Made by a program: the position numbers and the translations under genes
In this document: positions 1-64,000 of the stretch, one piece after another
How the letters are laid out: the number at the start of each line of letters is the position of its first letter
Position numbering within the stretch: position 1 is the first letter of the stretch
Source of the DNA: Aureococcus anophagefferens
Lineage: Eukaryota > Sar > Pelagophyceae > Pelagomonadales > Pelagomonadaceae
Reading direction: 5' to 3'
Assembly (NCBI RefSeq): GCF_000186865.1
Contig: NW_008705579.1
Location: 675,740-739,739 of the forward strand
Length of the DNA: 64,000 nucleotides
Notes under the pieces: model-generated
What the model was told of the DNA's origin: nothing
Seen by the model: the letters and a program-made list of their open reading frames with translations, nothing else
Databases searched by the model: none

Positions 1-157
1 TACCTATGCCTCTCCCTCTCCCTCGGCGAGTCCCCGTCCGCGAGGTCTCCGGCGAGGCGCGGCCGCGCCTCGCTCGCCGGTGCGCGCCTCGCGCCGCGGC
101 CGCCGACGAACCGGCCCACATCCACCTCGCGCGCGCGCGCTCCGCGGCCTCCGCGTG
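1..157. other. left edge, no gene supported
   Basis: GC-rich sequence downstream of the stop codon of the minus-strand hydrolase gene. The open frames here are antisense to that gene's 3' region and show no recognisable domain. It probably holds the 3' UTR and the edge of a neighbour outside the window. Confidence 0.4.
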
Positions 158-1613
158 TTAGCCGACCCTCGCCTCGCGCGCCGCCCCCGAGCCGACGGCG
201 GCGAGGATGGCCGCGTTGCACGCTTCCGGGTTCTCGAGGTGGATCTGGTGGCCCGCGTCCGGCACGAGCACGAGCTCCGCGCCGAGGTCGGCGACCGCGC
301 GCTCCGTGAGGCCGTTGAGCATCCAGTCGCGCTCGCCGTAGAGCACGGTCGTCGGCGGGAGCGACGGCGCGCGCGGGTCGTCGACGAGCGCGCGGCGCGC
401 GTAGATGCCCCGCAGCGCGTCGTCGCGGTCCGCGGGCTTGAACAACGTCGTCAGCACCCACTCGCTGCTCCCCGGCAGGGCGTTGATGTTGTAGAGGTAG
501 TCGGCGAAGGCGTCGGGCACGTCGCCCGCCCGGCGGTACAAATGCTTGACGACGGGCCGCGCGCGCCGGCTCTGGTCGCCCAGGAGCCGGATGAGCCTGT
601 GCCGAATTCAACCACTGGTTTGGGGGGTCCTGACCAAACTTGAGAATTCTCTAGCTCGGTCAAATCGAAGTCGATTCGGCTGATTTTTGGACAAATCGAT
701 TGCTCTCATCGAGTTCTCGAAGCCAAGCCGAAGAGTCCGGCGCAATCCGTTCAATTACGCGCACATTGAAGTCGGGTTGAAGATTTGATTTCCACGCAGG
801 GATGAGCGATTGGGGCGTGACGTGATAGTCCCACAACGCCACGAGCGGCCGCCCGAACGAGAAGCACGCGTAGCGCGGCCGCGCCGCGGCGGCGAGCGCC
901 GCTTCTAAAGCGTCGTCGTCCAGCCCCTCCGGGTGGCGCGGCACGCCCGCTGGCGACACGAGGACGAGTTTGTCGACGGCGCCGGGGTGGCGCAGCGCGT
1001 AGTGCGCGGCCAGGAAGCCGCCGACGGAGTGGGCGACGAGCGTGAACGGCGCGCCCGCCGGCAGCACGCGCCGCCGCCAGGCCTCGAGCGAGTCCGTGAA
1101 CCAGGCGACGGCGCCGTCGGCGACGTCGTCGTCGCCCGACGTCTCCGCGCGCGCGAGCGGCGTCGGCCGCGCCGCGCGCGCGAGCGGCGTCGGCCGCGCG
1201 GGGAACCCGCCCGGCCGGTCGCTGCAGCCCTGGCCGAGCCAGTCGAAGGCGAGGACGCGGCGCCGCGCGTCGACGGCTAGAGTCTCCAGGTTCCGGAAGA
1301 AGACGCCCTTGCCCGCGCCGAAGCCGTGAGCGACGACGATCGGCGACGCCGTCTCGACGCGCGGCGGGTCGACCGCGACCGTCGAGATCTTCACGGGGTG
1401 CGGGATCTGCGGGATGACGATCTCGGGCGCGAGCCGGTCGACGCGCGCCTTCGTCGTCGATTTGATGAGGAGCTCCTCCTCCGCCGCGAGCGCCTTGGCC
1501 AGGCGCGTCTGCTGCGTCGTCTGCGCGAAGAAGGTCGGCAGGAGGCTCCGGGGGAAGCGGCGCTCCCGGGGCGTCGCGGACGCGGCGAAGCGGCGGACGA
1601 TCATGCGTCGCAT
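158..1613 (-). CDS. ABHD4/5-type alpha/beta-hydrolase
   Basis: Alpha/beta-hydrolase of the ABHD4/ABHD5 (CGI-58) group, whose members act on N-acyl phospholipids or at lipid droplets. Exons 808..1613 and 158..596 join in phase 2 to give 414 aa. An HGFGAG oxyanion motif, the nucleophile elbow AHSVGG, an acid in YGERDWML and a histidine in DAGHQIHLENP form a complete triad. The serine is present, as in ABHD4, whereas vertebrate ABHD5 has lost it. The start is the ATG at 1613; a second in-frame ATG follows three codons on. The N-terminus is basic and could target an organelle. A type A introner interrupts the C-terminal third; exact removal restores PQSLIRLLG. Family assignment is firm; the substrate is unknown. 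Confidence 0.85.
597..799 (-). mobile_element. introner type A (203 bp)
   Basis: Element with flanking 8-bp duplications GGATGAGC at 589..596 and 800..807 (GCTCATCC in gene sense). The intron is 597..807 (211 nt), GC-AG, phase 2. In gene sense it begins CTGCGTGGAAATCAA and ends TTGAATTCGGCACAG. The two arms do not match each other perfectly in this copy. Confidence 0.9.
1150..1203 (-). repeat. 27-bp tandem duplication in hydrolase CDS
   Basis: Two copies of a 27-bp unit (core AGCGGCGTCGGCCGCG on the plus strand) lie head to tail inside the hydrolase coding region. They encode the repeated nonapeptide ARPTPLARA in a surface-loop position between the oxyanion and nucleophile motifs. Confidence 0.8.
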
Positions 1614-1813
1614 GGGTGCTTCGGGTCCGAATCTCAAAGCTTAATCGTCCTCCATCGATTGGTTCCGAGGCGCGAGCAGATCTCAACCAGCTTTTTGAGG
1701 TTTGTTGTGGCAATTTGGACGGCGCGACGAGCTGCTGCGAGGAGCAGCCGCGCGCGGCCTCGAGCGCCGCGGCTAGATCACGCGCGCGCGAGCTGTAAAA
1801 AAAACAGCAGCAG

Positions 1814-3756
1814 ATGGACTACATGCCCGACCCCAGCGCGCCGTCGCCGCCGCCGCCGCGGCAGCAGTCGCCGCGGTCCGACGCGACCTTGACCGGCGCC
1901 ACGCCGCCGCCGAAGCGGTCCAAGTGGAACTCGCGCACGGAGTTCCTGCTCGCCACGGTCGGCAATTGTGTCGGCGTCGGCAACGTCTGGCGCTTCCCGT
2001 ACCTGTGCTACCGCAACGGCGGCGGCTCGTTCCTCGTGCCCTACTTCCTCGCGCTCCTCCTGCTGGGCATGCCGCTCTTCCTCCTCGAGCTCGCGCTGGG
2101 CCAGCGCTTCGAACTGGGCGCGACGCACGCCTACGGCAAGCTGCACCGGCGGTTCCGGGGCGTCGGCGCCGCGGGCACCTTGATGGCCTACGTGTGCCTC
2201 TGGTACTACAACGTCATCCTCGCGTGGACCGTGGTCTACGCGGCGCACAGCCTGCGGCCGCGAGTGCCCTGGGGCGCGGACGGCGTCGACGCGGAGCGCT
2301 TCTGGGAGGCGCAGGTGCTCCACGAGTCGTCGGGCTTCGACGACTTCGGCGAGCGCGGGCCCGCGTCCGCGGCGCTCTTCTTCGCGCTCGTCCTCTCCTG
2401 GACGTGCCTGTTCCTCGCGACGCGGCACGGCGTCCACAGCGCGGGCAAGGTCGCGTACGTCGCCGCGACGGCGCCCTACGGCATCCTCGTGTTGCTGGTG
2501 ATCCGCGGGCTGACGCTCCGGGGCGCGGCCGAGGGCCTGAAATTCTACGTGAGGCCCGACGCGCGGAAGCTCGCGACGCCGCGGCCCTGGCTCGACGCGG
2601 CGAACCAGATCGTCTATAGCCTGGGCGTGGGCACGGGCCAGATGATCGCCTTCGGGAGCTACAACCCGGCCGACGAGGACGTCGTCGCGGACTCGCTCGC
2701 CATCGCCGGGGCAGGAAAAGAGTGCGACATTCCCAAGGCGCATCTCTCGGCCGTTTTCCGCTCGTTTCGGCTGATTTTCGGACGAGCGATCATCTCTCGG
2801 AGCGGTCTCGAAGCGTGGGTGCTTTTTCCGGAACGCGCGCGCGCGGACCACTCGCGTTGAAGCGAACTTGAATCACTCTTTACCCTGCCCAGGCCATCGC
2901 GGCGTTGAACTCGTGCACGTCGCTCTTCGCGGGCGTCGCGGTCTTCGCCATGCTCGGCCACAAGGCGCGGCGCGACGGCGCGGACGTCGGGGACGTCGTG
3001 GCGAGCGGCGAGGGCCTGGCCTTCGTCGCCTACCCCGACGGCTTATCTTCGTTGCCCGCCGCGGGGCTGTGGTCGTTCCTCTTCTTCGTCATGCTCTTCG
3101 CGCTGTGCCTGGATTCGGGCATGGCCATGCTCGAGTGCTGGACGACGATGCTGCGCGACTTCGGCGTCTTCTCCCACGACGCCGAGGAGCGGTGGACGGT
3201 GCTGGGACGGCGGCCGCGGAGCCAGGACGTGGTCGTCGGCGGCTCGTGTCTCTTCGGCTTCTGCGGAAGCCTGCTCTTCATCACGCGGCCGGGCATCTAC
3301 TGGTTCGCGCTCGTGGACCGCTACGTCATGTGGGGCGTCTTCCTCGTCGCCGCCGTCGAGTGCTGCGGCGTCGCGCACGTCTACGGCGCGCGGCGCTTCG
3401 CGGACGACGTCCGGAAGGCGACGGGCCGGGCGGTGCCGCGCTTCTTCCTCTTCGCCTGGAGCTGGGGCACGCCGGCCTTCTGCGTCCTCCTCGCGGGCGC
3501 GTCGTTCCAGAGCGCCTTCGCGGACTCGACCTACGAGGGCGCGCGGTCGACGGCGAGCGCCAAGGCCATCGGGTTCCTGCTCATGGTCGGGCCCGCGTGC
3601 CTGATGGCCGGCGGCGCCTTCGAGCGGCCGTCGCCGTCCTACTGCGCCGTCGAGAAGCCCGCCGCGAGCGTCGAGCTCACGGCCGTCGCGGCCGCGTCGC
3701 CGACGAAGGGGGGCGGGCGGCTCGCGCGCGCGGCGTCGGGCGCCGAGTTCGTGTAA
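1814..3756 (+). CDS. SLC6 family sodium-coupled transporter
   Basis: Neurotransmitter:sodium symporter (SLC6/NSS) family, plasma-membrane Na+-coupled uptake of amino acids or related small molecules. Exons 1814..2698 and 2893..3756 give 582 aa. The family signature in TM1 is clear (VGNVWRFPYLCYRNGGGSF), followed by many hydrophobic segments. After splicing, TM6-7 reads SLAIAALNSCTSLFAGVAVFAMLGH, which fits the family and confirms exact removal of the introner with its GC donor. The ATG at 1814 opens a short Pro/Ser-rich cytosolic N-terminus. The neighbouring hydrolase is divergent, about 200 bp away. The substrate cannot be read from the sequence. Confidence 0.92.
2707..2892 (+). mobile_element. 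introner type B (186 bp)
   Basis: TSD GCCATCGC is perfect at 2699..2706 and 2893..2900. The intron is 2699..2892 (194 nt), GC-AG, phase 0. It starts CGGGGCAGGAAAAG and ends CCCTGCCCAG. No GT lies near the 5' end, so a GC donor is required here. The second block of both arms reads GAGTG. Confidence 0.93.
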
Positions 3757-3859
3757 TTTGTTTGAGGTTGAGAGTGCACTAGTGCATGACGATGGGCTGC
3801 TCATAGGGTTCCAGGGCTGCGATTCGGCCTGCGACGGCCGACGCCGCGCTGCCGACGAG

Positions 3860-4714
3860 ATGACGGCCGCGTACCTGCTGCTGCTGCCGCTCCACGTCGC
3901 GGCGACCTGCACCGAGCCGGTCGAGACCTGGCTCCTGCACCACCGGCGGAGCGGCTCGACGAGCCTGCGCAACTGGCTGGCGAACCTCAGCGGCCCGAAG
4001 CGCTGGTTCTCGCTCCAGGTGTCGCCGCGCTACTTCAACGACACGGCGTCGGTGACGCCCGCCTGCTGGGACCTGGGTGCGCGCTACCGCGCGCTGGGGC
4101 GGCCGGCGCCGCGCGCCGCGGCGACGGTCACGCACCTCCGGGAGCCCCTGGCGCGCGTCGCGTCGGAGTTCGCCTACCGCGGCCCCGCCGGCGACGCCGC
4201 CGAGGCCTGGCGCGCCTGGCTCTCGCCCGCGGCGCGCTGGTCGCGCGACGGCCTCTACGGCCCGCCGGGCGGCCCGCGGGCGCGCTGGGCGCCCGTCGAC
4301 GACTACTACGTGCGGAGCCTCGCGCCGCGGGGCTGCGAAGGCGCCTGCGCCCCGGGCCCCGCCTTCGGCCGCATGGGCACGCTCGGCTGCGAGGTGGCTT
4401 GGCCGCCGCCGCGCCTCGGCGACGGCGACCTCCGGCGCGCGATGGACGCCGTCGAGGGCCACGTCGACGCCGTCGTCGTCGCGGAGCTCTCCGGCGACCC
4501 GGCGCTCCACGCCTGGCTCCTCGAGGACGTCCTCGGGGGCTGCGTCCGGCCCGAGGCGCCGCGGCGGCCGCCGAGCATGAACGCGCGCAAGGCGCGCTTC
4601 GCGGCGCCGCCGGCCGCGGTCCTCCCGGAGCTGCGGCGGCGCAACGCGCTGGACCTCGCGCTCTACGCCTGGGCGCGGAACCGCACGGCACATCTCATAA
4701 ACAAAAGTCGCTAG
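3860..4714 (+). CDS. secretory-pathway sulfotransferase-like protein
   Basis: Likely type II or secreted carbohydrate sulfotransferase of the Golgi, using PAPS. 284 aa from the ATG at 3860, intronless. A hydrophobic signal/anchor (YLLLLPLHVAA) opens the protein. It is followed by a 5'-phosphosulfate-binding-like loop (HHRRSGSTSLRNWL) and a 3'-phosphate-binding-like motif (HLREPLARVASEFAY), in the order and spacing of the Sulfotransfer_2 family. Paired cysteines (CEGACAP, GCEV) suggest an oxidising compartment. The stop codon overlaps that of the converging gene at 4711. The acceptor sugar is unknown. Confidence 0.72.
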   Translation: MTAAYLLLLPLHVAATCTEPVETWLLHHRRSGSTSLRNWLANLSGPKRWFSLQVSPRYFNDTASVTPACWDLGARYRALGRPAPRAAATVTHLREPLARVASEFAYRGPAGDAAEAWRAWLSPAARWSRDGLYGPPGGPRARWAPVDDYYVRSLAPRGCEGACAPGPAFGRMGTLGCEVAWPPPRLGDGDLRRAMDAVEGHVDAVVVAELSGDPALHAWLLEDVLGGCVRPEAPRRPPSMNARKARFAAPPAAVLPELRRRNALDLALYAWARNRTAHLINKSR

Positions 4715-5397
4715 CAGTTCGTCGCGGAGCGGTCGTGGCAGAGGTTCGCGATGACGTGCGTGTACTCGCCGACGTCGACGCCGAGCTCCGCGGCGACGTG
4801 GTGGAGCGCCGTGGCGAAGAAGTGGATGTTCTTCGGGAAGATGGACGCGTTCTGCATGCGGAGCACGGCCGTGCAGCAGAGCTTGCCGTCCTCGAGGAAG
4901 AGGTACAGCTCCCGGCAGCACTTCGTCTGGCCCTGGTCGCGCCAGTCGACGGCCTTGGAGCCCTCGGTCGCGAAGGGGATCGGGATCGTCGCGCGCTTCG
5001 AGTTGCCGTGGGTCTTAAGGCAGTCGATGGCGTTGGCGAGCTTCTCCGGCATGCCGTCGCGGTAGTCGCCCTGCGCGCCGCCGCGCTCCGGCGTCCGGTA
5101 CTTGGCGACGTCCTCGTCGGTGACGGCGTGGCCCATGTTCCACTTCGTGTAGAACTCGAGCGCGTCCCGCGGGAACAATTCCGTCTCGACGAGCGCGGCC
5201 CCGGGCGACGACAGGTCCTCGATGACGGCCATGTAGTTGTGGACCGTGTAGTCGCCGCCGGCCTTCGTGAGCTCGCGGATGTCGGCGTAGAGGTCCTTCG
5301 CCGTCGCGTGGCGCGGCAGCAGGTGCTGCATGGGGCTGTAGACCATGGTGCGGCGGCCGGCGGCGCGGACGGTCGAGCTGAGAGCGGTGCGGAGCAT
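4711..5397 (-). CDS. thymidylate-synthase-fold protein
   Basis: 228 aa, intronless; the start is the ATG at 5397 (MLRTALSSTVRAAGRRTM), which looks like a mitochondrial targeting peptide. The C-terminal half follows the thymidylate synthase pattern: a cysteine in TKCCRELYLFLEDGKL at the position of the catalytic Cys, then LRMQNASIFPKNIHFFATALHHVAAELG where TS has its RSxDxxLGxPFN segment, and GEYTHVIAN near the end. It is shorter than standard TS (about 260-320 aa) and the nucleotide-binding residues of that segment are not kept. It may act on a modified pyrimidine nucleotide or be a divergent mitochondrial TS. Fold assignment is moderate; function is open. Confidence 0.6.
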   Translation of the reverse strand: MLRTALSSTVRAAGRRTMVYSPMQHLLPRHATAKDLYADIRELTKAGGDYTVHNYMAVIEDLSSPGAALVETELFPRDALEFYTKWNMGHAVTDEDVAKYRTPERGGAQGDYRDGMPEKLANAIDCLKTHGNSKRATIPIPFATEGSKAVDWRDQGQTKCCRELYLFLEDGKLCCTAVLRMQNASIFPKNIHFFATALHHVAAELGVDVGEYTHVIANLCHDRSATNC

Positions 5398-5543
5398 CGA
5401 GCTGCCACAAGTCGCCGAATCGTCAACGCTAAAATCGTCTTTAATTGAAGGCAAAAGAGGAGCAACAACAACCGCGAAACTTTTGGTCACGAAAGCCCGC
5501 TCGTTCACAAGCTTCTCGAAGTCACGCCGCTGCCGCCGCCCAG

Positions 5544-6434
5544 ATGACGAAAACGACGCTCATCCGCACGTTCCGCTGCGTCGCCAAGTCCCACGCCGTC
5601 GCCTGCTGGCGCATGATCAAGGGCGCGCGCACCCGCGTCGTGCGCAAGCCGCTGGCGCCGCGCGCCGCCCAGGCCCTGGCCCGCTGCGGCGGCGCCGCGC
5701 GCGTGCCGGGCCTCGACTACGACGGCGCCGACGCCGCCCCGGCGGCGCTCGCGCCGCGCGCCGCGGCCGGCGTCGGGCCCGCGACGGCCTGCGGGACGCT
5801 CGCGGCGCGCGCGGCGCTGCGGGCGCTCGCGACGCCCGCGCCCAAGGCCCGCGCGTCCGCGCCCGGCGCGCCGGCCAAGGCGGCGCGCGCGGGCGCGCGC
5901 GTCCGCGCCGCCCCCACGCGCCTCGACCTCTGCACGGGCCGGCCCGACGGCGCCTGGCGCGACCCGTCCGCGAAGAAGGCCGTGACCTTCACGTACGTGG
6001 GTCGCGGCGACGCCTTCGCCAACAAGCACGGCGACGCCTTCGCGGCCCTCTACTGCTCCATGCTCCCGCGCATCCCGAGCTGGCACGTGCGCGACGTCGT
6101 CGCGGAGCGCCTCGCCGGCGGCTTCTACGCGCTCGACGAGGCCGGCGCCGTCGTCGGGGGCCTCGTCTTCCGCCGCGCGGCCGCGGACTGCTTCGAGGTC
6201 TCCTTCCTCTGCGTCGCGTCGTCCCACGGCGGCGTCGGCGTCGGCTCGACGCTCGTCGACAAGCTCGCGGCCCTCGCGCGGCGCCGCCGCGTCGCGCGCG
6301 TCGTCACGCACGCGGACGAGGACGCGGTCTCCTTCTGGGCCGAGCACGGCTTCGCCAAGGCCCCCGTGCCCAAGAAGCTCGACAAGTGGATCAACCACTA
6401 CTCGGCCTCGACCTTCATGGCCCTCGCGCCCTAG
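5544..6434 (+). CDS. GNAT-type N-acetyltransferase
   Basis: 296 aa, intronless, from the ATG at 5544. The first 120 residues are Ala/Arg-rich low complexity and could be a targeting or DNA-binding extension. The C-terminal part (from about residue 130) has the GNAT order: a beta strand FYALDEAGAVVGGLVF, then SFLCVASSHGGVGVGSTLVDKL, which matches the acetyl-CoA pyrophosphate loop (R/QxxGxG/A region), and an AVSFWAEHGFAKAP strand-helix typical of GCN5-like enzymes. The C-terminal DKWINHYSASTFMAL resembles the end of the PCAF/GCN5 acetyltransferase domain. No bromodomain follows. The acceptor is unknown. Confidence 0.7.
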   Translation: MTKTTLIRTFRCVAKSHAVACWRMIKGARTRVVRKPLAPRAAQALARCGGAARVPGLDYDGADAAPAALAPRAAAGVGPATACGTLAARAALRALATPAPKARASAPGAPAKAARAGARVRAAPTRLDLCTGRPDGAWRDPSAKKAVTFTYVGRGDAFANKHGDAFAALYCSMLPRIPSWHVRDVVAERLAGGFYALDEAGAVVGGLVFRRAAADCFEVSFLCVASSHGGVGVGSTLVDKLAALARRRRVARVVTHADEDAVSFWAEHGFAKAPVPKKLDKWINHYSASTFMALAP

Positions 6435-6457
6435 GGTGCGCCGCGTAAGGTCCGCCC

Positions 6458-8671
6458 CTAGTTGAGGAAGCCCCGGCCGAAGCCCGCGCCCAAAGCGCGC
6501 GCCTTCTTCCGCGCGGCCTTGGCCTGGGACGCGAGGGCCTCGGCGTCCCCGGAGATGTCGAAGTCACCGTCCTCGAGCAGCTCCATGGCGTCGCCGGCGG
6601 GCGCCGGCGGCGGCGCGTCGCGGTTCACGCGGAGGTGGCCAAAGGGCACCGTCGCGCGCGACTCCGGCGCTTTGGGCGCGTCGGGGAACTTGGCGCGCTC
6701 GGCCTCCTCGATGAGGTTCTTCGCCCGCACGTACTCGGCGCACTCCTCCAGGGACGGCTCGCCGTGGGTCCGCGCGCGCTTCGCGAGCTCCGCGGCGCGG
6801 ACCTTCGCCGCGGCGCGGATCTTCTCCGGGTCGTCGTCGGGCCAGGGCTTGCGCCGCACGGGCTCGTCGGTGTCGCAGGACGTGCAGACCAGGTCCGCGC
6901 GGAGGCGCTCGAGGTGCGTCAGGGGCTTCTTCGGCGGCGGCGCGGGGCCGTCGTCGATGCGCGACAGGTCCTCGACGACGGGCCTGCGTGGACATCAAAT
7001 CTTCGAGCCGACTTCACTGTGCGCGTAATCGACGGCTTCGACGCAATCTCTTTGGCTGTGCTTCGAAAACGCGACGAGAGCCATCGATTCGTCCAAAAAT
7101 CAGCCGAATCGACGTCGATGTGATCGAGAACGAGAGGTTTGACGTTTGGTGGGGACCCCCCGAACCAGCGGTCGATTTCCACGCGGCGACGGGCTCGTCC
7201 AAGTCCGCGGGGTCGACGTCCCGCCGACTCGTGTCGACGAAGTTCGGCGGCGGCGGCACGTCCAGCGCGCTGGCCTTGGCGATCCAGGACGCGGCCCAGA
7301 ACGTCTTCTTGCGCCGCCTCGCGTCCGCGACGTCGTAGTCGACCTGGGCAGCAAAAGGATGATTCAACGTCGCTTCAACGTGAGTGTTCCGCGCGCGCGC
7401 GTTCCGGGAGAAGCATCCACGCTTCGAGGCCGTTCCAAGAGATGATCGCTCGTCCAAAAATCAGCCGAAACGAGTGAAAAATGGCCGAGATCGAAGCCTT
7501 TGAAGTTGGGAATTTCGCTCTCTTTTGCTGCCCTGTAGTCGGCCAGCTTGTCGAGCACGAAGAACTTCTGCAGCTTCTCCCGCCACTCGAGCCACGTGCG
7601 CTGCTCCGCGTACTCGCCGTCGCGGCTCAGCGTGAAGCGGTCCGGCCCGTCGTCGCCGTCGGCGGCCTTGGGCTTCTTGCGCGCGACCCGGGCCTCGGCG
7701 ATGACAAAGGACCCGCCCGGCGTGAGCGACCGGCGGATCTTCGAGAGCGCGGCCTCGAGGAGGTCCCAGGGCACGTGCTTGAGGCTGTCCACCGCGAAGG
7801 CGCCGTCGAAGGTGCCGCCCTCGCCCTCGCCGAAGAACGACGCCTCGAAGAACTCCTGCTCGCGGAACTCGCACTTGAAGCCGACCTTGCGTTGTTCCGC
7901 GCGCGCCGCCGCGAGGCCGCACATGCCCGCGGAGCCGTCGACGCCGACGAAGTCGATGCCCACGCGGCTCCGCGCGAGCTCGACGGCGTCGCGGCCGCCG
8001 CCGCTGCCGAGCTCCAGGATGCGCAGGCCGTTGTGCGCGCGGCCCGCGGCCATCTTCGCGACCGCGGACTCGCGCTTCATCTTGTGGTCCCGCAAACTCC
8101 GAAACAAGAGCTCCGCCGGCGGGCTCAGGTCCTTCAGGGGGTCCTCGACCTCGGGCGGCGGGTCCGCCTCCCATTTCAGCGCCAGCGAGTTGAAGTGGGC
8201 CAGGGTCCGCGAGATCGCCACCGCCGCCGGGATTTTGGGGCCCCGGGGCCGCCGCCAGGCGATGTCCTGGTTCACCTTGATCTGCTCCTTCTTCGCGCGC
8301 TCGGCCCAGTACTCGCCCTGGTGGTCCGGCACCTCCATGACGAACTCGACGAGCTTCTCGCTCACCCAGCCGTGCACCGGCGAGATGATCAGCAGCCGGA
8401 GCGTCCCCGCGGAGTTGAGCGCGCGGTGCACGGCGACGACGTCGCTCATCGGCGCCAGCGTCTTGACGATGCGCGACTTGAGCTCCTGGTGCGTGCGCAC
8501 GATGGCCCCCTTGACGACGCGCTCGGGGATCTTGCACACCGCCGGCACCTTGAAGGCCACGGGCATGGCCGCGATGACGGCGCGCTCCTGGCCCGCCTCC
8601 TCGGCCTGCGCCCGCCGCGCCGCCTCGAAGACGGCGCCGTTGAAGTCCACGGGCTGGAGGCCGCCCGCCAT
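6458..8671 (-). CDS. class I SAM-dependent methyltransferase with charged C-terminal region
   Basis: Exons 7544..8671, 7195..7343 and 6458..6983 give 600 aa in one frame. The middle of exon 1 has a class I methyltransferase core: motif I LELGSGGGRDAVELA, motif II FVGVDGSAGM, a motif IV-like FDGAFAVDSLKHV and a post-motif SFVIAEARV. The N-terminal 200 residues and the charged, Pro-rich C-terminal 170 residues (with a CTSC pair) are not recognised. Two introners, one type B and one type A, leave a 149-bp exon between them. The ATG at 8671 is the first in-frame ATG. Methylation target unknown. Confidence 0.75.
6984..7186 (+). mobile_element. introner type A (203 bp), antisense to gene
   Basis: TSD CGACGGGC is perfect at 6976..6983 and 7187..7194. 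The intron on the minus strand is 6984..7194 (211 nt), GC-AG, phase 2. Both arms carry the variant GCGTGG (CTGCGTGG on the left; CCGCGTGG read inward from the right) instead of the common GTGTGG, an example of arm covariation. Confidence 0.9.
7344..7535 (-). mobile_element. introner type B (192 bp)
   Basis: TSDs TAGTCGAC (7336..7343) and TAGTCGGC (7536..7543) differ at one base. In gene sense the donor copy is GCCGACTA and the exonic copy GTCGACTA, so the donor is GC where the other copy has GT. The intron is 7344..7543 (200 nt), phase 0, restoring LDKLVDYDVADAR. Both arms share the private change GCAGCAAAAG. Confidence 0.9.
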
Positions 8672-8918
8672 GGCGTCGACACACGCCGCCGGAGAAAGAC
8701 GACTTCGATGGTGGAGCGTGTGGAGAGCGCCGAGGCGGGCTGCTGCAACTTACTACAAGATCATCGTGCAAGATCGCGAAACTTTGGGCAGCAAGGGCGG
8801 CCTCCGCCGCGCGTGGTTAGGATCTCGACATCGCTTGTCGTCCCATTGCTCCAGCCGTTCGCGCTCGCCCGCGCCTGCGCCGCCCCCGGATTTGCGTCCA
8901 CACACAGGGGCCGACCAC
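8672..8918. promoter_or_regulatory. divergent promoter region
   Basis: 247 bp between the starts of the methyltransferase (minus) and the IPT protein (plus). It must hold both promoters. It is slightly AT-richer than the flanking exons, but I see no TATA box or clear motif. Confidence 0.4.
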
Positions 8919-9841
8919 ATGATGCTGCGCACGCTGGTCGGCTGCCTCCTGCTCCGGGGCGGGGCAGCGCAGACGGGCGCGGACACGCTGGACCTGGGCG
9001 ACACGGTCGTGTCGACGGCGGAGAAGACGCGCGAGATCACGGGCGTGAGTCCGACCAGGGGCTCGAGCAACGGCGGCACGCGCATCCACGTCGAGGGCGC
9101 GGGCTTCGCGACGGAGTTCTTCGCGGGCAGCAACGCCGTCTACATCGGCAGCGACGCCGAGGGCTGGGCGCCCTGCGACGTCGTCGAGGGCGCCTGCACC
9201 GTGGACTGCGGCGGCGACAAGAAGATCGTCTGCGACACGGGCCCCTGGGTCGCCGACGAGGACTCGGGCTGGTTGGATGTTTGGGTCGTCGTCGAGGACA
9301 CGATCTCGACGTACGATATAATAAAAGAGAGCGCCTACGCGTACAAGGCCTCGACGGACGCGGACGTCCCCCAGTTGACGGGCGTCGAGCCGCGGCACCT
9401 GGGCGCCGGCGACGTCCTGGGCCTGCGGGGCCGGGCCTTTGGGGCATTTGTCTCGGACTACCGCGTGATCTACGTCGGCGCGGGCCGGCCGCCGCAGGGC
9501 GGCAACGTCGTCAACGGCTTCGACGCGGCGCGCACGACGCAGGCGCTCTGCCGCGCCGACGACCTCAACCTCGCCGTGAACGCGGACACGGGAAACGTCG
9601 ACGGCGCGTCGCTGCCCATCATGGTCGAGGACGCGGTCATCGGCCACAACTCGCCCGTCGCCGACGGTGCGCGAATCACCGCGCGTGCGGCCGCCTCGCC
9701 GCGCGGCGGCCGGGCGACTGCGCCGTCCGCCTCCTCGACGACGCGGTGCCCCCGCCGCCGCGGTCCTGGGCCGAGGAGATCGGCCCGCGCCTCGACGCCA
9801 AGGGCGAGGTCGCCCGGCCGCCGACGCCCGAACCCCAGTAA
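8919..9841 (+). CDS. secreted IPT/TIG-domain protein, 3' end unresolved
   Basis: The ATG at 8919 opens a signal peptide (MMLRTLVGCLLLRGGAAQ). An IPT/TIG immunoglobulin-like domain follows (ITGVSPTRGSSNGGTRIHVEG, with nearby Cys), then a second, weaker one (VPQLTGVEPRHLGAGDVLGL), as in PKHD1-like surface proteins. The frame is coding-like to about 9660. Beyond that it runs antisense to the next gene, while another plus frame ends at a TAA at 9839..9841, just before that gene's stop. No GY...AG intron links the two frames, so an assembly indel or an unusual intron is likely. Extracellular recognition or adhesion role inferred. Confidence 0.55.
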
Positions 9842-9859
9842 GACGAGCAGCAACAGAGG

Positions 9860-11513
9860 TTACACAAGCGCGCCGCGCGGCGGCGTCGGCATGCGGACGC
9901 CGGTGCCCTTCGGCGCCGACGGCCGCGCGGGCGCGCGGAGCGGCGACGCCGGCGCGCGCGGCGCCGGCGGCGCGCGCGGCGCCGGCGGCTCCCTCGCCGT
10001 CATCTCGACGGCGGCCTTGGGGAAGCCGCGCTGCGGCGCCGGCTCGGTCCGCTCCCGCGTCCTCGCCAGGAACGGCCGCCAGATCATGAAGTTGATGAAG
10101 CCGGAGAGCGCGAGCCAGACGGCCTGCGTGAGGATGAGCCAGGGCTCCGTGCCGCCGCTGTGCACGTAGCCGTCGAGGCGGAAGATGATGCCGTAGACCC
10201 AGACGAGCACGAAGGTCTCCGTGACGAGGAGCGCGCGGAAGCACAGCTCGTGGTGCTTCTTGAACTCGGCGGCCACGCGGCCGCTCGGCGTCGCGACGCG
10301 CGTCAGCGACCGGTGGAGCGACGCGTTGAGCGACCGGACGACGACGACGACGGACACCTGCGTCGCAGCGTCGATCCATGGGCGACGGTTTCGAAGCTCT
10401 CGAGCGCTCGACGAGCGACGACGGCGCGTCCGAACGTCGGCCGAAACGACGCGACCGAGCCGCGTCGAACGATTCGCGCGCGCGGGCGGACGCCTGCGCG
10501 AGGAGCACGTAGAGGTAGAGCGGCCCGTAGAAGGCGAAGACCCAGTGGCCCGTGAGCCAGCACGTGCCGTCGGCCGTCGGGCCCATGGCGCCCGCCGCGT
10601 GGGCCGCGACGCAGGACGCGAGCGCGGACGTCCAGACGAACAAATGGTACCTGGGCAGGAAAAGAGAGCGAAATTCCCAATTTCAAAGGCTCCTTTCTCG
10701 GCCGATTTCCACTCGTTTTGGCTGATTTTTGGACGAGCGATCATCTCTCGGAGCGATCTCGAAGCGTGGATGCTTTTTCTAGAACGCGCGCGCGAAACAC
10801 TCACATTGAAGCGACTTTGAATCACCCTTTTCCTGCCCTGCGTGGTACGTTGTCAGATAGCGCCGCGCGAGCGTCAGCCGGTTCTTCCGCCCCACGGTCA
10901 GCGGCCGCACCATGGTCAGCACGAGGTGCAGGCCGTAGATCGTCGACCAGGAGATCGTCGCGAGTCCGAAGAACTGGCCGAACCACGCGGAGACGTAGCA
11001 GAGCGGCCCCGGGCTGTTCGACGGCCGGATGCCCGTCACCGTCAGGAACGACGACGCGAAGAATTTCAGGGCGAAGCCGAAGTCGCAGAGGGACGTGCAC
11101 TGCATGATGTGCATGAGCGGCTGGTAGCGCAGCTCGTCGGGGGACGTGTGCACGCGGTACATGATGTAGCCCGACCCGCCCATGCTCGCGAGGCCGCCGA
11201 CGCCGTAGATGAGCGTCACGCACCAGAGGAAGGCGGTGCCGACGATGCGCCGCGACATGACGAGAAAGAACCAGGGCACGACCGTGTAGGCGACGACGAG
11301 CGCGAGGAACTCGCGCTGGCGCACGGAGTAGCGCAGCAACGGCGCGCGGCGCTCCAAATAGGGCAGCATCAGCACGACGTCGCTCAGCGTGGAGAAGGAC
11401 GCCTCCCGCTTCGGGCGAAAGATGGACTCGCGCACGCGTCGCCACCGCCGCTTCTTCGGCTCCTCCTTGGCCTCCTCGACGCCATCGTCGACTGCCCGAC
11501 TCGACGACGCCAT
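9860..11513 (-). CDS. seven-transmembrane receptor (cAMP-receptor/secretin-like GPCR)
   Basis: Exons 10849..11513, 10494..10650 and 9860..10357 give 439 aa. Seven hydrophobic segments are visible: LALVVAYTVVPWFFLV, FLWCVTLIYGVGGLA, FGFALKFFASSFLTV, FFGLATISWSTIYGLHLVL, SALASCVAAHAAGAM, FAFYGPLYLYVLLA followed by VSVVVVV, and TFVLVWVYGIIF with LALSGFINFMIW. CWLTG before TM5 and FYGPLYLYVLL in TM5 resemble Dictyostelium cAMP-receptor/secretin-class GPCRs. The N-terminus is basic and lacks a signal peptide. The tail is Pro/Ala-rich. One type B introner and one GC-AG intron that looks like a decayed introner bound a 157-bp exon. Confidence 0.75.
10358..10493 (-). mobile_element. probable aged introner (136-nt GC-AG intron)
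   Basis: Removal joins LLAQ to VSVVVVVRSLN in frame. In gene sense the flanks are GCGTCCGC (donor side) and GTGTCCGT (acceptor side), 6 of 8 matching. Inside, TCGTTTCGGCCGACG then TTCGGACG parallels the A/B body TCGTTTCGGCTGATT then TTTGGACG, with AT bases turned to GC and with deletions. I infer an old introner that has drifted to host composition; this is less certain than the other copies. Confidence 0.5.
10651..10840 (+). mobile_element. introner type B (190 bp), antisense to gene
   Basis: TSD-like flanks AATGGTAC (10643..10650) and CGTGGTAC (10841..10848) share six bases. In gene sense the donor is GTACCACG and the exonic copy GTACCATT. The intron is 10651..10848 (198 nt), GT-AG, phase 2, giving RRYLTTYHLFVW. 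Confidence 0.88.
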
Positions 11514-11677
11514 GGCTGCCCGACTTCACACACGCGTTGAGGTCTTGCACTACAACTGAAGATTTTCTGCGATTATTGGCCGCCACTCATGAGCCACTCG
11601 ATCCGAGGCGACTTCTCCGAGCACGAAGCCGACGAGGACACGCCGACGAGGCACGCCGACTCGCAAAGCCACATTTC

Positions 11678-12752
11678 ATGTCCGCCATGTCCAAGACCAT
11701 CCTCGTCACCGGCGGGAACAGCGGCATCGGCGCGGCGCTCTGCAAGCTCCTCGCCACGGAGCACGGCTGCCGCGTGCTCCTCGGCGCGCGGTCGCCGGAG
11801 AAGGGCGAGAAGGCCAAGGCCGACATCGTGGCGAAGTACCCCGACGCGAAGATCGACGTCGTGGCCATCGACGTCGCGTCCGACAGCTCCGTCGCCGCGG
11901 CGGCGGCAGCGGTGAAGGCCATGGGCGTCACGTTGTACGCGTTGGTCAACAACGCGGGCCTCGGCCTCGCGCAGGCGGACGACGACGCGCACAACACGGC
12001 GGCGGTCATGAACGTCAACTACGCGGGCCCGAAGCGCGTCACGGACGCCTTCGTCCCGTTGATCCAACCCGACGGCGGCCGCGTCGTCAACGTCTCGTCC
12101 GGCGCCGCGTCCGCGTGGGTCAAGGGCTGTGTTGAAATCAAATCTTCAAGCCGACTTCAACGTGCGCATATGCGAAAGTTCCGACGCAAGCTCTTCGGCT
12201 GTGCTTCGAGAACTCGGCGAGAGCAATCGATCCGTCCAAAAATCAGCCGAATCGACTTCGATGTGACCGAGCTAGAGAGGTTTGAAGTTTTTGCTGGACG
12301 GGGCGTTCCACTGGTTGATTTCCACACAGGTCAAGGGCCAGGACGCGGCCACCAAGAAGCTCTACTCGACGCCGGGCCTCACGCAGGCCCAGCTCGACGC
12401 CTCCGTGGCCAAGGAGGTCGCCGCGGGCAACGTCGGCTGGGGCGACGGCTACGGCATCTCGAAGGCGGCGCTGACGGCGCTGACCCTCGTCCAGGCCGCG
12501 GCGCACCCGACGCTCGTCGTCGTCTCGCTGAGCCCGGGCTTCATCATGACGCCCATGACCGTGGGCTACGGCGCCAAGCTCTCGCCCGAGGAGGGCTGCA
12601 AGTCCTCGATCAAGTGCCTCTTCGGCGACGTCGTCTCGGGCCTCTACTACGGCAGCGACGGCCTCCGCTCGCCCATGACCGTGAGCCGCGACCCGGGCAC
12701 GCCGGAGTACGCGGGCGAGGACGACCCGGACCCGGCCAAGTACAACAAGTAA
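11678..12752 (+). CDS. short-chain dehydrogenase/reductase (carbonyl-reductase-like)
   Basis: NAD(P)-dependent SDR. Exons 11678..12118 and 12330..12752 give 287 aa. It has the nucleotide motif TGGNSGIG, NNAG, the serine in RVVNVSSG, the catalytic YGISK pair and the PGFIMTPMT loop, all in order. Two close in-frame ATGs (11678, 11687) are possible starts; MSKTILVTGG at the second fits the SDR N-terminus best. A type A introner sits after the catalytic serine strand and splices in phase 0 to give SAWVKGQDAATKKL. The C-terminus converges on another SDR gene two bases away, but the two proteins are not close homologues. Substrate unknown. Confidence 0.87.
12127..12329 (+). mobile_element. introner type A (203 bp)
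   Basis: TSD GTCAAGGG is perfect at 12119..12126 and 12330..12337. The intron is 12119..12329 (211 nt), GT-AG, phase 0. It begins CTGTGTTGAAATCAA and ends TTGATTTCCACACAG. Confidence 0.94.
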
Positions 12753-12754
12753 GC

Positions 12755-14086
12755 GTCACTTCGTGCCCGCGTACGTGTCGCGGCACGCGCGCACGAGGGA
12801 CCGGCCGACGCCGAGGTCCACGAGGACCCGGTCCGTCGCGGCCCAGAGCGCGCGCCGTGCGCCGGGTCCAGCGTGGGGGCGTCGCCGGCGACCTCGTCGT
12901 CGCCGCGCACGGCGGCGGCCTGCGCGTCCGCGTCCGCGACGCCCGCGGCGACGGCCCGGAGCGGCCGCGCCTTCGCCGCGAGCGCCGTCGGGTCGGTCCC
13001 CGCCGTCACCCAGGACGCGGGCATCCACAGGTCGCCGCTCTCCGCCTCCGCGTCGAAGCACGCCCGCAGCAGGGGCACGACGCCGTGGCTCGCAGGCTGC
13101 GCTCGGGCGAGCGGAAACGCGAAGGGCAGGAGCAGCGGCAGCGGGTTCCACCAGGGAAAGCTCGCGAGGAACGTCGCGCCGAGGTTCGTCTTCACGAGGC
13201 CCGGCTCCGCCGACAGGCTCTTGATCTTGCCGTGGTCGCCGAGGCGGCGGTGCAGCTCCATCGCGAAGACGGCCTGCGACAGCTTCGCCTGGCCGTAGCG
13301 CGCGAAGCGGCCGCCCGGCGCGTCGCCGCCGAGCGCGCCCGGCGGCGACCGGCCGAGGTAGCGCTCGGGGTCGTAGGCGCCGTTGTTTTTGTTGTTGCGC
13401 TGGCCGCTGTGGTGCTGGACGACGCGCGCCTCGCCGCGCGCGGCCGCGGCGACCTTGAGGCTCGGGAGGAGGAGCTTCGTGAGCAGGACGAGCGCCAAGA
13501 CGGAGACCTGCGCCGTCGCGTCGTAGCCGTCCCGGCTCCGCACGTCCGCGCCGGAGAACAGGCCCGCGTTGCAGGCGAGCACGTCGACGCCGCCGGGCGC
13601 GAGCGCCGCGACGTCGCCCGCGGCCGCCTTGACGCTCTCGAGCGAGAGGAACTCGGCGTCGACGGCGTGCACCGCGGTCGCGCCGCCGACGCTCTCGGAG
13701 AGCTCGTCGAGGCGGTCCCAGGCGAGCGCGGACCGCGGCGAGTCGCGATTCACGCAGATGAGCAGGGCGGCTTTTTTGAGCACCGCCGCGCGCGCGACCT
13801 GGAGGCCCAGGCCGCTGGTCGCGCCGGTGACGCAGACGCACTTGCCTTCCAGCGACGGCAGCGAGTCGAGCACCGCCGCGAAGACGCCGGCGCCGTCGTC
13901 GGGGTCGTCCCCGCGCGGGTCCGTCACGCCCGGCGCGACCTCCGGCGCGAGCGCCGCGTAGAGGGGCACGAGCGCGAGGAGCGACGCGCCGGCGAGTTGC
14001 AGCGCCTTCGACCGGCACCGCAGGCACGCCGCGGCGGCGGCGACGGCCGCGGCGCCGTAGACGCGCGGCGTCGTGAGCACGGGCAT
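12755..14086 (-). CDS. membrane-anchored short-chain dehydrogenase
   Basis: SDR of the retinol-dehydrogenase/WW-oxidoreductase kind. The ATG at 14086 opens two N-terminal hydrophobic segments (AAAVAAAAACL, LAGASLLALVPLYAAL), then TGATSGLG, LACNAGL, RVVQHHS and YGQAKLS (Tyr/Lys catalytic pair). The SDR frame runs to about 12880. The expected C-terminal helix and tail (ALWAATDRVLVDLGVGRS, then RACRDTYAGTK) continue in another frame to a TGA at 12755..12757. No intron fits, so a one-base frameshift near 12855-12890, real or from assembly, is the likely reason. Length across the shift is about 440 aa. Confidence 0.72.
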
Positions 14087-14225
14087 GGCGGCGCCGAAGG
14101 GCTGCCCCGCGCCGAAGGGCTGGCCGAACGGCCGCTCCCGAACGCCGAGAGGCTGTCTGAGGCGAGCCGAGAAATTGACAGAGTCTGGAGCACTGCGAGC
14201 ACGCGAAACCCCGAGGCCCGCAACG

Positions 14226-15764
14226 ATGAAGACCTACAACATCGAAAACGAGCACAACATAACAACCACCGTCGTGAAGATCGACAACGACCTCGACACG
14301 GACGACGCCATGGCCCTCGTGAGCTTCTTCGTCTTCATGTTCGCCCTCATCCTGCTGGGCCTGCTCATCTACTACGGGTCGAGCCTGAAACTCTGGTGGC
14401 GCCAGTCGGTCGTCTTCCCCATCCGGCGCCTCTGCTGCGAGAAGGAGCGGAAGCGGCTCTGGCGCCTCCACAAGGACGCGGTGATCCGCGCGGACCGCGC
14501 GCTCGCGGGGGCGCGCGAGAGCGACCCGTCGCTCCTCGAGGAGGCGCCGTCGTCCGAGGACCCCCTGGAGCGCGCCCTCGACTCGCTCGTGGGCCTCGAG
14601 CCGCTCAAGGAGGAGATCCGCGCGCTGCGGCGCACGCTCGTCGTCGAGCAGCAGCGGCGGAACGTGCTGAATCTGGGCGGCGACGGCAAGAAGCGCAAGG
14701 CCGCGCGCGTGTCCGCGCCCCACATGGTCTTCCGGGGCTCGCCGGGCACGGGCAAGACCCACGCCGCGCGCCTCATCTCCCAGCTCCTCAAGGAGCTCGG
14801 CTACGTCCACGGCGACATCGTCGAGGTGCAGCGCGCCGACTTGGTCGCGGGCTACGTGGGCCAGACGGCGCTCAAGACGCGCGCGGTCATCAACCGCGCC
14901 AAGGGCGGCGTCCTCTTCGTCGACGAGGCCTACGCGCTGACGCCGGGCACGTCCGCGGCGGCCGGCCGCGACTTCGGGGCGGAAGCGGTGCAGGAATTGA
15001 TGCGCGACCTCACGTCCGGCGACCCCGTCGTCATACTGGCGGGCTACCCCCGGGAGATGGAGCGTTTTCTGAACGTGAACCCGGGCCTGAGCCGCCGCTT
15101 CCAGGTGCGCTTCACCTTTGCGGACTACTCGATCCAGCAGCTCGCGGCCATCTTCGTGAAGATCGCGGACCGCAACGGCTTCCGCCTCGGCCGCGACTGC
15201 TCCGCGGCGCACCTCGAGCACGTGCTCTCGACGCACTTCCCGGAGAGTTTGTGCCGCAAGTGGAACGGCGGCCTGCCCGAGGGCCTCTTCCGCCGCGCGC
15301 AGGACGCGCTCGCGAAGCGGCTCAACGTGCTCACGATGTCGGCCGAGGCCGCGCTCACGCTCACGTCCGCGGACGTCGTCGCGGGGGTGAAGATCCTCGC
15401 GGCGACGCTCGGCGGCGACGACATGGCCCGTCCGCGGGCGCCGCGCCGCGCGCCGCGCGTCGCGCCGCCGGGCGCGCCCGTGGCGATGCCGCGGCCGCCC
15501 GCGCCGCGCGCCGCGGCGCCGGACGACGACGACGACATGTACGAGGACGACGAGGAGGCGCCGGCGCCGGACCTCTCGGCGGCGCTGGAGACGGAGAACC
15601 CGCTCCACGCCATCCTCCAGAGCCTCGGCGCGGACGGGCTGCCCTTCGACAAGCTCAAGAACGTGCCCGCGCGCCTCGACCGCCTCGAGCGGAGCCTCAA
15701 CGGCCTCATCCTCGCGAACCAGGCCCAGGTCAACCCCTGGGCCGCGCCCGCGCCCGCGCCCTAG
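14226..15764 (+). CDS. membrane-anchored CbbX/SpoVK-like AAA+ ATPase
   Basis: 512 aa, intronless, from the ATG at 14226. One transmembrane segment lies near the N-terminus (LVSFFVFMFALILLGLLIYY). The AAA+ domain follows: Walker A GSPGTGKT, a pore-loop-like GYVGQTALKT, Walker B VLFVDEAYAL, sensor 1 VVILAGYPREM and the arginine finger region NPGLSRRF. This order and the GLEPLKEEIR lead-in match the CbbX/SpoVK branch, whose plastid members remodel Rubisco. The membrane anchor and the acidic, Pro-rich tail argue against plastid CbbX itself, so the client is unknown. Confidence 0.82.
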   Translation: MKTYNIENEHNITTTVVKIDNDLDTDDAMALVSFFVFMFALILLGLLIYYGSSLKLWWRQSVVFPIRRLCCEKERKRLWRLHKDAVIRADRALAGARESDPSLLEEAPSSEDPLERALDSLVGLEPLKEEIRALRRTLVVEQQRRNVLNLGGDGKKRKAARVSAPHMVFRGSPGTGKTHAARLISQLLKELGYVHGDIVEVQRADLVAGYVGQTALKTRAVINRAKGGVLFVDEAYALTPGTSAAAGRDFGAEAVQELMRDLTSGDPVVILAGYPREMERFLNVNPGLSRRFQVRFTFADYSIQQLAAIFVKIADRNGFRLGRDCSAAHLEHVLSTHFPESLCRKWNGGLPEGLFRRAQDALAKRLNVLTMSAEAALTLTSADVVAGVKILAATLGGDDMARPRAPRRAPRVAPPGAPVAMPRPPAPRAAAPDDDDDMYEDDEEAPAPDLSAALETENPLHAILQSLGADGLPFDKLKNVPARLDRLERSLNGLILANQAQVNPWAAPAPAP

Positions 15765-15790
15765 ACGGAAAAGACCGCGCTTTTACAAAC

Positions 15791-16377
15791 CTAGACGGAC
15801 GCCTGGTCGGACCCGACGGGCGGGATCGCCGGCGGCGTGTACTTTTCGCCCGGCGCGTCGAAGATCGACGTGTCCTTGCAGTAGACGACGGCCATGAGGA
15901 TGCCGCTGGAGATCGTGAGGATGCCGCAGGACAGGCCCAAGGCGTTCGAGTGGCTCGAGTCGAGGCCGAACTGTAAAAAACCGACGAAGACGAGGAAGAC
16001 GGCCTTCGTCACGGGCTTGTACATGAAGCCGAAGTTCGCGCGGTAGACGGCGTCGACGTAGGCGATGGGCTTGGGCAGGAAGGACATGGCCTCGAAGACG
16101 AAGAGCATGACGGCGAAGAGGAAGACGTAGAGCGCGACGAAGATCGCGTCGGTGTCCGACTCGCTCGACTCGTTCGACAGCGAGTCGATGGCCGTCGCGC
16201 ACATGAAGACGCAGAGGCCGATGTTGGCGACGCGGAACATCTGCGCGCGGGCGACGCGTGGGCGGGCGGGGCGTCGCGGCGCGTCGCGCGGCGCGGACGC
16301 ACCAGGGGCACATGCTTGGCGACGGCCGGGCTGCACCGGCCCGTCTGCGCCTGGGACTGGGCCTGGTCGCCCTCCAT
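15791..16377 (-). CDS. COPI-associated / TVP15-like four-TM protein
   Basis: Two exons, 16303..16377 (25 codons) and 15791..16240, give 174 aa. Four hydrophobic segments with short loops (VANIGLCVFMCATAID, FVALYVFLFAVMLFVF, VTKAVFLVFVGFLQFGL, CGILTISSGILMAVVY) and FRVxNIxLCxxM at the start match the COPI-associated (Tvp15) family of Golgi vesicle membrane proteins. The 62-nt intron (GTGCGTCC...GCGCAG) joins HVPL to MFRVANIG in phase 0. If exon 1 is wrong, translation could start at that Met. The C-terminus is Pro-rich and cytosolic. Confidence 0.68.
16241..16302 (-). other. 62-nt GT-AG intron, no repeat identity
   Basis: Inferred intron in the COPI-associated gene. Donor GTGCGTCC, acceptor CGCGCAG. 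No target-site duplication and no similarity to the introner types. Confidence 0.5.
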
Positions 16378-16573
16378 CGCCGGCGGCGGCGGCGCGGCGA
16401 GAGCGCGACGGCGGCGCGCGGCGAGAGAGCCTCTCGCGCACACCAGGCGGCGGCGGCGTCGATGGCGTCGAAGGCGAGGTGGCCAGTGGTCCGAGGCGAA
16501 TATTGCCACAATTTCCTTTTTTTAACAATTGGCGCAGCGCCCTCCGGCGGGCACGTCGACACGAGCTCCCACT

Positions 16574-17050
16574 TCACAAACACACGTGGGTCGCGTCGAC
16601 CTTGCACTCGTCGCCGAGAGCATCGAGCGCGCCGATGACGGACGCGACGTCGCCGTCGAGGACGCGCACCGTGCACGCCTTCTCGTCCGCCGCGCCGAGC
16701 TTCGCCAGCACCTTGGACGACTTGCACGCCGCCGTCGCGCGCCGCTTGAGCGCGCGCGGTTCCGTCGACGTCAGCTTCGTGCCCATCGTGTAGTCGCCCG
16801 CGCCCATGCGCTGCAGGTTCTTGCCGTTCTGGCTGTACGTGATCTCGTTCGCTCGTACGGCGCCCGCGAGTATATCGCCGACGTCCGCCGGCGCCGCGGT
16901 CGGCGACGCGCAGAGCACGAGTGCGACCGCGGACGACAGCGCACGCGCAAACGGCGTGCGGGATGGCAGCGGCGTCGGCTGTGGTCTCGTGTGCGGCGCG
17001 AGCGCAGCGCACGAAGCGACGGCGAAGACGAGCCGCCAGACGCGAAGCAT
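16574..17050 (-). CDS. probable plastid-targeted (thylakoid lumen?) protein
   Basis: 158 aa, intronless, from the ATG at 17050. A hydrophobic ER signal (LVFAVASCAALAP) ends in an A-L-A-P cleavage context like the ASAFAP motif of stramenopile plastid proteins. An Arg/Pro-rich transit stretch and a second hydrophobic segment ending AAPA (ALSSAVALVLCASPTAAPA) follow, like a lumen signal. The mature part (about 100 aa; EITYSQNGKNLQRMGAGDYTMG, two Cys-containing stretches) is not recognised. Targeting inference is moderate; function unknown. Confidence 0.6.
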   Translation of the reverse strand: MLRVWRLVFAVASCAALAPHTRPQPTPLPSRTPFARALSSAVALVLCASPTAAPADVGDILAGAVRANEITYSQNGKNLQRMGAGDYTMGTKLTSTEPRALKRRATAACKSSKVLAKLGAADEKACTVRVLDGDVASVIGALDALGDECKVDATHVCL

Positions 17051-17232
17051 GCTCGTCGCAGAGGAGCTGGTCGCGGATCACGCGTGCGCGCAATCTAGAG
17101 ATTAGACACGTCGCAGCGTCGCGCGCGTCGAGACAACAAGATCGCACAGCCCTCGGAAGAGCGCGGGCCGAGAGGGCAAGCATACAAAGTTGAGCGGAAA
17201 CATCCACATCCACGCGCAGCCCCGACCTGCCG

Positions 17233-20232
17233 ATGGAGCTCCGACCCAAGGACCCGGGCGCGGCCCGGAGCCCGACGAACCCGTCGTCCGAGCCGGCGTC
17301 GCCCGAGTACCCGCCCAGCGCGCGGTCGTCGCTGCTGCGCTCCGTGAGCGCCTACCTGCCCAAGTCGGCGCGCACGCCGTCGCCGACGGACCAGGCGGGC
17401 CCGGCGAAGCGGCGGAGCGAGCCCGGCCTGCGGTCGTCGCAGTCGGAGCGGGGCCTGCTGTCCGCCGTGCCGGAGCGCCTGCGGCCGCGGCGCTCCTTCT
17501 CGCCGCCGGAGGCCGGTCCGAGCCCCCGGGGCAGCCTCGAGTTTTCCGACGCGGACCGCGCGGGCCCCCGCCGCGGCCCGAGCTTCCGGCCCAAGCACAT
17601 CGTCACGTCGGACCTCGTCACGGAGGACATGGTCGCGGCGCCGAGGGCCTTCAGCCCGCGCTTCCTCCAGCGCCAGGGGTCCGCGCGGCGCGACGACGAC
17701 TCGCCCCATTTGTCGCCGCCGCGGTCGCCGTACCGGCGGTCCTTCACGACGCCCGGCGGCAAGCTCTTCAAGCGCGCGTCCTGGGGCTCCGACTCGGGCG
17801 CGTCCATCGTCCACGAGCTCGCGGGCCGCCTCGAGCGCCTCGAGCGCCAGGGCAGCGGCCGCCGGAGCCTCGCGGACGCCGCGGAGTCGCCCGGCACGCC
17901 GTCGCTCGCGGACGACGACTTCGAGACGGGCCTCGACTCCGTCGACGACTTCGCGTCGGCGCGGGGCGCCGACGACGCGAGCCTCGGCGGCGCGCTCGAG
18001 GGCGCGTCGCCCGGGGGCTTCGCGCGGTCCGCGGGGGTGCCGCTGGAGAAGCAGATGGACCTCCTGCGGCGCGAGGCCAAGGTCAACGAGTGGCAGCGGC
18101 GCCTCGAACAGCAGGAGGCGGACCTCTGCGCGTTCCGGCAGAACCAGCAGGCCGCCGAGGCGAACCGCCGCTACTCGCGCCTCGCGTCCGCGTTGACGTT
18201 CGGCGCGCTGCCCGAATCGCCCGGCGCGAAGCCGCCGTCGCCGAAGGCGCCCAAAAAGGACGCGGGCGACGAGGCGCCGGGCCGCCACGCGCCGGGCGAC
18301 GGGCTGTCCGGGCTCCTGGCGACACTCGTCTTCGACCCCCAGGGCTCCGACTGGTTCATGGTCCTCGCGACGGTGCTCCTCGTCTTCGCGATCGCGGGCG
18401 CCGCGGAGGCGCCGCTCGTCTGGGGCTTCCGCGAGGCCCCGGCGGGCGCCTGGCGCGCGACAGTCATCTTCGCCGACGTCCTCTTCCTCGTCAACATCGC
18501 GCTGGGCCCGCTCAAGGCCTACGTCGACAAGCACACCTTGCTCCTCGTCCGCGACGTCCGCCGCACGGGCAAGAGGTACGCGCGGACCTGGCTCCTCTGC
18601 GACGCGCTCGCCGCCGTGCCCCTCGCGGCGACGCTGGGCACGCCCTACGTGTTCCTGCGCTTGTTCCGCGCGGGCGTCGTATTCCAGTACTCGTGGATCT
18701 TCCACTACGTGGACCGGACGACGGCGTCGTCGGCCGCGACGTTCCGCCTCTTCCGCCTCTTCGTCTTCTACGTCTTTCTGGGCCACCTGCTGAGCTGCTG
18801 CTACTGGCGCATCGCGACGAGCGCGGACGGCGGCCGCTACGGGGGCGCGGAGTGGTGGACCGTGTCCGAGGAGATGGAAGCGGCCGCGCTCGGCCACCGC
18901 TGGCTCTTCGCGACGACGAAGTCGCTGACGCTGCTCCTGGGCGAGGACACGGCGCCGGGCACGGCCGTCGAGTGCGGCTTCGTCTGCGCGACGATCTCGC
19001 TCGGCGTCTTCGGGCTGTCGGTCGTCATCGGCCAGGTGACGCTCGTCGCGTCCGATCTGGACGCCATCGGGCGGAAGAAGACGGAGCAGGTCGACGCCGT
19101 GCTGCTCTATTTACGGTATCGCGGCGTGCCGGGCGACGTGTCCAAGGAGATCGTGCGCTTCATCGAGTACATGTGGAACAGCGGCCAGGCGGAGCACGAG
19201 ACCGCGGGCCTCGAGACGCTGCCCGATTCCTTGAAGCTCCGCCTCGACCTCGCGCTCAAGCAGCAGTTGATCCGCAAGGTGCCCCTCTTCGAGGACCTGC
19301 CGCCGACGGGCGTCGTCGCCGTCGTCCGGGCGCTGCAGTCGCTCGTGGTGATCCCGGGCGAGGTCATCGTCCACGAGGGCCACGAGGGCCACGAGATGTT
19401 CTTCATCGGGTCCGGCTCCGTGCGCGTCTACAAGCGCCGCGAGGACGGGTCGGACATCGAGCTCGCGCAGCTCCACGCCGGGTCGTTCTTCGGCGAGATG
19501 GCCCTGCTCGAGGCCCAGCTCCGCATGGCGTCGATCGCGGCGCTCACGTTCTGCGACCTCTTCGTGCTGAGCGCGTCGGACTACGAGGACATCTCCCAGT
19601 CGAACTCGAGCCTCCGGGACGCGCTCCACGCGTTCGCGCGGAAGCGGCGCGACTCGAACGCGGACAAGCTCCAGGCGCTCGGCACGGCGCCCGCGGAGGG
19701 CGACGGCGGCGACGAGACGCGCGTCTTGGTCGACGACGCCGACGCGGAGCAGGACGCGCTGCGCCACCAGCTCGTCAAGCGCGTGCCCATCTTCGAGGGC
19801 GTCCCGCCGAGCGCCGTGCTGTCGATCGTCAACGCGCTCCAGGCCCTCGTCGTCGCGCCCGGCGAGCTCATCGTCAGGGAGGGCAACGACGGCGGCGAGA
19901 TGTTCCTCATCGCCAAGGGCTCCGTGCGCATCTTCAAGGAGCGGTCCGCGGACCACTTCGACGACGACGGCCTGAGCGCGGGCGTCGTCGAGATCGCGCG
20001 GCTGAACGCGGGCTCCTTCTTCGGCGAGAAGGCCCTGCTCGAGGAGAAGGCGCGGCGCAACGCGTCCGTGGCCGCCGTGACGGACTGCCACGTCTACGTG
20101 CTCTCGAAGACGGACTACGACCGCATCGCGTCGCTCAACAGCACGATGCGCCGCGCGGGCCTCGAGAAGAAGGCCCGGGCCCTCGGGAGCCGGGCCCCGC
20201 ACCACGTCGCGCCGACGGTGCACCTCCGCTGA
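17233..20232 (+). CDS. cyclic-nucleotide-gated channel with two CNB domains
   Basis: 999 aa, intronless. Residues 1-370 are a Ser/Arg/Pro-rich cytosolic region. From about 370 come S1-S6-like segments (WFMVLATVLLVFAIAGAA, FADVLFLVNIALG, WLLCDALAAVPLAATL, a voltage-sensor-like FLRLFRAGVVF, FLGHLLSCCYW). A pore helix TTKSLTLLLGED sits at about 557-570 where CNG channels have TLTTIGE, so the GYG of K+ channels is absent. After a C-linker, two cyclic-nucleotide-binding domains follow (about 680-790 and 850-975), with FFGEMALLEAQLRMAS and FFGEKALLEEKARRNAS keeping the Glu and Arg of the phosphate cassette. Ion selectivity is unclear. Confidence 0.88.
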   Translation: MELRPKDPGAARSPTNPSSEPASPEYPPSARSSLLRSVSAYLPKSARTPSPTDQAGPAKRRSEPGLRSSQSERGLLSAVPERLRPRRSFSPPEAGPSPRGSLEFSDADRAGPRRGPSFRPKHIVTSDLVTEDMVAAPRAFSPRFLQRQGSARRDDDSPHLSPPRSPYRRSFTTPGGKLFKRASWGSDSGASIVHELAGRLERLERQGSGRRSLADAAESPGTPSLADDDFETGLDSVDDFASARGADDASLGGALEGASPGGFARSAGVPLEKQMDLLRREAKVNEWQRRLEQQEADLCAFRQNQQAAEANRRYSRLASALTFGALPESPGAKPPSPKAPKKDAGDEAPGRHAPGDGLSGLLATLVFDPQGSDWFMVLATVLLVFAIAGAAEAPLVWGFREAPAGAWRATVIFADVLFLVNIALGPLKAYVDKHTLLLVRDVRRTGKRYARTWLLCDALAAVPLAATLGTPYVFLRLFRAGVVFQYSWIFHYVDRTTASSAATFRLFRLFVFYVFLGHLLSCCYWRIATSADGGRYGGAEWWTVSEEMEAAALGHRWLFATTKSLTLLLGEDTAPGTAVECGFVCATISLGVFGLSVVIGQVTLVASDLDAIGRKKTEQVDAVLLYLRYRGVPGDVSKEIVRFIEYMWNSGQAEHETAGLETLPDSLKLRLDLALKQQLIRKVPLFEDLPPTGVVAVVRALQSLVVIPGEVIVHEGHEGHEMFFIGSGSVRVYKRREDGSDIELAQLHAGSFFGEMALLEAQLRMASIAALTFCDLFVLSASDYEDISQSNSSLRDALHAFARKRRDSNADKLQALGTAPAEGDGGDETRVLVDDADAEQDALRHQLVKRVPIFEGVPPSAVLSIVNALQALVVAPGELIVREGNDGGEMFLIAKGSVRIFKERSADHFDDDGLSAGVVEIARLNAGSFFGEKALLEEKARRNASVAAVTDCHVYVLSKTDYDRIASLNSTMRRAGLEKKARALGSRAPHHVAPTVHLR

Positions 20233-20238
20233 TAAGAT

Positions 20239-21270
20239 CTAGGCGCGGCGCGCCCGGGCGACGAGCAGCGCCGCGGCGAGGCCCAGCGCGGCCGCGGCCG
20301 CGACGAGCGCGGGCTCGCGCGGCGCCGCCTTGGCGCGGCCGCCCTTGGCGGCCTTGGCGGTGACCTTGCTCTTGTGGCGCTTCTTCGCGGGCTTCTTCGC
20401 CTTGTCGCCGTTGGGCTTGAAGGGGAAGTCGCGGCCCTCGATCTGCTGGAGCCGGGCCTCGTCGATGGGCCGCCGGTGCCAGAGGAACTTCTTGCAGCCG
20501 TGGAGCTTCAGCGCGCCGTCGTAGAGCTGGTAGAGCGCCGTGCCCATGGTCACCTCGTGCAGGCTGTCGATGTCGTCGTCGGGGCGCAGCAGCCCGTCGG
20601 CGACGAGGGCGCCCCGCGCGGGGCCGTCCACGAAGAACGCGTTGAAGAGCGTCGTCTCCGCGAGGTGGTAGCCGTGCTTCTTCGCGAGCTCCACCAGCGC
20701 CGCGAGCGACGAGCCCTCGCGCGCGGCGTCGGCCCGCGGCTGGATGTAGACGATGTCGTGGGGCATGGTCGGGTTGAACTCGACGACGTAGACGCGCGAC
20801 CCGTAGCCGCTTTCCAACAGGTCCTTGAAGATCCAGTAGTCGCAGCCGTCGACGTCGACGGACACGAGGTCCACGCCCAGGGGCACGGACTTGGCGTGCT
20901 TGCGCAGCAGGCTCTCGACGCTGCGCGACGCGTCGACGCAGGACACGAAGGCCTCGATGGCCACGTTGCCCAGCGGCGCGTGCAGCTCCCGGAGCTTCGC
21001 GCACCGCTCCGCGTCGGCCTCGAGCAGCGCGCCGCGCCAGCCGCCGGCCGTGAGGAGCGTGTGCGTGTTCGACAGGTGCACGCCGTCCCAGGCGCCGACG
21101 TCGACGCACCAGCGCGTCTTCGGCCGCTGGCGCTTGTCGAGGCACGCGAAGATGGCGGCGATGACGCCGTCCTCGCCGTTCTGCGACGTCTCGTCCCGGG
21201 CGAACTGGATCAGGCCGTCGCGCCGGCGCAGCGACCGCGTCGGCGCGCTGCGGATCTCGGCCGCGGCCAT
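20239..21270 (-). CDS. FkbM-type methyltransferase with C-terminal anchor
   Basis: 343 aa from the ATG at 21270; the frame is open further upstream but has no ATG there. The core has the FkbM-family layout: SQNGEDGVIAAIF, the SAM motif CVDVGAWDGVHLSNT, LLEADAERCAKL, a VDLVSVDVDGCDYWIFKDLL motif IV region and VVEFNP. The C-terminal tail is Lys-rich (KKPAKKRHKSKVTAK) and ends in a hydrophobic stretch (PALVAAAAALGLAAALLVA) followed by Arg, as in a tail-anchored protein. The stop lies 6 bp from that of the channel gene. Target unknown; O-methylation of a glycan or lipid is typical of the family. Confidence 0.72.
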   Translation of the reverse strand: MAAAEIRSAPTRSLRRRDGLIQFARDETSQNGEDGVIAAIFACLDKRQRPKTRWCVDVGAWDGVHLSNTHTLLTAGGWRGALLEADAERCAKLRELHAPLGNVAIEAFVSCVDASRSVESLLRKHAKSVPLGVDLVSVDVDGCDYWIFKDLLESGYGSRVYVVEFNPTMPHDIVYIQPRADAAREGSSLAALVELAKKHGYHLAETTLFNAFFVDGPARGALVADGLLRPDDDIDSLHEVTMGTALYQLYDGALKLHGCKKFLWHRRPIDEARLQQIEGRDFPFKPNGDKAKKPAKKRHKSKVTAKAAKGGRAKAAPREPALVAAAAALGLAAALLVARARRA

Positions 21271-21396
21271 TGCGCTGGCGGCGTTCGCGGCGTGCTGCGT
21301 GCTGCGGGAGAGGATGACCGCCGCGCTGGTGCAGTCGCCGTCGATTGTTTCTGCCACTCGTTCAGCGATGTTCAAGACATGTTCAAGTTGAAGAAC

Positions 21397-23918
21397 TTAC
21401 GGCGCCGCGGCGAGGTCGTCCCGGGGCGTGGCGCAGTGGTCCCGGAGGCCCTTGTCCGAGTGGGCGAACGTGCTCAGGTTGTACTCGCGCTGGAAGAGCT
21501 CGTCGAAGAACGTCGAGAGCCGCGCCTCGTGGACTTGGCGCGTCTCCGGCTCGACGCAGCGCGGGAAGGACGCGTCGAGGAAGCGCGGCGACCGGCGGTA
21601 GGCCGCGAGGGACCGGCGGCAGAGCGCGTAGTCGCCGAGCGCGCCGCCCTGGAACCACACCGCGCGGTCGACGGGGAAGAGCAGGAAGAACAAGGGGAAC
21701 ATCTTCAGGAACCAGACGAAGAAGTTCAGGCCCTCCGAGATGCCGATCTCGTACCAGAGCTGCGCGCCGCCGTCGTCGATCGTGTCCCAGAGCACGTGGA
21801 AGAGCACGTAGGCGATGCAGAGCCCGTGGACGCCGAAGAGGACGACGAGCAGCCGATCGCCCGCGGACTTGAAGCGGCGCAGCTTCCGCGTCCGCTCCAC
21901 GACCGCGCGCGCGGCGCCCGGCGTCGTCACGTCCAGGTCCCCCGCGAGGAGCGGCGCGTAGAAGCAGGGGCAGATGACGAGCTGGCGGATCAGGACCGCG
22001 TACAAGATCGTGAACGCGTACTTGATCGTATAGAGCGCCACCCGGCTCGTCGAGTCGGGCTCGCCCCGCTCGTACTCGTCGACGTCCATGACCTGGGCAG
22101 GAAAAGAGTGCGAAATTCCCAACTTTGGAGGCTCATATCTCGGTCGTTTTCCACTCGTTTCGGCTAATTTTTTGACGAGCGATCATCTCTCGGAGCGCTC
22201 TCGACGCGTGGACGTTTTTTCCCGGAACGATTGCGCGCGGAACACTCGTGTTGAAGCGATCTTGAATCACCCTTTTCCTGCCCTGGACCATGACGTGCCG
22301 CGACGCGATCCGGATCGTAAAATCCGTCCACAGAAAGTTGAAGGCCACGGAGCAGACGAAGACGACCAGCCGCTCCTTCCGCGAGAACGGGTGGAGCGCG
22401 TGCGCGTAGAAGATGGACACCGTCGGGTGGAACTGGCAGCAGAACGCGCGCCAGTTCGACAGCCAGGTGCCGTCCGTGTTCGGGAAGCCGAAGCAGCACG
22501 GGATTGGCATGCCCCGCATCAAGAGCCGCACCGTGTCGCGGTTCCCGGGCAGCGTGAGGAAGAGCGTCTCGAGCACGCGGCGCGCGTGGTCCGACTCGGC
22601 GCGGCGCCGCGGCGACGGCGGCGGCGCGGGCTCCGGCGGCGGCGCGGGGGGCTTCGGCTTCGCCGGCCGCGGGGCCCCGAGAAGCGAGCGCCGCGCCTCG
22701 CCGTCCGCCGCGGGCTCCGGCGCGCGCGGCGGCCCGGCCTCGTCGACCTTTGTCGGTTCGGGGCGCGCGCGGCAGGCGCAGCCGCGCGGGTGGCCGTCGC
22801 GCAGGAAGCCGAAGGGCACCTGGGAGGCGCCCGGCGCCGGGGGCGGCGGCGCGGGCGCCGGCGCGGCCTCGAGCGCCTGGAGCGCGCCCCACTCGTGGAC
22901 GAGCCGCGCGCACGACACCGCGAAGGCGCTCGGCGGCGGCGGCGGCGGCGGCTTCGACGCCGGCTCCGGGATGACGCGCCGCGCCGCCTCGGGCTCCGCC
23001 GTGCCCAGGAAGAGCATGACCGCGGCCGTGAACACGCCGACGCACGCGACCGCGAGCTCGCAGCCGAAGCCGTAGCCCAATTTTTTGTCCAAGGAAGCGT
23101 ACGTCCGCGTGCCGTTCGCGAGCGTCGAGGGGAAGCCGTCGAAGCAGTCGGCGCGGAAGGACCGCAGCGCCGCGATGGTCGACGCGGCGCCCAAAAAGGA
23201 GGGGACGACGCTCAAAAATTTGTTGCAGCCGCCGTCGCGCGCCGCGTCGGACCGCGCGAGCAGCGCGTTCATCGACGGCAGCAGCGACGCGGCGCCGACC
23301 TGGGCAGGACAAGAGAGATTCAACGTCGCTTCAACGTGAGTGTTCCGCGCGCGCACGTTCCGGAAAAGCATCCACGCTTCGAGACCGTTCCGAGAGATGA
23401 TCGCTCGTCCAAAAATCAGCCAAAACGAGTGGAAAACGGCCGAGATATGAGGCTTTGAAGTTGGGAATTTCGCTCTCTTGTCCTGCCCTGGCGCCGACGA
23501 CGCTCGTGGAGAAGAGGCCCGTCGACGCCGCCGCGCAGTCCTCGACGCCGCCGGACTCGTCCGACGGCACGAGGTCCTCGAAGTCGTCCCACGCGTAGTA
23601 GCCGTCGATCGGCGACGGCGCGGAGCCGTTCCGCGCGCCGGGGCCGTCGACCCAGACGCCGCGGAAGCCGACGTAGAGCGCGCCGTTGGGGCCGCCGACC
23701 GTGTCCATGGTCACCGACGCCCAGGCCGTCGACTTGAGCGCCTTCGTCTCCAGGGCGCCGAGGCAGGCGACGACGGCGACGACGACGCAGCAGACGTGGA
23801 TGCCCACGAGCGTCTTGACGACGGCGCGGCGGTTCGCCGTGACGTCGCGGCTCGCGAAACAGGCGAGGCCGCGGCACAGCGCCGCGCAGGGCGACTTCTC
23901 GCAGCAGGCGGGCGCCAT
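21397..23918 (-). CDS. unknown multipass membrane protein
   Basis: Exons 23499..23918, 22295..23299 and 21397..22092, all phase 0, give 706 aa. Hydrophobic segments: TLVGIHVCCVVVAVVACLG, ELAVACVGVFTAAVMLFL, LVVFVCSVAFNFLWT, TIKYAFTILYAVLIRQLVIC, LLVVLFGVHGLCIAYVLF, LNFFVWFLKMFPLFFLLF. A long Pro/Ala/Arg-rich cytosolic loop and an exposed Cys-containing region (IPCCFGFPNTDGTWLSNW) lie between. I do not recognise the family; it could be an ion channel or receptor. Two type B introners interrupt it in opposite orientations, and both splice exactly. Confidence 0.7.
22093..22286 (+). mobile_element. introner type B (194 bp), antisense to gene
   Basis: TSDs TCCATGAC (22085..22092) and ACCATGAC (22287..22294), one mismatch; in gene sense GTCATGGT and GTCATGGA. 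The intron is 22093..22294 (202 nt), GT-AG, phase 0, giving RIASRHVMDVDEYE. Confidence 0.92.
23300..23490 (-). mobile_element. introner type B (191 bp)
   Basis: TSD GCGCCGAC is perfect at 23292..23299 and 23491..23498 (GTCGGCGC in gene sense). The intron is 23300..23498 (199 nt), GT-AG, phase 0, giving STSVVGAASLLPS. Both arms carry GGACAAGAGAG where the common form is GGAAAAG. Confidence 0.94.
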
Positions 23919-24018
23919 TCTCAATGAGATTTTAGGCTGCTCGAGGGCTGCCCATCGTTTTGCAAGTTCGAACGCTGCCGCAACATTGACTTCAATCATT
24001 GAACAGAAGAGAGACATG

Positions 24019-24772
24019 TTAGCCCCGGGGCCGCCGCCGCGCGGCCGCCGCGGCCTGGGCCTGGCGCCGTCGCTCGTCGGCGGCGGCCGGCGACAGCGTC
24101 CCGACGACCCGGGCCGGCGCGCCCGCGAGGACGGAGAACGGCGCGACGACGACGTCGTCGGGCACGACCGCGTCCGCCGCGACGACCTGCGGCGGAGCGA
24201 TCCATACAGAAACGCGCGCCCATCTCCCCGCGGACGCGGCGTGGACGCGCGACGTAGTCCTTGAGCACCGCGGACTTGCCGACGACGGCGCGCGGGCCGA
24301 TGCGCGCGCCCGCGCCGAGCGCCGCGGCCTCGACGACGGCGCCGGCGCCGACGTGGACGTGGCTGCCGAGGACCTGGGGCACGTAGGCGAGGGCCGGCGG
24401 GTCGCCGACGCGGCCGGGGGGCTTGAGCACCGCGCCGGCGCCGACGTCGGAGTAGCGGCCGACTTTGACGCGCGCGAGGTCCCCCCGGACGACGGCGCCG
24501 GCGCGGACGACGGAGTCGCCGGCCATGGACACGTGGGCCGCGCCCTCGACGAGCGCGGCCCGCGAGATGACGTTGGACCGCGCGTGGATCCAGCGGCCGC
24601 CGTCGCCGTAGTCCTCGTCGTCGTAGGCGTCGCCGGCGTCGCAGGAGGCGAGCGCCTCGAGCACGGTCGTCGGCGCCGCGAAGGGCGCGGCGACGGCGAC
24701 GACGACGAGGTCGTCGTCGCTTGCGGTGGTTGTGCTGTCGAGGCCGGCGATGCTGGAGGCCTCCATGCTCAT
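24019..24772 (-). CDS. DCTN5: dynactin subunit 5 (p25)
   Basis: Pointed-end subunit of the dynactin complex, which links cargo to cytoplasmic dynein. Exons 24254..24772 and 24019..24186 give 228 aa. The body is a left-handed beta-helix of hexapeptide repeats (AALVEGAAHVSMAGDSVVRAG, VVRGDLARVKVGRYS, VHVGAGAVVEAAALGAGARI), ending VVVAPFSVLAGAPARVVG. That matches the DCTN5 end (PPFTVFSG..). The N-terminus is longer than in animals, with an acidic stretch DAYDDEDYGD. A 67-nt intron near the last coils splices KDY to VVAAD in phase 0. Presence of dynactin implies dynein-based transport or a flagellate stage. Confidence 0.85.
24187..24253 (-). other. 67-nt GT-AG intron
   Basis: Donor GTCGCGCG, acceptor CCGCCGCAG. 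Flanks share only GTCG, so no convincing target-site duplication, and the interior matches no introner type. Confidence 0.7.
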
Positions 24773-24866
24773 GCGAGAGCAGTGCACCTTAGACCTGAAT
24801 CGTCAATGATGCCGCTCGGTTACTCAGCCGCATTAGCGCCGTCCATCGGCGCCGTCGGCCGCCGCC
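24773..24866. promoter_or_regulatory. 94-bp divergent promoter
   Basis: Only 94 bp separate the dynactin and coiled-coil start codons, so both transcripts must initiate in or near this stretch. No clear core-promoter motif is visible. Confidence 0.45.
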
Positions 24867-27023
24867 ATGGAGGAGGTCGCGGACACGGAGCTCATGGAGG
24901 AGGAGATTTTGTACGAGTCGCGGACGGACCGGGACGTGAACAAGCTCACGGCGGAGGTGCGCGCGGTGCTCGACGCGCAGACCGCGGCCCTGAAGGAGCT
25001 CGCGGCCGAGGTCGGCGCCGCCGTCGAGGCCGCGGCGCGCGACCTGCTGACGTCCGGCGTGGCCACGGTCGACGGCGCGGCGCTCAACGACCAGTGCGGG
25101 CCCGAGGGCGAGCTCTGGCTCGAGTTCGGCGACCGGTGGACCGCGACGCTCGAAGACGCGCTCGACGTCGCCAAGGCGAGGTACGACGGCGCGCTCGAGG
25201 CGCACGGCACGCGGACCCACCAGCGCCTGCGCTGGCTCAAGGGCCGCTACCTCGAGAGCCTCGACACGCAGCGGCGCGCCGCCGACGCGGAGCGCGCGTC
25301 GCTCGGCAAGAAGGAGGTCCGGCGGGTGAAAGCGGAGACGAAGCGGCTGACGGAGACGCACCACAAGGCCATCGCGGAGCTCGCGTCGACGCACGCCAAG
25401 GGGCAGACCGACGCGGCCCTGAGCCGCTCGGAACTCGAGCGCCAGCTCGTGCTCACGGAGGCGCAGCTCGAGCGCGAGCGCACGGCCGCGCACAATTTAA
25501 GGAGCGAGCTCGCGCTCTTCGTCAACGCGGACGGCGGCGCGGGCGAGAACGAGGACGACAAGGTCCTCGCCCTCTTCCGGCGCGTCGAGGCGACGCTGAG
25601 CGCGACGGGCCTCGAGCGCACGGAGGAGCACACCGCGGGCAACCTGTACCGGCGGCGGCCGGACCCGGCGGAGCGGCGCGCGCGCAAGCGCGCGGGCGGC
25701 TCCGAGAGCGACGACGGCGGCAGCCCGCGGGACGACGACGCGTCGAGCGACGGCGAGTCCGTGGCGTCGACGGAGACGGCCGTGGGGCTCGACCCCGACG
25801 CCTTCCGGCTCCTCAAGTCGGAGATCTTGCAACTAAGAGTCGCGAAGGCGTCGCTGGAAAAAGCGGTGAAGGACGCGGAGCGCGAGTCGTCGAAGGCCAA
25901 CTACAACGCCGTCGAGCTGAAACAACAAAAAGCCGACGTCGAGAAGGCCAACGCGGACCTCCAGTCGAAGATCTCGAAGATGAAGAACGAGCACCGGAAG
26001 ACTTTGAAAACCGTCGCGGACCTCGAGGTGAACCTGCGGAACGCGGAGCGAGCGAACGCGCCCGACTTTGGGCACCGCGAGGGCCGGAGCCGCGAGAAGA
26101 GCCACCGCACGCTCTCCGGCGGCCAGGACTCGCGCGGCCGCCGCGGGTCGACGGTGCGCGCGCGGCCGCCGGCGGACAAGGCGTCGCCCGCGGGCCGCGA
26201 GTCGCGCGGCGGCGACGACGCGGCGCCGCGCGAGTCGCGGGCGAAGCTCGACCGCGACGACGGCGCGCGGCTCGACTCGCCGGACAGCGACGGAGGCGCG
26301 CCGCGGCGGGGCGAGCCGAGGAGCCCCGGGTCGCCTGGCTACGACCGCGCGACGAACCGCCTCGGCGTCTCCGGCGTGGACCACTTCCCCCTGGGCCCCG
26401 AGAGCGACCGCTCCGGCAGCGACCTCGGCACCGACTCCCAGGAGCTCGAGAGCCGGGGCCGGAGCCGCGTCGAGGAGAAAAGGGAATACGAGCGCGTCGC
26501 GGCGCGGCTTCGCGAGCGGCTCCAGCACGAGGCGCGCAACGCGGCCGAGTCCGTCGCCCGGGCCGCGGCGCTGGAGACCCGGGTCGCGTCGTCGCTCGCG
26601 CGCGTCGCGAAGCTCGAGCTCGTGCTCTCGGAGAAGAACGCGCTCCTGGCGGAGATGACGAAGCTCGCGCGGGCGCAGCGGACGCACGCGAAGCAGGCCG
26701 AGGAGACGCTGAGCCGCGTGCGCCTCGAATTCGGCGGCAAGTCCCACTCCGCGGGGTTGTTGGTGTTGTCGACGGCGCAGGCGTCGAAGCCGACGAGCCG
26801 CCTCTCGCGCGCGGCCTCGCACCCGGCGTACTACCAGCACGGCGCGACGCGGATGACGACGCCCGTCCTCGAGCCCGTCACGGGCCACCTCGTCCAGGTC
26901 GGCGCGCCCTACCGCCACGCGCCCCTGCACCAGGCGCCCGTCGTCGGCTCGCTCCGGGACAAGCTCCAGACGCAGCTCCGCCGCTCCGCGAACGACAAGC
27001 TCTACGGCGCGGACGTCCACTAA
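24867..27023 (+). CDS. unknown long coiled-coil protein
   Basis: 718 aa, intronless, from the ATG at 24867. Heptad-rich, Glu/Ala/Arg/Leu-dense stretches make long coiled coils at about residues 10-100, 120-240, 305-400 and 530-625 (for example LKSEILQLRVAKASLEKAV). Acidic Ser-rich and Arg/Gly-rich linkers separate them (SESDDGGSPRDDDASSDGES). No motor, SMC or membrane motif is present. The C-terminal 100 residues are non-coiled and basic. A cytoskeletal or centrosomal scaffold is plausible but unproven; the divergent dynactin neighbour is suggestive only. The stop lies 9 bp from the converging gene. Confidence 0.7.
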   Translation: MEEVADTELMEEEILYESRTDRDVNKLTAEVRAVLDAQTAALKELAAEVGAAVEAAARDLLTSGVATVDGAALNDQCGPEGELWLEFGDRWTATLEDALDVAKARYDGALEAHGTRTHQRLRWLKGRYLESLDTQRRAADAERASLGKKEVRRVKAETKRLTETHHKAIAELASTHAKGQTDAALSRSELERQLVLTEAQLERERTAAHNLRSELALFVNADGGAGENEDDKVLALFRRVEATLSATGLERTEEHTAGNLYRRRPDPAERRARKRAGGSESDDGGSPRDDDASSDGESVASTETAVGLDPDAFRLLKSEILQLRVAKASLEKAVKDAERESSKANYNAVELKQQKADVEKANADLQSKISKMKNEHRKTLKTVADLEVNLRNAERANAPDFGHREGRSREKSHRTLSGGQDSRGRRGSTVRARPPADKASPAGRESRGGDDAAPRESRAKLDRDDGARLDSPDSDGGAPRRGEPRSPGSPGYDRATNRLGVSGVDHFPLGPESDRSGSDLGTDSQELESRGRSRVEEKREYERVAARLRERLQHEARNAAESVARAAALETRVASSLARVAKLELVLSEKNALLAEMTKLARAQRTHAKQAEETLSRVRLEFGGKSHSAGLLVLSTAQASKPTSRLSRAASHPAYYQHGATRMTTPVLEPVTGHLVQVGAPYRHAPLHQAPVVGSLRDKLQTQLRRSANDKLYGADVH

Positions 27024-27032
27024 GGTGGTTCT

Positions 27033-27608
27033 CTAGGACCGTCGCCGCGGGGTGTCGTAGTAGTCTTCGGCGAGCTTCCAGCCGAGCTCGGCGAGCTGGT
27101 CCCGCGTGAGGTGGCGCCGCGGCGCCGCGCGGCGCGCCGGCTCGCCCGCGACGAGGAGCTCGTCCATGTCCGCCTCGGCGAGCACGTAGTAGCGGCCCGC
27201 GGCCGCGCCACCCTGCTTGAGGCGGCAGATGCGGTGCGAGCCGTCGAGCATGCGGTAGCGGAGGCCGCAGGGGTTCCGGCCCGTCTCGACGACGACGCCG
27301 GGCAGCTCCGCGGGGCCCCGCGCGTTGCGCCGCGCGTCGGCGGCCTTGCGCCCGCAGATCGCACCGAGCGACTCGTTGCCGGCCTTGGACATGTCCTTGT
27401 GGCACACGTCCTCGAGGGGCAGCGTCACGGGCGCGAGGTCGCGCTCCAGGACGAGCCGGAACATGTCCTCGGTGTAGATGGCGCCGTCGCTCCCGGGACC
27501 CTGGAGGCTCCAGAGCCCGGACGCGCGGTGCCAGGCGTACTGGATCTTCGAGACCTCCGTTATCGCGCGAGCGACGGCGAGCAGCGCGAGGATGGCACCA
27601 TGCTTCAT
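27033..27608 (-). CDS. secreted protein of unknown function
   Basis: 191 aa, intronless. The ATG at 27608 gives a signal peptide (MKHGAILALLAVARA); the frame is open further upstream, but only this start makes a signal. The mature protein has LRYRMLDGSHRICRLKQGG (like ParB/sulfiredoxin-type DGxHR motifs) and YYVLAEADMDELL. The DGSHR pattern occurs in sulfiredoxin/ParB-like nucleotide-binding folds, so an eukaryotic ParB-like secreted or plastid protein is possible. Four Cys are spaced along the chain. Identification is weak. Confidence 0.55.
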   Translation of the reverse strand: MKHGAILALLAVARAITEVSKIQYAWHRASGLWSLQGPGSDGAIYTEDMFRLVLERDLAPVTLPLEDVCHKDMSKAGNESLGAICGRKAADARRNARGPAELPGVVVETGRNPCGLRYRMLDGSHRICRLKQGGAAAGRYYVLAEADMDELLVAGEPARRAAPRRHLTRDQLAELGWKLAEDYYDTPRRRS

Positions 27609-27756
27609 CTTACGTATGCTAGATACGTATGCTTGGGGCTGCGTGCACGGCACCTTCCAATGATGCAGGAAGATTGCAGGAGTTGCATAGCATGGCTACG
27701 ATCCTGGTCGGGCGCTAACGCTGCGTTTCATCGATCGCTGAGGCTCGACGCCCACC
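27609..27756. promoter_or_regulatory. divergent promoter with direct repeat
   Basis: 148 bp between divergent starts. It contains TACGTATGC twice, 12 bp apart, close to the minus-strand start codon. Either a binding site or chance; it is AT-richer than its surroundings. Confidence 0.35.
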
Positions 27757-30587
27757 ATGGGCGCCGCGGCGTCGACGAACGCCAACGCCTTCCTCGCGAG
27801 CGCGGCGCCGGAGGACGGGGCGCTCGCCGCCATCCAGGCCATGGGGGCCATGGAGGACGAGCTGCTCGCGACGCACTACCCCGTGGAGACCGTCGAGGGC
27901 GCGGCGTTCGCGGACTGGGTGCCGCCGGCGCAGGCCTACATGCGGCGCCTCGCCGGCTCCGTCGCGTCGCAGCTCGACGGCTGGAGCAGCCAGAGCGAGC
28001 GGTTCTTCGCGCACCTCGCGCCGTTCTTCCGGTTCCGCGAGGAGGTCGAGAAGAAGTGGGCGGCCCTGAGCAGCGGCAAGGTCGAGGCCGTGCCCGCCGT
28101 GTCGCCCGCCGCGCCGCCGACGCAGGCCGGCGTCGCCGTGCTCGGCGACCTCTACGACCGCGCGCGCGCGCGCGAGGCGCAGTTCGGCGAGCTGCTCAGG
28201 CGCTGCGGCAAGGTGGCCCTGCTCGAGGAGAGCGCCGTGCTCCTGCCGCCGCTCAAGTCCGAGCTCCGGGCCGCGGAGAAGATGAACGACGACTACGCGC
28301 GGCGGCCGCCGCCGCGGTGCCAGTACCTCTGCGACATCCTCCGGGGCACGCTCGTCTGCGACGGCGAGGGCGAGATCGTCGCGTGCTTGACGTACCTCGC
28401 CGCCCACGCGACGGTCAGTGTCCTGCGGCCGAGACGGTTTACGAGAGCTTTCGACCGGGGAAACGATGAAACATCGTCACCGACGCATCCGGTAGGCGAC
28501 GGTGCTGCGCCTGAAGAACCGCTTCGCGACGCCCCACTTCTCCGGCATGCGCGACTGCCTGCTGAACCTCGTCGTCGACGGCTTCGTCTGCGAGGTGCAG
28601 ATCCGCCAGCGGGCCATCCACGCCTTCGCCAAGGAGGCCCAGTCCCACGAGCACTACGAGTTCTTCCGGAGCTACTTCAACGGCTGCGAGGCCGACTCGC
28701 TGACGCGGTGCTTCTCGCTCCTGTCGAACATCCACGAGGGACAGGGGGACGGCGGGGGCGGGGGCCTGCTCGCGAACGTCGAGGCGGAGCTCGCGTCCGC
28801 GGGGCCCGGCGACGCGTTCCGCCTCGAGAACCTCGCGGACTTTTTGGAGAGCATCGTCTGCGAGGGCCGCCTCGCCTTCAAGGTCTGGCACAAGGTGCTC
28901 GAGCTGCTGAGCGCGGCGCTCGTCGGCGGCGGCCTCGACGCGGAGGGCGCGCGGAGCGCTGTCGCGCGCATGGGCCGGGGCATGCTCCACATCTCGCGGC
29001 TCTGCAAGAAGGGCGGCCTCGACGAGCCCGCCGTCGCGACGGCGCTCCTGAGCCTGCGCTTCGCGGGCTCCGTCCTCGCGCTCGACGACGGCCTCATGTG
29101 CTCCGCGCGGTGCTCCCTGGCGGCGTCGTTGGCGTCGCTGGGCAACGTCGCCGCGGCCGTGACGCTCTTGGACGGGGCCATGGCGCTGGCGAAGCTGCGG
29201 ACCGTGTCGAAGCTCGTCGAGGCCCAGGTGTGCCTCTGCTTCGCGGGCGTCGCGACGACGCATCGGGATTCCGCGAGCTTCCGCGGCGATCGCGAGGCCA
29301 ACCGGACGCGGGGCCTCGAGGCCGCGCGGCGGGCGCTGCACCTCCTCGAGGACGGCGCGGGGTCCGCCCACGACAAGGACGCGAACGTCGCCGAGGGCGC
29401 GTCGACGCTCGCGAAGATTCTCGAGACGGAGGCCGCGGAGGAGGCCGAGGCGCTCCACCGAAGGGCGCTCGCGACGCGGGAGCGGGCGCTGGGCACGGCG
29501 CACCACGCCGTCTCCGTGGACCTGAACAACCTCGCGAACTTCCTCGCGGGCCGCGACGACTGCCTCGGCGAGGCCGTCGCGCTCGCGCGGCGCGCGCGCG
29601 ACATCGACGTCGCGAATCTGGGCGGGGACCCGCGCCGAACTCAAATCTTCAACTCGACTTCAATGTGAGCGTACGCGAAAGTTTCGACGCAATCTTTTCG
29701 GCTTTGCTTCGAGGACTCGACGAGAGCAATCGATTCGTCCAAAAATCAGCCGAATCGACTTCGATGTGACCGAGCTAGAGAGTTCTGAAGTTTGGTCGGG
29801 ACCCCCCAAACCAGTGGTTGAATTCGGCACAGGCAAGGACGACACGGTCCTCGCCAAGACCTGGAGCTTCCTCGGCGGCCTGCTCGTGCGCGGCGGCCAC
29901 CTCGAGGAGGCGGAGGAGGCCTACGACGCGGCCGTCGCCGTCAACGAGGCCGCGGTGCGGCTCGCGCGCGCGGGCGCGCCGCTGGACCTCGCGCGGGACC
30001 TGACGAACCGCGCGGTGCTCCTGGCGAAGCGGCCCGCGGCGGGCCAGGACGCCGAGGCGTTGTTGCGGCGCGCGCTCCAGCTGCTCACGTACAAGACGGA
30101 CGCGCCCGCGCCGCTCGCTCGCGTCTCGGACCCCGTGCTCGCGGCGCAGGCGCGCGCGGCGCGGAGCCCGGCCGTGCGCCGCGCGACGGCGGACGCGCTC
30201 GCGGCGCTCGGCGGCGCGCTCATGCGGCGCGGCGCCCACGCGGACGCCGAGGCGTATTTACGGGACGCCGTCGCGAGGACGGCCGACGCGCCCACGGGCG
30301 CGCACTACGGCAACCTCGCGTGCTGCCTCCTGGAGCTCGAGAAGCCCGACGCCGTCGACTACGCCCAGAAGCAGCTCGAGCTCGACGTCGTCGCCTACGG
30401 CGAAAACCACGCGCTCGTGGCCGCGGACGAGGACGCGCTGGCGACGGCGCTGGACCTCTTCGACCGCGTCGACGAGGCGAACGCGCACGGGAAGAAGGCC
30501 CTCGACCTGGCGACGGCGCTCCTCGGCGCGGACCACGCGACGACGCGCGCCTACGCCGAGAGCTGGGGGGCCGAGGAGGGGGGGTAA
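27757..30587 (+). CDS. RelA/SpoT-like domain plus TPR protein
   Basis: Exons 27757..28407, 28496..29621 and 29833..30587 give 843 aa. MGAAAS at the N-terminus fits an N-myristoylation signal. Residues about 195-310 (CQYLCDILRGTLVC, then VLRLKNRFATP, MRDCLLNLVVDGFVCEVQI and HEHYEFFRSYF) resemble the RelA/SpoT-like fold found in many stramenopile proteins. The rest is tetratricopeptide-like, of the kinesin-light-chain type (AEEAEALHRRALATRERALG, SVDLNNLANFLAGR, AEEAYDAAVAVNEAAVRLA). Catalytic residues of a true (p)ppGpp synthetase are not evident to me. One type C and one type A introner interrupt it. Confidence 0.7.
28416..28495 (+). mobile_element. introner type C (80 bp)
   Basis: TSD GCGACGGT is perfect at 28408..28415 and 28496..28503. 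The intron is 28408..28495 (88 nt), GC-AG, phase 0, giving AAHATVLRLKNRF. It starts CAGTGTCCTGCGGCC and ends CATCCGGTAG. Internal blocks CGAGAGCTTTCGACCGGGG and ATCGTCACCGACGC recur in the two other type C copies. No inverted repeats at the ends. Confidence 0.88.
29630..29832 (+). mobile_element. introner type A (203 bp)
   Basis: TSDs GCGGGGAC (29622..29629) and GCAAGGAC (29833..29840), two mismatches. The intron is 29622..29832 (211 nt), GC-AG, phase 1, giving VANLGKDDTVLAK. Both arms carry GCCGAA instead of GTGGAA (CCGCGCCGAACTCAA and, inward from the right, CTGTGCCGAATTCAA). Confidence 0.9.
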
Positions 30588-30756
30588 GGCGGTCGGTGAG
30601 GCGGTCCGACGGGCCGACGCGTCGCGACGGCTCGGGCCGCCATAGGCCTCGCCGTCGGCGCCCGGCGGCGGCGGCCGCCGCGGCCGGGGCTCGGCAGTCG
30701 CGAGCTCGCTGCGCACGGCGCTCTCCGAGTCGAGCCCGACCCTCGTGCCGCAGATC

Positions 30757-32143
30757 ATGGCGCCGGGCCTCGCGAAAGTGGCGCCCGACCTCCCGAAAGA
30801 TGGCCTGCGCGCCGTGCTCGGCTTCCTCGGGGACGACTGGGACTGGAAGACGGTCGGGCGCGCCAGCCTCGTGTCCAAGACCTGGAAGACGACGATCGCC
30901 GCCATGGAGTCCTCCATCTGGCAGGCGGCGCTCCGCGCGCGCTGGCACGGCTACCGCGCGTCGCGCGTCGCGGGCCCCCACGTGGTCGACGCGGAGGCGC
31001 TCGCGACGTGCAAGTCGATCGCGGGCCTGGTCGTCGCGCCGCGCCGCGTCCATGACGACAGTGTCACGGACCCCGGGGGCACCATCGACGCGCGCGATGA
31101 TACTCGCGTCGTCGCCATCGGTGGGCTGCTCAAGCGCAACGTCGACGTTCCGACGCTCGCGAGCATCCTCGTCGGGGTCCGCAAGCGCAAGATCGCCCGC
31201 ATGAACGCGCACTGGGCGCGCCTGCGGGCGTCCGGCCGGTCGAGCGCCCGCATCCAAGGCGAGTACGTGATTGACGAGCGCTTCGACGGCCCGCGCCTCG
31301 AAGCTGAAGCCGCGCTCAAGTTCATCGAGGGCCTCATTAAGCGTCCGGGCGTCTCTTTCGGCGGTCGAATCCGCATTCCGGTCGGCAAAGGCGTCGAGTG
31401 GGGACCGTCGTGCACCGGATGCAAGAAAGAGTGCCTGGGCGAAAGCTACTTCTATCGGGCTAGCGCCCTGGACATTCCCGAGGGTCTCTGTCCCGAATGC
31501 GCCGATCCCGAGTTCAAAGAGCGCGCGGTGAAGCAGTTCCTGGAGGTCGGAAAGGCGTACCCCCCTCACGCGGATAAGTTCATCGTCGGAGGTGAGGCCA
31601 AGGAGCTCCTGCGCAAGATTTTGCATGATGTCTGCGGTGGTGACGAATTCATGCGCATGGAAGATACCGCGTCTCTCGTGGATTTCTATCGCGATCACCC
31701 CGAAATGCAGTATTACGGCATCGACCGCGACATGTTGCGGGGCGTCTTTCTCGACCCAAGCTTTGCTTCCGATGACCAAGGCCTCACGGAAGCGCTGCGG
31801 GAGAAAATGGCGTCATGGTCGATTTTCACGGCTCCCCGTGGCCGAGCGAGCGAGATGTACAACGTTTCCAATCGCCACAATCGCGATGAGTGCCCGCCTG
31901 AGATGCCGACGACTGAGTTCTTCCCCGGCATTCAATTCAACGGAGATCCTGTGGGCTGGGGCGATATCTTCCTCGCTCTGGAGCACGACCTCGACACGTC
32001 TTCCGATTTCGGCGATCTTTTCCAATACCCCGTCAAGTCCATCGTCGTCCTCGCGCGGCGCGCCGGGCGCCCGACTTGGCCCTACAAGCCGGGTGACCCG
32101 GGCTACTACGAGAACGACGGCGACTACGAGGCTCGCTTCTTAA
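30757..32143 (+). CDS. F-box-like protein in lower-GC DNA, 3' end unresolved
   Basis: The ATG at 30757 opens a likely F-box (LPKDGLRAVLGFLGDDWDWK, then VGRASLVSKTWKTTI). About 400 further residues include two CxxC pairs (CTGCKKEC, CPECA) and a C-terminal stretch resembling SMI1/KNR4-type ligand domains (FFPGIQFNGDPVGWGDIFLAL). The frame stays coding-like to about 32140, then runs on antisense to the next gene. In the +1 frame a TAA lies at 32141..32143, overlapping that gene's own stop, so an indel near the end is likely. From about 31270 to 32040 the sequence is clearly less GC-rich than its neighbours and has no introner. An SCF ubiquitin-ligase adaptor is one possible role. Confidence 0.6.
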
Positions 32144-33363
32144 GCCTCCTTCGCCACCACGAGGCTCATGGTCTCGGACTGCTCGAGGCGCGCGAGGAGC
32201 GCGTCGCCGAGCGCGCCGACGGGCGTCGTGAAGCCCGCCTTGAGGCCGCCCGCCGCCGCGGCCTCGACCGTGGCCAGCGCGACCTCGCCGCAGAGCGCGG
32301 CCGTCGCGACGATGCCCGCGTCGCCCCGCACGCGCAGCGTCGCCGTCGCCGACGCGCCCGCGGCGCCGTGGCCCGTCGTCGCGACGACGACCGTCGGCGC
32401 GCGCGACCCGCCGTAGGACCGGGCCTCGAGGAGCCGCCGCGCGGCGCGCTCCACCGGCGGCGCCCGCACGAGGACCGCCAGCACGAGGAACGCGGGCGTG
32501 GCGACGAACAAAAACGCGACGAAGGCGTAATACAACAGCGCGCCCTTGCCCGTGAGGAGCGACCGCGCGCCGGGGAGGACCATGCGGTCCTTGAAGCGGA
32601 ACGCGTCCAGCACGTAGCCGTTGTCGTGGCCCGAGCGGTGCACGACGGGGATCTGGATCGCGCCCATGAAGTTGGGCACCGTGAAGCAGTCGAGCGTCGA
32701 GGAAAACGACGGCAGGCCCCAGTAGACCAGATCGCGGAGCGCCGCGGCGCGGCAGCCCTCGCCCAGGCCCATGTACGCGTGCCAGCCGCGCGCGGCGCGG
32801 AGCGGGTCGCCGAGCAATCCCAAAACCGTCAAAATCGTGCCCCGGGGCCCGCCGGCCTCGAGGCCGTAGTCGACGACGGACTCCGCCGCCGCGAGGGGCT
32901 CGCCGATGGCGCGCGAGACCGCGAAGACCGTCGCCTCGTCGGGGACGCAGTCGTAGCCGCCGAACGACGCGAGGCAGGACGCCGTCGCCGCGCCGGCGAA
33001 CTTCGTCGCCATCTCCGCGACCCAGTGGACCTCGCCCGTGACGTCCAGGTAGTGCGTCCCGTGGTCGACGCACGCTCGCACCACGGCCTCGCCGAGGAGC
33101 GCGTACGGGCCCGCGGCGGACACGACGAGGTCGCAGCTCTTCGCCATCGCGTCCATGGACGCCGCGTCGCCGACGTCCGCGACGACGAGCGGCACGCGCG
33201 CGAGGGCCGCGTCCGAGGCCCGCAGCGCCTCGAGCTTCTTCACGTTCCGCCCCGCGAGCGCCCAGGTCGTCCCGCCCGCGTGCTTGCCGAAGAAGGCCGC
33301 GACGGCGCGCCCGGCGTCGCCCGTGCAGCCGAAGAGCACGAGGTCGTAGGGAAGCTTGGCCAT
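32140..33363 (-). CDS. saccharopine-dehydrogenase-like oxidoreductase
   Basis: 407 aa, intronless, from the ATG at 33363. The N-terminus has a Rossmann motif (DLVLFGCTGDAGRAVAAFF) and ALAGRNVKKL. Then come VVSAAGPYALLGEAVVRAC and GTHYLDVTGE, and later GGYDCVPDE. These are hallmarks of the SCCPDH/trans-acting enoyl reductase branch rather than of true lysine-pathway saccharopine dehydrogenase. A hydrophobic segment (LYYAFVAFLFVATPAFLVLAVLV) in the C-terminal half fits the lipid-droplet/membrane association of SCCPDH. Cofactor NAD(P) inferred; substrate unknown. Confidence 0.82.
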   Translation of the reverse strand: MAKLPYDLVLFGCTGDAGRAVAAFFGKHAGGTTWALAGRNVKKLEALRASDAALARVPLVVADVGDAASMDAMAKSCDLVVSAAGPYALLGEAVVRACVDHGTHYLDVTGEVHWVAEMATKFAGAATASCLASFGGYDCVPDEATVFAVSRAIGEPLAAAESVVDYGLEAGGPRGTILTVLGLLGDPLRAARGWHAYMGLGEGCRAAALRDLVYWGLPSFSSTLDCFTVPNFMGAIQIPVVHRSGHDNGYVLDAFRFKDRMVLPGARSLLTGKGALLYYAFVAFLFVATPAFLVLAVLVRAPPVERAARRLLEARSYGGSRAPTVVVATTGHGAAGASATATLRVRGDAGIVATAALCGEVALATVEAAAAGGLKAGFTTPVGALGDALLARLEQSETMSLVVAKEA

Positions 33364-33495
33364 CGTGTGCTGCCCTGGCTGCGAGATTTGCTGCGAGAGC
33401 GATTGAGGTCGGTGTTGATGATCACTTGCCGCAGCTCCCACACAGACAGCATGCGCAGCATCGCGTGAGTCCTCCGCGCTTACAGCAGGTCCAGC

Positions 33496-34230
33496 ATGAG
33501 ACGGTCCAGCCTCCTCCTCGCAACGCTCGCAGCCCACGCGCTGCACCTCCACGCGCTCGAGGCGCGGTCCTTCGTGCGGCGCCAGGGCCACTGCACGAAG
33601 CGCCAGCGACGGGCGCTGCGCGAGCTCTGGCCGGCCTACGGCGTCGACGTGCCCTGGAATCGCACCATCGACGACGTCCACGCGCTCTACGGCGCGCCCC
33701 GCGCGCGCGCGGTGCTGGACATCGGCTTCGGCCACGGCGACTCGCTCGCGGGCATGGCGGCCGCGCGACCGAACGACGCGTTCTTCGGCGTCGAGGTGCA
33801 CCGGCCCGGCGTGGGCTCGGCGCTGTTGCGCTGCGAAGAACGGGAACTTTCCAACGTGCGCGTGGCGCGCATCGACGCGTTCACGCTCCTGCGCGACCAT
33901 TTGGCGCCGCGCGGCGGCCACTTCGACGAGTGCTGCGTCTTCTTCCCGGACCCCTGGTTCAAGGAGAAGGACGAGCATCGGCGCTTGATCCGCCCGGCGA
34001 TGCTCGACCTCCTCGCGGTGCACCTCAAGCCGGGCGGGCACCTCCACGTCGCGACGGACGTCGACGGCTACGCGCGCCACGTCGAGGCGACGCTCGCCGC
34101 GGACGACCGCTTCGTCGAGGCCCGCCGCGCGACGGACGCGCGGCCCGACTGGCGGCCGGAGACGCAGTACGAGCGCCGCGGCGCGGCGCGCGGCCACGCA
34201 ATCACGGACCTGACCTTCGCGCTCCGATAA
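33496..34230 (+). CDS. tRNA (guanine-N7-)-methyltransferase, TrmB family, organellar
   Basis: TrmB/METTL1 family enzyme that makes m7G46 in tRNA. 244 aa, intronless, from the ATG at 33496. A hydrophobic leader (LLLATLAAHALHLHAL) suggests plastid import through the ER route. The core shows motif I (VLDIGFGHGDSLAGMA), FFGVEVHRPGV, then FPDPWFKEKDEHRRLI (the TrmB signature PDPWxKxxHxxRR) and LKPGGHLHVATDVDGY, with a TxYE-like ETQYERRG at the end. The leader implies modification of organelle tRNAs. Confidence 0.87.
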   Translation: MRRSSLLLATLAAHALHLHALEARSFVRRQGHCTKRQRRALRELWPAYGVDVPWNRTIDDVHALYGAPRARAVLDIGFGHGDSLAGMAAARPNDAFFGVEVHRPGVGSALLRCEERELSNVRVARIDAFTLLRDHLAPRGGHFDECCVFFPDPWFKEKDEHRRLIRPAMLDLLAVHLKPGGHLHVATDVDGYARHVEATLAADDRFVEARRATDARPDWRPETQYERRGAARGHAITDLTFALR

Positions 34231-34268
34231 CACGGCCTGTCGCGCTCCGATAATGACGCGCGCGGCCC

Positions 34269-35039
34269 CTACGCGTCGCCGTCCTCGAGCTCGATGGCGA
34301 GCTTGTCCCGCTCGTAGCCGAACTCGAGTTCCAGAGCGCGGCGCTTCGCCTCGTAGAGCCGCTCGACCTCCGCGAGGCGCGCGGACTTCGTCGACGTCGC
34401 GGCCGCGGGCGGCGCGGCGACGGCCGTCGCGGCCGCCGGGGCCTCGGCGGCGACGGCCGAGGCCTGGGACGCCGCCGCCGGCGCCGCCGCGGCCTCGTCG
34501 GCGAGGATCTTCGCGTTCCAGTCGTCGACGTCGAGCATCGGGCTCGCGGGCGGCTCGGACAGCGGGTCGTAGGTCTCGTCCGCGCCCGAGTTGAAGTTCG
34601 AGTAGTCGTTCTGGTAGCGGCTGCTGCGGAAGTTGAAGGCCTCCTGGAGCTCCTGGGCCGCCGCCTGGATCTCCTTGACCTCCTTGAAGTCGAGCTCGTC
34701 GTTGAACGTGCTCTGCCACTCGGCCGCCGAGTCCGTCACGTAGGTCCGCACCTGGGCGACGACCTTGCCGATCTCCTTGGACAGCTTGAAGAGCTCCTCG
34801 GGCCCCAGGAGGAAGTAGCCCACGGCGGCGACGACGAGCACCTCGGGCGTGCCGACGCCGAGGACGCCGCCCTGGTAGAACGCCAGCGGGCCCGTGCGCC
34901 GCGGCGGCCGCGCGGGCGCCGCGACGCCTGGTCGTCGCCGCGACGCGGGGCGCGCGGCGGCGCGCCGGGCGGGGGCGTGGAAGCCGTCGGCGCCGAGGAG
35001 CGCGGCAACGCAGAGCAGCAAGCGAAGACAGCTCGTCAT
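34269..35039 (-). CDS. plastid Tat translocase TatA/B-type protein (Hcf106/Tha4-like)
   Basis: Component of the thylakoid twin-arginine translocase. 256 aa, intronless, from the ATG at 35039. The ER signal MTSCLRLLLCVAALLGADG is followed by FHAPARRAAARPASRRRPG: cleavage before Phe plus a basic transit part, the classic stramenopile plastid presequence. The TatA/B core is GVGTPEVLVVAAVGYFLLGPEELFKLSKEIGKVV: a short TM, the hinge G/P and an amphipathic helix. The long Ala-rich, charged C-terminal tail favours TatB/Hcf106 over TatA/Tha4. Good evidence for a secondary plastid. Confidence 0.85.
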   Translation of the reverse strand: MTSCLRLLLCVAALLGADGFHAPARRAAARPASRRRPGVAAPARPPRRTGPLAFYQGGVLGVGTPEVLVVAAVGYFLLGPEELFKLSKEIGKVVAQVRTYVTDSAAEWQSTFNDELDFKEVKEIQAAAQELQEAFNFRSSRYQNDYSNFNSGADETYDPLSEPPASPMLDVDDWNAKILADEAAAAPAAASQASAVAAEAPAAATAVAAPPAAATSTKSARLAEVERLYEAKRRALELEFGYERDKLAIELEDGDA

Positions 35040-35191
35040 CGTGTCGATATGCTTGAGGTTGGGCGGCACTGTCGCGGCACCGCGGAGGCACAGCAAACTT
35101 TCCGTACTCGTCGCAGCTCGAGTAGCGCGCCGCAAAACGTCCGAGCTCTCGGAGCCACTAAGGCTGCCACTGTTTACGAGAGCACCGCGCC

Positions 35192-38100
35192 ATGGTGGCC
35201 GTGGGCGAATGGTGGTGGGTGCCCGACGAGGAGCAGTGCTTCGTGCCGGTGAGCGCGAACACCCCCAATTTTTCACACAAACACACCCTCTAGGCCCGCG
35301 TCACCTCGATCAATGGCGCCGACGCGCGCCTCGACGCCGACGGCGCGCCGGTCTCCTGCCCCACGGCGAAGCTCACGACCAAAATCGACAGCCCGGACCT
35401 CCTCGACGCCCAGCTCGACGACCTCGTGCAGATGGACCAGGTGAACCACCCGGCGATCATCGACACGCTGAGGCGCCGCTACCGGTCCGACAAGATCTAC
35501 ACGGGCATCGCCGACATCCTCGTGGCCATGAACCCCTTCAAGTGGCTCCCCGTCTACACGCCGGCCCACGTCACGGAGTACGCCAAGGGCGACCAGGAGG
35601 CGCCGCCGCACCCCTTCAAGACGACGATGAACGCGTACAACGGCCTCCGCGAGTCGCGGTGCGCGCAGGCCATCCTCATCTCCGGCGAGTCCGGCGCGGG
35701 CAAGACGGAGACGACGAAGCAGTGCCTCAAGATGCTCAGCGAGTGCGCTGGCGGCGGGCGGAAGNNNNNNNNNNNNNNNNNNNNNNNNNNNNNNNNNNNN
35801 NNNNNNNNNNNNNNNNNNNNNNNNNNNNNNNNNNNNNNNNNNNNNNNNNNNNNNNNNNNNNNNNNNNNNNNNNNNNNNNNNNNNNNNNNNNNNNNNNNNN
35901 NNNNNNNNNNNNNNNNNNNNNNNNNNNNNNNNNNNNNNNNNNNNNNNNNNNNNNNNNNNNNNNNNNNNNNNNNNNNNNNNNNNNNNNNNNNNNNNNNNNN
36001 NNNNNNNNNNNNNNNNNNNNNNNNNNNNNNNNNNNNNNNNNNNNNNNNNNNNNNNNNNNNNNNNNNNNNNNNNNNNNNNNNNNNNNNNNNNNNNNNNNNN
36101 NNNNNNNNNNNNNNNNNNNNNNNNNNNNNNNNNNNNNNNNNNNNNNNNNNNNNNNNNNNNNNNNNNNNNNNNNNNNNNNNNNNNNNNNNNNNNNNNNNNN
36201 NNNNNNNNNNNNNNNNNNNNNNNNNNNNTCGCCGTCCACGCCATCGACGACGGCGAGGAGTGGAAGGCGTTCACGGCGGCGCTGACGCAGTTGGGGTACG
36301 TCGCCGGCGAGGTCGACGAGCTGCTCGACGCGTGCTGCGGCGTCCTCCTGGGCAGCCGCATCCACTTCGCCGAGGGCGCCGAGGAGGGGTCCAACGTCGT
36401 CGGCGACCTCGACGCCGGCGGCAAGCGGCACCGCCGCGGGTCCGCGGTCGCGGGCCACGCGATGGACGCGTGCTCGGCGGCGCGGGAACAGAGTGCTTCA
36501 CGTTCGCTTCAACATGAGTGTTCCGCGCGCGCGCGTGCCGGAAAAAGCATCCACGCGTCGAGAGCGCTCCGAGAGATGATCGCTCGTCCAAAAATGAGCC
36601 GAAACGAGTGGAAAGAGATAGGAGCCCCCAAAGTTGGGACTTGCGCACTCGTTTCCCGCGCAGGTGCTCCGAGTGCGCGGAGGCCTTCGGCGTGTCCCAC
36701 GACGCGCTCGCCGAGTGCCTCACGCACCGCACCATCAGCGTCGGCGGCCAGGCGCTCAAGGCCAACCTGAACCCGGCGGACGCCGAGGACTGCCGCGACG
36801 CGCTGGCGAAGCACGCGTACGGCGCGCTGTTCCGCGCGACGGTGCAGCGCGTCAACGCGGCGCTCGCGTCCGCGTCGACGAAGAAAGGCGGCGTCGACTA
36901 CAGCATCGGCGCGCTGGACATCTTCGGCTTCGAGATCTTCGTGCGCAACTCCTTCGAGCAGCTCTGCATCAACTTCTGCAACGAGAAGCTCCAGCAGCAC
37001 TTCACCAAGCACACGTTCGACCAGGAGGTCGCGGTCTACAAGGCCGAGGGCGTGCCCTTCGCCGAGATCCACTACATCTCCAACGCCGACGTCATCGAGC
37101 TCGTCGAGCACCGCGCGCGCGGCATGTTCCGCATGCTCGACGACGAGGTCCGCGCGCCGGGCGGCTCCGACAAGCAGTACGTGTCGAAGCTGCACCGCGC
37201 GCTCAAGGACCACGCGCGCCTCGGCTTCGACAAGCGCAACCCCGACGTCTTCCTGCTCAAGCACTACGCGGGCGTCGTCAAGTACGAGGTCGAGGGCTTC
37301 CTCGTGAAGAACAAGGACCGGCTCTACGACGACGTCGCCGACTGCATGTGCGCGTCGTCCAACACGCTCGTCGCGAACCTCTTCGCGCCCGACGGCCCCG
37401 TGGGCCACAAGAAGGGCTCCAAGGTCACCTGCAGCGGCCGCTTCGTGAGCCAGCTCGGCGACCTCATGCGCCTGCTCAACGACGCGGAGCCGCACTATAT
37501 TAGGTGCATCAAGCCGAACAAGGCGAAGAAGCCGGATCTGTTCGAGGGCACGATGTGCTACGACCAGCTGAACTTCGCGGGCGTCTTCGAGGCCGTCACG
37601 ATCCGCCAGCAGGGCTACCCCTTCCGCTGCTCCCTCGCGGACTTTTACCGCCGCTTCTGGCTCGCGGCGCCGCCAAACACGCGCGGCCGCGGGGGCCTCC
37701 CCGCGCCGCGCGCGGTCATCATCGACGACAAGCCGGGCAAGCGCCGCAGCGTCGCCGCGCTCCTCGGCGAGCTCGAGAAGACCCAGAAGGCCGGCGAGCC
37801 CCGGGTCTCCGAGTGCAAGGTCGGCGCGTCGCTCGTGCTCTGGCGGTCGCCGCAGCAGCAGCCGCTGCTCAAGATGCGCAAGAAGGTCGAGTTCTACGTC
37901 GCCCTCATCATCGGCACGGGCGCCCGCGCGCGCCTCGCGAGGAACCTGCGGCGCGTCCTCGCCTTCGCGGCGGAGCGCTACGCGGAGGCGAAGCGGAAGA
38001 AGGACCCGGAGCTCGTCGACGCCGCGCTCGCCCAGATCGGCACGCCGCGCTTCGAGAGCCGGGACCTGCGGCGCCTGCGCACGCTCAAGGAGAAGCTCGC

Positions 38101-41100
38101 GCGGGAGAAGGAGCTCGACGCCAAGTTCGAGGAGCTCGCGCGGCGGTCCATCGACCAGGTCGACGACCACTTCGAGGCGCTCGTCGAGGAGGGCCGGCGC
38201 CTCGAGCTCGACAGCGCCGTCTTCAAGAAGGTGGACCAGATGTACGCCATGGTCGTCGAGCGGCGCCGCGCCGTCGAGGGCGTCCGCGCCGCGACGGCCG
38301 CGCCGGGCGAGCCCGACGAGGCCGCGCTCCGCGAGGCGCTGGGCACGCTCGAGCGCCTCGTGCGCATCTACGGGCGCAGCGCCATGGGCGCCCCCGAGGA
38401 GGCCGAGGGCCGGGCCTTACTCAAGGCCCTCGACGAGGAGAAGGTGCGCCTGCGGGAGCTCGCGGCCGCGCACGACGCCGCGCGGATCCCGCCGCGCGCG
38501 TCGCTCGACTGGTTCGCGTCGTCGCCCGCGGAGCTCGCGCGCGCGGCCAAGGCCCTGGAGCAGCACCGCCTCGAGGCGTCGGGCGTCGCGGCGAAGCTCG
38601 GCGCGGCGCTCGCGGCCGCGCGCGCGGCCGCGGCGGCCGCGCTCGCCAAGGACGGCGACGCCGTCGCGGGCGACGACGCGTGGGCCGCGTGCCGGAGCGC
38701 GTGCGCGGCGGCGCTCGCCGCGGCGTCCGGCGACGTGTCCTGCAGGACCCAGGCCGACGTCGTCGCGGCCATCGTGGCCACCGTGGCCGCGGACGCGGAC
38801 GCGACGCTCCGGCTCTGCGCGGCGCGCGAGGGCCTCGCGGCCGCGCTCCGCGACGCGCTGGCCGCGAGCCCGCCCGACGAGGCGATCCTGCGGCGCGCCA
38901 TCGCGGCGGCGGCGGAGGTCCACGGGGCCTACCCGGCGGCCGTCGCCGCGCCCGCGGAGCTCTGCGCGGGCGACCTCCTGTGTGGAAATCAACCAGTGAG
39001 CTGGGACGTCGGGGCCAAACTTCAGAAATCTCTAGCTCGGTCAAATCGAAGTCGATTCGGCTGATTTTTGGACGAATCGATTGCTCTCGTCGAGTTCTCG
39101 AAGCACAGCGGAAGGGCTGATCGAAACTGTCGCATATGGGCATATTGAAGTCGTGTTGAAGATTTGATTTCCACACAGGCGACCTCGACCGGTGCGAGGC
39201 CGCGCTCGCGCGGCTCCTCGAAGAGCGGCGCCTCCTGGGCAACGTGCTCAACGCGCTCCACCACGAGACCATGTCCCTCGACGACGCCGACGCGCTGCGG
39301 GCCTGCGGCGGCGCGTCCGTGCGCGCGTCCGCGCTCGAGCACGCGACGGCGGCCGCCGCGACGTTCGGGCTCACGGACGGCGGGGACGCGCGCGCGCTCC
39401 ACGCGGCCGAGGCGTTCCTCGACCTGCGCCGGTCGGCGAAGCGCTGCGCCGGCGGGCGCTGGGACCGCGACGCCGGCGACGCGTTCCTGGACGCGGACGG
39501 CGCGGTCCGCGCGCTGCTGGGCCACTTCAAGTCCGCCAAGTACGCGCAGCCGGCCGTCGACGCCAAGCTGGGCTGCTACGCCGAGGTCGCGCACCTCGAC
39601 GACGAGCTGCGGCGCGAGGTCCAGCTCGCCGAGGACGTCGTCGCGGGCTGCTCCGTGCGCCTCGAGATCCTGGACGCGCTCGACAGGGCAGGAAAAGAGA
39701 GCGAAATTCCCAACTTCAAAGGCTCCTATCTCGGCCGTTTTCCACTCGTTTCGGCTGATTTTTGGACGAGCGATCATCTCTTGGAACGGCCTCGAAGCGT
39801 GGATGCTTTCCCGGAACGCGCGCGCGCGGAACACTCACGTTGAAGCGACGTTGAATCTCTCTTTTCCTGCCCAGGCGCTGGAGACGTGCGCGCGCGACGT
39901 CTCCGACGACGCCGCGGTGCTGCGCCTCCGGCGGCGGCTCTACTGCGCGCGCCAGCTCGGCCTCGAGGACTGCGTCGACGAGGCCGCCGTCGAGGACTGC
40001 TTCCAGCGCTTCACGGCCGAGGGCGCCGCGCGCGTCGTCGCGACGGCCAAGGCGACGCTCGACACCGTCGACGACTGCCACCGGCGCCTCAAGGCCGCCA
40101 TCGAGGCCTGCACGCAGGCGGCGCTGAGCGCGGCCCTCGAGGCGGCGTCGGCGCTGAACCACGACGGCATGCTCACGGCCCAGAGCCGCGCGCTGCTCCG
40201 GCGGCTCGCGCGTTTGGTCGCGGCGGCCGTCGACGCGCGCAAGTCGCTGGACCGCGACGGCCTCATGCGGAGCGTCGCGGCCGAGGCCGCGGCCATCGGC
40301 TTCGAGAACGACGACGTGCGCATCGTCAAGTCCTACCTCGACCTGCCCGAGCCGTCGTTTTTGAAGGTGTGCATGGCGACGGCGCTCGGCGACGACGAGG
40401 ACGAGCTCGCCGCGGCCGCGTCCCTGCGGCTCCACGCGCACCTCTTCGACGTGGACCTGCCGGCCCACTTCGCCAACGGCGCCGACGGGCGGCCCGCGAC
40501 GCCCCTCTTCGAGCTCGGCACGTCGCCCGCGCTGAAGACGGCCGCGGAGTTCGTCGAGCTCCGCTTCAGCGACCCCGCGCCGGACTTCGCGCTGCGCAAG
40601 GCCATGGCGACCATGCTCGTCTGGGTCGACCCGGCGCTCCACCCGCTGCGGAGCTCGCTGACGCGGCTCGTCGCGGGCGACAAAGACGGCAAGGAGTTGG
40701 CGAGAAGGACGTTCGGCAAGATCGCGGGCTTCATGGGCGACAGCGTCAAGCCCCACTCGAACCCGGACGTCCTGAGCGACGAGCTCGTCTGCGACTGCCG
40801 CGAGCGGCCGAAGCTCGTCGACGAGGCCTACGCGCAAACCCTAAAACAGCTCAAGCGGAACCCGTCGCCGGCGTCGCGGTCGCGCGGCTGGGAGCTGCTC
40901 GAGGCGCTCCTCAACGCCAAGCTCGCGCCGTCGTCGGCCCTCGTGCTCCACGTCGAGAAGGCGCTGCGCTACGACGCGCCGGAGGAGCGGCGCGGCGCGC
41001 TCGCGGCCGCGCTCGTGCGCACGTGGTTCGAGTCGCGCGTGCTCCGGCCGCGGCGCGCGCTGGCCAAGTGCCTCAGCGGCTGGCTCGAGAAGGACGTGCC

Positions 41101-41623
41101 CCCGGCGCACCTGCGGTCCCTGGCGGCGTCGACGCGGCGCCGCCTCCGCGACGCGGAGCCCGGCGCGCCGCCGCCGCGCGCGCCCGGGACCGTCGAGGAC
41201 CGGCTCCGCGAGAAGCGCCGCGCGAAGCGCCGCTTCTTCCAGCTCAAGGACCAGGCCCTCGCCTACTACGACGCGCCGCCGAGCGCGACGTCCAAGCCCC
41301 TCGGCGTCCACCGCCTCGCGCACGTCGGCCGCGTCTGGGCGCTCTGGGCCGACGACTCGCCGAGCCGGTTGAGCTTCCCCTTCGTCGTCGACAAGGTCGG
41401 CCACGCCCGGGGCGCCCTCGTCCTCTCGGCGCCGTCCGCCGAGGAGCGCGCGTCCTGGATGGCGTCCCTCGAGGCCGCGCGCGACGCGCCGTCCGAGCCC
41501 GAGCCGCCCGCGGGCTCGGCCTGGCTCCGCGCGCTCGACCACAAGACGGGCAAGGCCTACTACTGGAACCGGTCGTCCCTCGCGACGACGTGGGACCCGC
41601 CGCCCGCCGCCCTCCAGCAGTGA
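35192..41623 (+). CDS. myosin heavy chain with MyTH4, PH and WW domains
   Basis: Unconventional myosin. Exons: 35192..35248, 35294..36469 (with a gap 35765..36228), 36664..38969, 39179..39675, 39875..41623. The motor shows the SH3-like start, the P-loop GESGAGKTE, LDIFGFEIF with NSFEQLCINFCNEKLQQ (relay) and YIRCIKPN followed by GVFEAVTIRQQGYPFR (SH1 helix/converter). A charged neck has no clear IQ motifs. A MyTH4 domain lies at about 40690-40930 (FGKIAGFMGD, then PKLVDEAYAQTLKQ and RGWELLEALL). A PH-like domain is at about 41190-41500 and a WW domain at 41515-41605 (TGKAYYWNRSSLATTWDPP). No FERM domain. Three introners and a 45-nt intron interrupt it. Confidence 0.88.
35249..35293 (+). other. 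45-nt GT-AG intron
   Basis: First intron of the myosin gene; donor GTGAGCGC is consensus-like, acceptor CCCTCTAG. It is AT-richer than the exons and joins CFVP to ARVTSING in phase 0. It is the only donor here resembling the textbook GTRAGT, in contrast to the introners. Confidence 0.85.
35765..36228. other. assembly gap (464 N) inside myosin motor
   Basis: Run of N. It hides the switch I/II part of the motor domain and perhaps further introns. The true length may differ from the number of N. Confidence 0.99.
36478..36663 (-). mobile_element. introner type B (186 bp), antisense to gene
   Basis: TSDs GTGCTCGG (36470..36477) and GTGCTCCG (36664..36671), one mismatch. The intron is 36470..36663 (194 nt), GT-AG, phase 2, giving HAMDACSECAEAF. 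Both arms share the variant CGCGGGAA and the inner block GAGTG. Confidence 0.92.
38978..39178 (-). mobile_element. introner type A (201 bp), antisense to gene
   Basis: TSD GCGACCTC is perfect at 38970..38977 and 39179..39186. The intron is 38970..39178 (209 nt), GC-AG, phase 1, giving ELCAGDLDRCE. The arms are a perfect 15-bp inverted repeat CTGTGTGGAAATCAA. Confidence 0.94.
39684..39874 (+). mobile_element. introner type B (191 bp)
   Basis: TSDs GCGCTCGA (39676..39683) and GCGCTGGA (39875..39882), one mismatch. The intron is 39676..39874 (199 nt), GC-AG, phase 0, giving EILDALETCARD. The inner block of both arms is AAAAGAGAG. Confidence 0.93.
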
Positions 41624-41896
41624 CGGCCCGCGCGCCGCGTCGCGCGCGGACCCCCGCCCCCCCCCCCGAGGTCGCCCGGCTCCTTTTTCCACCGACACAG
41701 TCATGTTAATGGTGGCAAGCGACCACGCGCGTCCGCGCGAGTTGGACGCGCCAGGGGCTCCTAGGACGCTCCCAGCTTCATCGAGACGCTCAGTCCGTCA
41801 GGAACCGGCGTCTGGGGACCGCTTCTGCTAGTACTAACTTTTACTAGTAGTTAGCCGCGGCGCCAAGGGAGGAATAGAAGGGGGACTCAGTCTAAA
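41624..41896. other. intergenic, poly-C and AT-rich patch
   Basis: Holds a C-rich tract near 41651-41667, then AT-richer sequence with a loose inverted pair around CTAGTACTAA and TTACTAGTAG. This is where the drop in GC begins that covers the next gene. No RNA gene recognised. Confidence 0.5.
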
Positions 41897-43254
41897 TTAA
41901 AGCATGTCCTTCCCGACGCCCACGGGGCCGGCGACCTGCGGTTGGCCCGTCACGGGGTCGATCCCGGGGGGGTTCTGCGGCTTGAAGACTGTGTAGGCGC
42001 CAAAGACAACGGCCGACGCGAGGAGGAGGGCACCACTGCCGGCCGCAGCGATGACGACCACGGGGAGGCCGTCGTCGTCATCGTCGTCTACGGTCAAGTG
42101 ATCATCTCCGCGCTCGCCGCAGCATTCGCAGGTGACATCGATGATCGAGTCCTGATAGTCGTATGTGAAACACGGTTTTACATGTCGAAGGAATTGCAAC
42201 AGGCCTCGCAGGACCCTCGGGCCAGGTCTTCTTCCTCCGTCGTGTAGGCTCGACTCTCGTAAGTGCTTTTGACGTTGTTTTCGCAGTCCAATCCACCAGG
42301 ATACCCGATTGGAATGATGCTCACGGGGACAGGGGTCCAAGGCGTGACCGTGGGCTGGGGCGTGGGACGAGGCGTGGCGATGGCACCGGTGCACTCGCAT
42401 GAATACGTCGACACGCCGTTGTAGGTCGACGCCCGCCAGTCGCGCTGCGCGCCACAGCAGTTCGAGCAGGCTTCGTTTGCGTCATCATACGAGATGCCCC
42501 CAGGGAAGACGATGTTCGTACAGTCGACCGCCCAGGGTGTCGGCATTGGCGTCGGTTCGGGTGTCGGCCGTGGCGTCGGCTCGGGCGTCGGCTGCGCCTG
42601 AGGCGTCGGCTCGGGCGTCGGCCGAGGCGTCGGCGGGTGCCAGAGGTTACAGTCCTGCTCTTCCTGACCTATGGAGCGAGCCAGTGTTACGAGAGTCGAG
42701 GTTGAGGACAACGTACAGTATTGGCCAGAGGAACTCGAGGAGCCGCAGCAGTAGAAACGCGTGCTCGAGACGGTGACCGAATTGCCGGCGTTGAAGCCGC
42801 CCGTGGACCCTTGGCAGTTGTACGAGCCTGTCGGCAAACAGTCAGTCATCGTCGGACGAGGTGTCGGGGCTCGTGTGCCGTCGCAGTTCGTCAGAGACGC
42901 GTACGCGAGCGACCACGCATAGTCACAATAGTCTCCATCCGAGCATCTAAAGTTCTCGAGACAGCATGTGAACGCGCTCAGGCATGTAGCGTCCGTCCAC
43001 GTCTTATATTCGGTACAGGTGAAGAAATTGTCATAGCTGGAAGAGCCCGAGTCTTCGTAGCAGCACTGGTAGCAAGCCTCTCCCCAAAACGACCCACATC
43101 CACTCGCCGATGTTTGAATAGACGACATACAGTCGCTACAATCTGAATTCGATAGCTTATTGTTGTTCCCATCGCAAACCTCGCCGCCAAGGACATGACG
43201 TCCACCAACAACGAACACCAGCACAAGCACCCAACCTTCGCGCATATGCACCAT
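41897..43254 (-). CDS. Cys-rich single-pass membrane protein with P/T repeats, frameshifted
   Basis: The ATG at 43254 gives a signal peptide (LVLVFVVGGRHVLGG). Several Cys-rich modules follow (CSDCMSSI, CYQCCYEDS, EACSNCCGAQ, CECTG), then Pro/Thr/Glu repeats (PTPRPTPEPTP) and more Cys-rich modules. The frame stops at 42178, but the preceding module CEACCNSF continues in another frame as PCFTYDYQDSIIDVTCECCGE, matching an earlier module. It then reads an acidic stretch and a transmembrane helix (VVVIAAAGSGALLLASAVVFGAY) to a TAA at 41897..41899. A missing base near 42180 is the simplest reason. Lower GC than its neighbours and no introner. Probably a cell-surface protein. Confidence 0.68.
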
Positions 43255-43682
43255 CTTTCACTTGTCGTAGACCTTGAGGCGCCCCGCGCGGCGCCGGCCG
43301 GGCCGGTTCAGCCGCCGCGCGTGGACGACGCGCGCGGGCGAGCCGTCGCGGCGCGCGACGACGCCGGAGCACGACGACGCGTCGCCGCGCCGGAACGTCT
43401 CGAGCACGGCCCCGGGCGCGTCCTCGTCGTTCGCCGGCTCGCCGTCGCCGTCGTCGCCGCCGTCGCCGCGCCGCTCGCCCGCGAAGACGATGAAGTGCGG
43501 CGCGCGCCGCGGGTCCAGCGCGGCCTCGAGCTTCTGGCCGCCGAGCTCGGGCAGCCCTGAGAGGCAGCCGCTGCCCGGGCTTCTGGCTGCCGATGCTGCC
43601 GGCACGGTGCACCCGGTAGTTGGGCTGTCGATGGCCGCGGCCTAGGAGCCGGGCAGCCCACCGTCCCCCCGCTCGCGCGGCC
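43255..43682. other. region without a supportable gene
   Basis: A minus-strand frame (43258..43605) reads reasonably (APHFIVFAGERRGDGG) and stops just before the Cys-rich gene start, but it has no ATG. It may be the 3' exon of a gene whose 5' part I cannot find. Confidence 0.35.
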
Positions 43683-43859
43683 ATGGGCGACCTCGACTGG
43701 TCGAGCGGCTGGCTCGACTGGTCGAGCGGCTGGCTCGCCGGGGCGCCCATGCGCGTGCTCGACACCGTCGTCCTCGACGGCGCCGGCGCGCCGCGGGCCT
43801 GGCAGGACGTCCTCCCGCGGCCGGACCTCGCCCCCCTAAAACCAGACCGGGCGCCCTAG
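43683..43859 (+). CDS. small hypothetical protein (58 aa)
   Basis: ATG at 43683. The start encodes DWSSGWL twice through a 21-bp tandem repeat (43694..43735), then MRVLDTVVLDGAGAPRAWQDVLPRP. The TAG at 43857..43859 overlaps the stop of the converging dioxygenase gene. No family recognised; it might be an N-terminal fragment or not expressed. Confidence 0.25.
   Translation: MGDLDWSSGWLDWSSGWLAGAPMRVLDTVVLDGAGAPRAWQDVLPRPDLAPLKPDRAP
43694..43735 (+). repeat. 21-bp tandem repeat
   Basis: Two direct copies of a 21-bp unit (core GACTGGTCGAGCGGCTGGCT) at the start of the small plus-strand frame. Confidence 0.85.
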
Positions 43860-45218
43860 GGCAGCGCGCACTGCGTCGGCCAGCGGTCGCAGTGGAACAC
43901 GTTCTTCCGCGGTGCGCAGTTCACGCCTCCGCCCGCGGCCTCGCCGTAGCTCGCCGGCGGCGGGTCGTCGACGAGGAGCCGCGGCAGGCTCCACACGCGC
44001 GGCAGGAGCTGCGCGCGGCGCCGGCCGGGCTTCGCGAGGCCCCGCGCGTGGAGGCCCGACGTGTCGGCGACGACGACGACGTGGGTGCCGCCGACGCCGA
44101 GGGGCGCCGGCGGTCCGAAGCCCGCGGCCGCGAGCGCGCGCGCGGACGCCGCGGCGTCGCGCGGGTCGAAGCCTGTGCCGAAATCGAACAGCGAGCTGGG
44201 TGATCCCCGCCAAACGTCGAGCCTCGCTCGCGCGGTCACGTCGAAGTCGATTCGGCTGATTTTTGGACGGATCGATGGCTCTCATCACGTTCTCGACGCA
44301 CACCGAAGGTACTTGCGTCAAACCATGCGAATACGCTCACATCGAAGTCGGGTTGAAGATTCGATTCGCGCGCGGGTCGAAGCCCTCGAAGCGGAGGCTC
44401 GCCTCGAAGCCGAAGGTCCGCTCGTCGAAGGGGCCGGACGCGGCGTAGGTCTCCGGCGACGGCGGCGGCAGCGCGGCCGGCGACGTCAAATGCCTCGTGC
44501 GCTCGAAGAGCCAGCGGAGCTTCGCCTCGGACGGCGCGTGCGATCCCCGGACGAAGAGGAGCGGTCCCTCGTCTTCCCGTACTCCCTTGAAGAGCCAGAC
44601 CTTGAAGGTGGGGAGGTAGGTGTCGACGTGGAGATACAGCTGCTTGTCGTCGGGCGCCGCGGCGAAGCGCTCCCAGGCCTCGCCGTCGGCCGCGCGCGAG
44701 AAGTCGCGGCGGAAGAGCGCGGAGAGGCTCCCGAAGACGGCGCTCCGGTTCGCCGCGTCGAAGGGCTCGGCGACGTAGCCGTCCCGCAGGAGCCGCGCGG
44801 GCCAGTCGTCCGCGGCGGCCTCCGTGGCGACGATGTCGTGCATGACGCGCGCCGCGACGAGCGCGCGGAGCGCGTGGAGGCCCCTGGCATTCAGCGGATG
44901 CGGCACGAGCTTCTTCGTCGACAGCAGAACCGGCAGCGCCTCGTTCGGGAGGTGGGGCCCGCCGAACCGCGACGCGTTGCGCGCGTGGGCCCGGACGCCC
45001 GCCAACAGGTCGTCGACGGACGTGCGCGTCGCGCGCCAGAAGGCGTCAAAGTCCTCGGGGTCGCGCAGGTGGCGGCCCACGGCCCGCTCGAGCGTCGAGA
45101 AAGTCGGCGCCACGTCGGAGTGCCACCAGGCGTCGACGTCGCGCTCGAAGCGCACGTCGTCCGCGACGGCGACGAGCGCGACGAAGGCGCAGCCCCACCG
45201 CGCCCAGTGCACCACCAT
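43856..45218 (-). CDS. secreted 2-oxoglutarate/Fe(II) dioxygenase-like protein (PhyH-like)
   Basis: Exons 44384..45218 and 43856..44172 give 383 aa. The start (ATG at 45218) encodes a hydrophobic signal (WGCAFVALVAVADD). A jelly-roll dioxygenase pattern is visible: LHVDTYLPTFKVWLF with the HxD pair, GPLLFVRGSHAPSEAKL, and after the introner THVVVVADTSGLHARGLAKPGRRR, which holds the distal His and the Arg for 2-oxoglutarate. This matches phytanoyl-CoA dioxygenase-like proteins. The introner sits between the two metal-binding halves. It lies on the same strand as, and downstream of, the NRPS-like gene. Confidence 0.72.
44173..44375 (-). mobile_element. introner type A (203 bp)
   Basis: TSD GTCGAAGC is perfect at 44165..44172 and 44376..44383 (GCTTCGAC in gene sense). 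The intron is 44173..44383 (211 nt), GC-AG, phase 1, giving LRFEGFDPRDAAAS. The 5' arm in gene sense is CCGCGCGCGAATCG and has no GT, so GC must be the donor. Confidence 0.92.
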
Positions 45219-45715
45219 CGTCCGCTGATAACGCAGGCTGAGGTTGACCCTGGTTACCCAAGTATTGAAGGCTCGAGCTCCTCCGAGTCAGGGCCCGGGC
45301 GCACTTACTTGCGCACTTGAGGGCGCGCCGGCCCCGAAGTGCGGGCACCTGGCGAGCGCGACTGTTGTCTCGTGCGTAGCAGGCGTGCTTGGGGTGTCTG
45401 TTATACGGAGGAGTACCGCTGCACGCTTGGTGGCGAGCGGTCGTCGCGGCGCGGCGCGGCGCGGGCCCCTTTCGAGGGCGCCGCGGCGCGGGCCGGGCGC
45501 GCGGCCGCGGCTCCGAGTAAGCGGAGGCGCGGCCGGGCGCCCGGGCGGTGTCGGGCGGTCGAGCATGTTCGAGCGAGCGTCGTGTGGCCGCGGCGCGGCG
45601 CGGGGGGCGGCGGCGGCGGCCCGAGGAGGCCGGCGCGCCGCGTCCCGCGGCGCGGCGTCGGGCGCGAGCATGTTCAGGGGGGGAAAGGGTGTCTCGGGCG
45701 GGGGCCGGTGACTCC
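45219..45715. other. 497-bp intergenic region, GC-rich
   Basis: Between the dioxygenase start and the NRPS-like stop. Mostly GCGGCGCGGC-type low complexity, with GAGCATGTTC twice (about 45561 and 45666). Both flanking genes are on the minus strand, so it should hold the dioxygenase promoter. No gene supported. Confidence 0.5.
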
Positions 45716-48700
45716 CTAGTCGGCCCGGGGCAGCGTCGCCGTCCACTCCTTGTGGAAGACGGCCTCGCCGGCCGTGGCCTCGCCGTCCAAGTGCACGTTG
45801 TAGCGCGCGAGCTGGTCCGTCGTGAGCGTGCCGCGCGGCGCGACCTTGGCCGTGAGGCGGTGCGTGAGCGCGTAGGCCGTCGGCGTCACCTCGAGGACGG
45901 ACGTGACGTGGACGGACGCGCCGAGGGCCGCGAAGTCGCGCGCGTCGCCCGCGCCGTGCCACCTGTGTGGAAATCAAATCTTCAACCCGACTTCAATGTG
46001 CGCGTATGCGACCGTTTCGACGCAAAGCTTTCCGATGTGCTTCGAGAACTCGACGAGAGCAATCGATTCGTCCAAAAATCAGCCGAATCGACGTCGATTT
46101 GACCGAGATAGAGAGTTCTGAAGTTTGGTGGGGACCCCCCAAACCAGTGGTTGATTTCCACACAGCGTGCCACGCGGCGCGCGACGCGACGTGGACGTGG
46201 GACCGGCCGTCGAAGGCGAGGCGCACGCGCTCGAAGGTCGACTCGCCGTGCTCGAGGTAGCGGGCCTCGGAGCCGTAGGGCGCGAGCTTGCGGGACCCGT
46301 AGTCGTCCTGGACGGCGACGGCCGCGCGGACCCCCAGGCCGTTGTTGCTGTCGTCGAGGCTCGGCTTCGCCGTCTTCCGGCCGTCGGCGACGCGCGCGCG
46401 CGCGCGGGCGGGCGGCTTGTCCGTGCGCGCGGCGAGCTTCGCCGTGTCGCTCGGCGGCCGGAACTCGGGCGGCGGCGGCGCGCCGAGGTCCGCGGCGCGC
46501 GACGGCCGCGGCAGCGACACCGTCGACCCCGCGAGCACCTCGAGGGGCGCGAGCGGGTCGCCGGAACCGCCCGGCGGCGGCGGGAAGAGGGGCCAGTCCC
46601 AGCGGTGGAGGACGACGCGCCAGGTCTCCCCGCGCTTCAGCGTCCGCGCGGCGAAGGACAGCTCGACGTCTGCAGTGCCATCAGCACAAACCGCCGCGAC
46701 GCCGGCCGCGACGCGCTCCGACGAGTCGCCGGACACGACGCAGAGCCGCGCGTGGACCCGCCCGCAGGCGGCGCCGCCGCCGGCGGCCCGGAGCTTCAGG
46801 CGCAGCGTCGGCGCGCCGACGACCGCGGCCGGGCCCGCGCCCTCTTCGAACGCGAACGCCGCGACGGTGTCGCGCGCGTCGGCCGCCGCGTGGTCGCCCG
46901 CGAGGTCGCCGAGGCGCCCGAGGTGCGCGAAGGCGCCCGACGCGCCGAGGGGGTCCGCGTGGCACTCGTCGACGAAGGCGTCGGCGCCGCCGGAGCCGAC
47001 GACGGCGACGACGTCGGACCCGGCGCCGCCGCCCTCGACGAGCGCGCCGCCCGCGCCGAGGCGCGCCACGGCGGCGTCGCCCTCGAGCGCCGCCGCGAGC
47101 GACGGCGCCTCGAGCCAGTCGTCGCCGCCGCAGTGCACGTGGCAGGCCCTGGGCGCGCGCGCGCTGTCGCCGGAGCAGTGCGCCCGCACGAAGCCGAGGC
47201 AGAGCCGGGGGAAGTCGCAGCGCGNNNNNNNNNNNNNNNNNNNNNNNNNNNNNNNNNNNNNNNNNNNNNNNNNNCGTCCGCCGCGGGCGACCCCGCGGCC
47301 CAGTCCTCGTCGTCGAGCCACTGGGCCTCCGCCGGGCCCGGCAGCGCGTCGAGCCGCGTCCGCCACGCGTCCTTCCAGGCGCCGCGCGCCGCGGCGTCCG
47401 CCGGCGGCGGGCCCGGCGGCTGGGCCTGGACCAAACCGAGCCACGTGCCCCAGGAGTGCTGCTCCGAGAGCACGCAGCCGCCGCGCTTGTGCATGTCGTC
47501 GCGCTCGCGGCGGTGCGTCGCCGCGCAGGCGACGACGGCCTTCAAGGCCTTCGGCGGCCGCGGCAGCGCCGCGACCTGCAGCGCGACAAAGCCCGCCCAC
47601 GACGACCCCACGAGCACGACGGACCCGTCGCAGAAGTCGAGCGCCGCGACGCGCTCCACGGCGTCCGCGGCGTCGGCCGTCTGCTCGGCGCCGTACTCGC
47701 GGTCCAGCACTCCTTCGCTCTCGCCGACGCCGCGGCAGTCCACGCGGACGACGGCGACGCCGCGCGCCGCAAAGTAGGGCCACGTCGCCGCGTCGTGCTC
47801 CGCCGTCGCGTCGGCGAAGCGGTAGGGCTCGACGCAGACGCAGGCCGGGCCCGGCGGCCCCGACGCCGGCCGCCAGACGCGGCACCGGAGCGGGCCCAGC
47901 GCGATGTCCTCGACGACGACGCCGACGGTCTCCGGGTCGTCGTCGTCCGCCTCCTCGGCGACCCCCGCGGCCCGCTTAGCGTCCGCGAGGGCCGCGAGCG
48001 CCGCGAGGTCCGGCGCCTGGACGAGGTCGCCGAGATCGAGGCGCACGCCGAGCGCGCCCAGCGACCGCTTCGCGACCTGGACCGCCAGCAGCGAGTTGCC
48101 GCCGACGCCGTTGAACGAGTCGCCGCGGCCGAGCGGCCGGCCGGCGCCGAGGTCGAGCACCGCGCGCCAGAGCTCGGCGACGGCGACCTCCGACGGCGTC
48201 GCCGGCGGCCCGCCGAGGGCCGCCTCGGCGCCGCCGGCGTTTGCGACGGCCTTGGGCGGGTCGGGCAGCGCCTTGCGGTCGACCTTGCCGTTGCCCGTCA
48301 TCGGCAGCTTGTCCACGGCGACGAAGCGCGTCGGCACCATGTAGCGCGGGAGGGTCGCGGCGAGCGACGACCGCAGCGACGTTTCGAGGTAGGCGTCCAG
48401 GGGCGCGGGCGTCGCCGGCGCGCCGAACTCCTCCGCGCGCGCCGCGGCCTTGCGGTCCGCCGCGCGGAGCTCGTTCGTGTAGCTCGCCCACGGCCCGGCC
48501 GGCTCGCCGAAGCGCGCCGCGGAGAGCTCCACGAGGGGCGCGAAGCGCCGCTTCGCGGCGCCCTTGGGCTCGCCGCCCCGGCGCCGCGCGAAGAGGACGT
48601 CGAGCGCCGCGCCGCGCGCGCACGCGCCCGGGCCCGCGGCGCCCGCGGAGCGGCAGACCGCGACGTCGAAGCCCAACCTGTCGCCGAGCTCATAGAGGTC

Positions 48701-51700
48701 GTCGGGCTCGAGGCCCGGCTGGACCCGGGCGGCGACCTTGGCCTCCACGGCCAGCGCCTCCGCGCCGCGGTCCGCGCCGCTCTCGAGGAGCGCCAACAGC
48801 TCGCGCTCGAAGGCGAGGCGCGCGTCCGGCGCGCCCGCGAGCAGGTAGACGTCCTTCCCCTCCAACGCGGCCGCGACGGCGTCCGCGTCCTCGCCGTCCC
48901 AGGCGACGAAGGCCGGCGCGGCCTCGTAGGCGAGGGCGTCGCCGCCGGCCTTGGTGAGCCAGAGGTCGCCGCGGAACCCCGCGAACTCCGAGCGCACGCG
49001 GCCGCGCTTCACCTCGACGTCGACGCGGACGCAGCCGTCGCCGAGGGCGCCCGCTTTGAGCGCGTCGACGAAGAGCCGCTGGTCGATGAGCAGCTCCTTG
49101 TCGCGCGCGTAGGACAGGCGCGCGAGCCGCGCGAGCTCCGACGCGGACAAACCGTTCGCGTCCACCGGCGTGCAGTCCGCGCCGCAGGACGCGAGGCGGC
49201 CCGCGGACGCGGCCCGCCGCGCCTTGGCGAGCGCGAGCGCCGCGTGGAAGGGCGCCGCGACGCCGCGGTCCCGGAAGTCGCCGAGGAAGGCGACGCCGCC
49301 GGGCGCGAGCGCCTCGAGCATCGACCGGCAGACGCGTAAAGTATAGCGCGCGCCGGGGAAGTACATGGCGACGCCGTTGCAGACCACGGCGTCGCACGCT
49401 TCGTCGGCGAAGCGCCGCGCGTCGTGGGCGCCGCACTTGGCCAGGCGCGCCTTGGGCGCCTGCGCCCGGTACTTGTCCGCGCCGTCGAGCACGCGGCGCA
49501 CGTAGCCCAGCGCCTCGCCCGAGAGGTCCGTGCCCACGTAGCGGTCGCACGACGGTAGAAGCCGCAGCATGATCATGCCGTTGCCGCAGCCGAGCTCGAG
49601 GATGCGCTTCGGGTGGCCGCAGCACTCGGCGACGCGCGCCTCCGTCCAGTCGGCCCACTCAGCGACCGTCGGCGGGTCGTGGATGTGGCCCGGGTCGAAG
49701 GAGTCGCCGTAGCCGCTAAAGTTGAGCGCCGGGTCGTCGGTGACGGCGTCGGCCGCCGCGTAGGCGCTGTCGTAGACCGCGCCCCACTCCTCGGCGACGT
49801 CCGCGTCCGCGTCGCCGTCGTCGTCGTCGTCGCCGTCGTCGCCGTCGTCCGGGCCGCGGTCGCCCTTGGCCTCGGCGCCGAAGTCGCCGCCCCAGGCGGG
49901 CCGCGGCACGACGTAGGCGACGAGCTCCTTGGCCTCGCTGCCCGGCGGCGCGCGCGCGGACACGGCCGCGGCGGCGACGGCCGGCGCGGAACTCAAAGCC
50001 GCCTCGACGTCGCCCAATTCCACCCGAAACCCGCGGATCTTGACCTGCGAGTCGATGCGGCCGAGGCACTCGAGGCGGCCGCAGGGGAGGCGCACGCAGA
50101 GGTCGCCCGTGCGGTAGAGGCGTTTGACGGAGCCGCCGGGGTGGCCCGGCGGCTGCCAGTACGCCGGCTCCACCAACGTCGCCGCGGGCGCGACGAAGCG
50201 GCCCTCGGACAGGTCCGGCCGGTGGAGGTAGCCCGGGCTGAGGCCGGAGCCGCCGAGCGCGAGCTCGCCGGGCACGCCCACGGGCCGGAGCTCGCCGTGG
50301 CCGTCGAGCACGTGCGCCGAGTTGTTGCGGCAGGGCGCGCCGACGCAGCCCACGGGGTAGAAGCCGTCCGTCGCCACGGCGTGGCGCGTCGACCAGATCG
50401 TCGCCTCCGTGGGGCCGTAGACGTTGAGCAGCGTCTTGACCTTGGGCGCGAGCGCGTTCGCGAGGTCGCCGGGCAGCGCCTCGCCGCCGCAGAGCGCGAC
50501 GAGCTTCGCGTCGCCCATCCAGCCGTCGTCGACGAGCACGCGCCAGCTCGCGGGCGTCGCCTGCAGGACGTCGACGTCGAGGGCGTCGATGAGGTAGCGC
50601 AGCGCCGCCGGGTCGCGCGCCTCGTCCTCGCGCGCGACCGCGACGGCCGCGCCGACGATCAGGGGCAGGAAGAGCTCGAGACCGGCGATGTCGAAGCACA
50701 CCGTCGTCACCGCCAGGAGCGTGCCCATGGCCGCCGCGTCGTCCACGAGCAGCCCGCCGCTCGCGACCTTCTTGAGGTTCGCGCCGCCGCCGACGTCCGA
50801 GCCCATGAGCAACTCCGACGCGTGCGACCGGAGCCGCCCGTCCGACGACCGCCCGCCGAGCTCGGGCACGTCCGCCGCGAAGCTCAACAGCAAATTCGTC
50901 AGCGACCCGTGGGCGATGGGCACGCCCTTGGGGCGGCCCGTGGAGCCGGACGTGAAGAGGCAGTAGGCGACGTCGTCGCGGGTGCACTTGGCCAGGCGCG
51001 TCCCGAACCAGCGCTCGGACGCGTCCTCGGCGTCTTCGTCGACGGGCAGCTCCTTCGTCAGGTCCAGCGTGCCCACGTCCAACTGGGCGAAGCCCGCGAT
51101 CTTCGCGCCGAGGTCGCCCGCCGTGATCGTGACGACCGCCTTGGAATCCTCGAGCATGGCCTCCAACCGGTTCGTCGGGTAGACCTTGTCCAGCGGCACG
51201 TAGGCCGCGCCCGACGCGAGGACGCCGAGGAGGCCCGCGACGAGCTCGGGGCCCCGGTCGAGGAGCACGCCGACGTAGGAGCCCGGGCCCGCGCCGCGCT
51301 CGACGAGCGCGTCGGCGATCGCGCCCGCGGCGCGGAGCACGCGGCCGTAGGACCAGCGCTCGAAGCCGCCGCGGCCCTTGGAGACGACGACGGCCTCGCC
51401 GGCGCCGTCGAGGCCCGCGGCGAGGGCGACGAGGTGCGGCAGGCCCCGCGCGGGCACGTCGAGCGCCGGCGGCTGGAACGTGGTCTGGAGCGCCTCGAGC
51501 TCCGCCGGCGGCAGGTAGGCGAGGCGGGCCGCGGGCGCGTCCGCCGGCGCGCCGCGCAGGGCACCGAGGGCGCCGCCGACGTGGCCCGCGAGCCGGTCCG
51601 CGGCGCCGTCGTCCTTGGCGTCGGCCCGGCGCGCGGCGCGGACGGTTCCGTCGTCGGCGAACTCGACGACCCACTGCGCTTCGCCGGCCGCGAGGAGCGC

Positions 51701-52243
51701 CGTCGCCCAGGTCGCGAAGGCGCGGCGCGCCTCGGGGCCGCCGGCGGCGCCGACGCGGAGGATCGCGGCGTGGGCCGGCGCCTCCTCCGCGGCCGCGGCC
51801 GCGACGGCGGCCGCCGCGGGCGCGCCGGCGACGGCCGCGCGGCCCGCGGCGAGCCAGGCGCCGGCGGTGGCGTCCTGCAGGCCGGAGAGCTTGAGCGGCG
51901 CGACGGCGCCGCCGCGCGCGAGGCCCAGGAGGCCGTCCTCGAGGCCCACGTAGCGCCACATGACGAACGCGACCGCGGAAGCCGCGGCGCCGCCGCCGTC
52001 GCCGCGCGCGTCGTACGCCGCCCCGGACCAGGACCCGACGGCGACGGCCGGGGCCGCGCCGCCCTCGACGGCGACGCCGCCGGGCAGCACGTGCTCGCTC
52101 GAGGCCTTGTAGTGCCGGTAAAGCTCAGCGACATCGCCGAAACTTAACGCTCCGCTCGGCTGCGCGCCGCTTTCGTCGCCGGCGTCCTCGGACGCCTTCC
52201 TGGAGCCGCGCAACCAGCTCGTGAGCTTGCTGAGCGCCGACAT
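45716..52243 (-). CDS. NRPS-like synthetase: interrupted A domain (A-MT-A), carrier, S15 hydrolase
   Basis: Exons 46174..52243 and 45716..45962. Residues 1-270 are unassigned. The adenylation domain starts at about 280: LFTSGSTGRPKG (A3), FDIAGLELFLPL (A4), NVYGPTEATIWS (A5), YRTGDL (A7), GRIDSQVKIRGFRVELGDVE (A8). A SAM methyltransferase (about 830-1160; LELGCGNGMIM) is inserted, then A10 LPMTGNGKVDRKAL at about 1313. A carrier domain follows with GVGGNSLLAVQ (Ser for phosphopantetheine, about 1384). The rest is a CocE/PepX-type S15 alpha/beta-hydrolase (nucleophile GSSWAGF, about 1547; HCGGDDWLEAP) with its C-terminal beta domain. A gap (47225..47274) hides part of it. No condensation domain is seen. 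Confidence 0.88.
45963..46165 (+). mobile_element. introner type A (203 bp), antisense to gene
   Basis: TSD CGTGCCAC is perfect at 45955..45962 and 46166..46173 (GTGGCACG in gene sense). The intron is 45963..46173 (211 nt), GT-AG, phase 2, giving SRAAWHGAGDARD. The arms form a perfect 15-bp inverted repeat. Confidence 0.94.
47225..47274. other. assembly gap (50 N) in S15 domain
   Basis: Fixed-size run of N in the NRPS-like gene. The coding frame differs on its two sides, so the true missing length is not 50. Confidence 0.99.
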
Positions 52244-52605
52244 GGTGTTCGGCGATCCGCAGCGGCGCTAGAAACGAGTGTAGACGGCCACAGCGTGTGC
52301 TGCAGCGGGCTGACGGGCTCGCGGCACCTCAAGTTGCGCGCGACTTCGGCAGAGACAGTGGTCCAGAAGGCCTGCAGGTTCAGCGGGCCGCCCGACATGC
52401 CCGCTCATTGGCCATCTCGACGTTCAAAGTTTCGGCGCGTGTTCGAAGAAGATTTCGACGCGCATCGGCGATTCCCGGCCGTTCGGGGGAAGTAACACTT
52501 GGAATAAGGCCGCGCGCGCCAGCCGCACCCGCGTCACATACTTAGAACCGCTGACCCTACTCGGCCTTGCGCGCCAGCCGCGTCCTTGCCACATACTTAG
52601 GGGCC
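52244..52605. other. intergenic: NRPS promoter and duplicated 3' end
   Basis: Upstream region of the NRPS-like gene and downstream of oligopeptidase B, both minus strand. The right part holds the tandem duplication listed separately. No gene supported. Confidence 0.5.
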
Positions 52606-52620
52606 CTACTCGGCCTTGCC
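52508..52620. repeat. imperfect tandem duplication over oligopeptidase B stop
   Basis: Two copies about 50-55 bp apart share GCGCGCCAGCCGC, CACATACTTAG and CCTACTCGGCCTTG. The right copy contains the last codons and stop of oligopeptidase B; the left copy is a duplicate of that coding end in the 3' UTR. Confidence 0.8.
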
Positions 52621-54916
52621 GAAGACGTCGAGGAGCCAGGCGTAGTCGAAGGCGAGCTCGCGGAGGTAGCGGTAGCGGTCCGCGGCGGAGAAGTGGCCCG
52701 CGGCCATGTCCATCTTGAGGAGGACGTCGTCCGGGTTCGCGACGTCGTGGCGGAGGACCTGGGCCCACTTCGCCGGCTCCCAGTAGGCGACGCGCGGGTC
52801 GTTGAGGCCGGAGACGAGGAGCATCTTCGGGTACGTGACGCCCGGCGCGACGTTGTCGATGGGCGAGTACTCGAGCATGTACTGGAAGTACTTGGCGTTG
52901 TTCGGGTTGCCCCACTCCTCCCACTCCTCCGTCGTCAGCGGGATCGACGGGTCGCACATGGTGACCATGAGGTCGACGAAGGGCACGCCCGCGACGCACG
53001 CGCAGAACGCGTCCGGCGCCAGGTTCACCGCGTTGCCCACGAGGAGCCCGCCCGCGGACCGGCCCTCGCAGCTCATCTCGGACGCCACGCCCGTCGCCTT
53101 GAGGTGCGCCGCGACGTCGACGAAGTCGAAGAACGTGTTCTTCTTCGCGAGGTACTTGCCCTGCTGCTCGTACCACAGGTTGTGGCCCATCTCGCCGCCG
53201 CCGCGGACGTGCGCGATCGCGTAGCAGATGCCCCGGTCCACGAGCGCGAAGCGCGACGACGAGAAGGACGGGTCCATGCAGATGCCGTAGGAGCCGTAGC
53301 CGTAGAGGTGCGTGGGCATGGGCTCGCCCGCGACCCGCTTGTCCTTGCGCCAGAGCAGCGTCACGGGGATCTTCGTCGTCCCGTCGCGGCTCGGGACCTC
53401 GACGCGCTCCGTGGCGTAGAGGGCCTCGTCGTAGTTGGGCACGGGCTGGACTTTTACGGTTGTAAACGCCGTCGACGCGACGTCGTAGTCGAGCGTCGAC
53501 GACGGCGTCGTCACGGACCCGTAGCGGACGCGGAGGACGCCGCCGTTGTCGAACTCCGCGTTCGCGCCGAGGGACGCGGTGAACGCGTCGGCGTCGAACT
53601 TGACGCGCGTCGCCGGGGCCGCGGCGACGGCGCCGTCGAGGGGCACGGTCCAGATCTGCGTGAAACCGTCCTCGCGGCCGCGGACGGCGACGAAGTCCTT
53701 GAACGCGCGCGGCGCGCCCAGGCTCCGCGACTCGTCGTGCGGGAGCACGGCGGCGCCCGCGCCGTCGCTCAGGAGCGCCCAGGTCCCCGGGGCGTCCTTG
53801 GACGCCTTGAAGAGCGCGCGGTTCCGGAAGCCGTCGACGTTCGACGTGAGGATCAGCGAGTTCGACGGCGCGTGCGACGCCGCGTCGTAGCGGACGCCGA
53901 ACTCGCGCGGCCGCACGACCGTCGGCGCGCCGCCGCCGTCTTCTAGCGAGATGAAGCGCAGCTCCGTCGTCTCCTTGGACTCGGACTCGATGAAGATCGT
54001 CGAGCCGTCCGCGTCGCGCCAGCAGCCGACGTTGAACATCTCGTCGGGCTCCTCGAAGACGAGCGCGTCGTCGGCCTGGGGCGTGCCCAGCACGTGCTTC
54101 CAGACGCGGTAGGGCCGGTGGGCCGCGTCCTCCGTGACGTAGTAGAACTCTTTTTCGCTCGCCCAGGCGATGCCGCCGAGGGTCTTCGCGATCGTCTCGT
54201 CGGCGCCGTCGTTCGTCAGCTGCCGCACGACGACGTCGTAGGTCTCGTAGCCCGTGCCGTCGACGGCGAAGGCGACCTGGGAGCCGTCGGGCGACACCTC
54301 GACCTCGTGGACGTCGCACTGCTTCGGGTTCGGCAGCGTCTTGGCGACCTCGTTGACGTCGAGGTAGAGCTCGTCGGGGCCGCCGCCGACCTACCACACG
54401 CGTCGGTGACGATTTTTTCCCGGTCGAAAGCTCTCGAACATCGGGACGCCGCCGCCCGACGGGCCGCCGGAGGTACTGGCGGTAGCTCAGGCCCTTGACC
54501 GTGCGCGAGAAGTAGAGCCAGTCGCCGAGCTTGTAGGGCGGCGTGTCGTCGTCCTCCTGCACGCGGCTCAGCAGCTCGTCGTAGAGCTTCGCGCGGAAGG
54601 CGGCGAGGTGGCCCGTCGCCGCCTCCGTAAACGCGTTCTCCGCGCGGAGGTGCGCGAGGATCGTCTCGTCCGTGCGGCTGTCGTCGCGGAGCCAGAAGTA
54701 GTTGTCGACGAGCGTCGCGGGCGGGTCCATGGGCTCGACGCCGCGGTCCTCGCCGGCGACGACGCCGAACTTGACGGCCTTGGGCACGCGCGCGGCGACG
54801 GGCGGCTTCAGGCGCTCCGCGGAGGCGGTCGAAAGCCCGCGAGACTCGTGCATGACCATGGCGCCCGAGAGGGCGCCCATGGCCAAGCGGCGGGCCACCA
54901 CATTGCCCATGCTCAT
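52606..54916 (-). CDS. oligopeptidase B (prolyl oligopeptidase family S9A)
   Basis: Serine peptidase cutting short peptides after Arg/Lys. Exons 54461..54916 and 52606..54390 give 746 aa. The propeller domain includes VSPDGSQVAFAVD and MFNVGCWRDADGSTIFI. The catalytic domain has YGYGSYG, IAHVRGGGEMG, the nucleophile in CEGRSAGGLLVGN, the acid in SGLNDPRVAYWEPAKW and the His in MAAGHFSA. All three triad residues are in place. The start at 54916 (the frame upstream has no better ATG) may give an organelle-targeting peptide (ARRLAMGALSGAM). A shortened type C introner splices YLRRP to VGGGPDELYLDVNE. Confidence 0.9.
54391..54452 (-). mobile_element. introner type C, shortened (62 bp)
   Basis: The intron on the minus strand is 54391..54460 (70 nt), GT-AG, phase 0. 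Donor-side flank GTCGGGCG, acceptor-side GTCGGCGG (6 of 8). It shares TTCGAGAGCTTTCGACCGGG and ATCGTCACCGACGC with the 28416 copy and ends GTGGTAG. About 18 bp are missing from the left and middle. Confidence 0.8.
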
Positions 54917-55030
54917 GCAGGCAGCGCGGCGCGGGTGCACGCGCCAGACACTTCAGCTCTCCGCGCGCCGCGGCGATTAGGGGTCGTTGACCTTCAACTT
55001 GCAGTCGCCGCAGCGGTTAGCTATCCACCA

Positions 55031-55870
55031 ATGGGCAGCAAGTCCAAGGCGTCGGCGTCGTCGGCGTCGAAGGAGGAGAAGCGCGAGTCGAAGCAGGTGC
55101 GGCTCCTCGAGGAGGCCAAGGCGAAGCTCGAGTGCAAGGTCGACATGCTCGCGACGATGGTGGCCATGAAGGACGAGTGCCTCAAGGCGTCGGACGAGCG
55201 GCTCCTCGCCCTCAAGTGGGAGCTGCTCGCGAACCACCGCGGCGACGAGGAGAAGCTCCACGCCCTGGCCCAAACATTGCGCGAGCGCTGCCACGGCTGG
55301 GGCGGCGAGGCGCCCGCGGACGGCACGCGCGCGGTGGCGACCTTGGTCGTCGTCCGCGAGGACGCGGTCGAAAAACAGTTCCGGGGCAGCCCGGAGCTGC
55401 CCTGCGACGCCTTCGCCGACGGGCTCGCGGAGGTGCTGCCCGAGTTCCGCCGCGACTACCTCGCGGCCGTCGCGGCGAACTTCGGCCAGTCCGTCCGCGT
55501 CGAGAATTTCCTCGCGAGCTGCCGCGACGCGTACGTCGACGTGCTCCGCAAGCAGAGCGCCAACGCGTCGTCGCGGAGCGGCGGCCGCGTCGGCCGCGCG
55601 GCGCACAGCGCCCTCGCGGCCGGCGACGGCGGCCGCGGCCGCATGCTCGACGCGCCCGGCGACGACGACTCCGAGCCCGAGGCGCCCCTCGCCCAGGCGC
55701 CGCCGCCGGCCGCCGCCGAGGCGCCGCCCGCCGAGGCGCCCGCGGAGGCGCCCGCCGCGGCGCCCGCGCCCGACCCGTCGACGGCGGGCCTCGTCCTCGC
55801 GTCGCCCGCGGGCTCGAGCCCGGAGGCGAAGAAGAAGAAGAAGTCCATGTTCGGCTTCTTCAAGAAGTAA
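55031..55870 (+). CDS. unknown coiled-coil protein with Pro/Ala tail
   Basis: 279 aa, intronless, from the ATG at 55031. Residues 10-90 are a charged coiled coil (KQVRLLEEAKAKLECKVDML, then KWELLANHRGDEEKLHAL). A compact alpha/beta-looking middle (VATLVVVREDAVEKQFRG, FRRDYLAAVAANFGQSV) and a long APPPAAAEAPP-type linker follow. The end is a Lys cluster and hydrophobic tip KKKKKSMFGFFKK, a pattern often used for membrane or tubulin contact. No family recognised. Confidence 0.6.
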   Translation: MGSKSKASASSASKEEKRESKQVRLLEEAKAKLECKVDMLATMVAMKDECLKASDERLLALKWELLANHRGDEEKLHALAQTLRERCHGWGGEAPADGTRAVATLVVVREDAVEKQFRGSPELPCDAFADGLAEVLPEFRRDYLAAVAANFGQSVRVENFLASCRDAYVDVLRKQSANASSRSGGRVGRAAHSALAAGDGGRGRMLDAPGDDDSEPEAPLAQAPPPAAAEAPPAEAPAEAPAAAPAPDPSTAGLVLASPAGSSPEAKKKKKSMFGFFKK

Positions 55871-55898
55871 GCTCTGCAAGCCCGTTAGCCCCCCCGCC

Positions 55899-56841
55899 CT
55901 AGAAGGGCGGCGCCCCGCCGAGGCTCGAGCCCGCGGCCTCGCCGAGCGCGCCGCCGACGGTCCACGCCGCGGAGAAGAGGAGGCCCGTGACGACCGCGAC
56001 GACGGCGTTGAGCGCGACGGTCGTCGGCCTACGAAGCGCGACGGTGACGACGTTCCATTGGTTTCCCGCCCCAAATCTCTCGAAAATCGTCGCGGCCACA
56101 GGACGCCGTCGTCGGCAGGTTCAGGTCCGTCTCGTCGTCGTTGAGGATGTCGATGTTGTAATCCTTCAATTGCTGCCCGAGGTCCCGCAATTCCGCGATG
56201 CGCTCGACCTCGGCCGCGTCCGTGACGTCGCCGCCCGCGGCCTCGAAGCGCACGTTGAGGCCCGCGTCCGCGAGCTTGGCGTAGGACGCGTAGGCCGCGT
56301 CGAGGTCGTCGCTCCGCGTCGCGTAGGTCTTGACGAGGCCCGCGCCGTTGCGGTGCGCCTTCATCATCAACGCCTCGGCCTCCCCCGGGTCGAGGCGCAG
56401 CTCCTTGACCAGGATCTCCTGCACGCGGGCGCGCTTGTTGACGCCGTCGTTGAGCAGCACGAGCGACACCTCCGTCGCGTTCTGGTCCACGCACTGGCGG
56501 AGCACGGCGTCGCGCTTCTGCCGGCTCCGCGCCGCGTCCTTCTCCGCGCGCTTCGACGTCCGGAGCGCCTCCTTCCGCTCGTCCTCGGCCGCGCGGCGCT
56601 CCCGGTCCTCGGCCGCGAGCAGCTCGTACTCCTTCTCGTCCGCCGCGATCTCCTTGCGCAGCTGCTCCACCTCCTTGAGCAGGGTCAGCTGCTCGATCTC
56701 CGCCTTGAGGCGCGTCGCCTCGTCGGACACGGCGCGCGCGACCGTGCGCAGCGGCGCCCGCCGCGTCGTCGACGGCACGAGCGCGGCGACGACGCGGCCA
56801 TGCTTCGGCAAGCGAGCACCGGCGCAGGCACAAAGAGTCAA
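55899..56841 (-). CDS. ClpS-like domain protein with C-terminal membrane anchor
   Basis: Exons 56117..56841 and 55899..56028 join in phase 2. A coiled coil (TRLKAEIEQLTLLKEVEQLRKEI) is followed by a ClpS-like fold: TEVSLVLLNDGVNKRARVQEILVKEL, then EAEALMMKAHRNGAGLVKTYATRSDDLDAAYASYA. This is the order of the N-end-rule adaptor ClpS (VVLLNDD...; LMLxVHxxG). The short last exon encodes a hydrophobic segment (TVALNAVVAVVTGLLFSAAWTVGGAL). No in-frame ATG precedes the coiled coil before a stop, so the true 5' exon or start is unresolved; 56841 is only the open-frame limit used here. An Arg-rich N-terminus suggests plastid targeting. Confidence 0.62.
56029..56108 (-). mobile_element. introner type C (80 bp)
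   Basis: TSD TCGTCGGC is perfect at 56021..56028 and 56109..56116 (GCCGACGA in gene sense). The intron is 56029..56116 (88 nt), GC-AG, phase 2, giving LNLPTTVALNAVV. Same length as the 28416 copy and aligned without gaps: CGGCGTCCTGTGGCC at the start, CGTCGTCACCG inside, TTCGTAG at the end. Confidence 0.86.
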
Positions 56842-56940
56842 CCAACTCGTTGAACACGATTTGCAGCCCGTAAATTAGATCAGCGGTGCTGCGGGAACGA
56901 CGCTGCAGGCGTGGAGGCCTCGCGTTTTTGGTGCGCCCCT

Positions 56941-57809
56941 CTAGCACGCGGCGGCCTCCCCCTCCCCGGCGGCGAGGAGGTCGTCCTGCTGGCGGTCGAG
57001 GTGCAGCGCGTAGGGCCGGTCGCGGAGCGCGGCGCGGTTGACGAACTCGGCGTAGGAGATCTTGCCGTCGTGGGCGACGTCGTAGAGGTCGCAGAGGGCG
57101 CGCGTCTCCTCGCCCGAGACGACGACGCCGAACTTGGTGAGCGCGTCCGCGAGCTCGTCGAAGGAGATGAAGCCCGTCCGGTGCGTGTCGAGCGATAGGA
57201 ACGCGGCCCGCAGCGAGTCGACGCGGCTCTCCAGGGCCTGGGCGAAGGCGACGTCGATCTTCTCGAGGTGCGACAGCGCGACCGTCGACGGCGGCGACGG
57301 CGGCCCCGCGGGCGGCGGGCTCGGCGGCGGCGGCACCTGGGCAGGAAAAGGGTGCGACATTCCCAACTTCAAAGGCTCCTTTCGCGGCCGTTTTCCGCTC
57401 GTTTCGGCTAATTTTTGGACGAGCGATCATCTCTCGGAGCGCTCTCGAAGCGTGGGTGCTGGTTTCGAAACGCGCGCGCGCGGAACACTCACGTTGAAGC
57501 GACGTTGAATCACCCTTGTCCCGCCCCGGGCGGCACGCCCGAGCGGTGGTACGCGCGTGCGAAGGCGTCGTAGGCGAGCCGCGCCGCGCCCCGGTGGCCC
57601 GCGAAGCGATCCAGGATGTCCTGGGCGTCACCGACGTCCAGGTCGAACTGGAGCAGGCGGCGGAAGACGACCTGCATGTCGAGCGCCGTGATGAACCCGT
57701 TGTTGGTCTCGTCGAGGTAGCGGTAGGCCTCGCGCGCCGTCGCGTAGCGCTCCGTGCACTTGGACACGAGCATCTCGATCTTCTGGTCCGTCGTCGAGAA
57801 GCACGCCAT
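56941..57809 (-). CDS. EF-hand-like calcium-binding protein
   Basis: Exons 57537..57809 and 56941..57336, phase 0, give 222 aa from the ATG at 57809. Helix-loop-helix units are visible: YRYLDETNNGFITALDMQVVF, FLSLDTHRTGFISFDELADAL and LYDVAHDGKISYAEFVN. The last is closest to a canonical loop (D-x-x-x-D-G-x-I-x-x-x-E). The loops are partly degenerate, so not all need bind Ca2+. A Pro-rich linker (PPPPSPPPAGPPSPP) begins at the exon junction where a type B introner inserted. Likely a centrin/calmodulin-like sensor; partner unknown. Confidence 0.75.
57337..57528 (+). mobile_element. introner type B (192 bp), antisense to gene
   Basis: TSD GGCGGCAC is perfect at 57329..57336 and 57529..57536 (GTGCCGCC in gene sense). 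The intron is 57337..57536 (200 nt), GT-AG, phase 0, giving YHRSGVPPPPSP. The inner block of both arms is AAGGGTG. Confidence 0.92.
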
Positions 57810-57923
57810 GGGTGTTGTTCGAGCGCAGCTCTCGGGCAGCACCGGAGCTTTGAAATCGCGCCGAACCTGAAATCAAACTGCGCGCGCTTGCTTGAACCAG
57901 AAGTAAAAGGCTGCCCCGTTCCG

Positions 57924-58826
57924 ATGATGGCGCTCCTCCTCCGCGTCCTCTGCCTCGTCCCGGCGGTCCGCGCCTACCTGCCCGTGTTCATGATGCACGG
58001 CATCGGGTCCGGGTCCGGCGAGATGGACACGATCCGGGAGCTGGCGGAGGCGGCCCACCCGGGCACGGTGCTGACGAGCTTCAAGCTCTACGAGGACCTC
58101 CCCGACGGCCTGACGAACCTCAACGACCAGGCCGCCGCCGTCGCCGGCGCCGTGCGCGCCGCCGTCGCCGCGAACGCGACGCTCTACGCCGAGGGGTACC
58201 ACGTCGTCTGCAAGAGCCAGGGCGGCTTGATCTGTCGCGCGGCGCTGATGCTGATGGACGACCACGCCGCGAGGACCTTCGTGTCCCTCGCGGGCCCCCA
58301 GGCCGGCGTCTTCGGCCCCGACTTCTTCAAGGACGTCGTCCACGACGTGCCCCTCCTCGAGAACGTCACGGCACAGGAGGCGTACCACGTCGCGTACACG
58401 TGGGCGGGCCAGAAATTGTCCGTCGCGAACATGTGGCGCGACCCGAACCACCTCGACGACTGCGGCCTCTTCGACCACTGCTTCGACGAGGGCAACGTCT
58501 TCCTGCCCAACTTCCTGGACAAGGCGACGGCGGCCATGAAGGCCAACTTCCTGCGGCTCGAGAAGGTCGTCCTCTGCGTCGGGTCCGGCCCGGCCTACGA
58601 CGGCGGCATCGAGCCCTGGCAGAGCGCCGTCTTCGGCGCCGCCGACGCGTCGGGGGCCATCGCGCCCATGGAGGACCAGGACTTTTACGCGACCGACGCC
58701 TTCGGGCTGCGGACGCTCGCGGAGTCGGGCCGGTTGAACGTGACGGTCGTGCCGAACGCGTCCCACGGGTCCTGGACGGGCGACCGCGCCACCATCGCGG
58801 CCTACGTGCTGCCCCACCTCACCTAA
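57924..58826 (+). CDS. palmitoyl-protein thioesterase (PPT2-like)
   Basis: Lysosomal/vacuolar thioesterase that removes fatty acyl groups from proteins or acyl-CoA. 300 aa, intronless. MMALLLRVLCLVPAVRA is a signal peptide. The enzyme begins LPVFMMHGIGSGSGEM, then has the nucleophile KSQGGLICRAALMLMDDH, SLAGPQAGVFG, WRDPNHLDD, then IEPWQSAVFG and the His in NASHGSWTG. The order and the segments around CKSQGGL and the WRDP motif match PPT2 more than PPT1. Complete triad inferred. The start is the first of two adjacent ATGs. Confidence 0.88.
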   Translation: MMALLLRVLCLVPAVRAYLPVFMMHGIGSGSGEMDTIRELAEAAHPGTVLTSFKLYEDLPDGLTNLNDQAAAVAGAVRAAVAANATLYAEGYHVVCKSQGGLICRAALMLMDDHAARTFVSLAGPQAGVFGPDFFKDVVHDVPLLENVTAQEAYHVAYTWAGQKLSVANMWRDPNHLDDCGLFDHCFDEGNVFLPNFLDKATAAMKANFLRLEKVVLCVGSGPAYDGGIEPWQSAVFGAADASGAIAPMEDQDFYATDAFGLRTLAESGRLNVTVVPNASHGSWTGDRATIAAYVLPHLT

Positions 58827-58835
58827 GCGCGCCGT

Positions 58836-61717
58836 TTACTGCGCGGCCTTCTTGCGGGCCTTCATGAAGTCGGCGAAGGAGCCCGGCGGGTTGAGCGTCG
58901 CCGGCGGCGGCGCGAGCGCGCGCGTCGCGGGCTCCGGCTCGCGCGGCGGCTTGGGCTTGGGCTTGAGCGTCGCCGGCGGCGGCGCCTTCGGGAGGACCGC
59001 CGCGGGCTTCCGCGGCGGCTCCGGCAGGGGCACGAGCTCCTCCTCCTCGAGCGCGAGCAGCGCGCGCTCGTCGCGCGCGGTCAGCTCCGCGAGGAACGCG
59101 GCGATCCAGCCGACGCGCACGACGATGCCGTGCTGGGCGAAGTGGGCGAGCTCGCCGCACTCGTTGCCCATGATGAAGGTGCGGTAGAACTTCTCCATGT
59201 CGCGGTCGAAGCGGCCGCCGCCGCGCATCGCGATCGCGCGCGCGGCGAGGTGGGACCGCACGGTCTTGATGCCGCCCTTCTTCAGCGAGAAGGCGCCGTC
59301 GGCCGTCTTGTGGCCCGTCGTCAGGATCTCGTACTTGCGCTTCCAGTTCGTGAAGCCGCAGTTCGTGTAGTGGAGGACGACGGGGCAGTAGACGTAGTCC
59401 ATCGTCGCCGTGAGGGGCGTCTCGCCCTCGCTGGTGCCCATGCGGTGCACGCCCAGCGGGACCGGCGGCTTGCGCGGGTGGAGCCGCGCCGCGGCCTTGC
59501 CGTTCGAGTAGGCGTTGAAGTGCATGAACGTCTCGGGCTCCTTCTTCTTCTTGCCGTCGTCCGAGTCCTTCTTCTTCGTCTTCGCGTCGGCGTCGGAGTC
59601 GCTGTCCGACGACTCCTCGCCGTCGTCGCTGGACACGGACGTCTTGTCGGAGTCATCGTCGTCCTTGGGCTCCGGGAGGTCGAGCTCGAGGTCGCGCGAC
59701 ATCTGGATGCGGCGGCGGACGACGGGCGTGTTGATGCCCGGCAGCCACTCGTTCTCGAAGAGCTCGCTGTCGTCGTGGCCCTTGCGCCGCCGCCGCGCCA
59801 TGTAGCGGTAGCGCTTGTCCCGCGCGCGGAGCGCGCGGTTCCGCTTCTTGTCGTTCGACGCGTGGTCGACCTGGGCGGGAAACGGGTGATTCGACGTCGA
59901 TGCAACGCGAGTGGTCCGCGCGCGCGCGTTCCCCCAAAAAGCATTCACGCGTCGAGACCGTTCCGAGAGATGATCGCTCGTCCAAAAATCAGCCGAAACG
60001 AGTGGAAACCGGCCGAGAGAGGAGCCTTTGAAGTTGGGCACGTCGCGCCCTCTTCCCGCGCCGCGGTCGACCGCGTCCTGGTACCGCTTCTCCGCGACGT
60101 GGTCGTCGTCGCCGCCGGCGAAGAGGGCCTCGTTGACCTTGAAGAGGCTCACCTCCTTGAAGAAGTCGCCGACCTCGAGCGTCTCCGGGACGCACTCCAA
60201 ATTGTGGAAGTGGACCTGCTCGACGGCGTCCGGCACCTGGGCGGCACGAGGGTGAGACATTCCCAGAGGCTCTCCTCTCGGCCAGTTTCCGCTCGTTTTG
60301 GCTGATCTTTGGACGAACGGTCATCTCTCGGAGCGGCCCCGAATCGTCAAGATCCAATCTCCGGGACGATCGCGCGCGGAACGCTCATGCTTGAAGCGAC
60401 GTTGAATCACCCTTCGTCGGCGGCGTCCGGCGCGTCCGCGAAGAACGCCGGCGCGTCCGTCCGGTACTTTTGCTCCGGGAAATACAGGAGCTCGTCGGCG
60501 TCGACGTGGAGGATCCAGTCGAAGTGGAGCTCCGCGGCGTCGTTGCAGGCGCGCTCGATGACGAGCTGCTGCCGCGCTTGGACGTCACGGACCTCCTCGT
60601 GCCACTTGACGGCGTCGCGCGCGGCCTTCTGCAGCGGGTTCGGCGCGCTGCGCACGAGGCCGAAGGGCCCGCCCATGGGCGGCGCGTCCTCCGCCGTCTT
60701 GTAGTCGCGGCCGTGGACGAAGAGGCGGTTCCGGCCGGACCGCTCCTCGTCGCGCCACCAGGCCGCGTCGCACCTGTGGACGACGGCGAAGCGGAGCCGG
60801 TGGCTCGAGCCGGGCACGGCGACCTTGCGCGTCCAGCGCTCGGCGACGGCGATGGCGTCGGCCTCCCTGGGGTCGTCGGGCGCGTCGAAGAAGAAGAAGA
60901 TGCGCTCGAAGCCGATGCCGAAGTGGTAGCGGCAGAAGCTGTCGAGCGTGGACGCGGGCGCGCCGCGGACGAGCATGGCGATGCAGAGCCGGGGCCGGTC
61001 CCGGAAGTGGCGCTGCTGGCGGCCCTCGTCGATGCGGTACTGGGCGACGCCGCTGCGCCGGTACGCGCCGTCGGCCTCGACGCGCGCGTTCCGGCCTCTG
61101 CCGGGCCCGTCGCGCGCGGCCTCGAGGCACAGCGCGTCGATGGTCGGCGTCGAGCCGTCGGGCGCGTCGCCGCTCGCGCTCCAGCGCCGCAGCCAGGGGA
61201 TCGTCGGCGCCAGGGGCACGCCGTCCTCGTCGTGCGTCGGCGCGAGCGGCCGGTTCCGGTACGGGCCGAACCACCGGAGCGAGTCCTCGGGGCAGGGCTC
61301 GACGTGCCAGTCGACGCCGGCCTCCTCGACGCGCAGGATCGACTCCGTGTAGGCCCAATGGCTCTTGAGCAGCGCCAGGTCCTCGTCGCCGCCGACGCGC
61401 TCCACGAGCGTGCCCAGGTTCGGGTGGCCCACCGAGTCGCCCTCGATGCAGACGTAGGCCTTCTTGTTGTTGCAGCGGCAGCCCCAGAGCTCCGGCGCGC
61501 CGAAGACGAGCCACGTGCCGCCCTTGGCCTTCTTCACGTCGGCGATGAAGTGTTGGTCCTTCTGGAGCGTCGCGACGATCTGCGCCTTGGCCTCCGGCCG
61601 CTCGCGCACGGCCATGCGCGGCGAGAAGGCGCATTTCCAGACCTCGTACCGGCCCTTCCCGAGGCCGACCTTGCGCAGGCCGCGCTCCAGCGACGACGGC
61701 AGCGCGTCGGGCGCCAT
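58836..61717 (-). CDS. glycosyltransferase (family 92-like) with long C-terminal region
   Basis: Exons 60434..61717, 60072..60236 and 58836..59870, all phase 0, give 827 aa. The GT92-like core has LCIAMLVRGAPASTLDSFCRYHFGIGFERIFFFFDAP and the metal-binding DxD in HFDWILHVDADELLYF, with QKAARDAVKWHEEV between. The N-terminal 170 residues hold a small domain (KAFSPRMAVRERP-like start, many Trp) that I do not recognise. The C-terminal 340 residues are rich in acidic Ser/Lys stretches and include YRTFIMGNECGELAHF. No signal peptide is obvious. Two type B introners bound a 165-bp exon. Confidence 0.75.
59871..60063 (-). mobile_element. introner type B (193 bp)
   Basis: TSDs TGGTCGAC (59863..59870) and CGGTCGAC (60064..60071), one mismatch; GTCGACCG and GTCGACCA in gene sense. 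The intron is 59871..60071 (201 nt), GT-AG, phase 0, giving YQDAVDHASNDKK. Both arms carry GCGGGAA. Confidence 0.92.
60237..60425 (+). mobile_element. introner type B (189 bp), antisense to gene, diverged
   Basis: TSDs TCCGGCAC (60229..60236) and TCCGGCGC (60426..60433), one mismatch. In gene sense the donor copy is GCGCCGGA and the exonic copy GTGCCGGA. The intron is 60237..60433 (197 nt), GC-AG, phase 0, giving AFFADVPDAVEQVHF. Ends are the most diverged of the type B set (CTGGGCGGCACGAGG). Confidence 0.9.
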
Positions 61718-61930
61718 CGCGAGGGAAAGAGGCCTACTTCCTCGCTTCACGCGACGACGGAGAGCTCGGGCTGCCTCTTTTGCTCTCCACCAATGAGTGC
61801 AACATCGCGATGCATCGACCTCAGCTGCTGGCGAGCGGGCATGGACAAGAGGTAGGCCCGCAGCTGCGCGAATTGCCGTTGGCGAGCGCATATGGACAAG
61901 AGGTAGGCTCGCGCGCTGCAAGCTACATAC
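61718..61930. promoter_or_regulatory. divergent promoter with 51-bp repeat
   Basis: 213 bp between the glycosyltransferase and MYND start codons. It holds the direct repeat listed separately and a run of AT-richer sequence. No TATA box seen. Confidence 0.45.
61830..61911. repeat. direct repeat, period 51 bp
   Basis: GGCGAGCG and ATGGACAAGAGGTAGGC occur twice with the same spacing, offset by 51 bp. It lies in the shared promoter between two divergent genes, so it could carry duplicated binding sites. Confidence 0.85.
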
Positions 61931-63289
61931 ATGGCCCACCCGGGCCAGCCCATGCCGACGCTCGACTCGCCGGAGATGCTGCTGCTGCGCAGCGAGTGCG
62001 CCACCGACGACGCGCCCTGGCTGCCGAGCGACGTCTGGCTGCCGCAGGCGAAGCGCGGCGCCTGGGGCGGCGGCGCCGGCACGGGCGCGGCCATCGAGCC
62101 CGTCTTCAACGCGGGCCGCCTGCCGTTCTGCTGCGTCGTCTGCAAGCGCGGCGGCCTCACGGGCACGAAGCTCATCCAGTGCGGCCGGTGCAAGGTCGCG
62201 CGCTACTGCTGCAAAGCGCACGCCAGGGCGCACTGGCCCGCGCACAAGCACTGCTGCGCCGCGCTCGCGGGGCTCGCCAAGCCCGCGGCGGAGGCCGACT
62301 GGCGCGCGTCGCTCGTCGCCGCGCGGCTCGCGCTGCGCCGCCTGCCCGAGGGCGACGACGCGCTGCAGAGCTGGCTGCACCAGCCGCGCTGCGCCGTCTG
62401 CGGCGACGCGGCGAGCCCCCTGAAGCGGTGCCAGCGGTGCCACGGCGCCGCGTTCTGCGACCGCCACCGCGACGCGGCGCACGAGCGAGCGTCCTGCGAC
62501 GCCGCCATGCTCGAGATCGCGTGCTTCGGCATGATCTCGGACATGGGCGCGCCGTTGACGATCGCGTCGCGGTCGCCCGCGCGAGCGCCGCTGCCCGGCG
62601 GCTGGAAGGCCTACTTCGACATGAAGATCTGGGACTTCGAGGTGCCGGCCTACATCCTGAGCATGGGCCCGCCGGCGGCCATGCTCACGGAGGGCCTGTC
62701 GCTGCCGCTGCTCGTCGTCCGCTTCCTCGAGCGGAGGGACGTCCCGGCGTCGCTCGTCGTCCACGTCGTCGGCGCGGCGGCGCCGGAGCTCGTGGGCCTG
62801 CACCGCCTCCGGGAGATCTTCGCCTGGCTCCCCCGCGTCGACGAGCTCCGCGTCCAGTTCGTCGGCCCGGACCTCGCGCGCGACCGGGCCGAGGCGCGCG
62901 CGCCCGACGAGCGCGACGGCGGGTCTGTGAAGCCCGTCTTCTTCAGCGAGACGCGGGCCTACTACCACGACGCGCGGCGCCGCCTCCGAACGCCGACGAT
63001 CGTCCTCGCGCAGCACGGCGGCCTCCACGACCCGCTCTTCGCCGCGGCGTGGGCGCCGACGCTCGACCTGCTCCTCGACGAGGGCGCGCCGTGCGTCTTC
63101 ACGGGCTACAACGAGGCCGAGGGCGCCGCGGACGCCGCCGTGCTCCGGGAGCGCGGCGCGAAGTTCGTCGCGGACGCCCACCTGAACCCGTTCCGCGGGC
63201 TGCGGCCCTACAGCGAGGTGGCGGGGTGCGCCGCGGAGTTCTACCACGTCAACGCCTACGCGTGCTGCGTCGAGGGCCGCGCGCAATAA
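61931..63289 (+). CDS. MYND zinc-finger protein, MSS51-like
   Basis: 452 aa, intronless, from the ATG at 61931. The MYND finger is at about 67-111: CCVVCKRGG, CGRCKVARYCCKAHARAHW, HKHCC, with all Cys/His in place. A second Cys-rich module follows (CAVCGDA, CQRCHGAAFCDRH). The C-terminal half matches the MSS51-type domain: VVHVVGAAAPELV, then PTIVLAQHGGLH, and CVFTGYNEAEGAADAAVL. In yeast Mss51 acts in mitochondrial COX1 translation; vertebrate and protist relatives (for example ZMYND proteins) have other or unknown roles. No clear mitochondrial presequence. Confidence 0.82.
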   Translation: MAHPGQPMPTLDSPEMLLLRSECATDDAPWLPSDVWLPQAKRGAWGGGAGTGAAIEPVFNAGRLPFCCVVCKRGGLTGTKLIQCGRCKVARYCCKAHARAHWPAHKHCCAALAGLAKPAAEADWRASLVAARLALRRLPEGDDALQSWLHQPRCAVCGDAASPLKRCQRCHGAAFCDRHRDAAHERASCDAAMLEIACFGMISDMGAPLTIASRSPARAPLPGGWKAYFDMKIWDFEVPAYILSMGPPAAMLTEGLSLPLLVVRFLERRDVPASLVVHVVGAAAPELVGLHRLREIFAWLPRVDELRVQFVGPDLARDRAEARAPDERDGGSVKPVFFSETRAYYHDARRRLRTPTIVLAQHGGLHDPLFAAAWAPTLDLLLDEGAPCVFTGYNEAEGAADAAVLRERGAKFVADAHLNPFRGLRPYSEVAGCAAEFYHVNAYACCVEGRAQ

Positions 63290-63771
63290 AAGCCTCGAGG
63301 GGCCGGCCGAATTCGCCCTCTCCGAGAGTCGCACGCGCGCGCTTACATGTCCGGAATCGGCAGCTCGTGCTCCCGCGCGCTCCCCAAGTGCATATACACT
63401 AGTACTGGGTGCTGGCCTCCAAAGGGGCCGAGACTTCGGAGGAACTATGTGCGAGCAGAGGGGTCGTGGGAGGTGTCGAGATTCGCGAGTCCCCGTCGGG
63501 CGAGAGTGAGAGTTCGCCGACCCCCGGCCAAGTCGATCAGGCATTTGGCACCAGCTTGACGGCTTTTCAGAATTGCTCAGGCATCACCGTCCTAAGGTGG
63601 TGCGCACGCTCCTTAGTTCGGGTTCGCGTTCGGTAAAAAGTCTACGTTGTCCTATAAAAGAACGCGCTCCAGGATACGACCAAAAGGCGCCCCGGCGCTG
63701 CTAGGGGGTTTTGTAAAACACCGAGTTACGAGAAGGCGGTCTACGGCAACACGATGTTAGCGAGGTAGTCG
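63290..63771. other. 482-bp intergenic region
   Basis: Holds the 3' side of the MYND gene and the promoter of the last gene. AT content rises towards the right. I tested it by eye for tRNA-like cloverleaf and found none. Confidence 0.5.
63653..63660 (+). promoter_or_regulatory. TATA-like box
   Basis: TATAAAAG within AT-richer DNA, about 120 bp upstream of the ATG at 63772. It is the only good TATA match I noticed upstream of a gene in this window. Confidence 0.45.
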
Positions 63772-64000
63772 ATGAAGTCGTCGCCCGACGCCATCGGCGG
63801 CGGCCCCGACAAGGCGACGGCGACGGCGGCGCTGCGCGCGATTGTAAAATCGTTAAAACATCCTCGACGCGGCGTCCTCACGAGCGCCGACGTGCGCGCC
63901 ATCGCCCGTCGCGCGCGGCGCAACGGCGGTGCCGTGGTCGTGTCCGACTGCGACGGCATCGGCGTGCTGCGGTTCGTGCTCAACCTGCTCAAAATTCGTG
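63772..64000 (+). CDS. unknown protein, partial (runs off the end)
   Basis: The ATG at 63772 opens a frame that stays open to the window edge: an Ala-rich helix (DKATATAALRAIVKSLKH), a basic stretch (RRGVLTSADVRAIARRARRN) and a beta-like segment VVVSDCDGIGVLRFVLNLL. SDCDGIGVLRF is reminiscent of an acidic loop but is not diagnostic. The TATA-like box upstream supports this strand over the antisense frame. Confidence 0.4.
   Translation, partial: MKSSPDAIGGGPDKATATAALRAIVKSLKHPRRGVLTSADVRAIARRARRNGGAVVVSDCDGIGVLRFVLNLLKIR

What the first reader, a model, noticed from the sequence alone, without database searches (positions are those of the whole stretch)
597..60433. Twenty introner elements make most introns in this window
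Seventeen copies of two TIR-bearing element types and three copies of a short third type each sit inside a gene. Each is flanked by an 8-bp duplication (11 perfect, 6 with one mismatch, 3 with two), and each can be removed as upstream TSD plus element to restore the protein exactly. All 20 TSDs start G then C or T in gene sense. Only four other introns were found. This fits the model published for Aureococcus and Micromonas (Huff, Zilberman and Roy, Nature 2016), in which non-autonomous DNA transposons carry one splice site and co-opt the other. No transposase gene lies here.
Basis: partly seen in the sequence, partly recalled or inferred. Interest (0 to 1): 0.88.

Follow-up and report, generated by a model that had tools for sequence, protein, structure and literature searches.

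The report
Transposon-made introns in an alga
Twenty short mobile DNA elements sit inside genes of what is very probably the brown-tide alga Aureococcus anophagefferens, each placed so that the cell could cut it out of the RNA as an intron; this way of making introns was already reported for this species, and the fresh details are how the element ends supply a splice site and two relatives that look like a starting point.

Summary
The genome is Aureococcus anophagefferens or a very close strain, the species in which Huff, Zilberman and Roy (2016; recalled, not held) described introners, so the phenomenon is already known. Genome-wide, 1,243 places carry both intact B termini. All 59 that the tool listed have a GY donor, CAG acceptor and continuous frame in gene sense; 58 of 59 have clearly coding flanks. 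A elements carry CAG at both ends. B elements carry it at one end only: CAGGG...CCCAG in gene sense in 83 of 95 copies examined; the other 12 differ at the left end, the acceptor CAG is kept in 95. Two relatives with the same 14-base termini end ...CCCTG instead, one flanked by a perfect 8-bp TSD in non-coding DNA. This suggests that the B acceptor arose by one T-to-A change in a hAT-like terminus. No autonomous element was found; splicing itself was not testable.

The parts
597..807 (-). A1 introner: element 597-799 plus upstream TSD GCTCATCC; alpha/beta-hydrolase gene
   Evidence: domain spans junction
2699..2892 (+). B1 introner: element 2707-2892 plus TSD GCCATCGC; sodium:neurotransmitter-symporter (SNF) gene
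   Evidence: SNF domain spans junction
6984..7194 (-). A2 introner, element 6984-7186, TSD GCCCGTCG; methyltransferase-domain gene
7344..7543 (-). B2 introner, element 7344-7535, TSD GCCGACTA/GTCGACTA; same open frame as A2
10651..10848 (-). B3 introner, element 10651-10840, TSD 2 mismatches; internal core antisense to the gene
12119..12329 (+). A3 introner, element 12127-12329, TSD GTCAAGGG; short-chain dehydrogenase gene
   Evidence: SDR domain reaches across the junction by a few residues
22093..22294 (-). B4 introner, element 22093-22285, TSD 1 mismatch plus 1 extra base at the left junction
23300..23498 (-). B5 introner, element 23300-23490, TSD GTCGGCGC; same open frame as B4
28408..28495 (+). 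C1 introner, element 28416-28495 (80 bp), TSD GCGACGGT
29622..29832 (+). A4 introner, element 29630-29832, TSD 2 mismatches; TPR-repeat gene, same open frame as C1
   Evidence: TPR domain spans junction
36470..36663 (+). B6 introner, element 36478-36663, TSD 1 mismatch; myosin gene
   Evidence: published protein without gap at the junction
38970..39178 (+). A5 introner, element 38978-39178, TSD GCGACCTC; myosin gene
39676..39874 (+). B7 introner, element 39684-39874, TSD GCGCTCGA/GCGCTGGA; myosin gene
   Evidence: query
44173..44383 (-). A6 introner, element 44173-44375, TSD GCTTCGAC
45963..46173 (-). A7 introner, element 45963-46165, TSD GTGGCACG
54391..54460 (-). C3 introner, element 54391-54452 (62 bp), TSD 2 mismatches; prolyl-oligopeptidase gene
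   Evidence: domain spans junction
56029..56116 (-). C2 introner, element 56029-56108 (80 bp), TSD GCCGACGA
57337..57536 (-). B8 introner, element 57337-57528, TSD GTGCCGCC; EF-hand gene
59871..60071 (-). B9 introner, element 59871-60063, TSD 1 mismatch
60237..60433 (-). B10 introner, element 60237-60425, TSD 1 mismatch; same open frame as B9

Best explanation
The elements are introners: short non-autonomous DNA transposons that insert into exons with an 8-bp target duplication and are then removed from the RNA as introns. The upstream copy of the duplication supplies the donor (GC or GT) and the element's right-hand end supplies the acceptor (CAG; TAG in C), so upstream TSD plus element equals the intron and the protein is unchanged. 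The anatomy and the genome-wide pattern are shown by sequence. Splicing, mobilisation by a transposase and purging of unspliceable insertions are inferred. The A type (CTGTG...CACAG) carries CAG at both ends. The B type (CAGGG...CCCAG) carries it at one end, probably after one T-to-A change in a hAT-like ...CCCTG terminus of the kind kept by two relatives in the same genome. The genome is A. anophagefferens or a very close strain, for which this mechanism is already published.
For: Window: GY donor, AG acceptor, 8-bp TSD and frame continuity in 20 of 20. Genome: 1,243 places with both B termini, 0 for the reversed control pattern. All 59 distinct places that one search listed (all on contig C1): GY at both TSD copies 59, right-end CAG 59, frame continuity 59, sense score above antisense 59, coding score above 20 in 58, TSD exact in 54. 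Of 1,202 matches to the B left terminus, 1,152 have GY eight bases upstream; coding background 21%. A type: GY in 25 of 25 copies, one of them the window's A5. In 95 B copies the second base of the left end has changed in 11 and that of the acceptor in none. A Pfam domain spans 5 of 10 junctions tested; one published protein has no gap at B6. Relative L083: B-type 14-base terminus at both ends, perfect 8-bp TSD CGCGCGAC, flanks non-coding by the codon model. Species. PMC7789003 (passages) says that A. anophagefferens introners have direct repeats, TIRs and canonical splice motifs; PMC9481584 (passages) gives about 210 bp as their characteristic length; A introns here are 209-211 bp.
Against: No RNA data, so splicing is not shown; the protein that is continuous at B6 could also come from an empty site or from a gene model. 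Five of 10 junctions tested have no domain across them. No transposase with these termini: PF05699 and PF14372 gave nothing, but their 14 control genomes gave nothing either, so this is uninformative; the DNA search with the 479-bp relative found only itself and one other place. L078, the first of the two relatives, has no recognisable TSD and one flank that scores as coding. L079 has a perfect TSD that starts GA and so breaks the GY rule; it falls outside the patterns behind the 59 and the 95. One of the 59, L090, has a low coding score. For 17 of the 25 A copies CAG at the end was part of the search pattern, so CAG there is no test. Selection alone does not obviously explain why no clearly non-coding copy turned up among the 59.
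Confidence: 0.93

Rival explanations
1. RNA-based intron copying (reverse splicing of a spliced intron into another transcript, then reverse transcription), as proposed for fungal introner-like elements.
For: All 59 listed copies lie in splicing sense with a continuous frame, which an RNA route would give directly.
Against: 8-bp target duplications exact in 54 of 59; terminal repeats whose variants match between the two ends in 58 of 69 copies against 21 expected; internal core antisense to the gene in 25 of 95 B copies; a related element with a TSD in non-coding DNA.
Confidence: 0.04
2. Ordinary MITE insertions that damage genes or stay in the mRNA, with GY...AG by chance.
For: The elements have the build of MITEs.
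Against: GY in 1,152 of 1,202 left ends against a background of 21%; the acceptor A is unchanged in 95 of 95 while the matching base at the other end has changed in 11; conserved domains are intact across 5 of 10 junctions tested.
Confidence: 0.02
3. The GY rule reflects a target-site preference of the transposase rather than selection for splicing.
For: GY holds for 96% of the left ends in the whole assembly; a slight excess of RC at TSD positions 7-8 (31 of 95, background 22%, p 0.02).
Against: The two ends of A carry the same terminal repeat, so a transposase could hardly tell sense from antisense, yet GY follows gene sense in 25 of 25; the mirror-image RC of B is only 33%.
Confidence: 0.1
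4. Insertion is directed to transcribed coding DNA, not merely filtered there by selection.
For: 58 of 59 listed copies have a coding score above 20, and all 35 of those tested score 29 or more, while 75% of sampled window positions reach 20; insertions in non-coding DNA should be neutral and survive.
Against: The gap is modest given the high coding density; the window may not stand for the genome; the pattern needs intact termini, so older neutral copies may be missed; L083 lies in non-coding DNA.
Confidence: 0.3

Closest known systems
Introner elements of Aureococcus anophagefferens (Huff, Zilberman and Roy, Nature 2016; recalled, paper not held)
   Same: Species or a very close strain, short non-autonomous elements, TIRs, direct repeats, intron of about 210 bp, one splice site carried and one co-opted
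   Different: No difference established. Whether that paper reports the one-way B ends, the antisense B sub-lineage, the C type or the ...CCCTG relatives could not be checked
Aureococcus sp. introner family 4 (TARA MAG; Gozashti et al. 2022, PMC9860276: abstract, passages and section 26 seen)
   Same: Genus, 8-bp TSD
   Different: That family carries both splice sites and adds 12 bp to the mRNA; here nothing is added
Micromonas pusilla introners (same 2016 paper; recalled)
   Same: DNA-transposon route, co-opted splice site
   Different: Another lineage; sequences not compared here
hAT superfamily MITEs (recalled: 8-bp TSD, termini YARNG)
   Same: 8-bp TSD; CAGGG...CCCTG termini in the two relatives
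   Different: No hAT transposase linked; B introners end CCCAG and A introners CTGTG...CACAG

Membership tests
Introner elements (DNA-transposon type) | Many similar copies across the genome, lying as introns in different genes | tested here: met
   1,243 places with both B termini, 191 forward and 188 reverse matches to the strict A pattern, 84 first-look C candidates of which 40 were scored; of the 59 B copies listed, 59 with continuous frame and 58 with coding score above 20. Location was not examined for C copies outside the window
Introner elements (DNA-transposon type) | Target site duplication; upstream TSD plus element equals the intron | tested here: met
   20 of 20 in the window; TSD exact in 54 of 59 in the genome sample
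Introner elements (DNA-transposon type) | One splice site carried, the other co-opted from the TSD | tested here: met
   AG in the element end and GY in the TSD in 20 of 20 and in 59 of 59; one exception outside these sets, L079
Introner elements (DNA-transposon type) | Spliced from the mRNA | not testable with these tools
   No RNA reads; indirect support from domains and one published protein
Introner elements of A. anophagefferens | Same species | tested here: met
   Near-identical stretches in proteins named A. anophagefferens
Introner elements of A. anophagefferens | Same element families as published | not testable with these tools
   Nature 2016 paper not held
hAT superfamily | 8-bp TSD | tested here: met
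   (L083); not found for L078
hAT superfamily | Termini of the YARNG kind (recalled) | tested here: inconclusive
   Met by L078 and L083 and by the left end of B; not by the right end of B nor by A
hAT superfamily | hAT transposase encoded by a partner with the same termini | tested here: inconclusive
   PF05699 and PF14372: no match, and no match in any control genome; no longer partner found

The most novel reading that the evidence does not exclude
The step from transposon to intron is visible inside one genome: a hAT-like MITE with ends CAGGG...CCCTG became an introner by a single T-to-A change in its last three bases (CTG to CAG), giving an acceptor, and then spread to over a thousand sites in genes. 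Each B sub-lineage can be spliced in only one orientation (at least two sub-lineages with opposite internal orientation exist), whereas the A type, with CAG at both ends, works both ways.
Probability: 0.45. Interest if true: 0.6.

Novelty: already known. Interest (0 to 1): 0.35.

Why it matters
Introners are a leading explanation for bursts of intron gain, and this window is a clean, dense example. What could matter beyond the published account is the pair of relatives with ...CCCTG ends: they offer a before-and-after comparison of how a transposon end becomes a splice acceptor, which can be tested with a minigene, and they give longer termini with which to look for the missing transposase.

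Tried and rejected
Multiple flips of B-end polarity: a first tree of 69 copies needed 6 changes; with 95 copies 3 (bootstrap range 3-5, no bootstrap tree with 1, but well-supported branches force only 1). Repeated inversion between the TIRs is therefore not claimed; sub-lineages with fixed ends are enough.

A longer TSD (10-12 bp, including the CA/AG at the termini) was considered and rejected by eye on the flanks: the bases just outside the 8-bp repeats do not match in the cases I looked at.

Viral carriers: the 18-base shared core hit two IMG/VR contigs, but the 270 bases around each hit show no introner. The two-ended B and A patterns and the 21-bp TIR of the relatives gave 0 in IMG/VR (exact matches only). 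The phage collection gave no match for the 502-bp relative.

Autonomous partner: hAT families, the 479-bp relative as DNA query (itself and one other place) and its 21-bp TIR (10 ends; 4 are those of L078 and L083, 1 is a listed B copy, 3 were fetched as L108-L110, of which L108 and L109 look like B introners and L110 was left open, 2 were not examined) did not reveal one. The assembly held has 49 Mb in 86 contigs and may be incomplete.

TSD plus AG alone gave 949 candidate segments in the window outside A and B, nearly all of them surely chance; C1 and C2 were picked out of these by their mutual likeness, C3 by likeness to them.

Rows dropped or biased: the set of 95 B copies holds all 59 listed places, copies from the loci (best matches to one query), window copies and copies fetched because they lacked GY; L079 and L081 were fetched for the same reason but do not fit the pattern and are not in it. 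The A set of 25 was largely fetched with a pattern that fixes both ends.
Full report
What is there. One search shows families of dispersed, partly inverted repeats. Seventeen places carry the motif CGGCTGATTTTTGGACGA with at most two substitutions. Setting the boundaries by TSD and gene strand gives 7 A, 10 B and 3 C elements. A codon model trained on four stretches of the window places coding sequence on the predicted strand and in one continuous frame across the excised segment in 20 of 20; flanks of 4 of the 20 overlap the training stretches.

Protein evidence. Removing the 20 segments gives 14 long open frames. Eight of these, with 10 junctions, were scanned with Pfam; a domain runs across 5 of the 10 (B1 symporter, A3 dehydrogenase by a few residues, C3 prolyl oligopeptidase, A1 alpha/beta hydrolase, A4 TPR) and across none of B8, C1, B2, A2, A6. 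The unspliced frame of the C3 gene scores 76.9 bits for Peptidase_S9_N against 245 spliced. The published protein AURANDRAFT_68696 has no gap at the B6 junction; JL720_11129 of the same species aligns badly near the A5 and B7 junctions and does not settle them, and the more distant Chrysophaeum taylorii protein has small gaps there.

Which organism. ORF 46799-52267 aligns to an A. anophagefferens protein with 1313 identities in 1412 columns, long stretches letter for letter and short stretches that differ as gene models in other frames would. In the myosin gene, 14 of 18 blocks of 50 columns against AURANDRAFT_68696 and 17 of 30 against JL720_11129 have 48-50 identities; the rest are far lower, which I take for gene-model differences. 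AURANDRAFT_68696 lies on a contig of 8.7 kb, the window on one of 756 kb, so the assembly is probably another strain or version. Introners in this species are published: Huff et al. 2016 (recalled), PMC7789003 (passages), PMC9481584 (passages). Searches for further accounts: (listings); Gozashti et al. 2022 (abstract, passages, section 26) and PMC12768974 on mirusviruses (passages) were looked into.

Genome-wide. The two-ended B pattern has 1,243 places and none for the reversed control. The tool listed 59 distinct places, all on contig C1; all 59 were fetched. In gene sense, as set by the codon model, 59 have GY at both TSD copies, 59 CAG at the right end, 59 a continuous frame, 59 a sense score above antisense, 58 a coding score above 20 (L090 scores -6.3); TSD exact in 54, one mismatch in 2, more in 3. 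Shuffled pairing gives on average 1.5 pairs with at most one mismatch. The last two bases at each end are not fixed by the pattern. A larger and less even set of 95 B copies gives right-end CAG 95, left-end CAG 83, GY in the downstream copy 95 and in the upstream copy 92, the three exceptions being extra bases at the left junction. Of 1,202 matches to the B left terminus in the assembly 1,152 have GY eight bases upstream; of the 6 among the first 100 listed that lack it, 2 are the ends of L078, 3 are B copies with extra bases at the junction (L080-L082), and 1 (L079) has a TSD starting GA. A type: 25 copies, one of them the window's A5, with GY in 25; CAG was part of the pattern for 17, but it also holds in all 7 window copies, 3 of which have a changed left end. 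C type: 84 first-look candidates, 40 scored.

How the ends work. A ends CTGTG...CACAG, so either orientation offers CAG; both core orientations occur (6 sense, 19 antisense of 25). B ends CAGGG...CCCAG in gene sense; the core is sense in 70 and antisense in 25 of 95. The two polarities are mostly separate sub-lineages (3 changes on the tree against 22 for shuffled labels). The left terminal A has changed in 11 of 95 (to G or C, never T) and the acceptor A in none, as expected if the acceptor is held by selection and its mirror base is not. TIR variants agree between the two ends in 58 of 69 copies against 21 expected, which points to homogenisation or to spread as matched pairs.

Relatives that are not introners. 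Two B left termini that lacked GY faced each other on C1:618576-619054 (L078, 479 bp): a 21-bp perfect TIR CAGGGCAGCAAAAGGGCGCGA, ends CAGGG...CCCTG, no TSD found, one flank coding-like. The only other place found with it as query (C32:77547-78048, L083, 502 bp) shares its outer parts at 95-98% identity, has the terminus CAGGGCAGGAAAAG at both ends and a perfect 8-bp TSD CGCGCGAC; both flanks score as non-coding. L083 fixes the element boundary and the TSD length without any appeal to splicing, and shows the terminus ...CCCTG that reads ...CCCAG in the introners, one base different. The direction of that change is an inference: L078 and L083 share little beyond the terminal repeats with B, so they may be cousins rather than the source.

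Mechanism. Shown by sequence: TSD, TIR (A, B), GY...AG, frame continuity, one-sided constancy of the acceptor. Inferred: cut-and-paste by an unknown transposase, splicing, loss by selection of insertions that cannot be spliced. The hAT label rests on the 8-bp TSD and the recalled YARNG rule and on nothing else.

Verdict. The finding is real and correctly read, and the phenomenon is already known in this species. The end polarity of B and the ...CCCTG relatives are worth a follow-up; whether they are in print could not be settled here.

Noticed in passing
L083 (G000:C32:77547-78048) and L078 (G000:C1:618576-619054): Elements of 502 and 479 bp with CAGGG...CCCTG termini shared with B introners; L083 has a perfect 8-bp TSD in non-coding DNA.
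   Followed up: yes
L079 (G000:C1:2624981-2625494): A B introner with a perfect TSD that starts GA in gene sense; would need a GA-AG intron or another donor.
   Followed up: no
B copies, genome-wide: TIR variants (GGGCAGG/GGGCAGC, AAAAG/ACAAG) agree between both ends of a copy in 58 of 69 against 21 expected.
   Followed up: partly
window 46799-52267 (-): ORF with AMP-binding, methyltransferase, carrier and peptidase S15 domains (NRPS-like), crossed by an assembly gap at 47225-47274.
   Followed up: no
20 window introners: Insertion phases 0/1/2 are 11/3/6; GC donors outnumber GT here (11 of 20) and in the genome set (58 of 95).
   Followed up: no
A and B elements: A and B share an internal motif but have different termini, as if one internal sequence had been taken up by two terminal types.
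   Followed up: no
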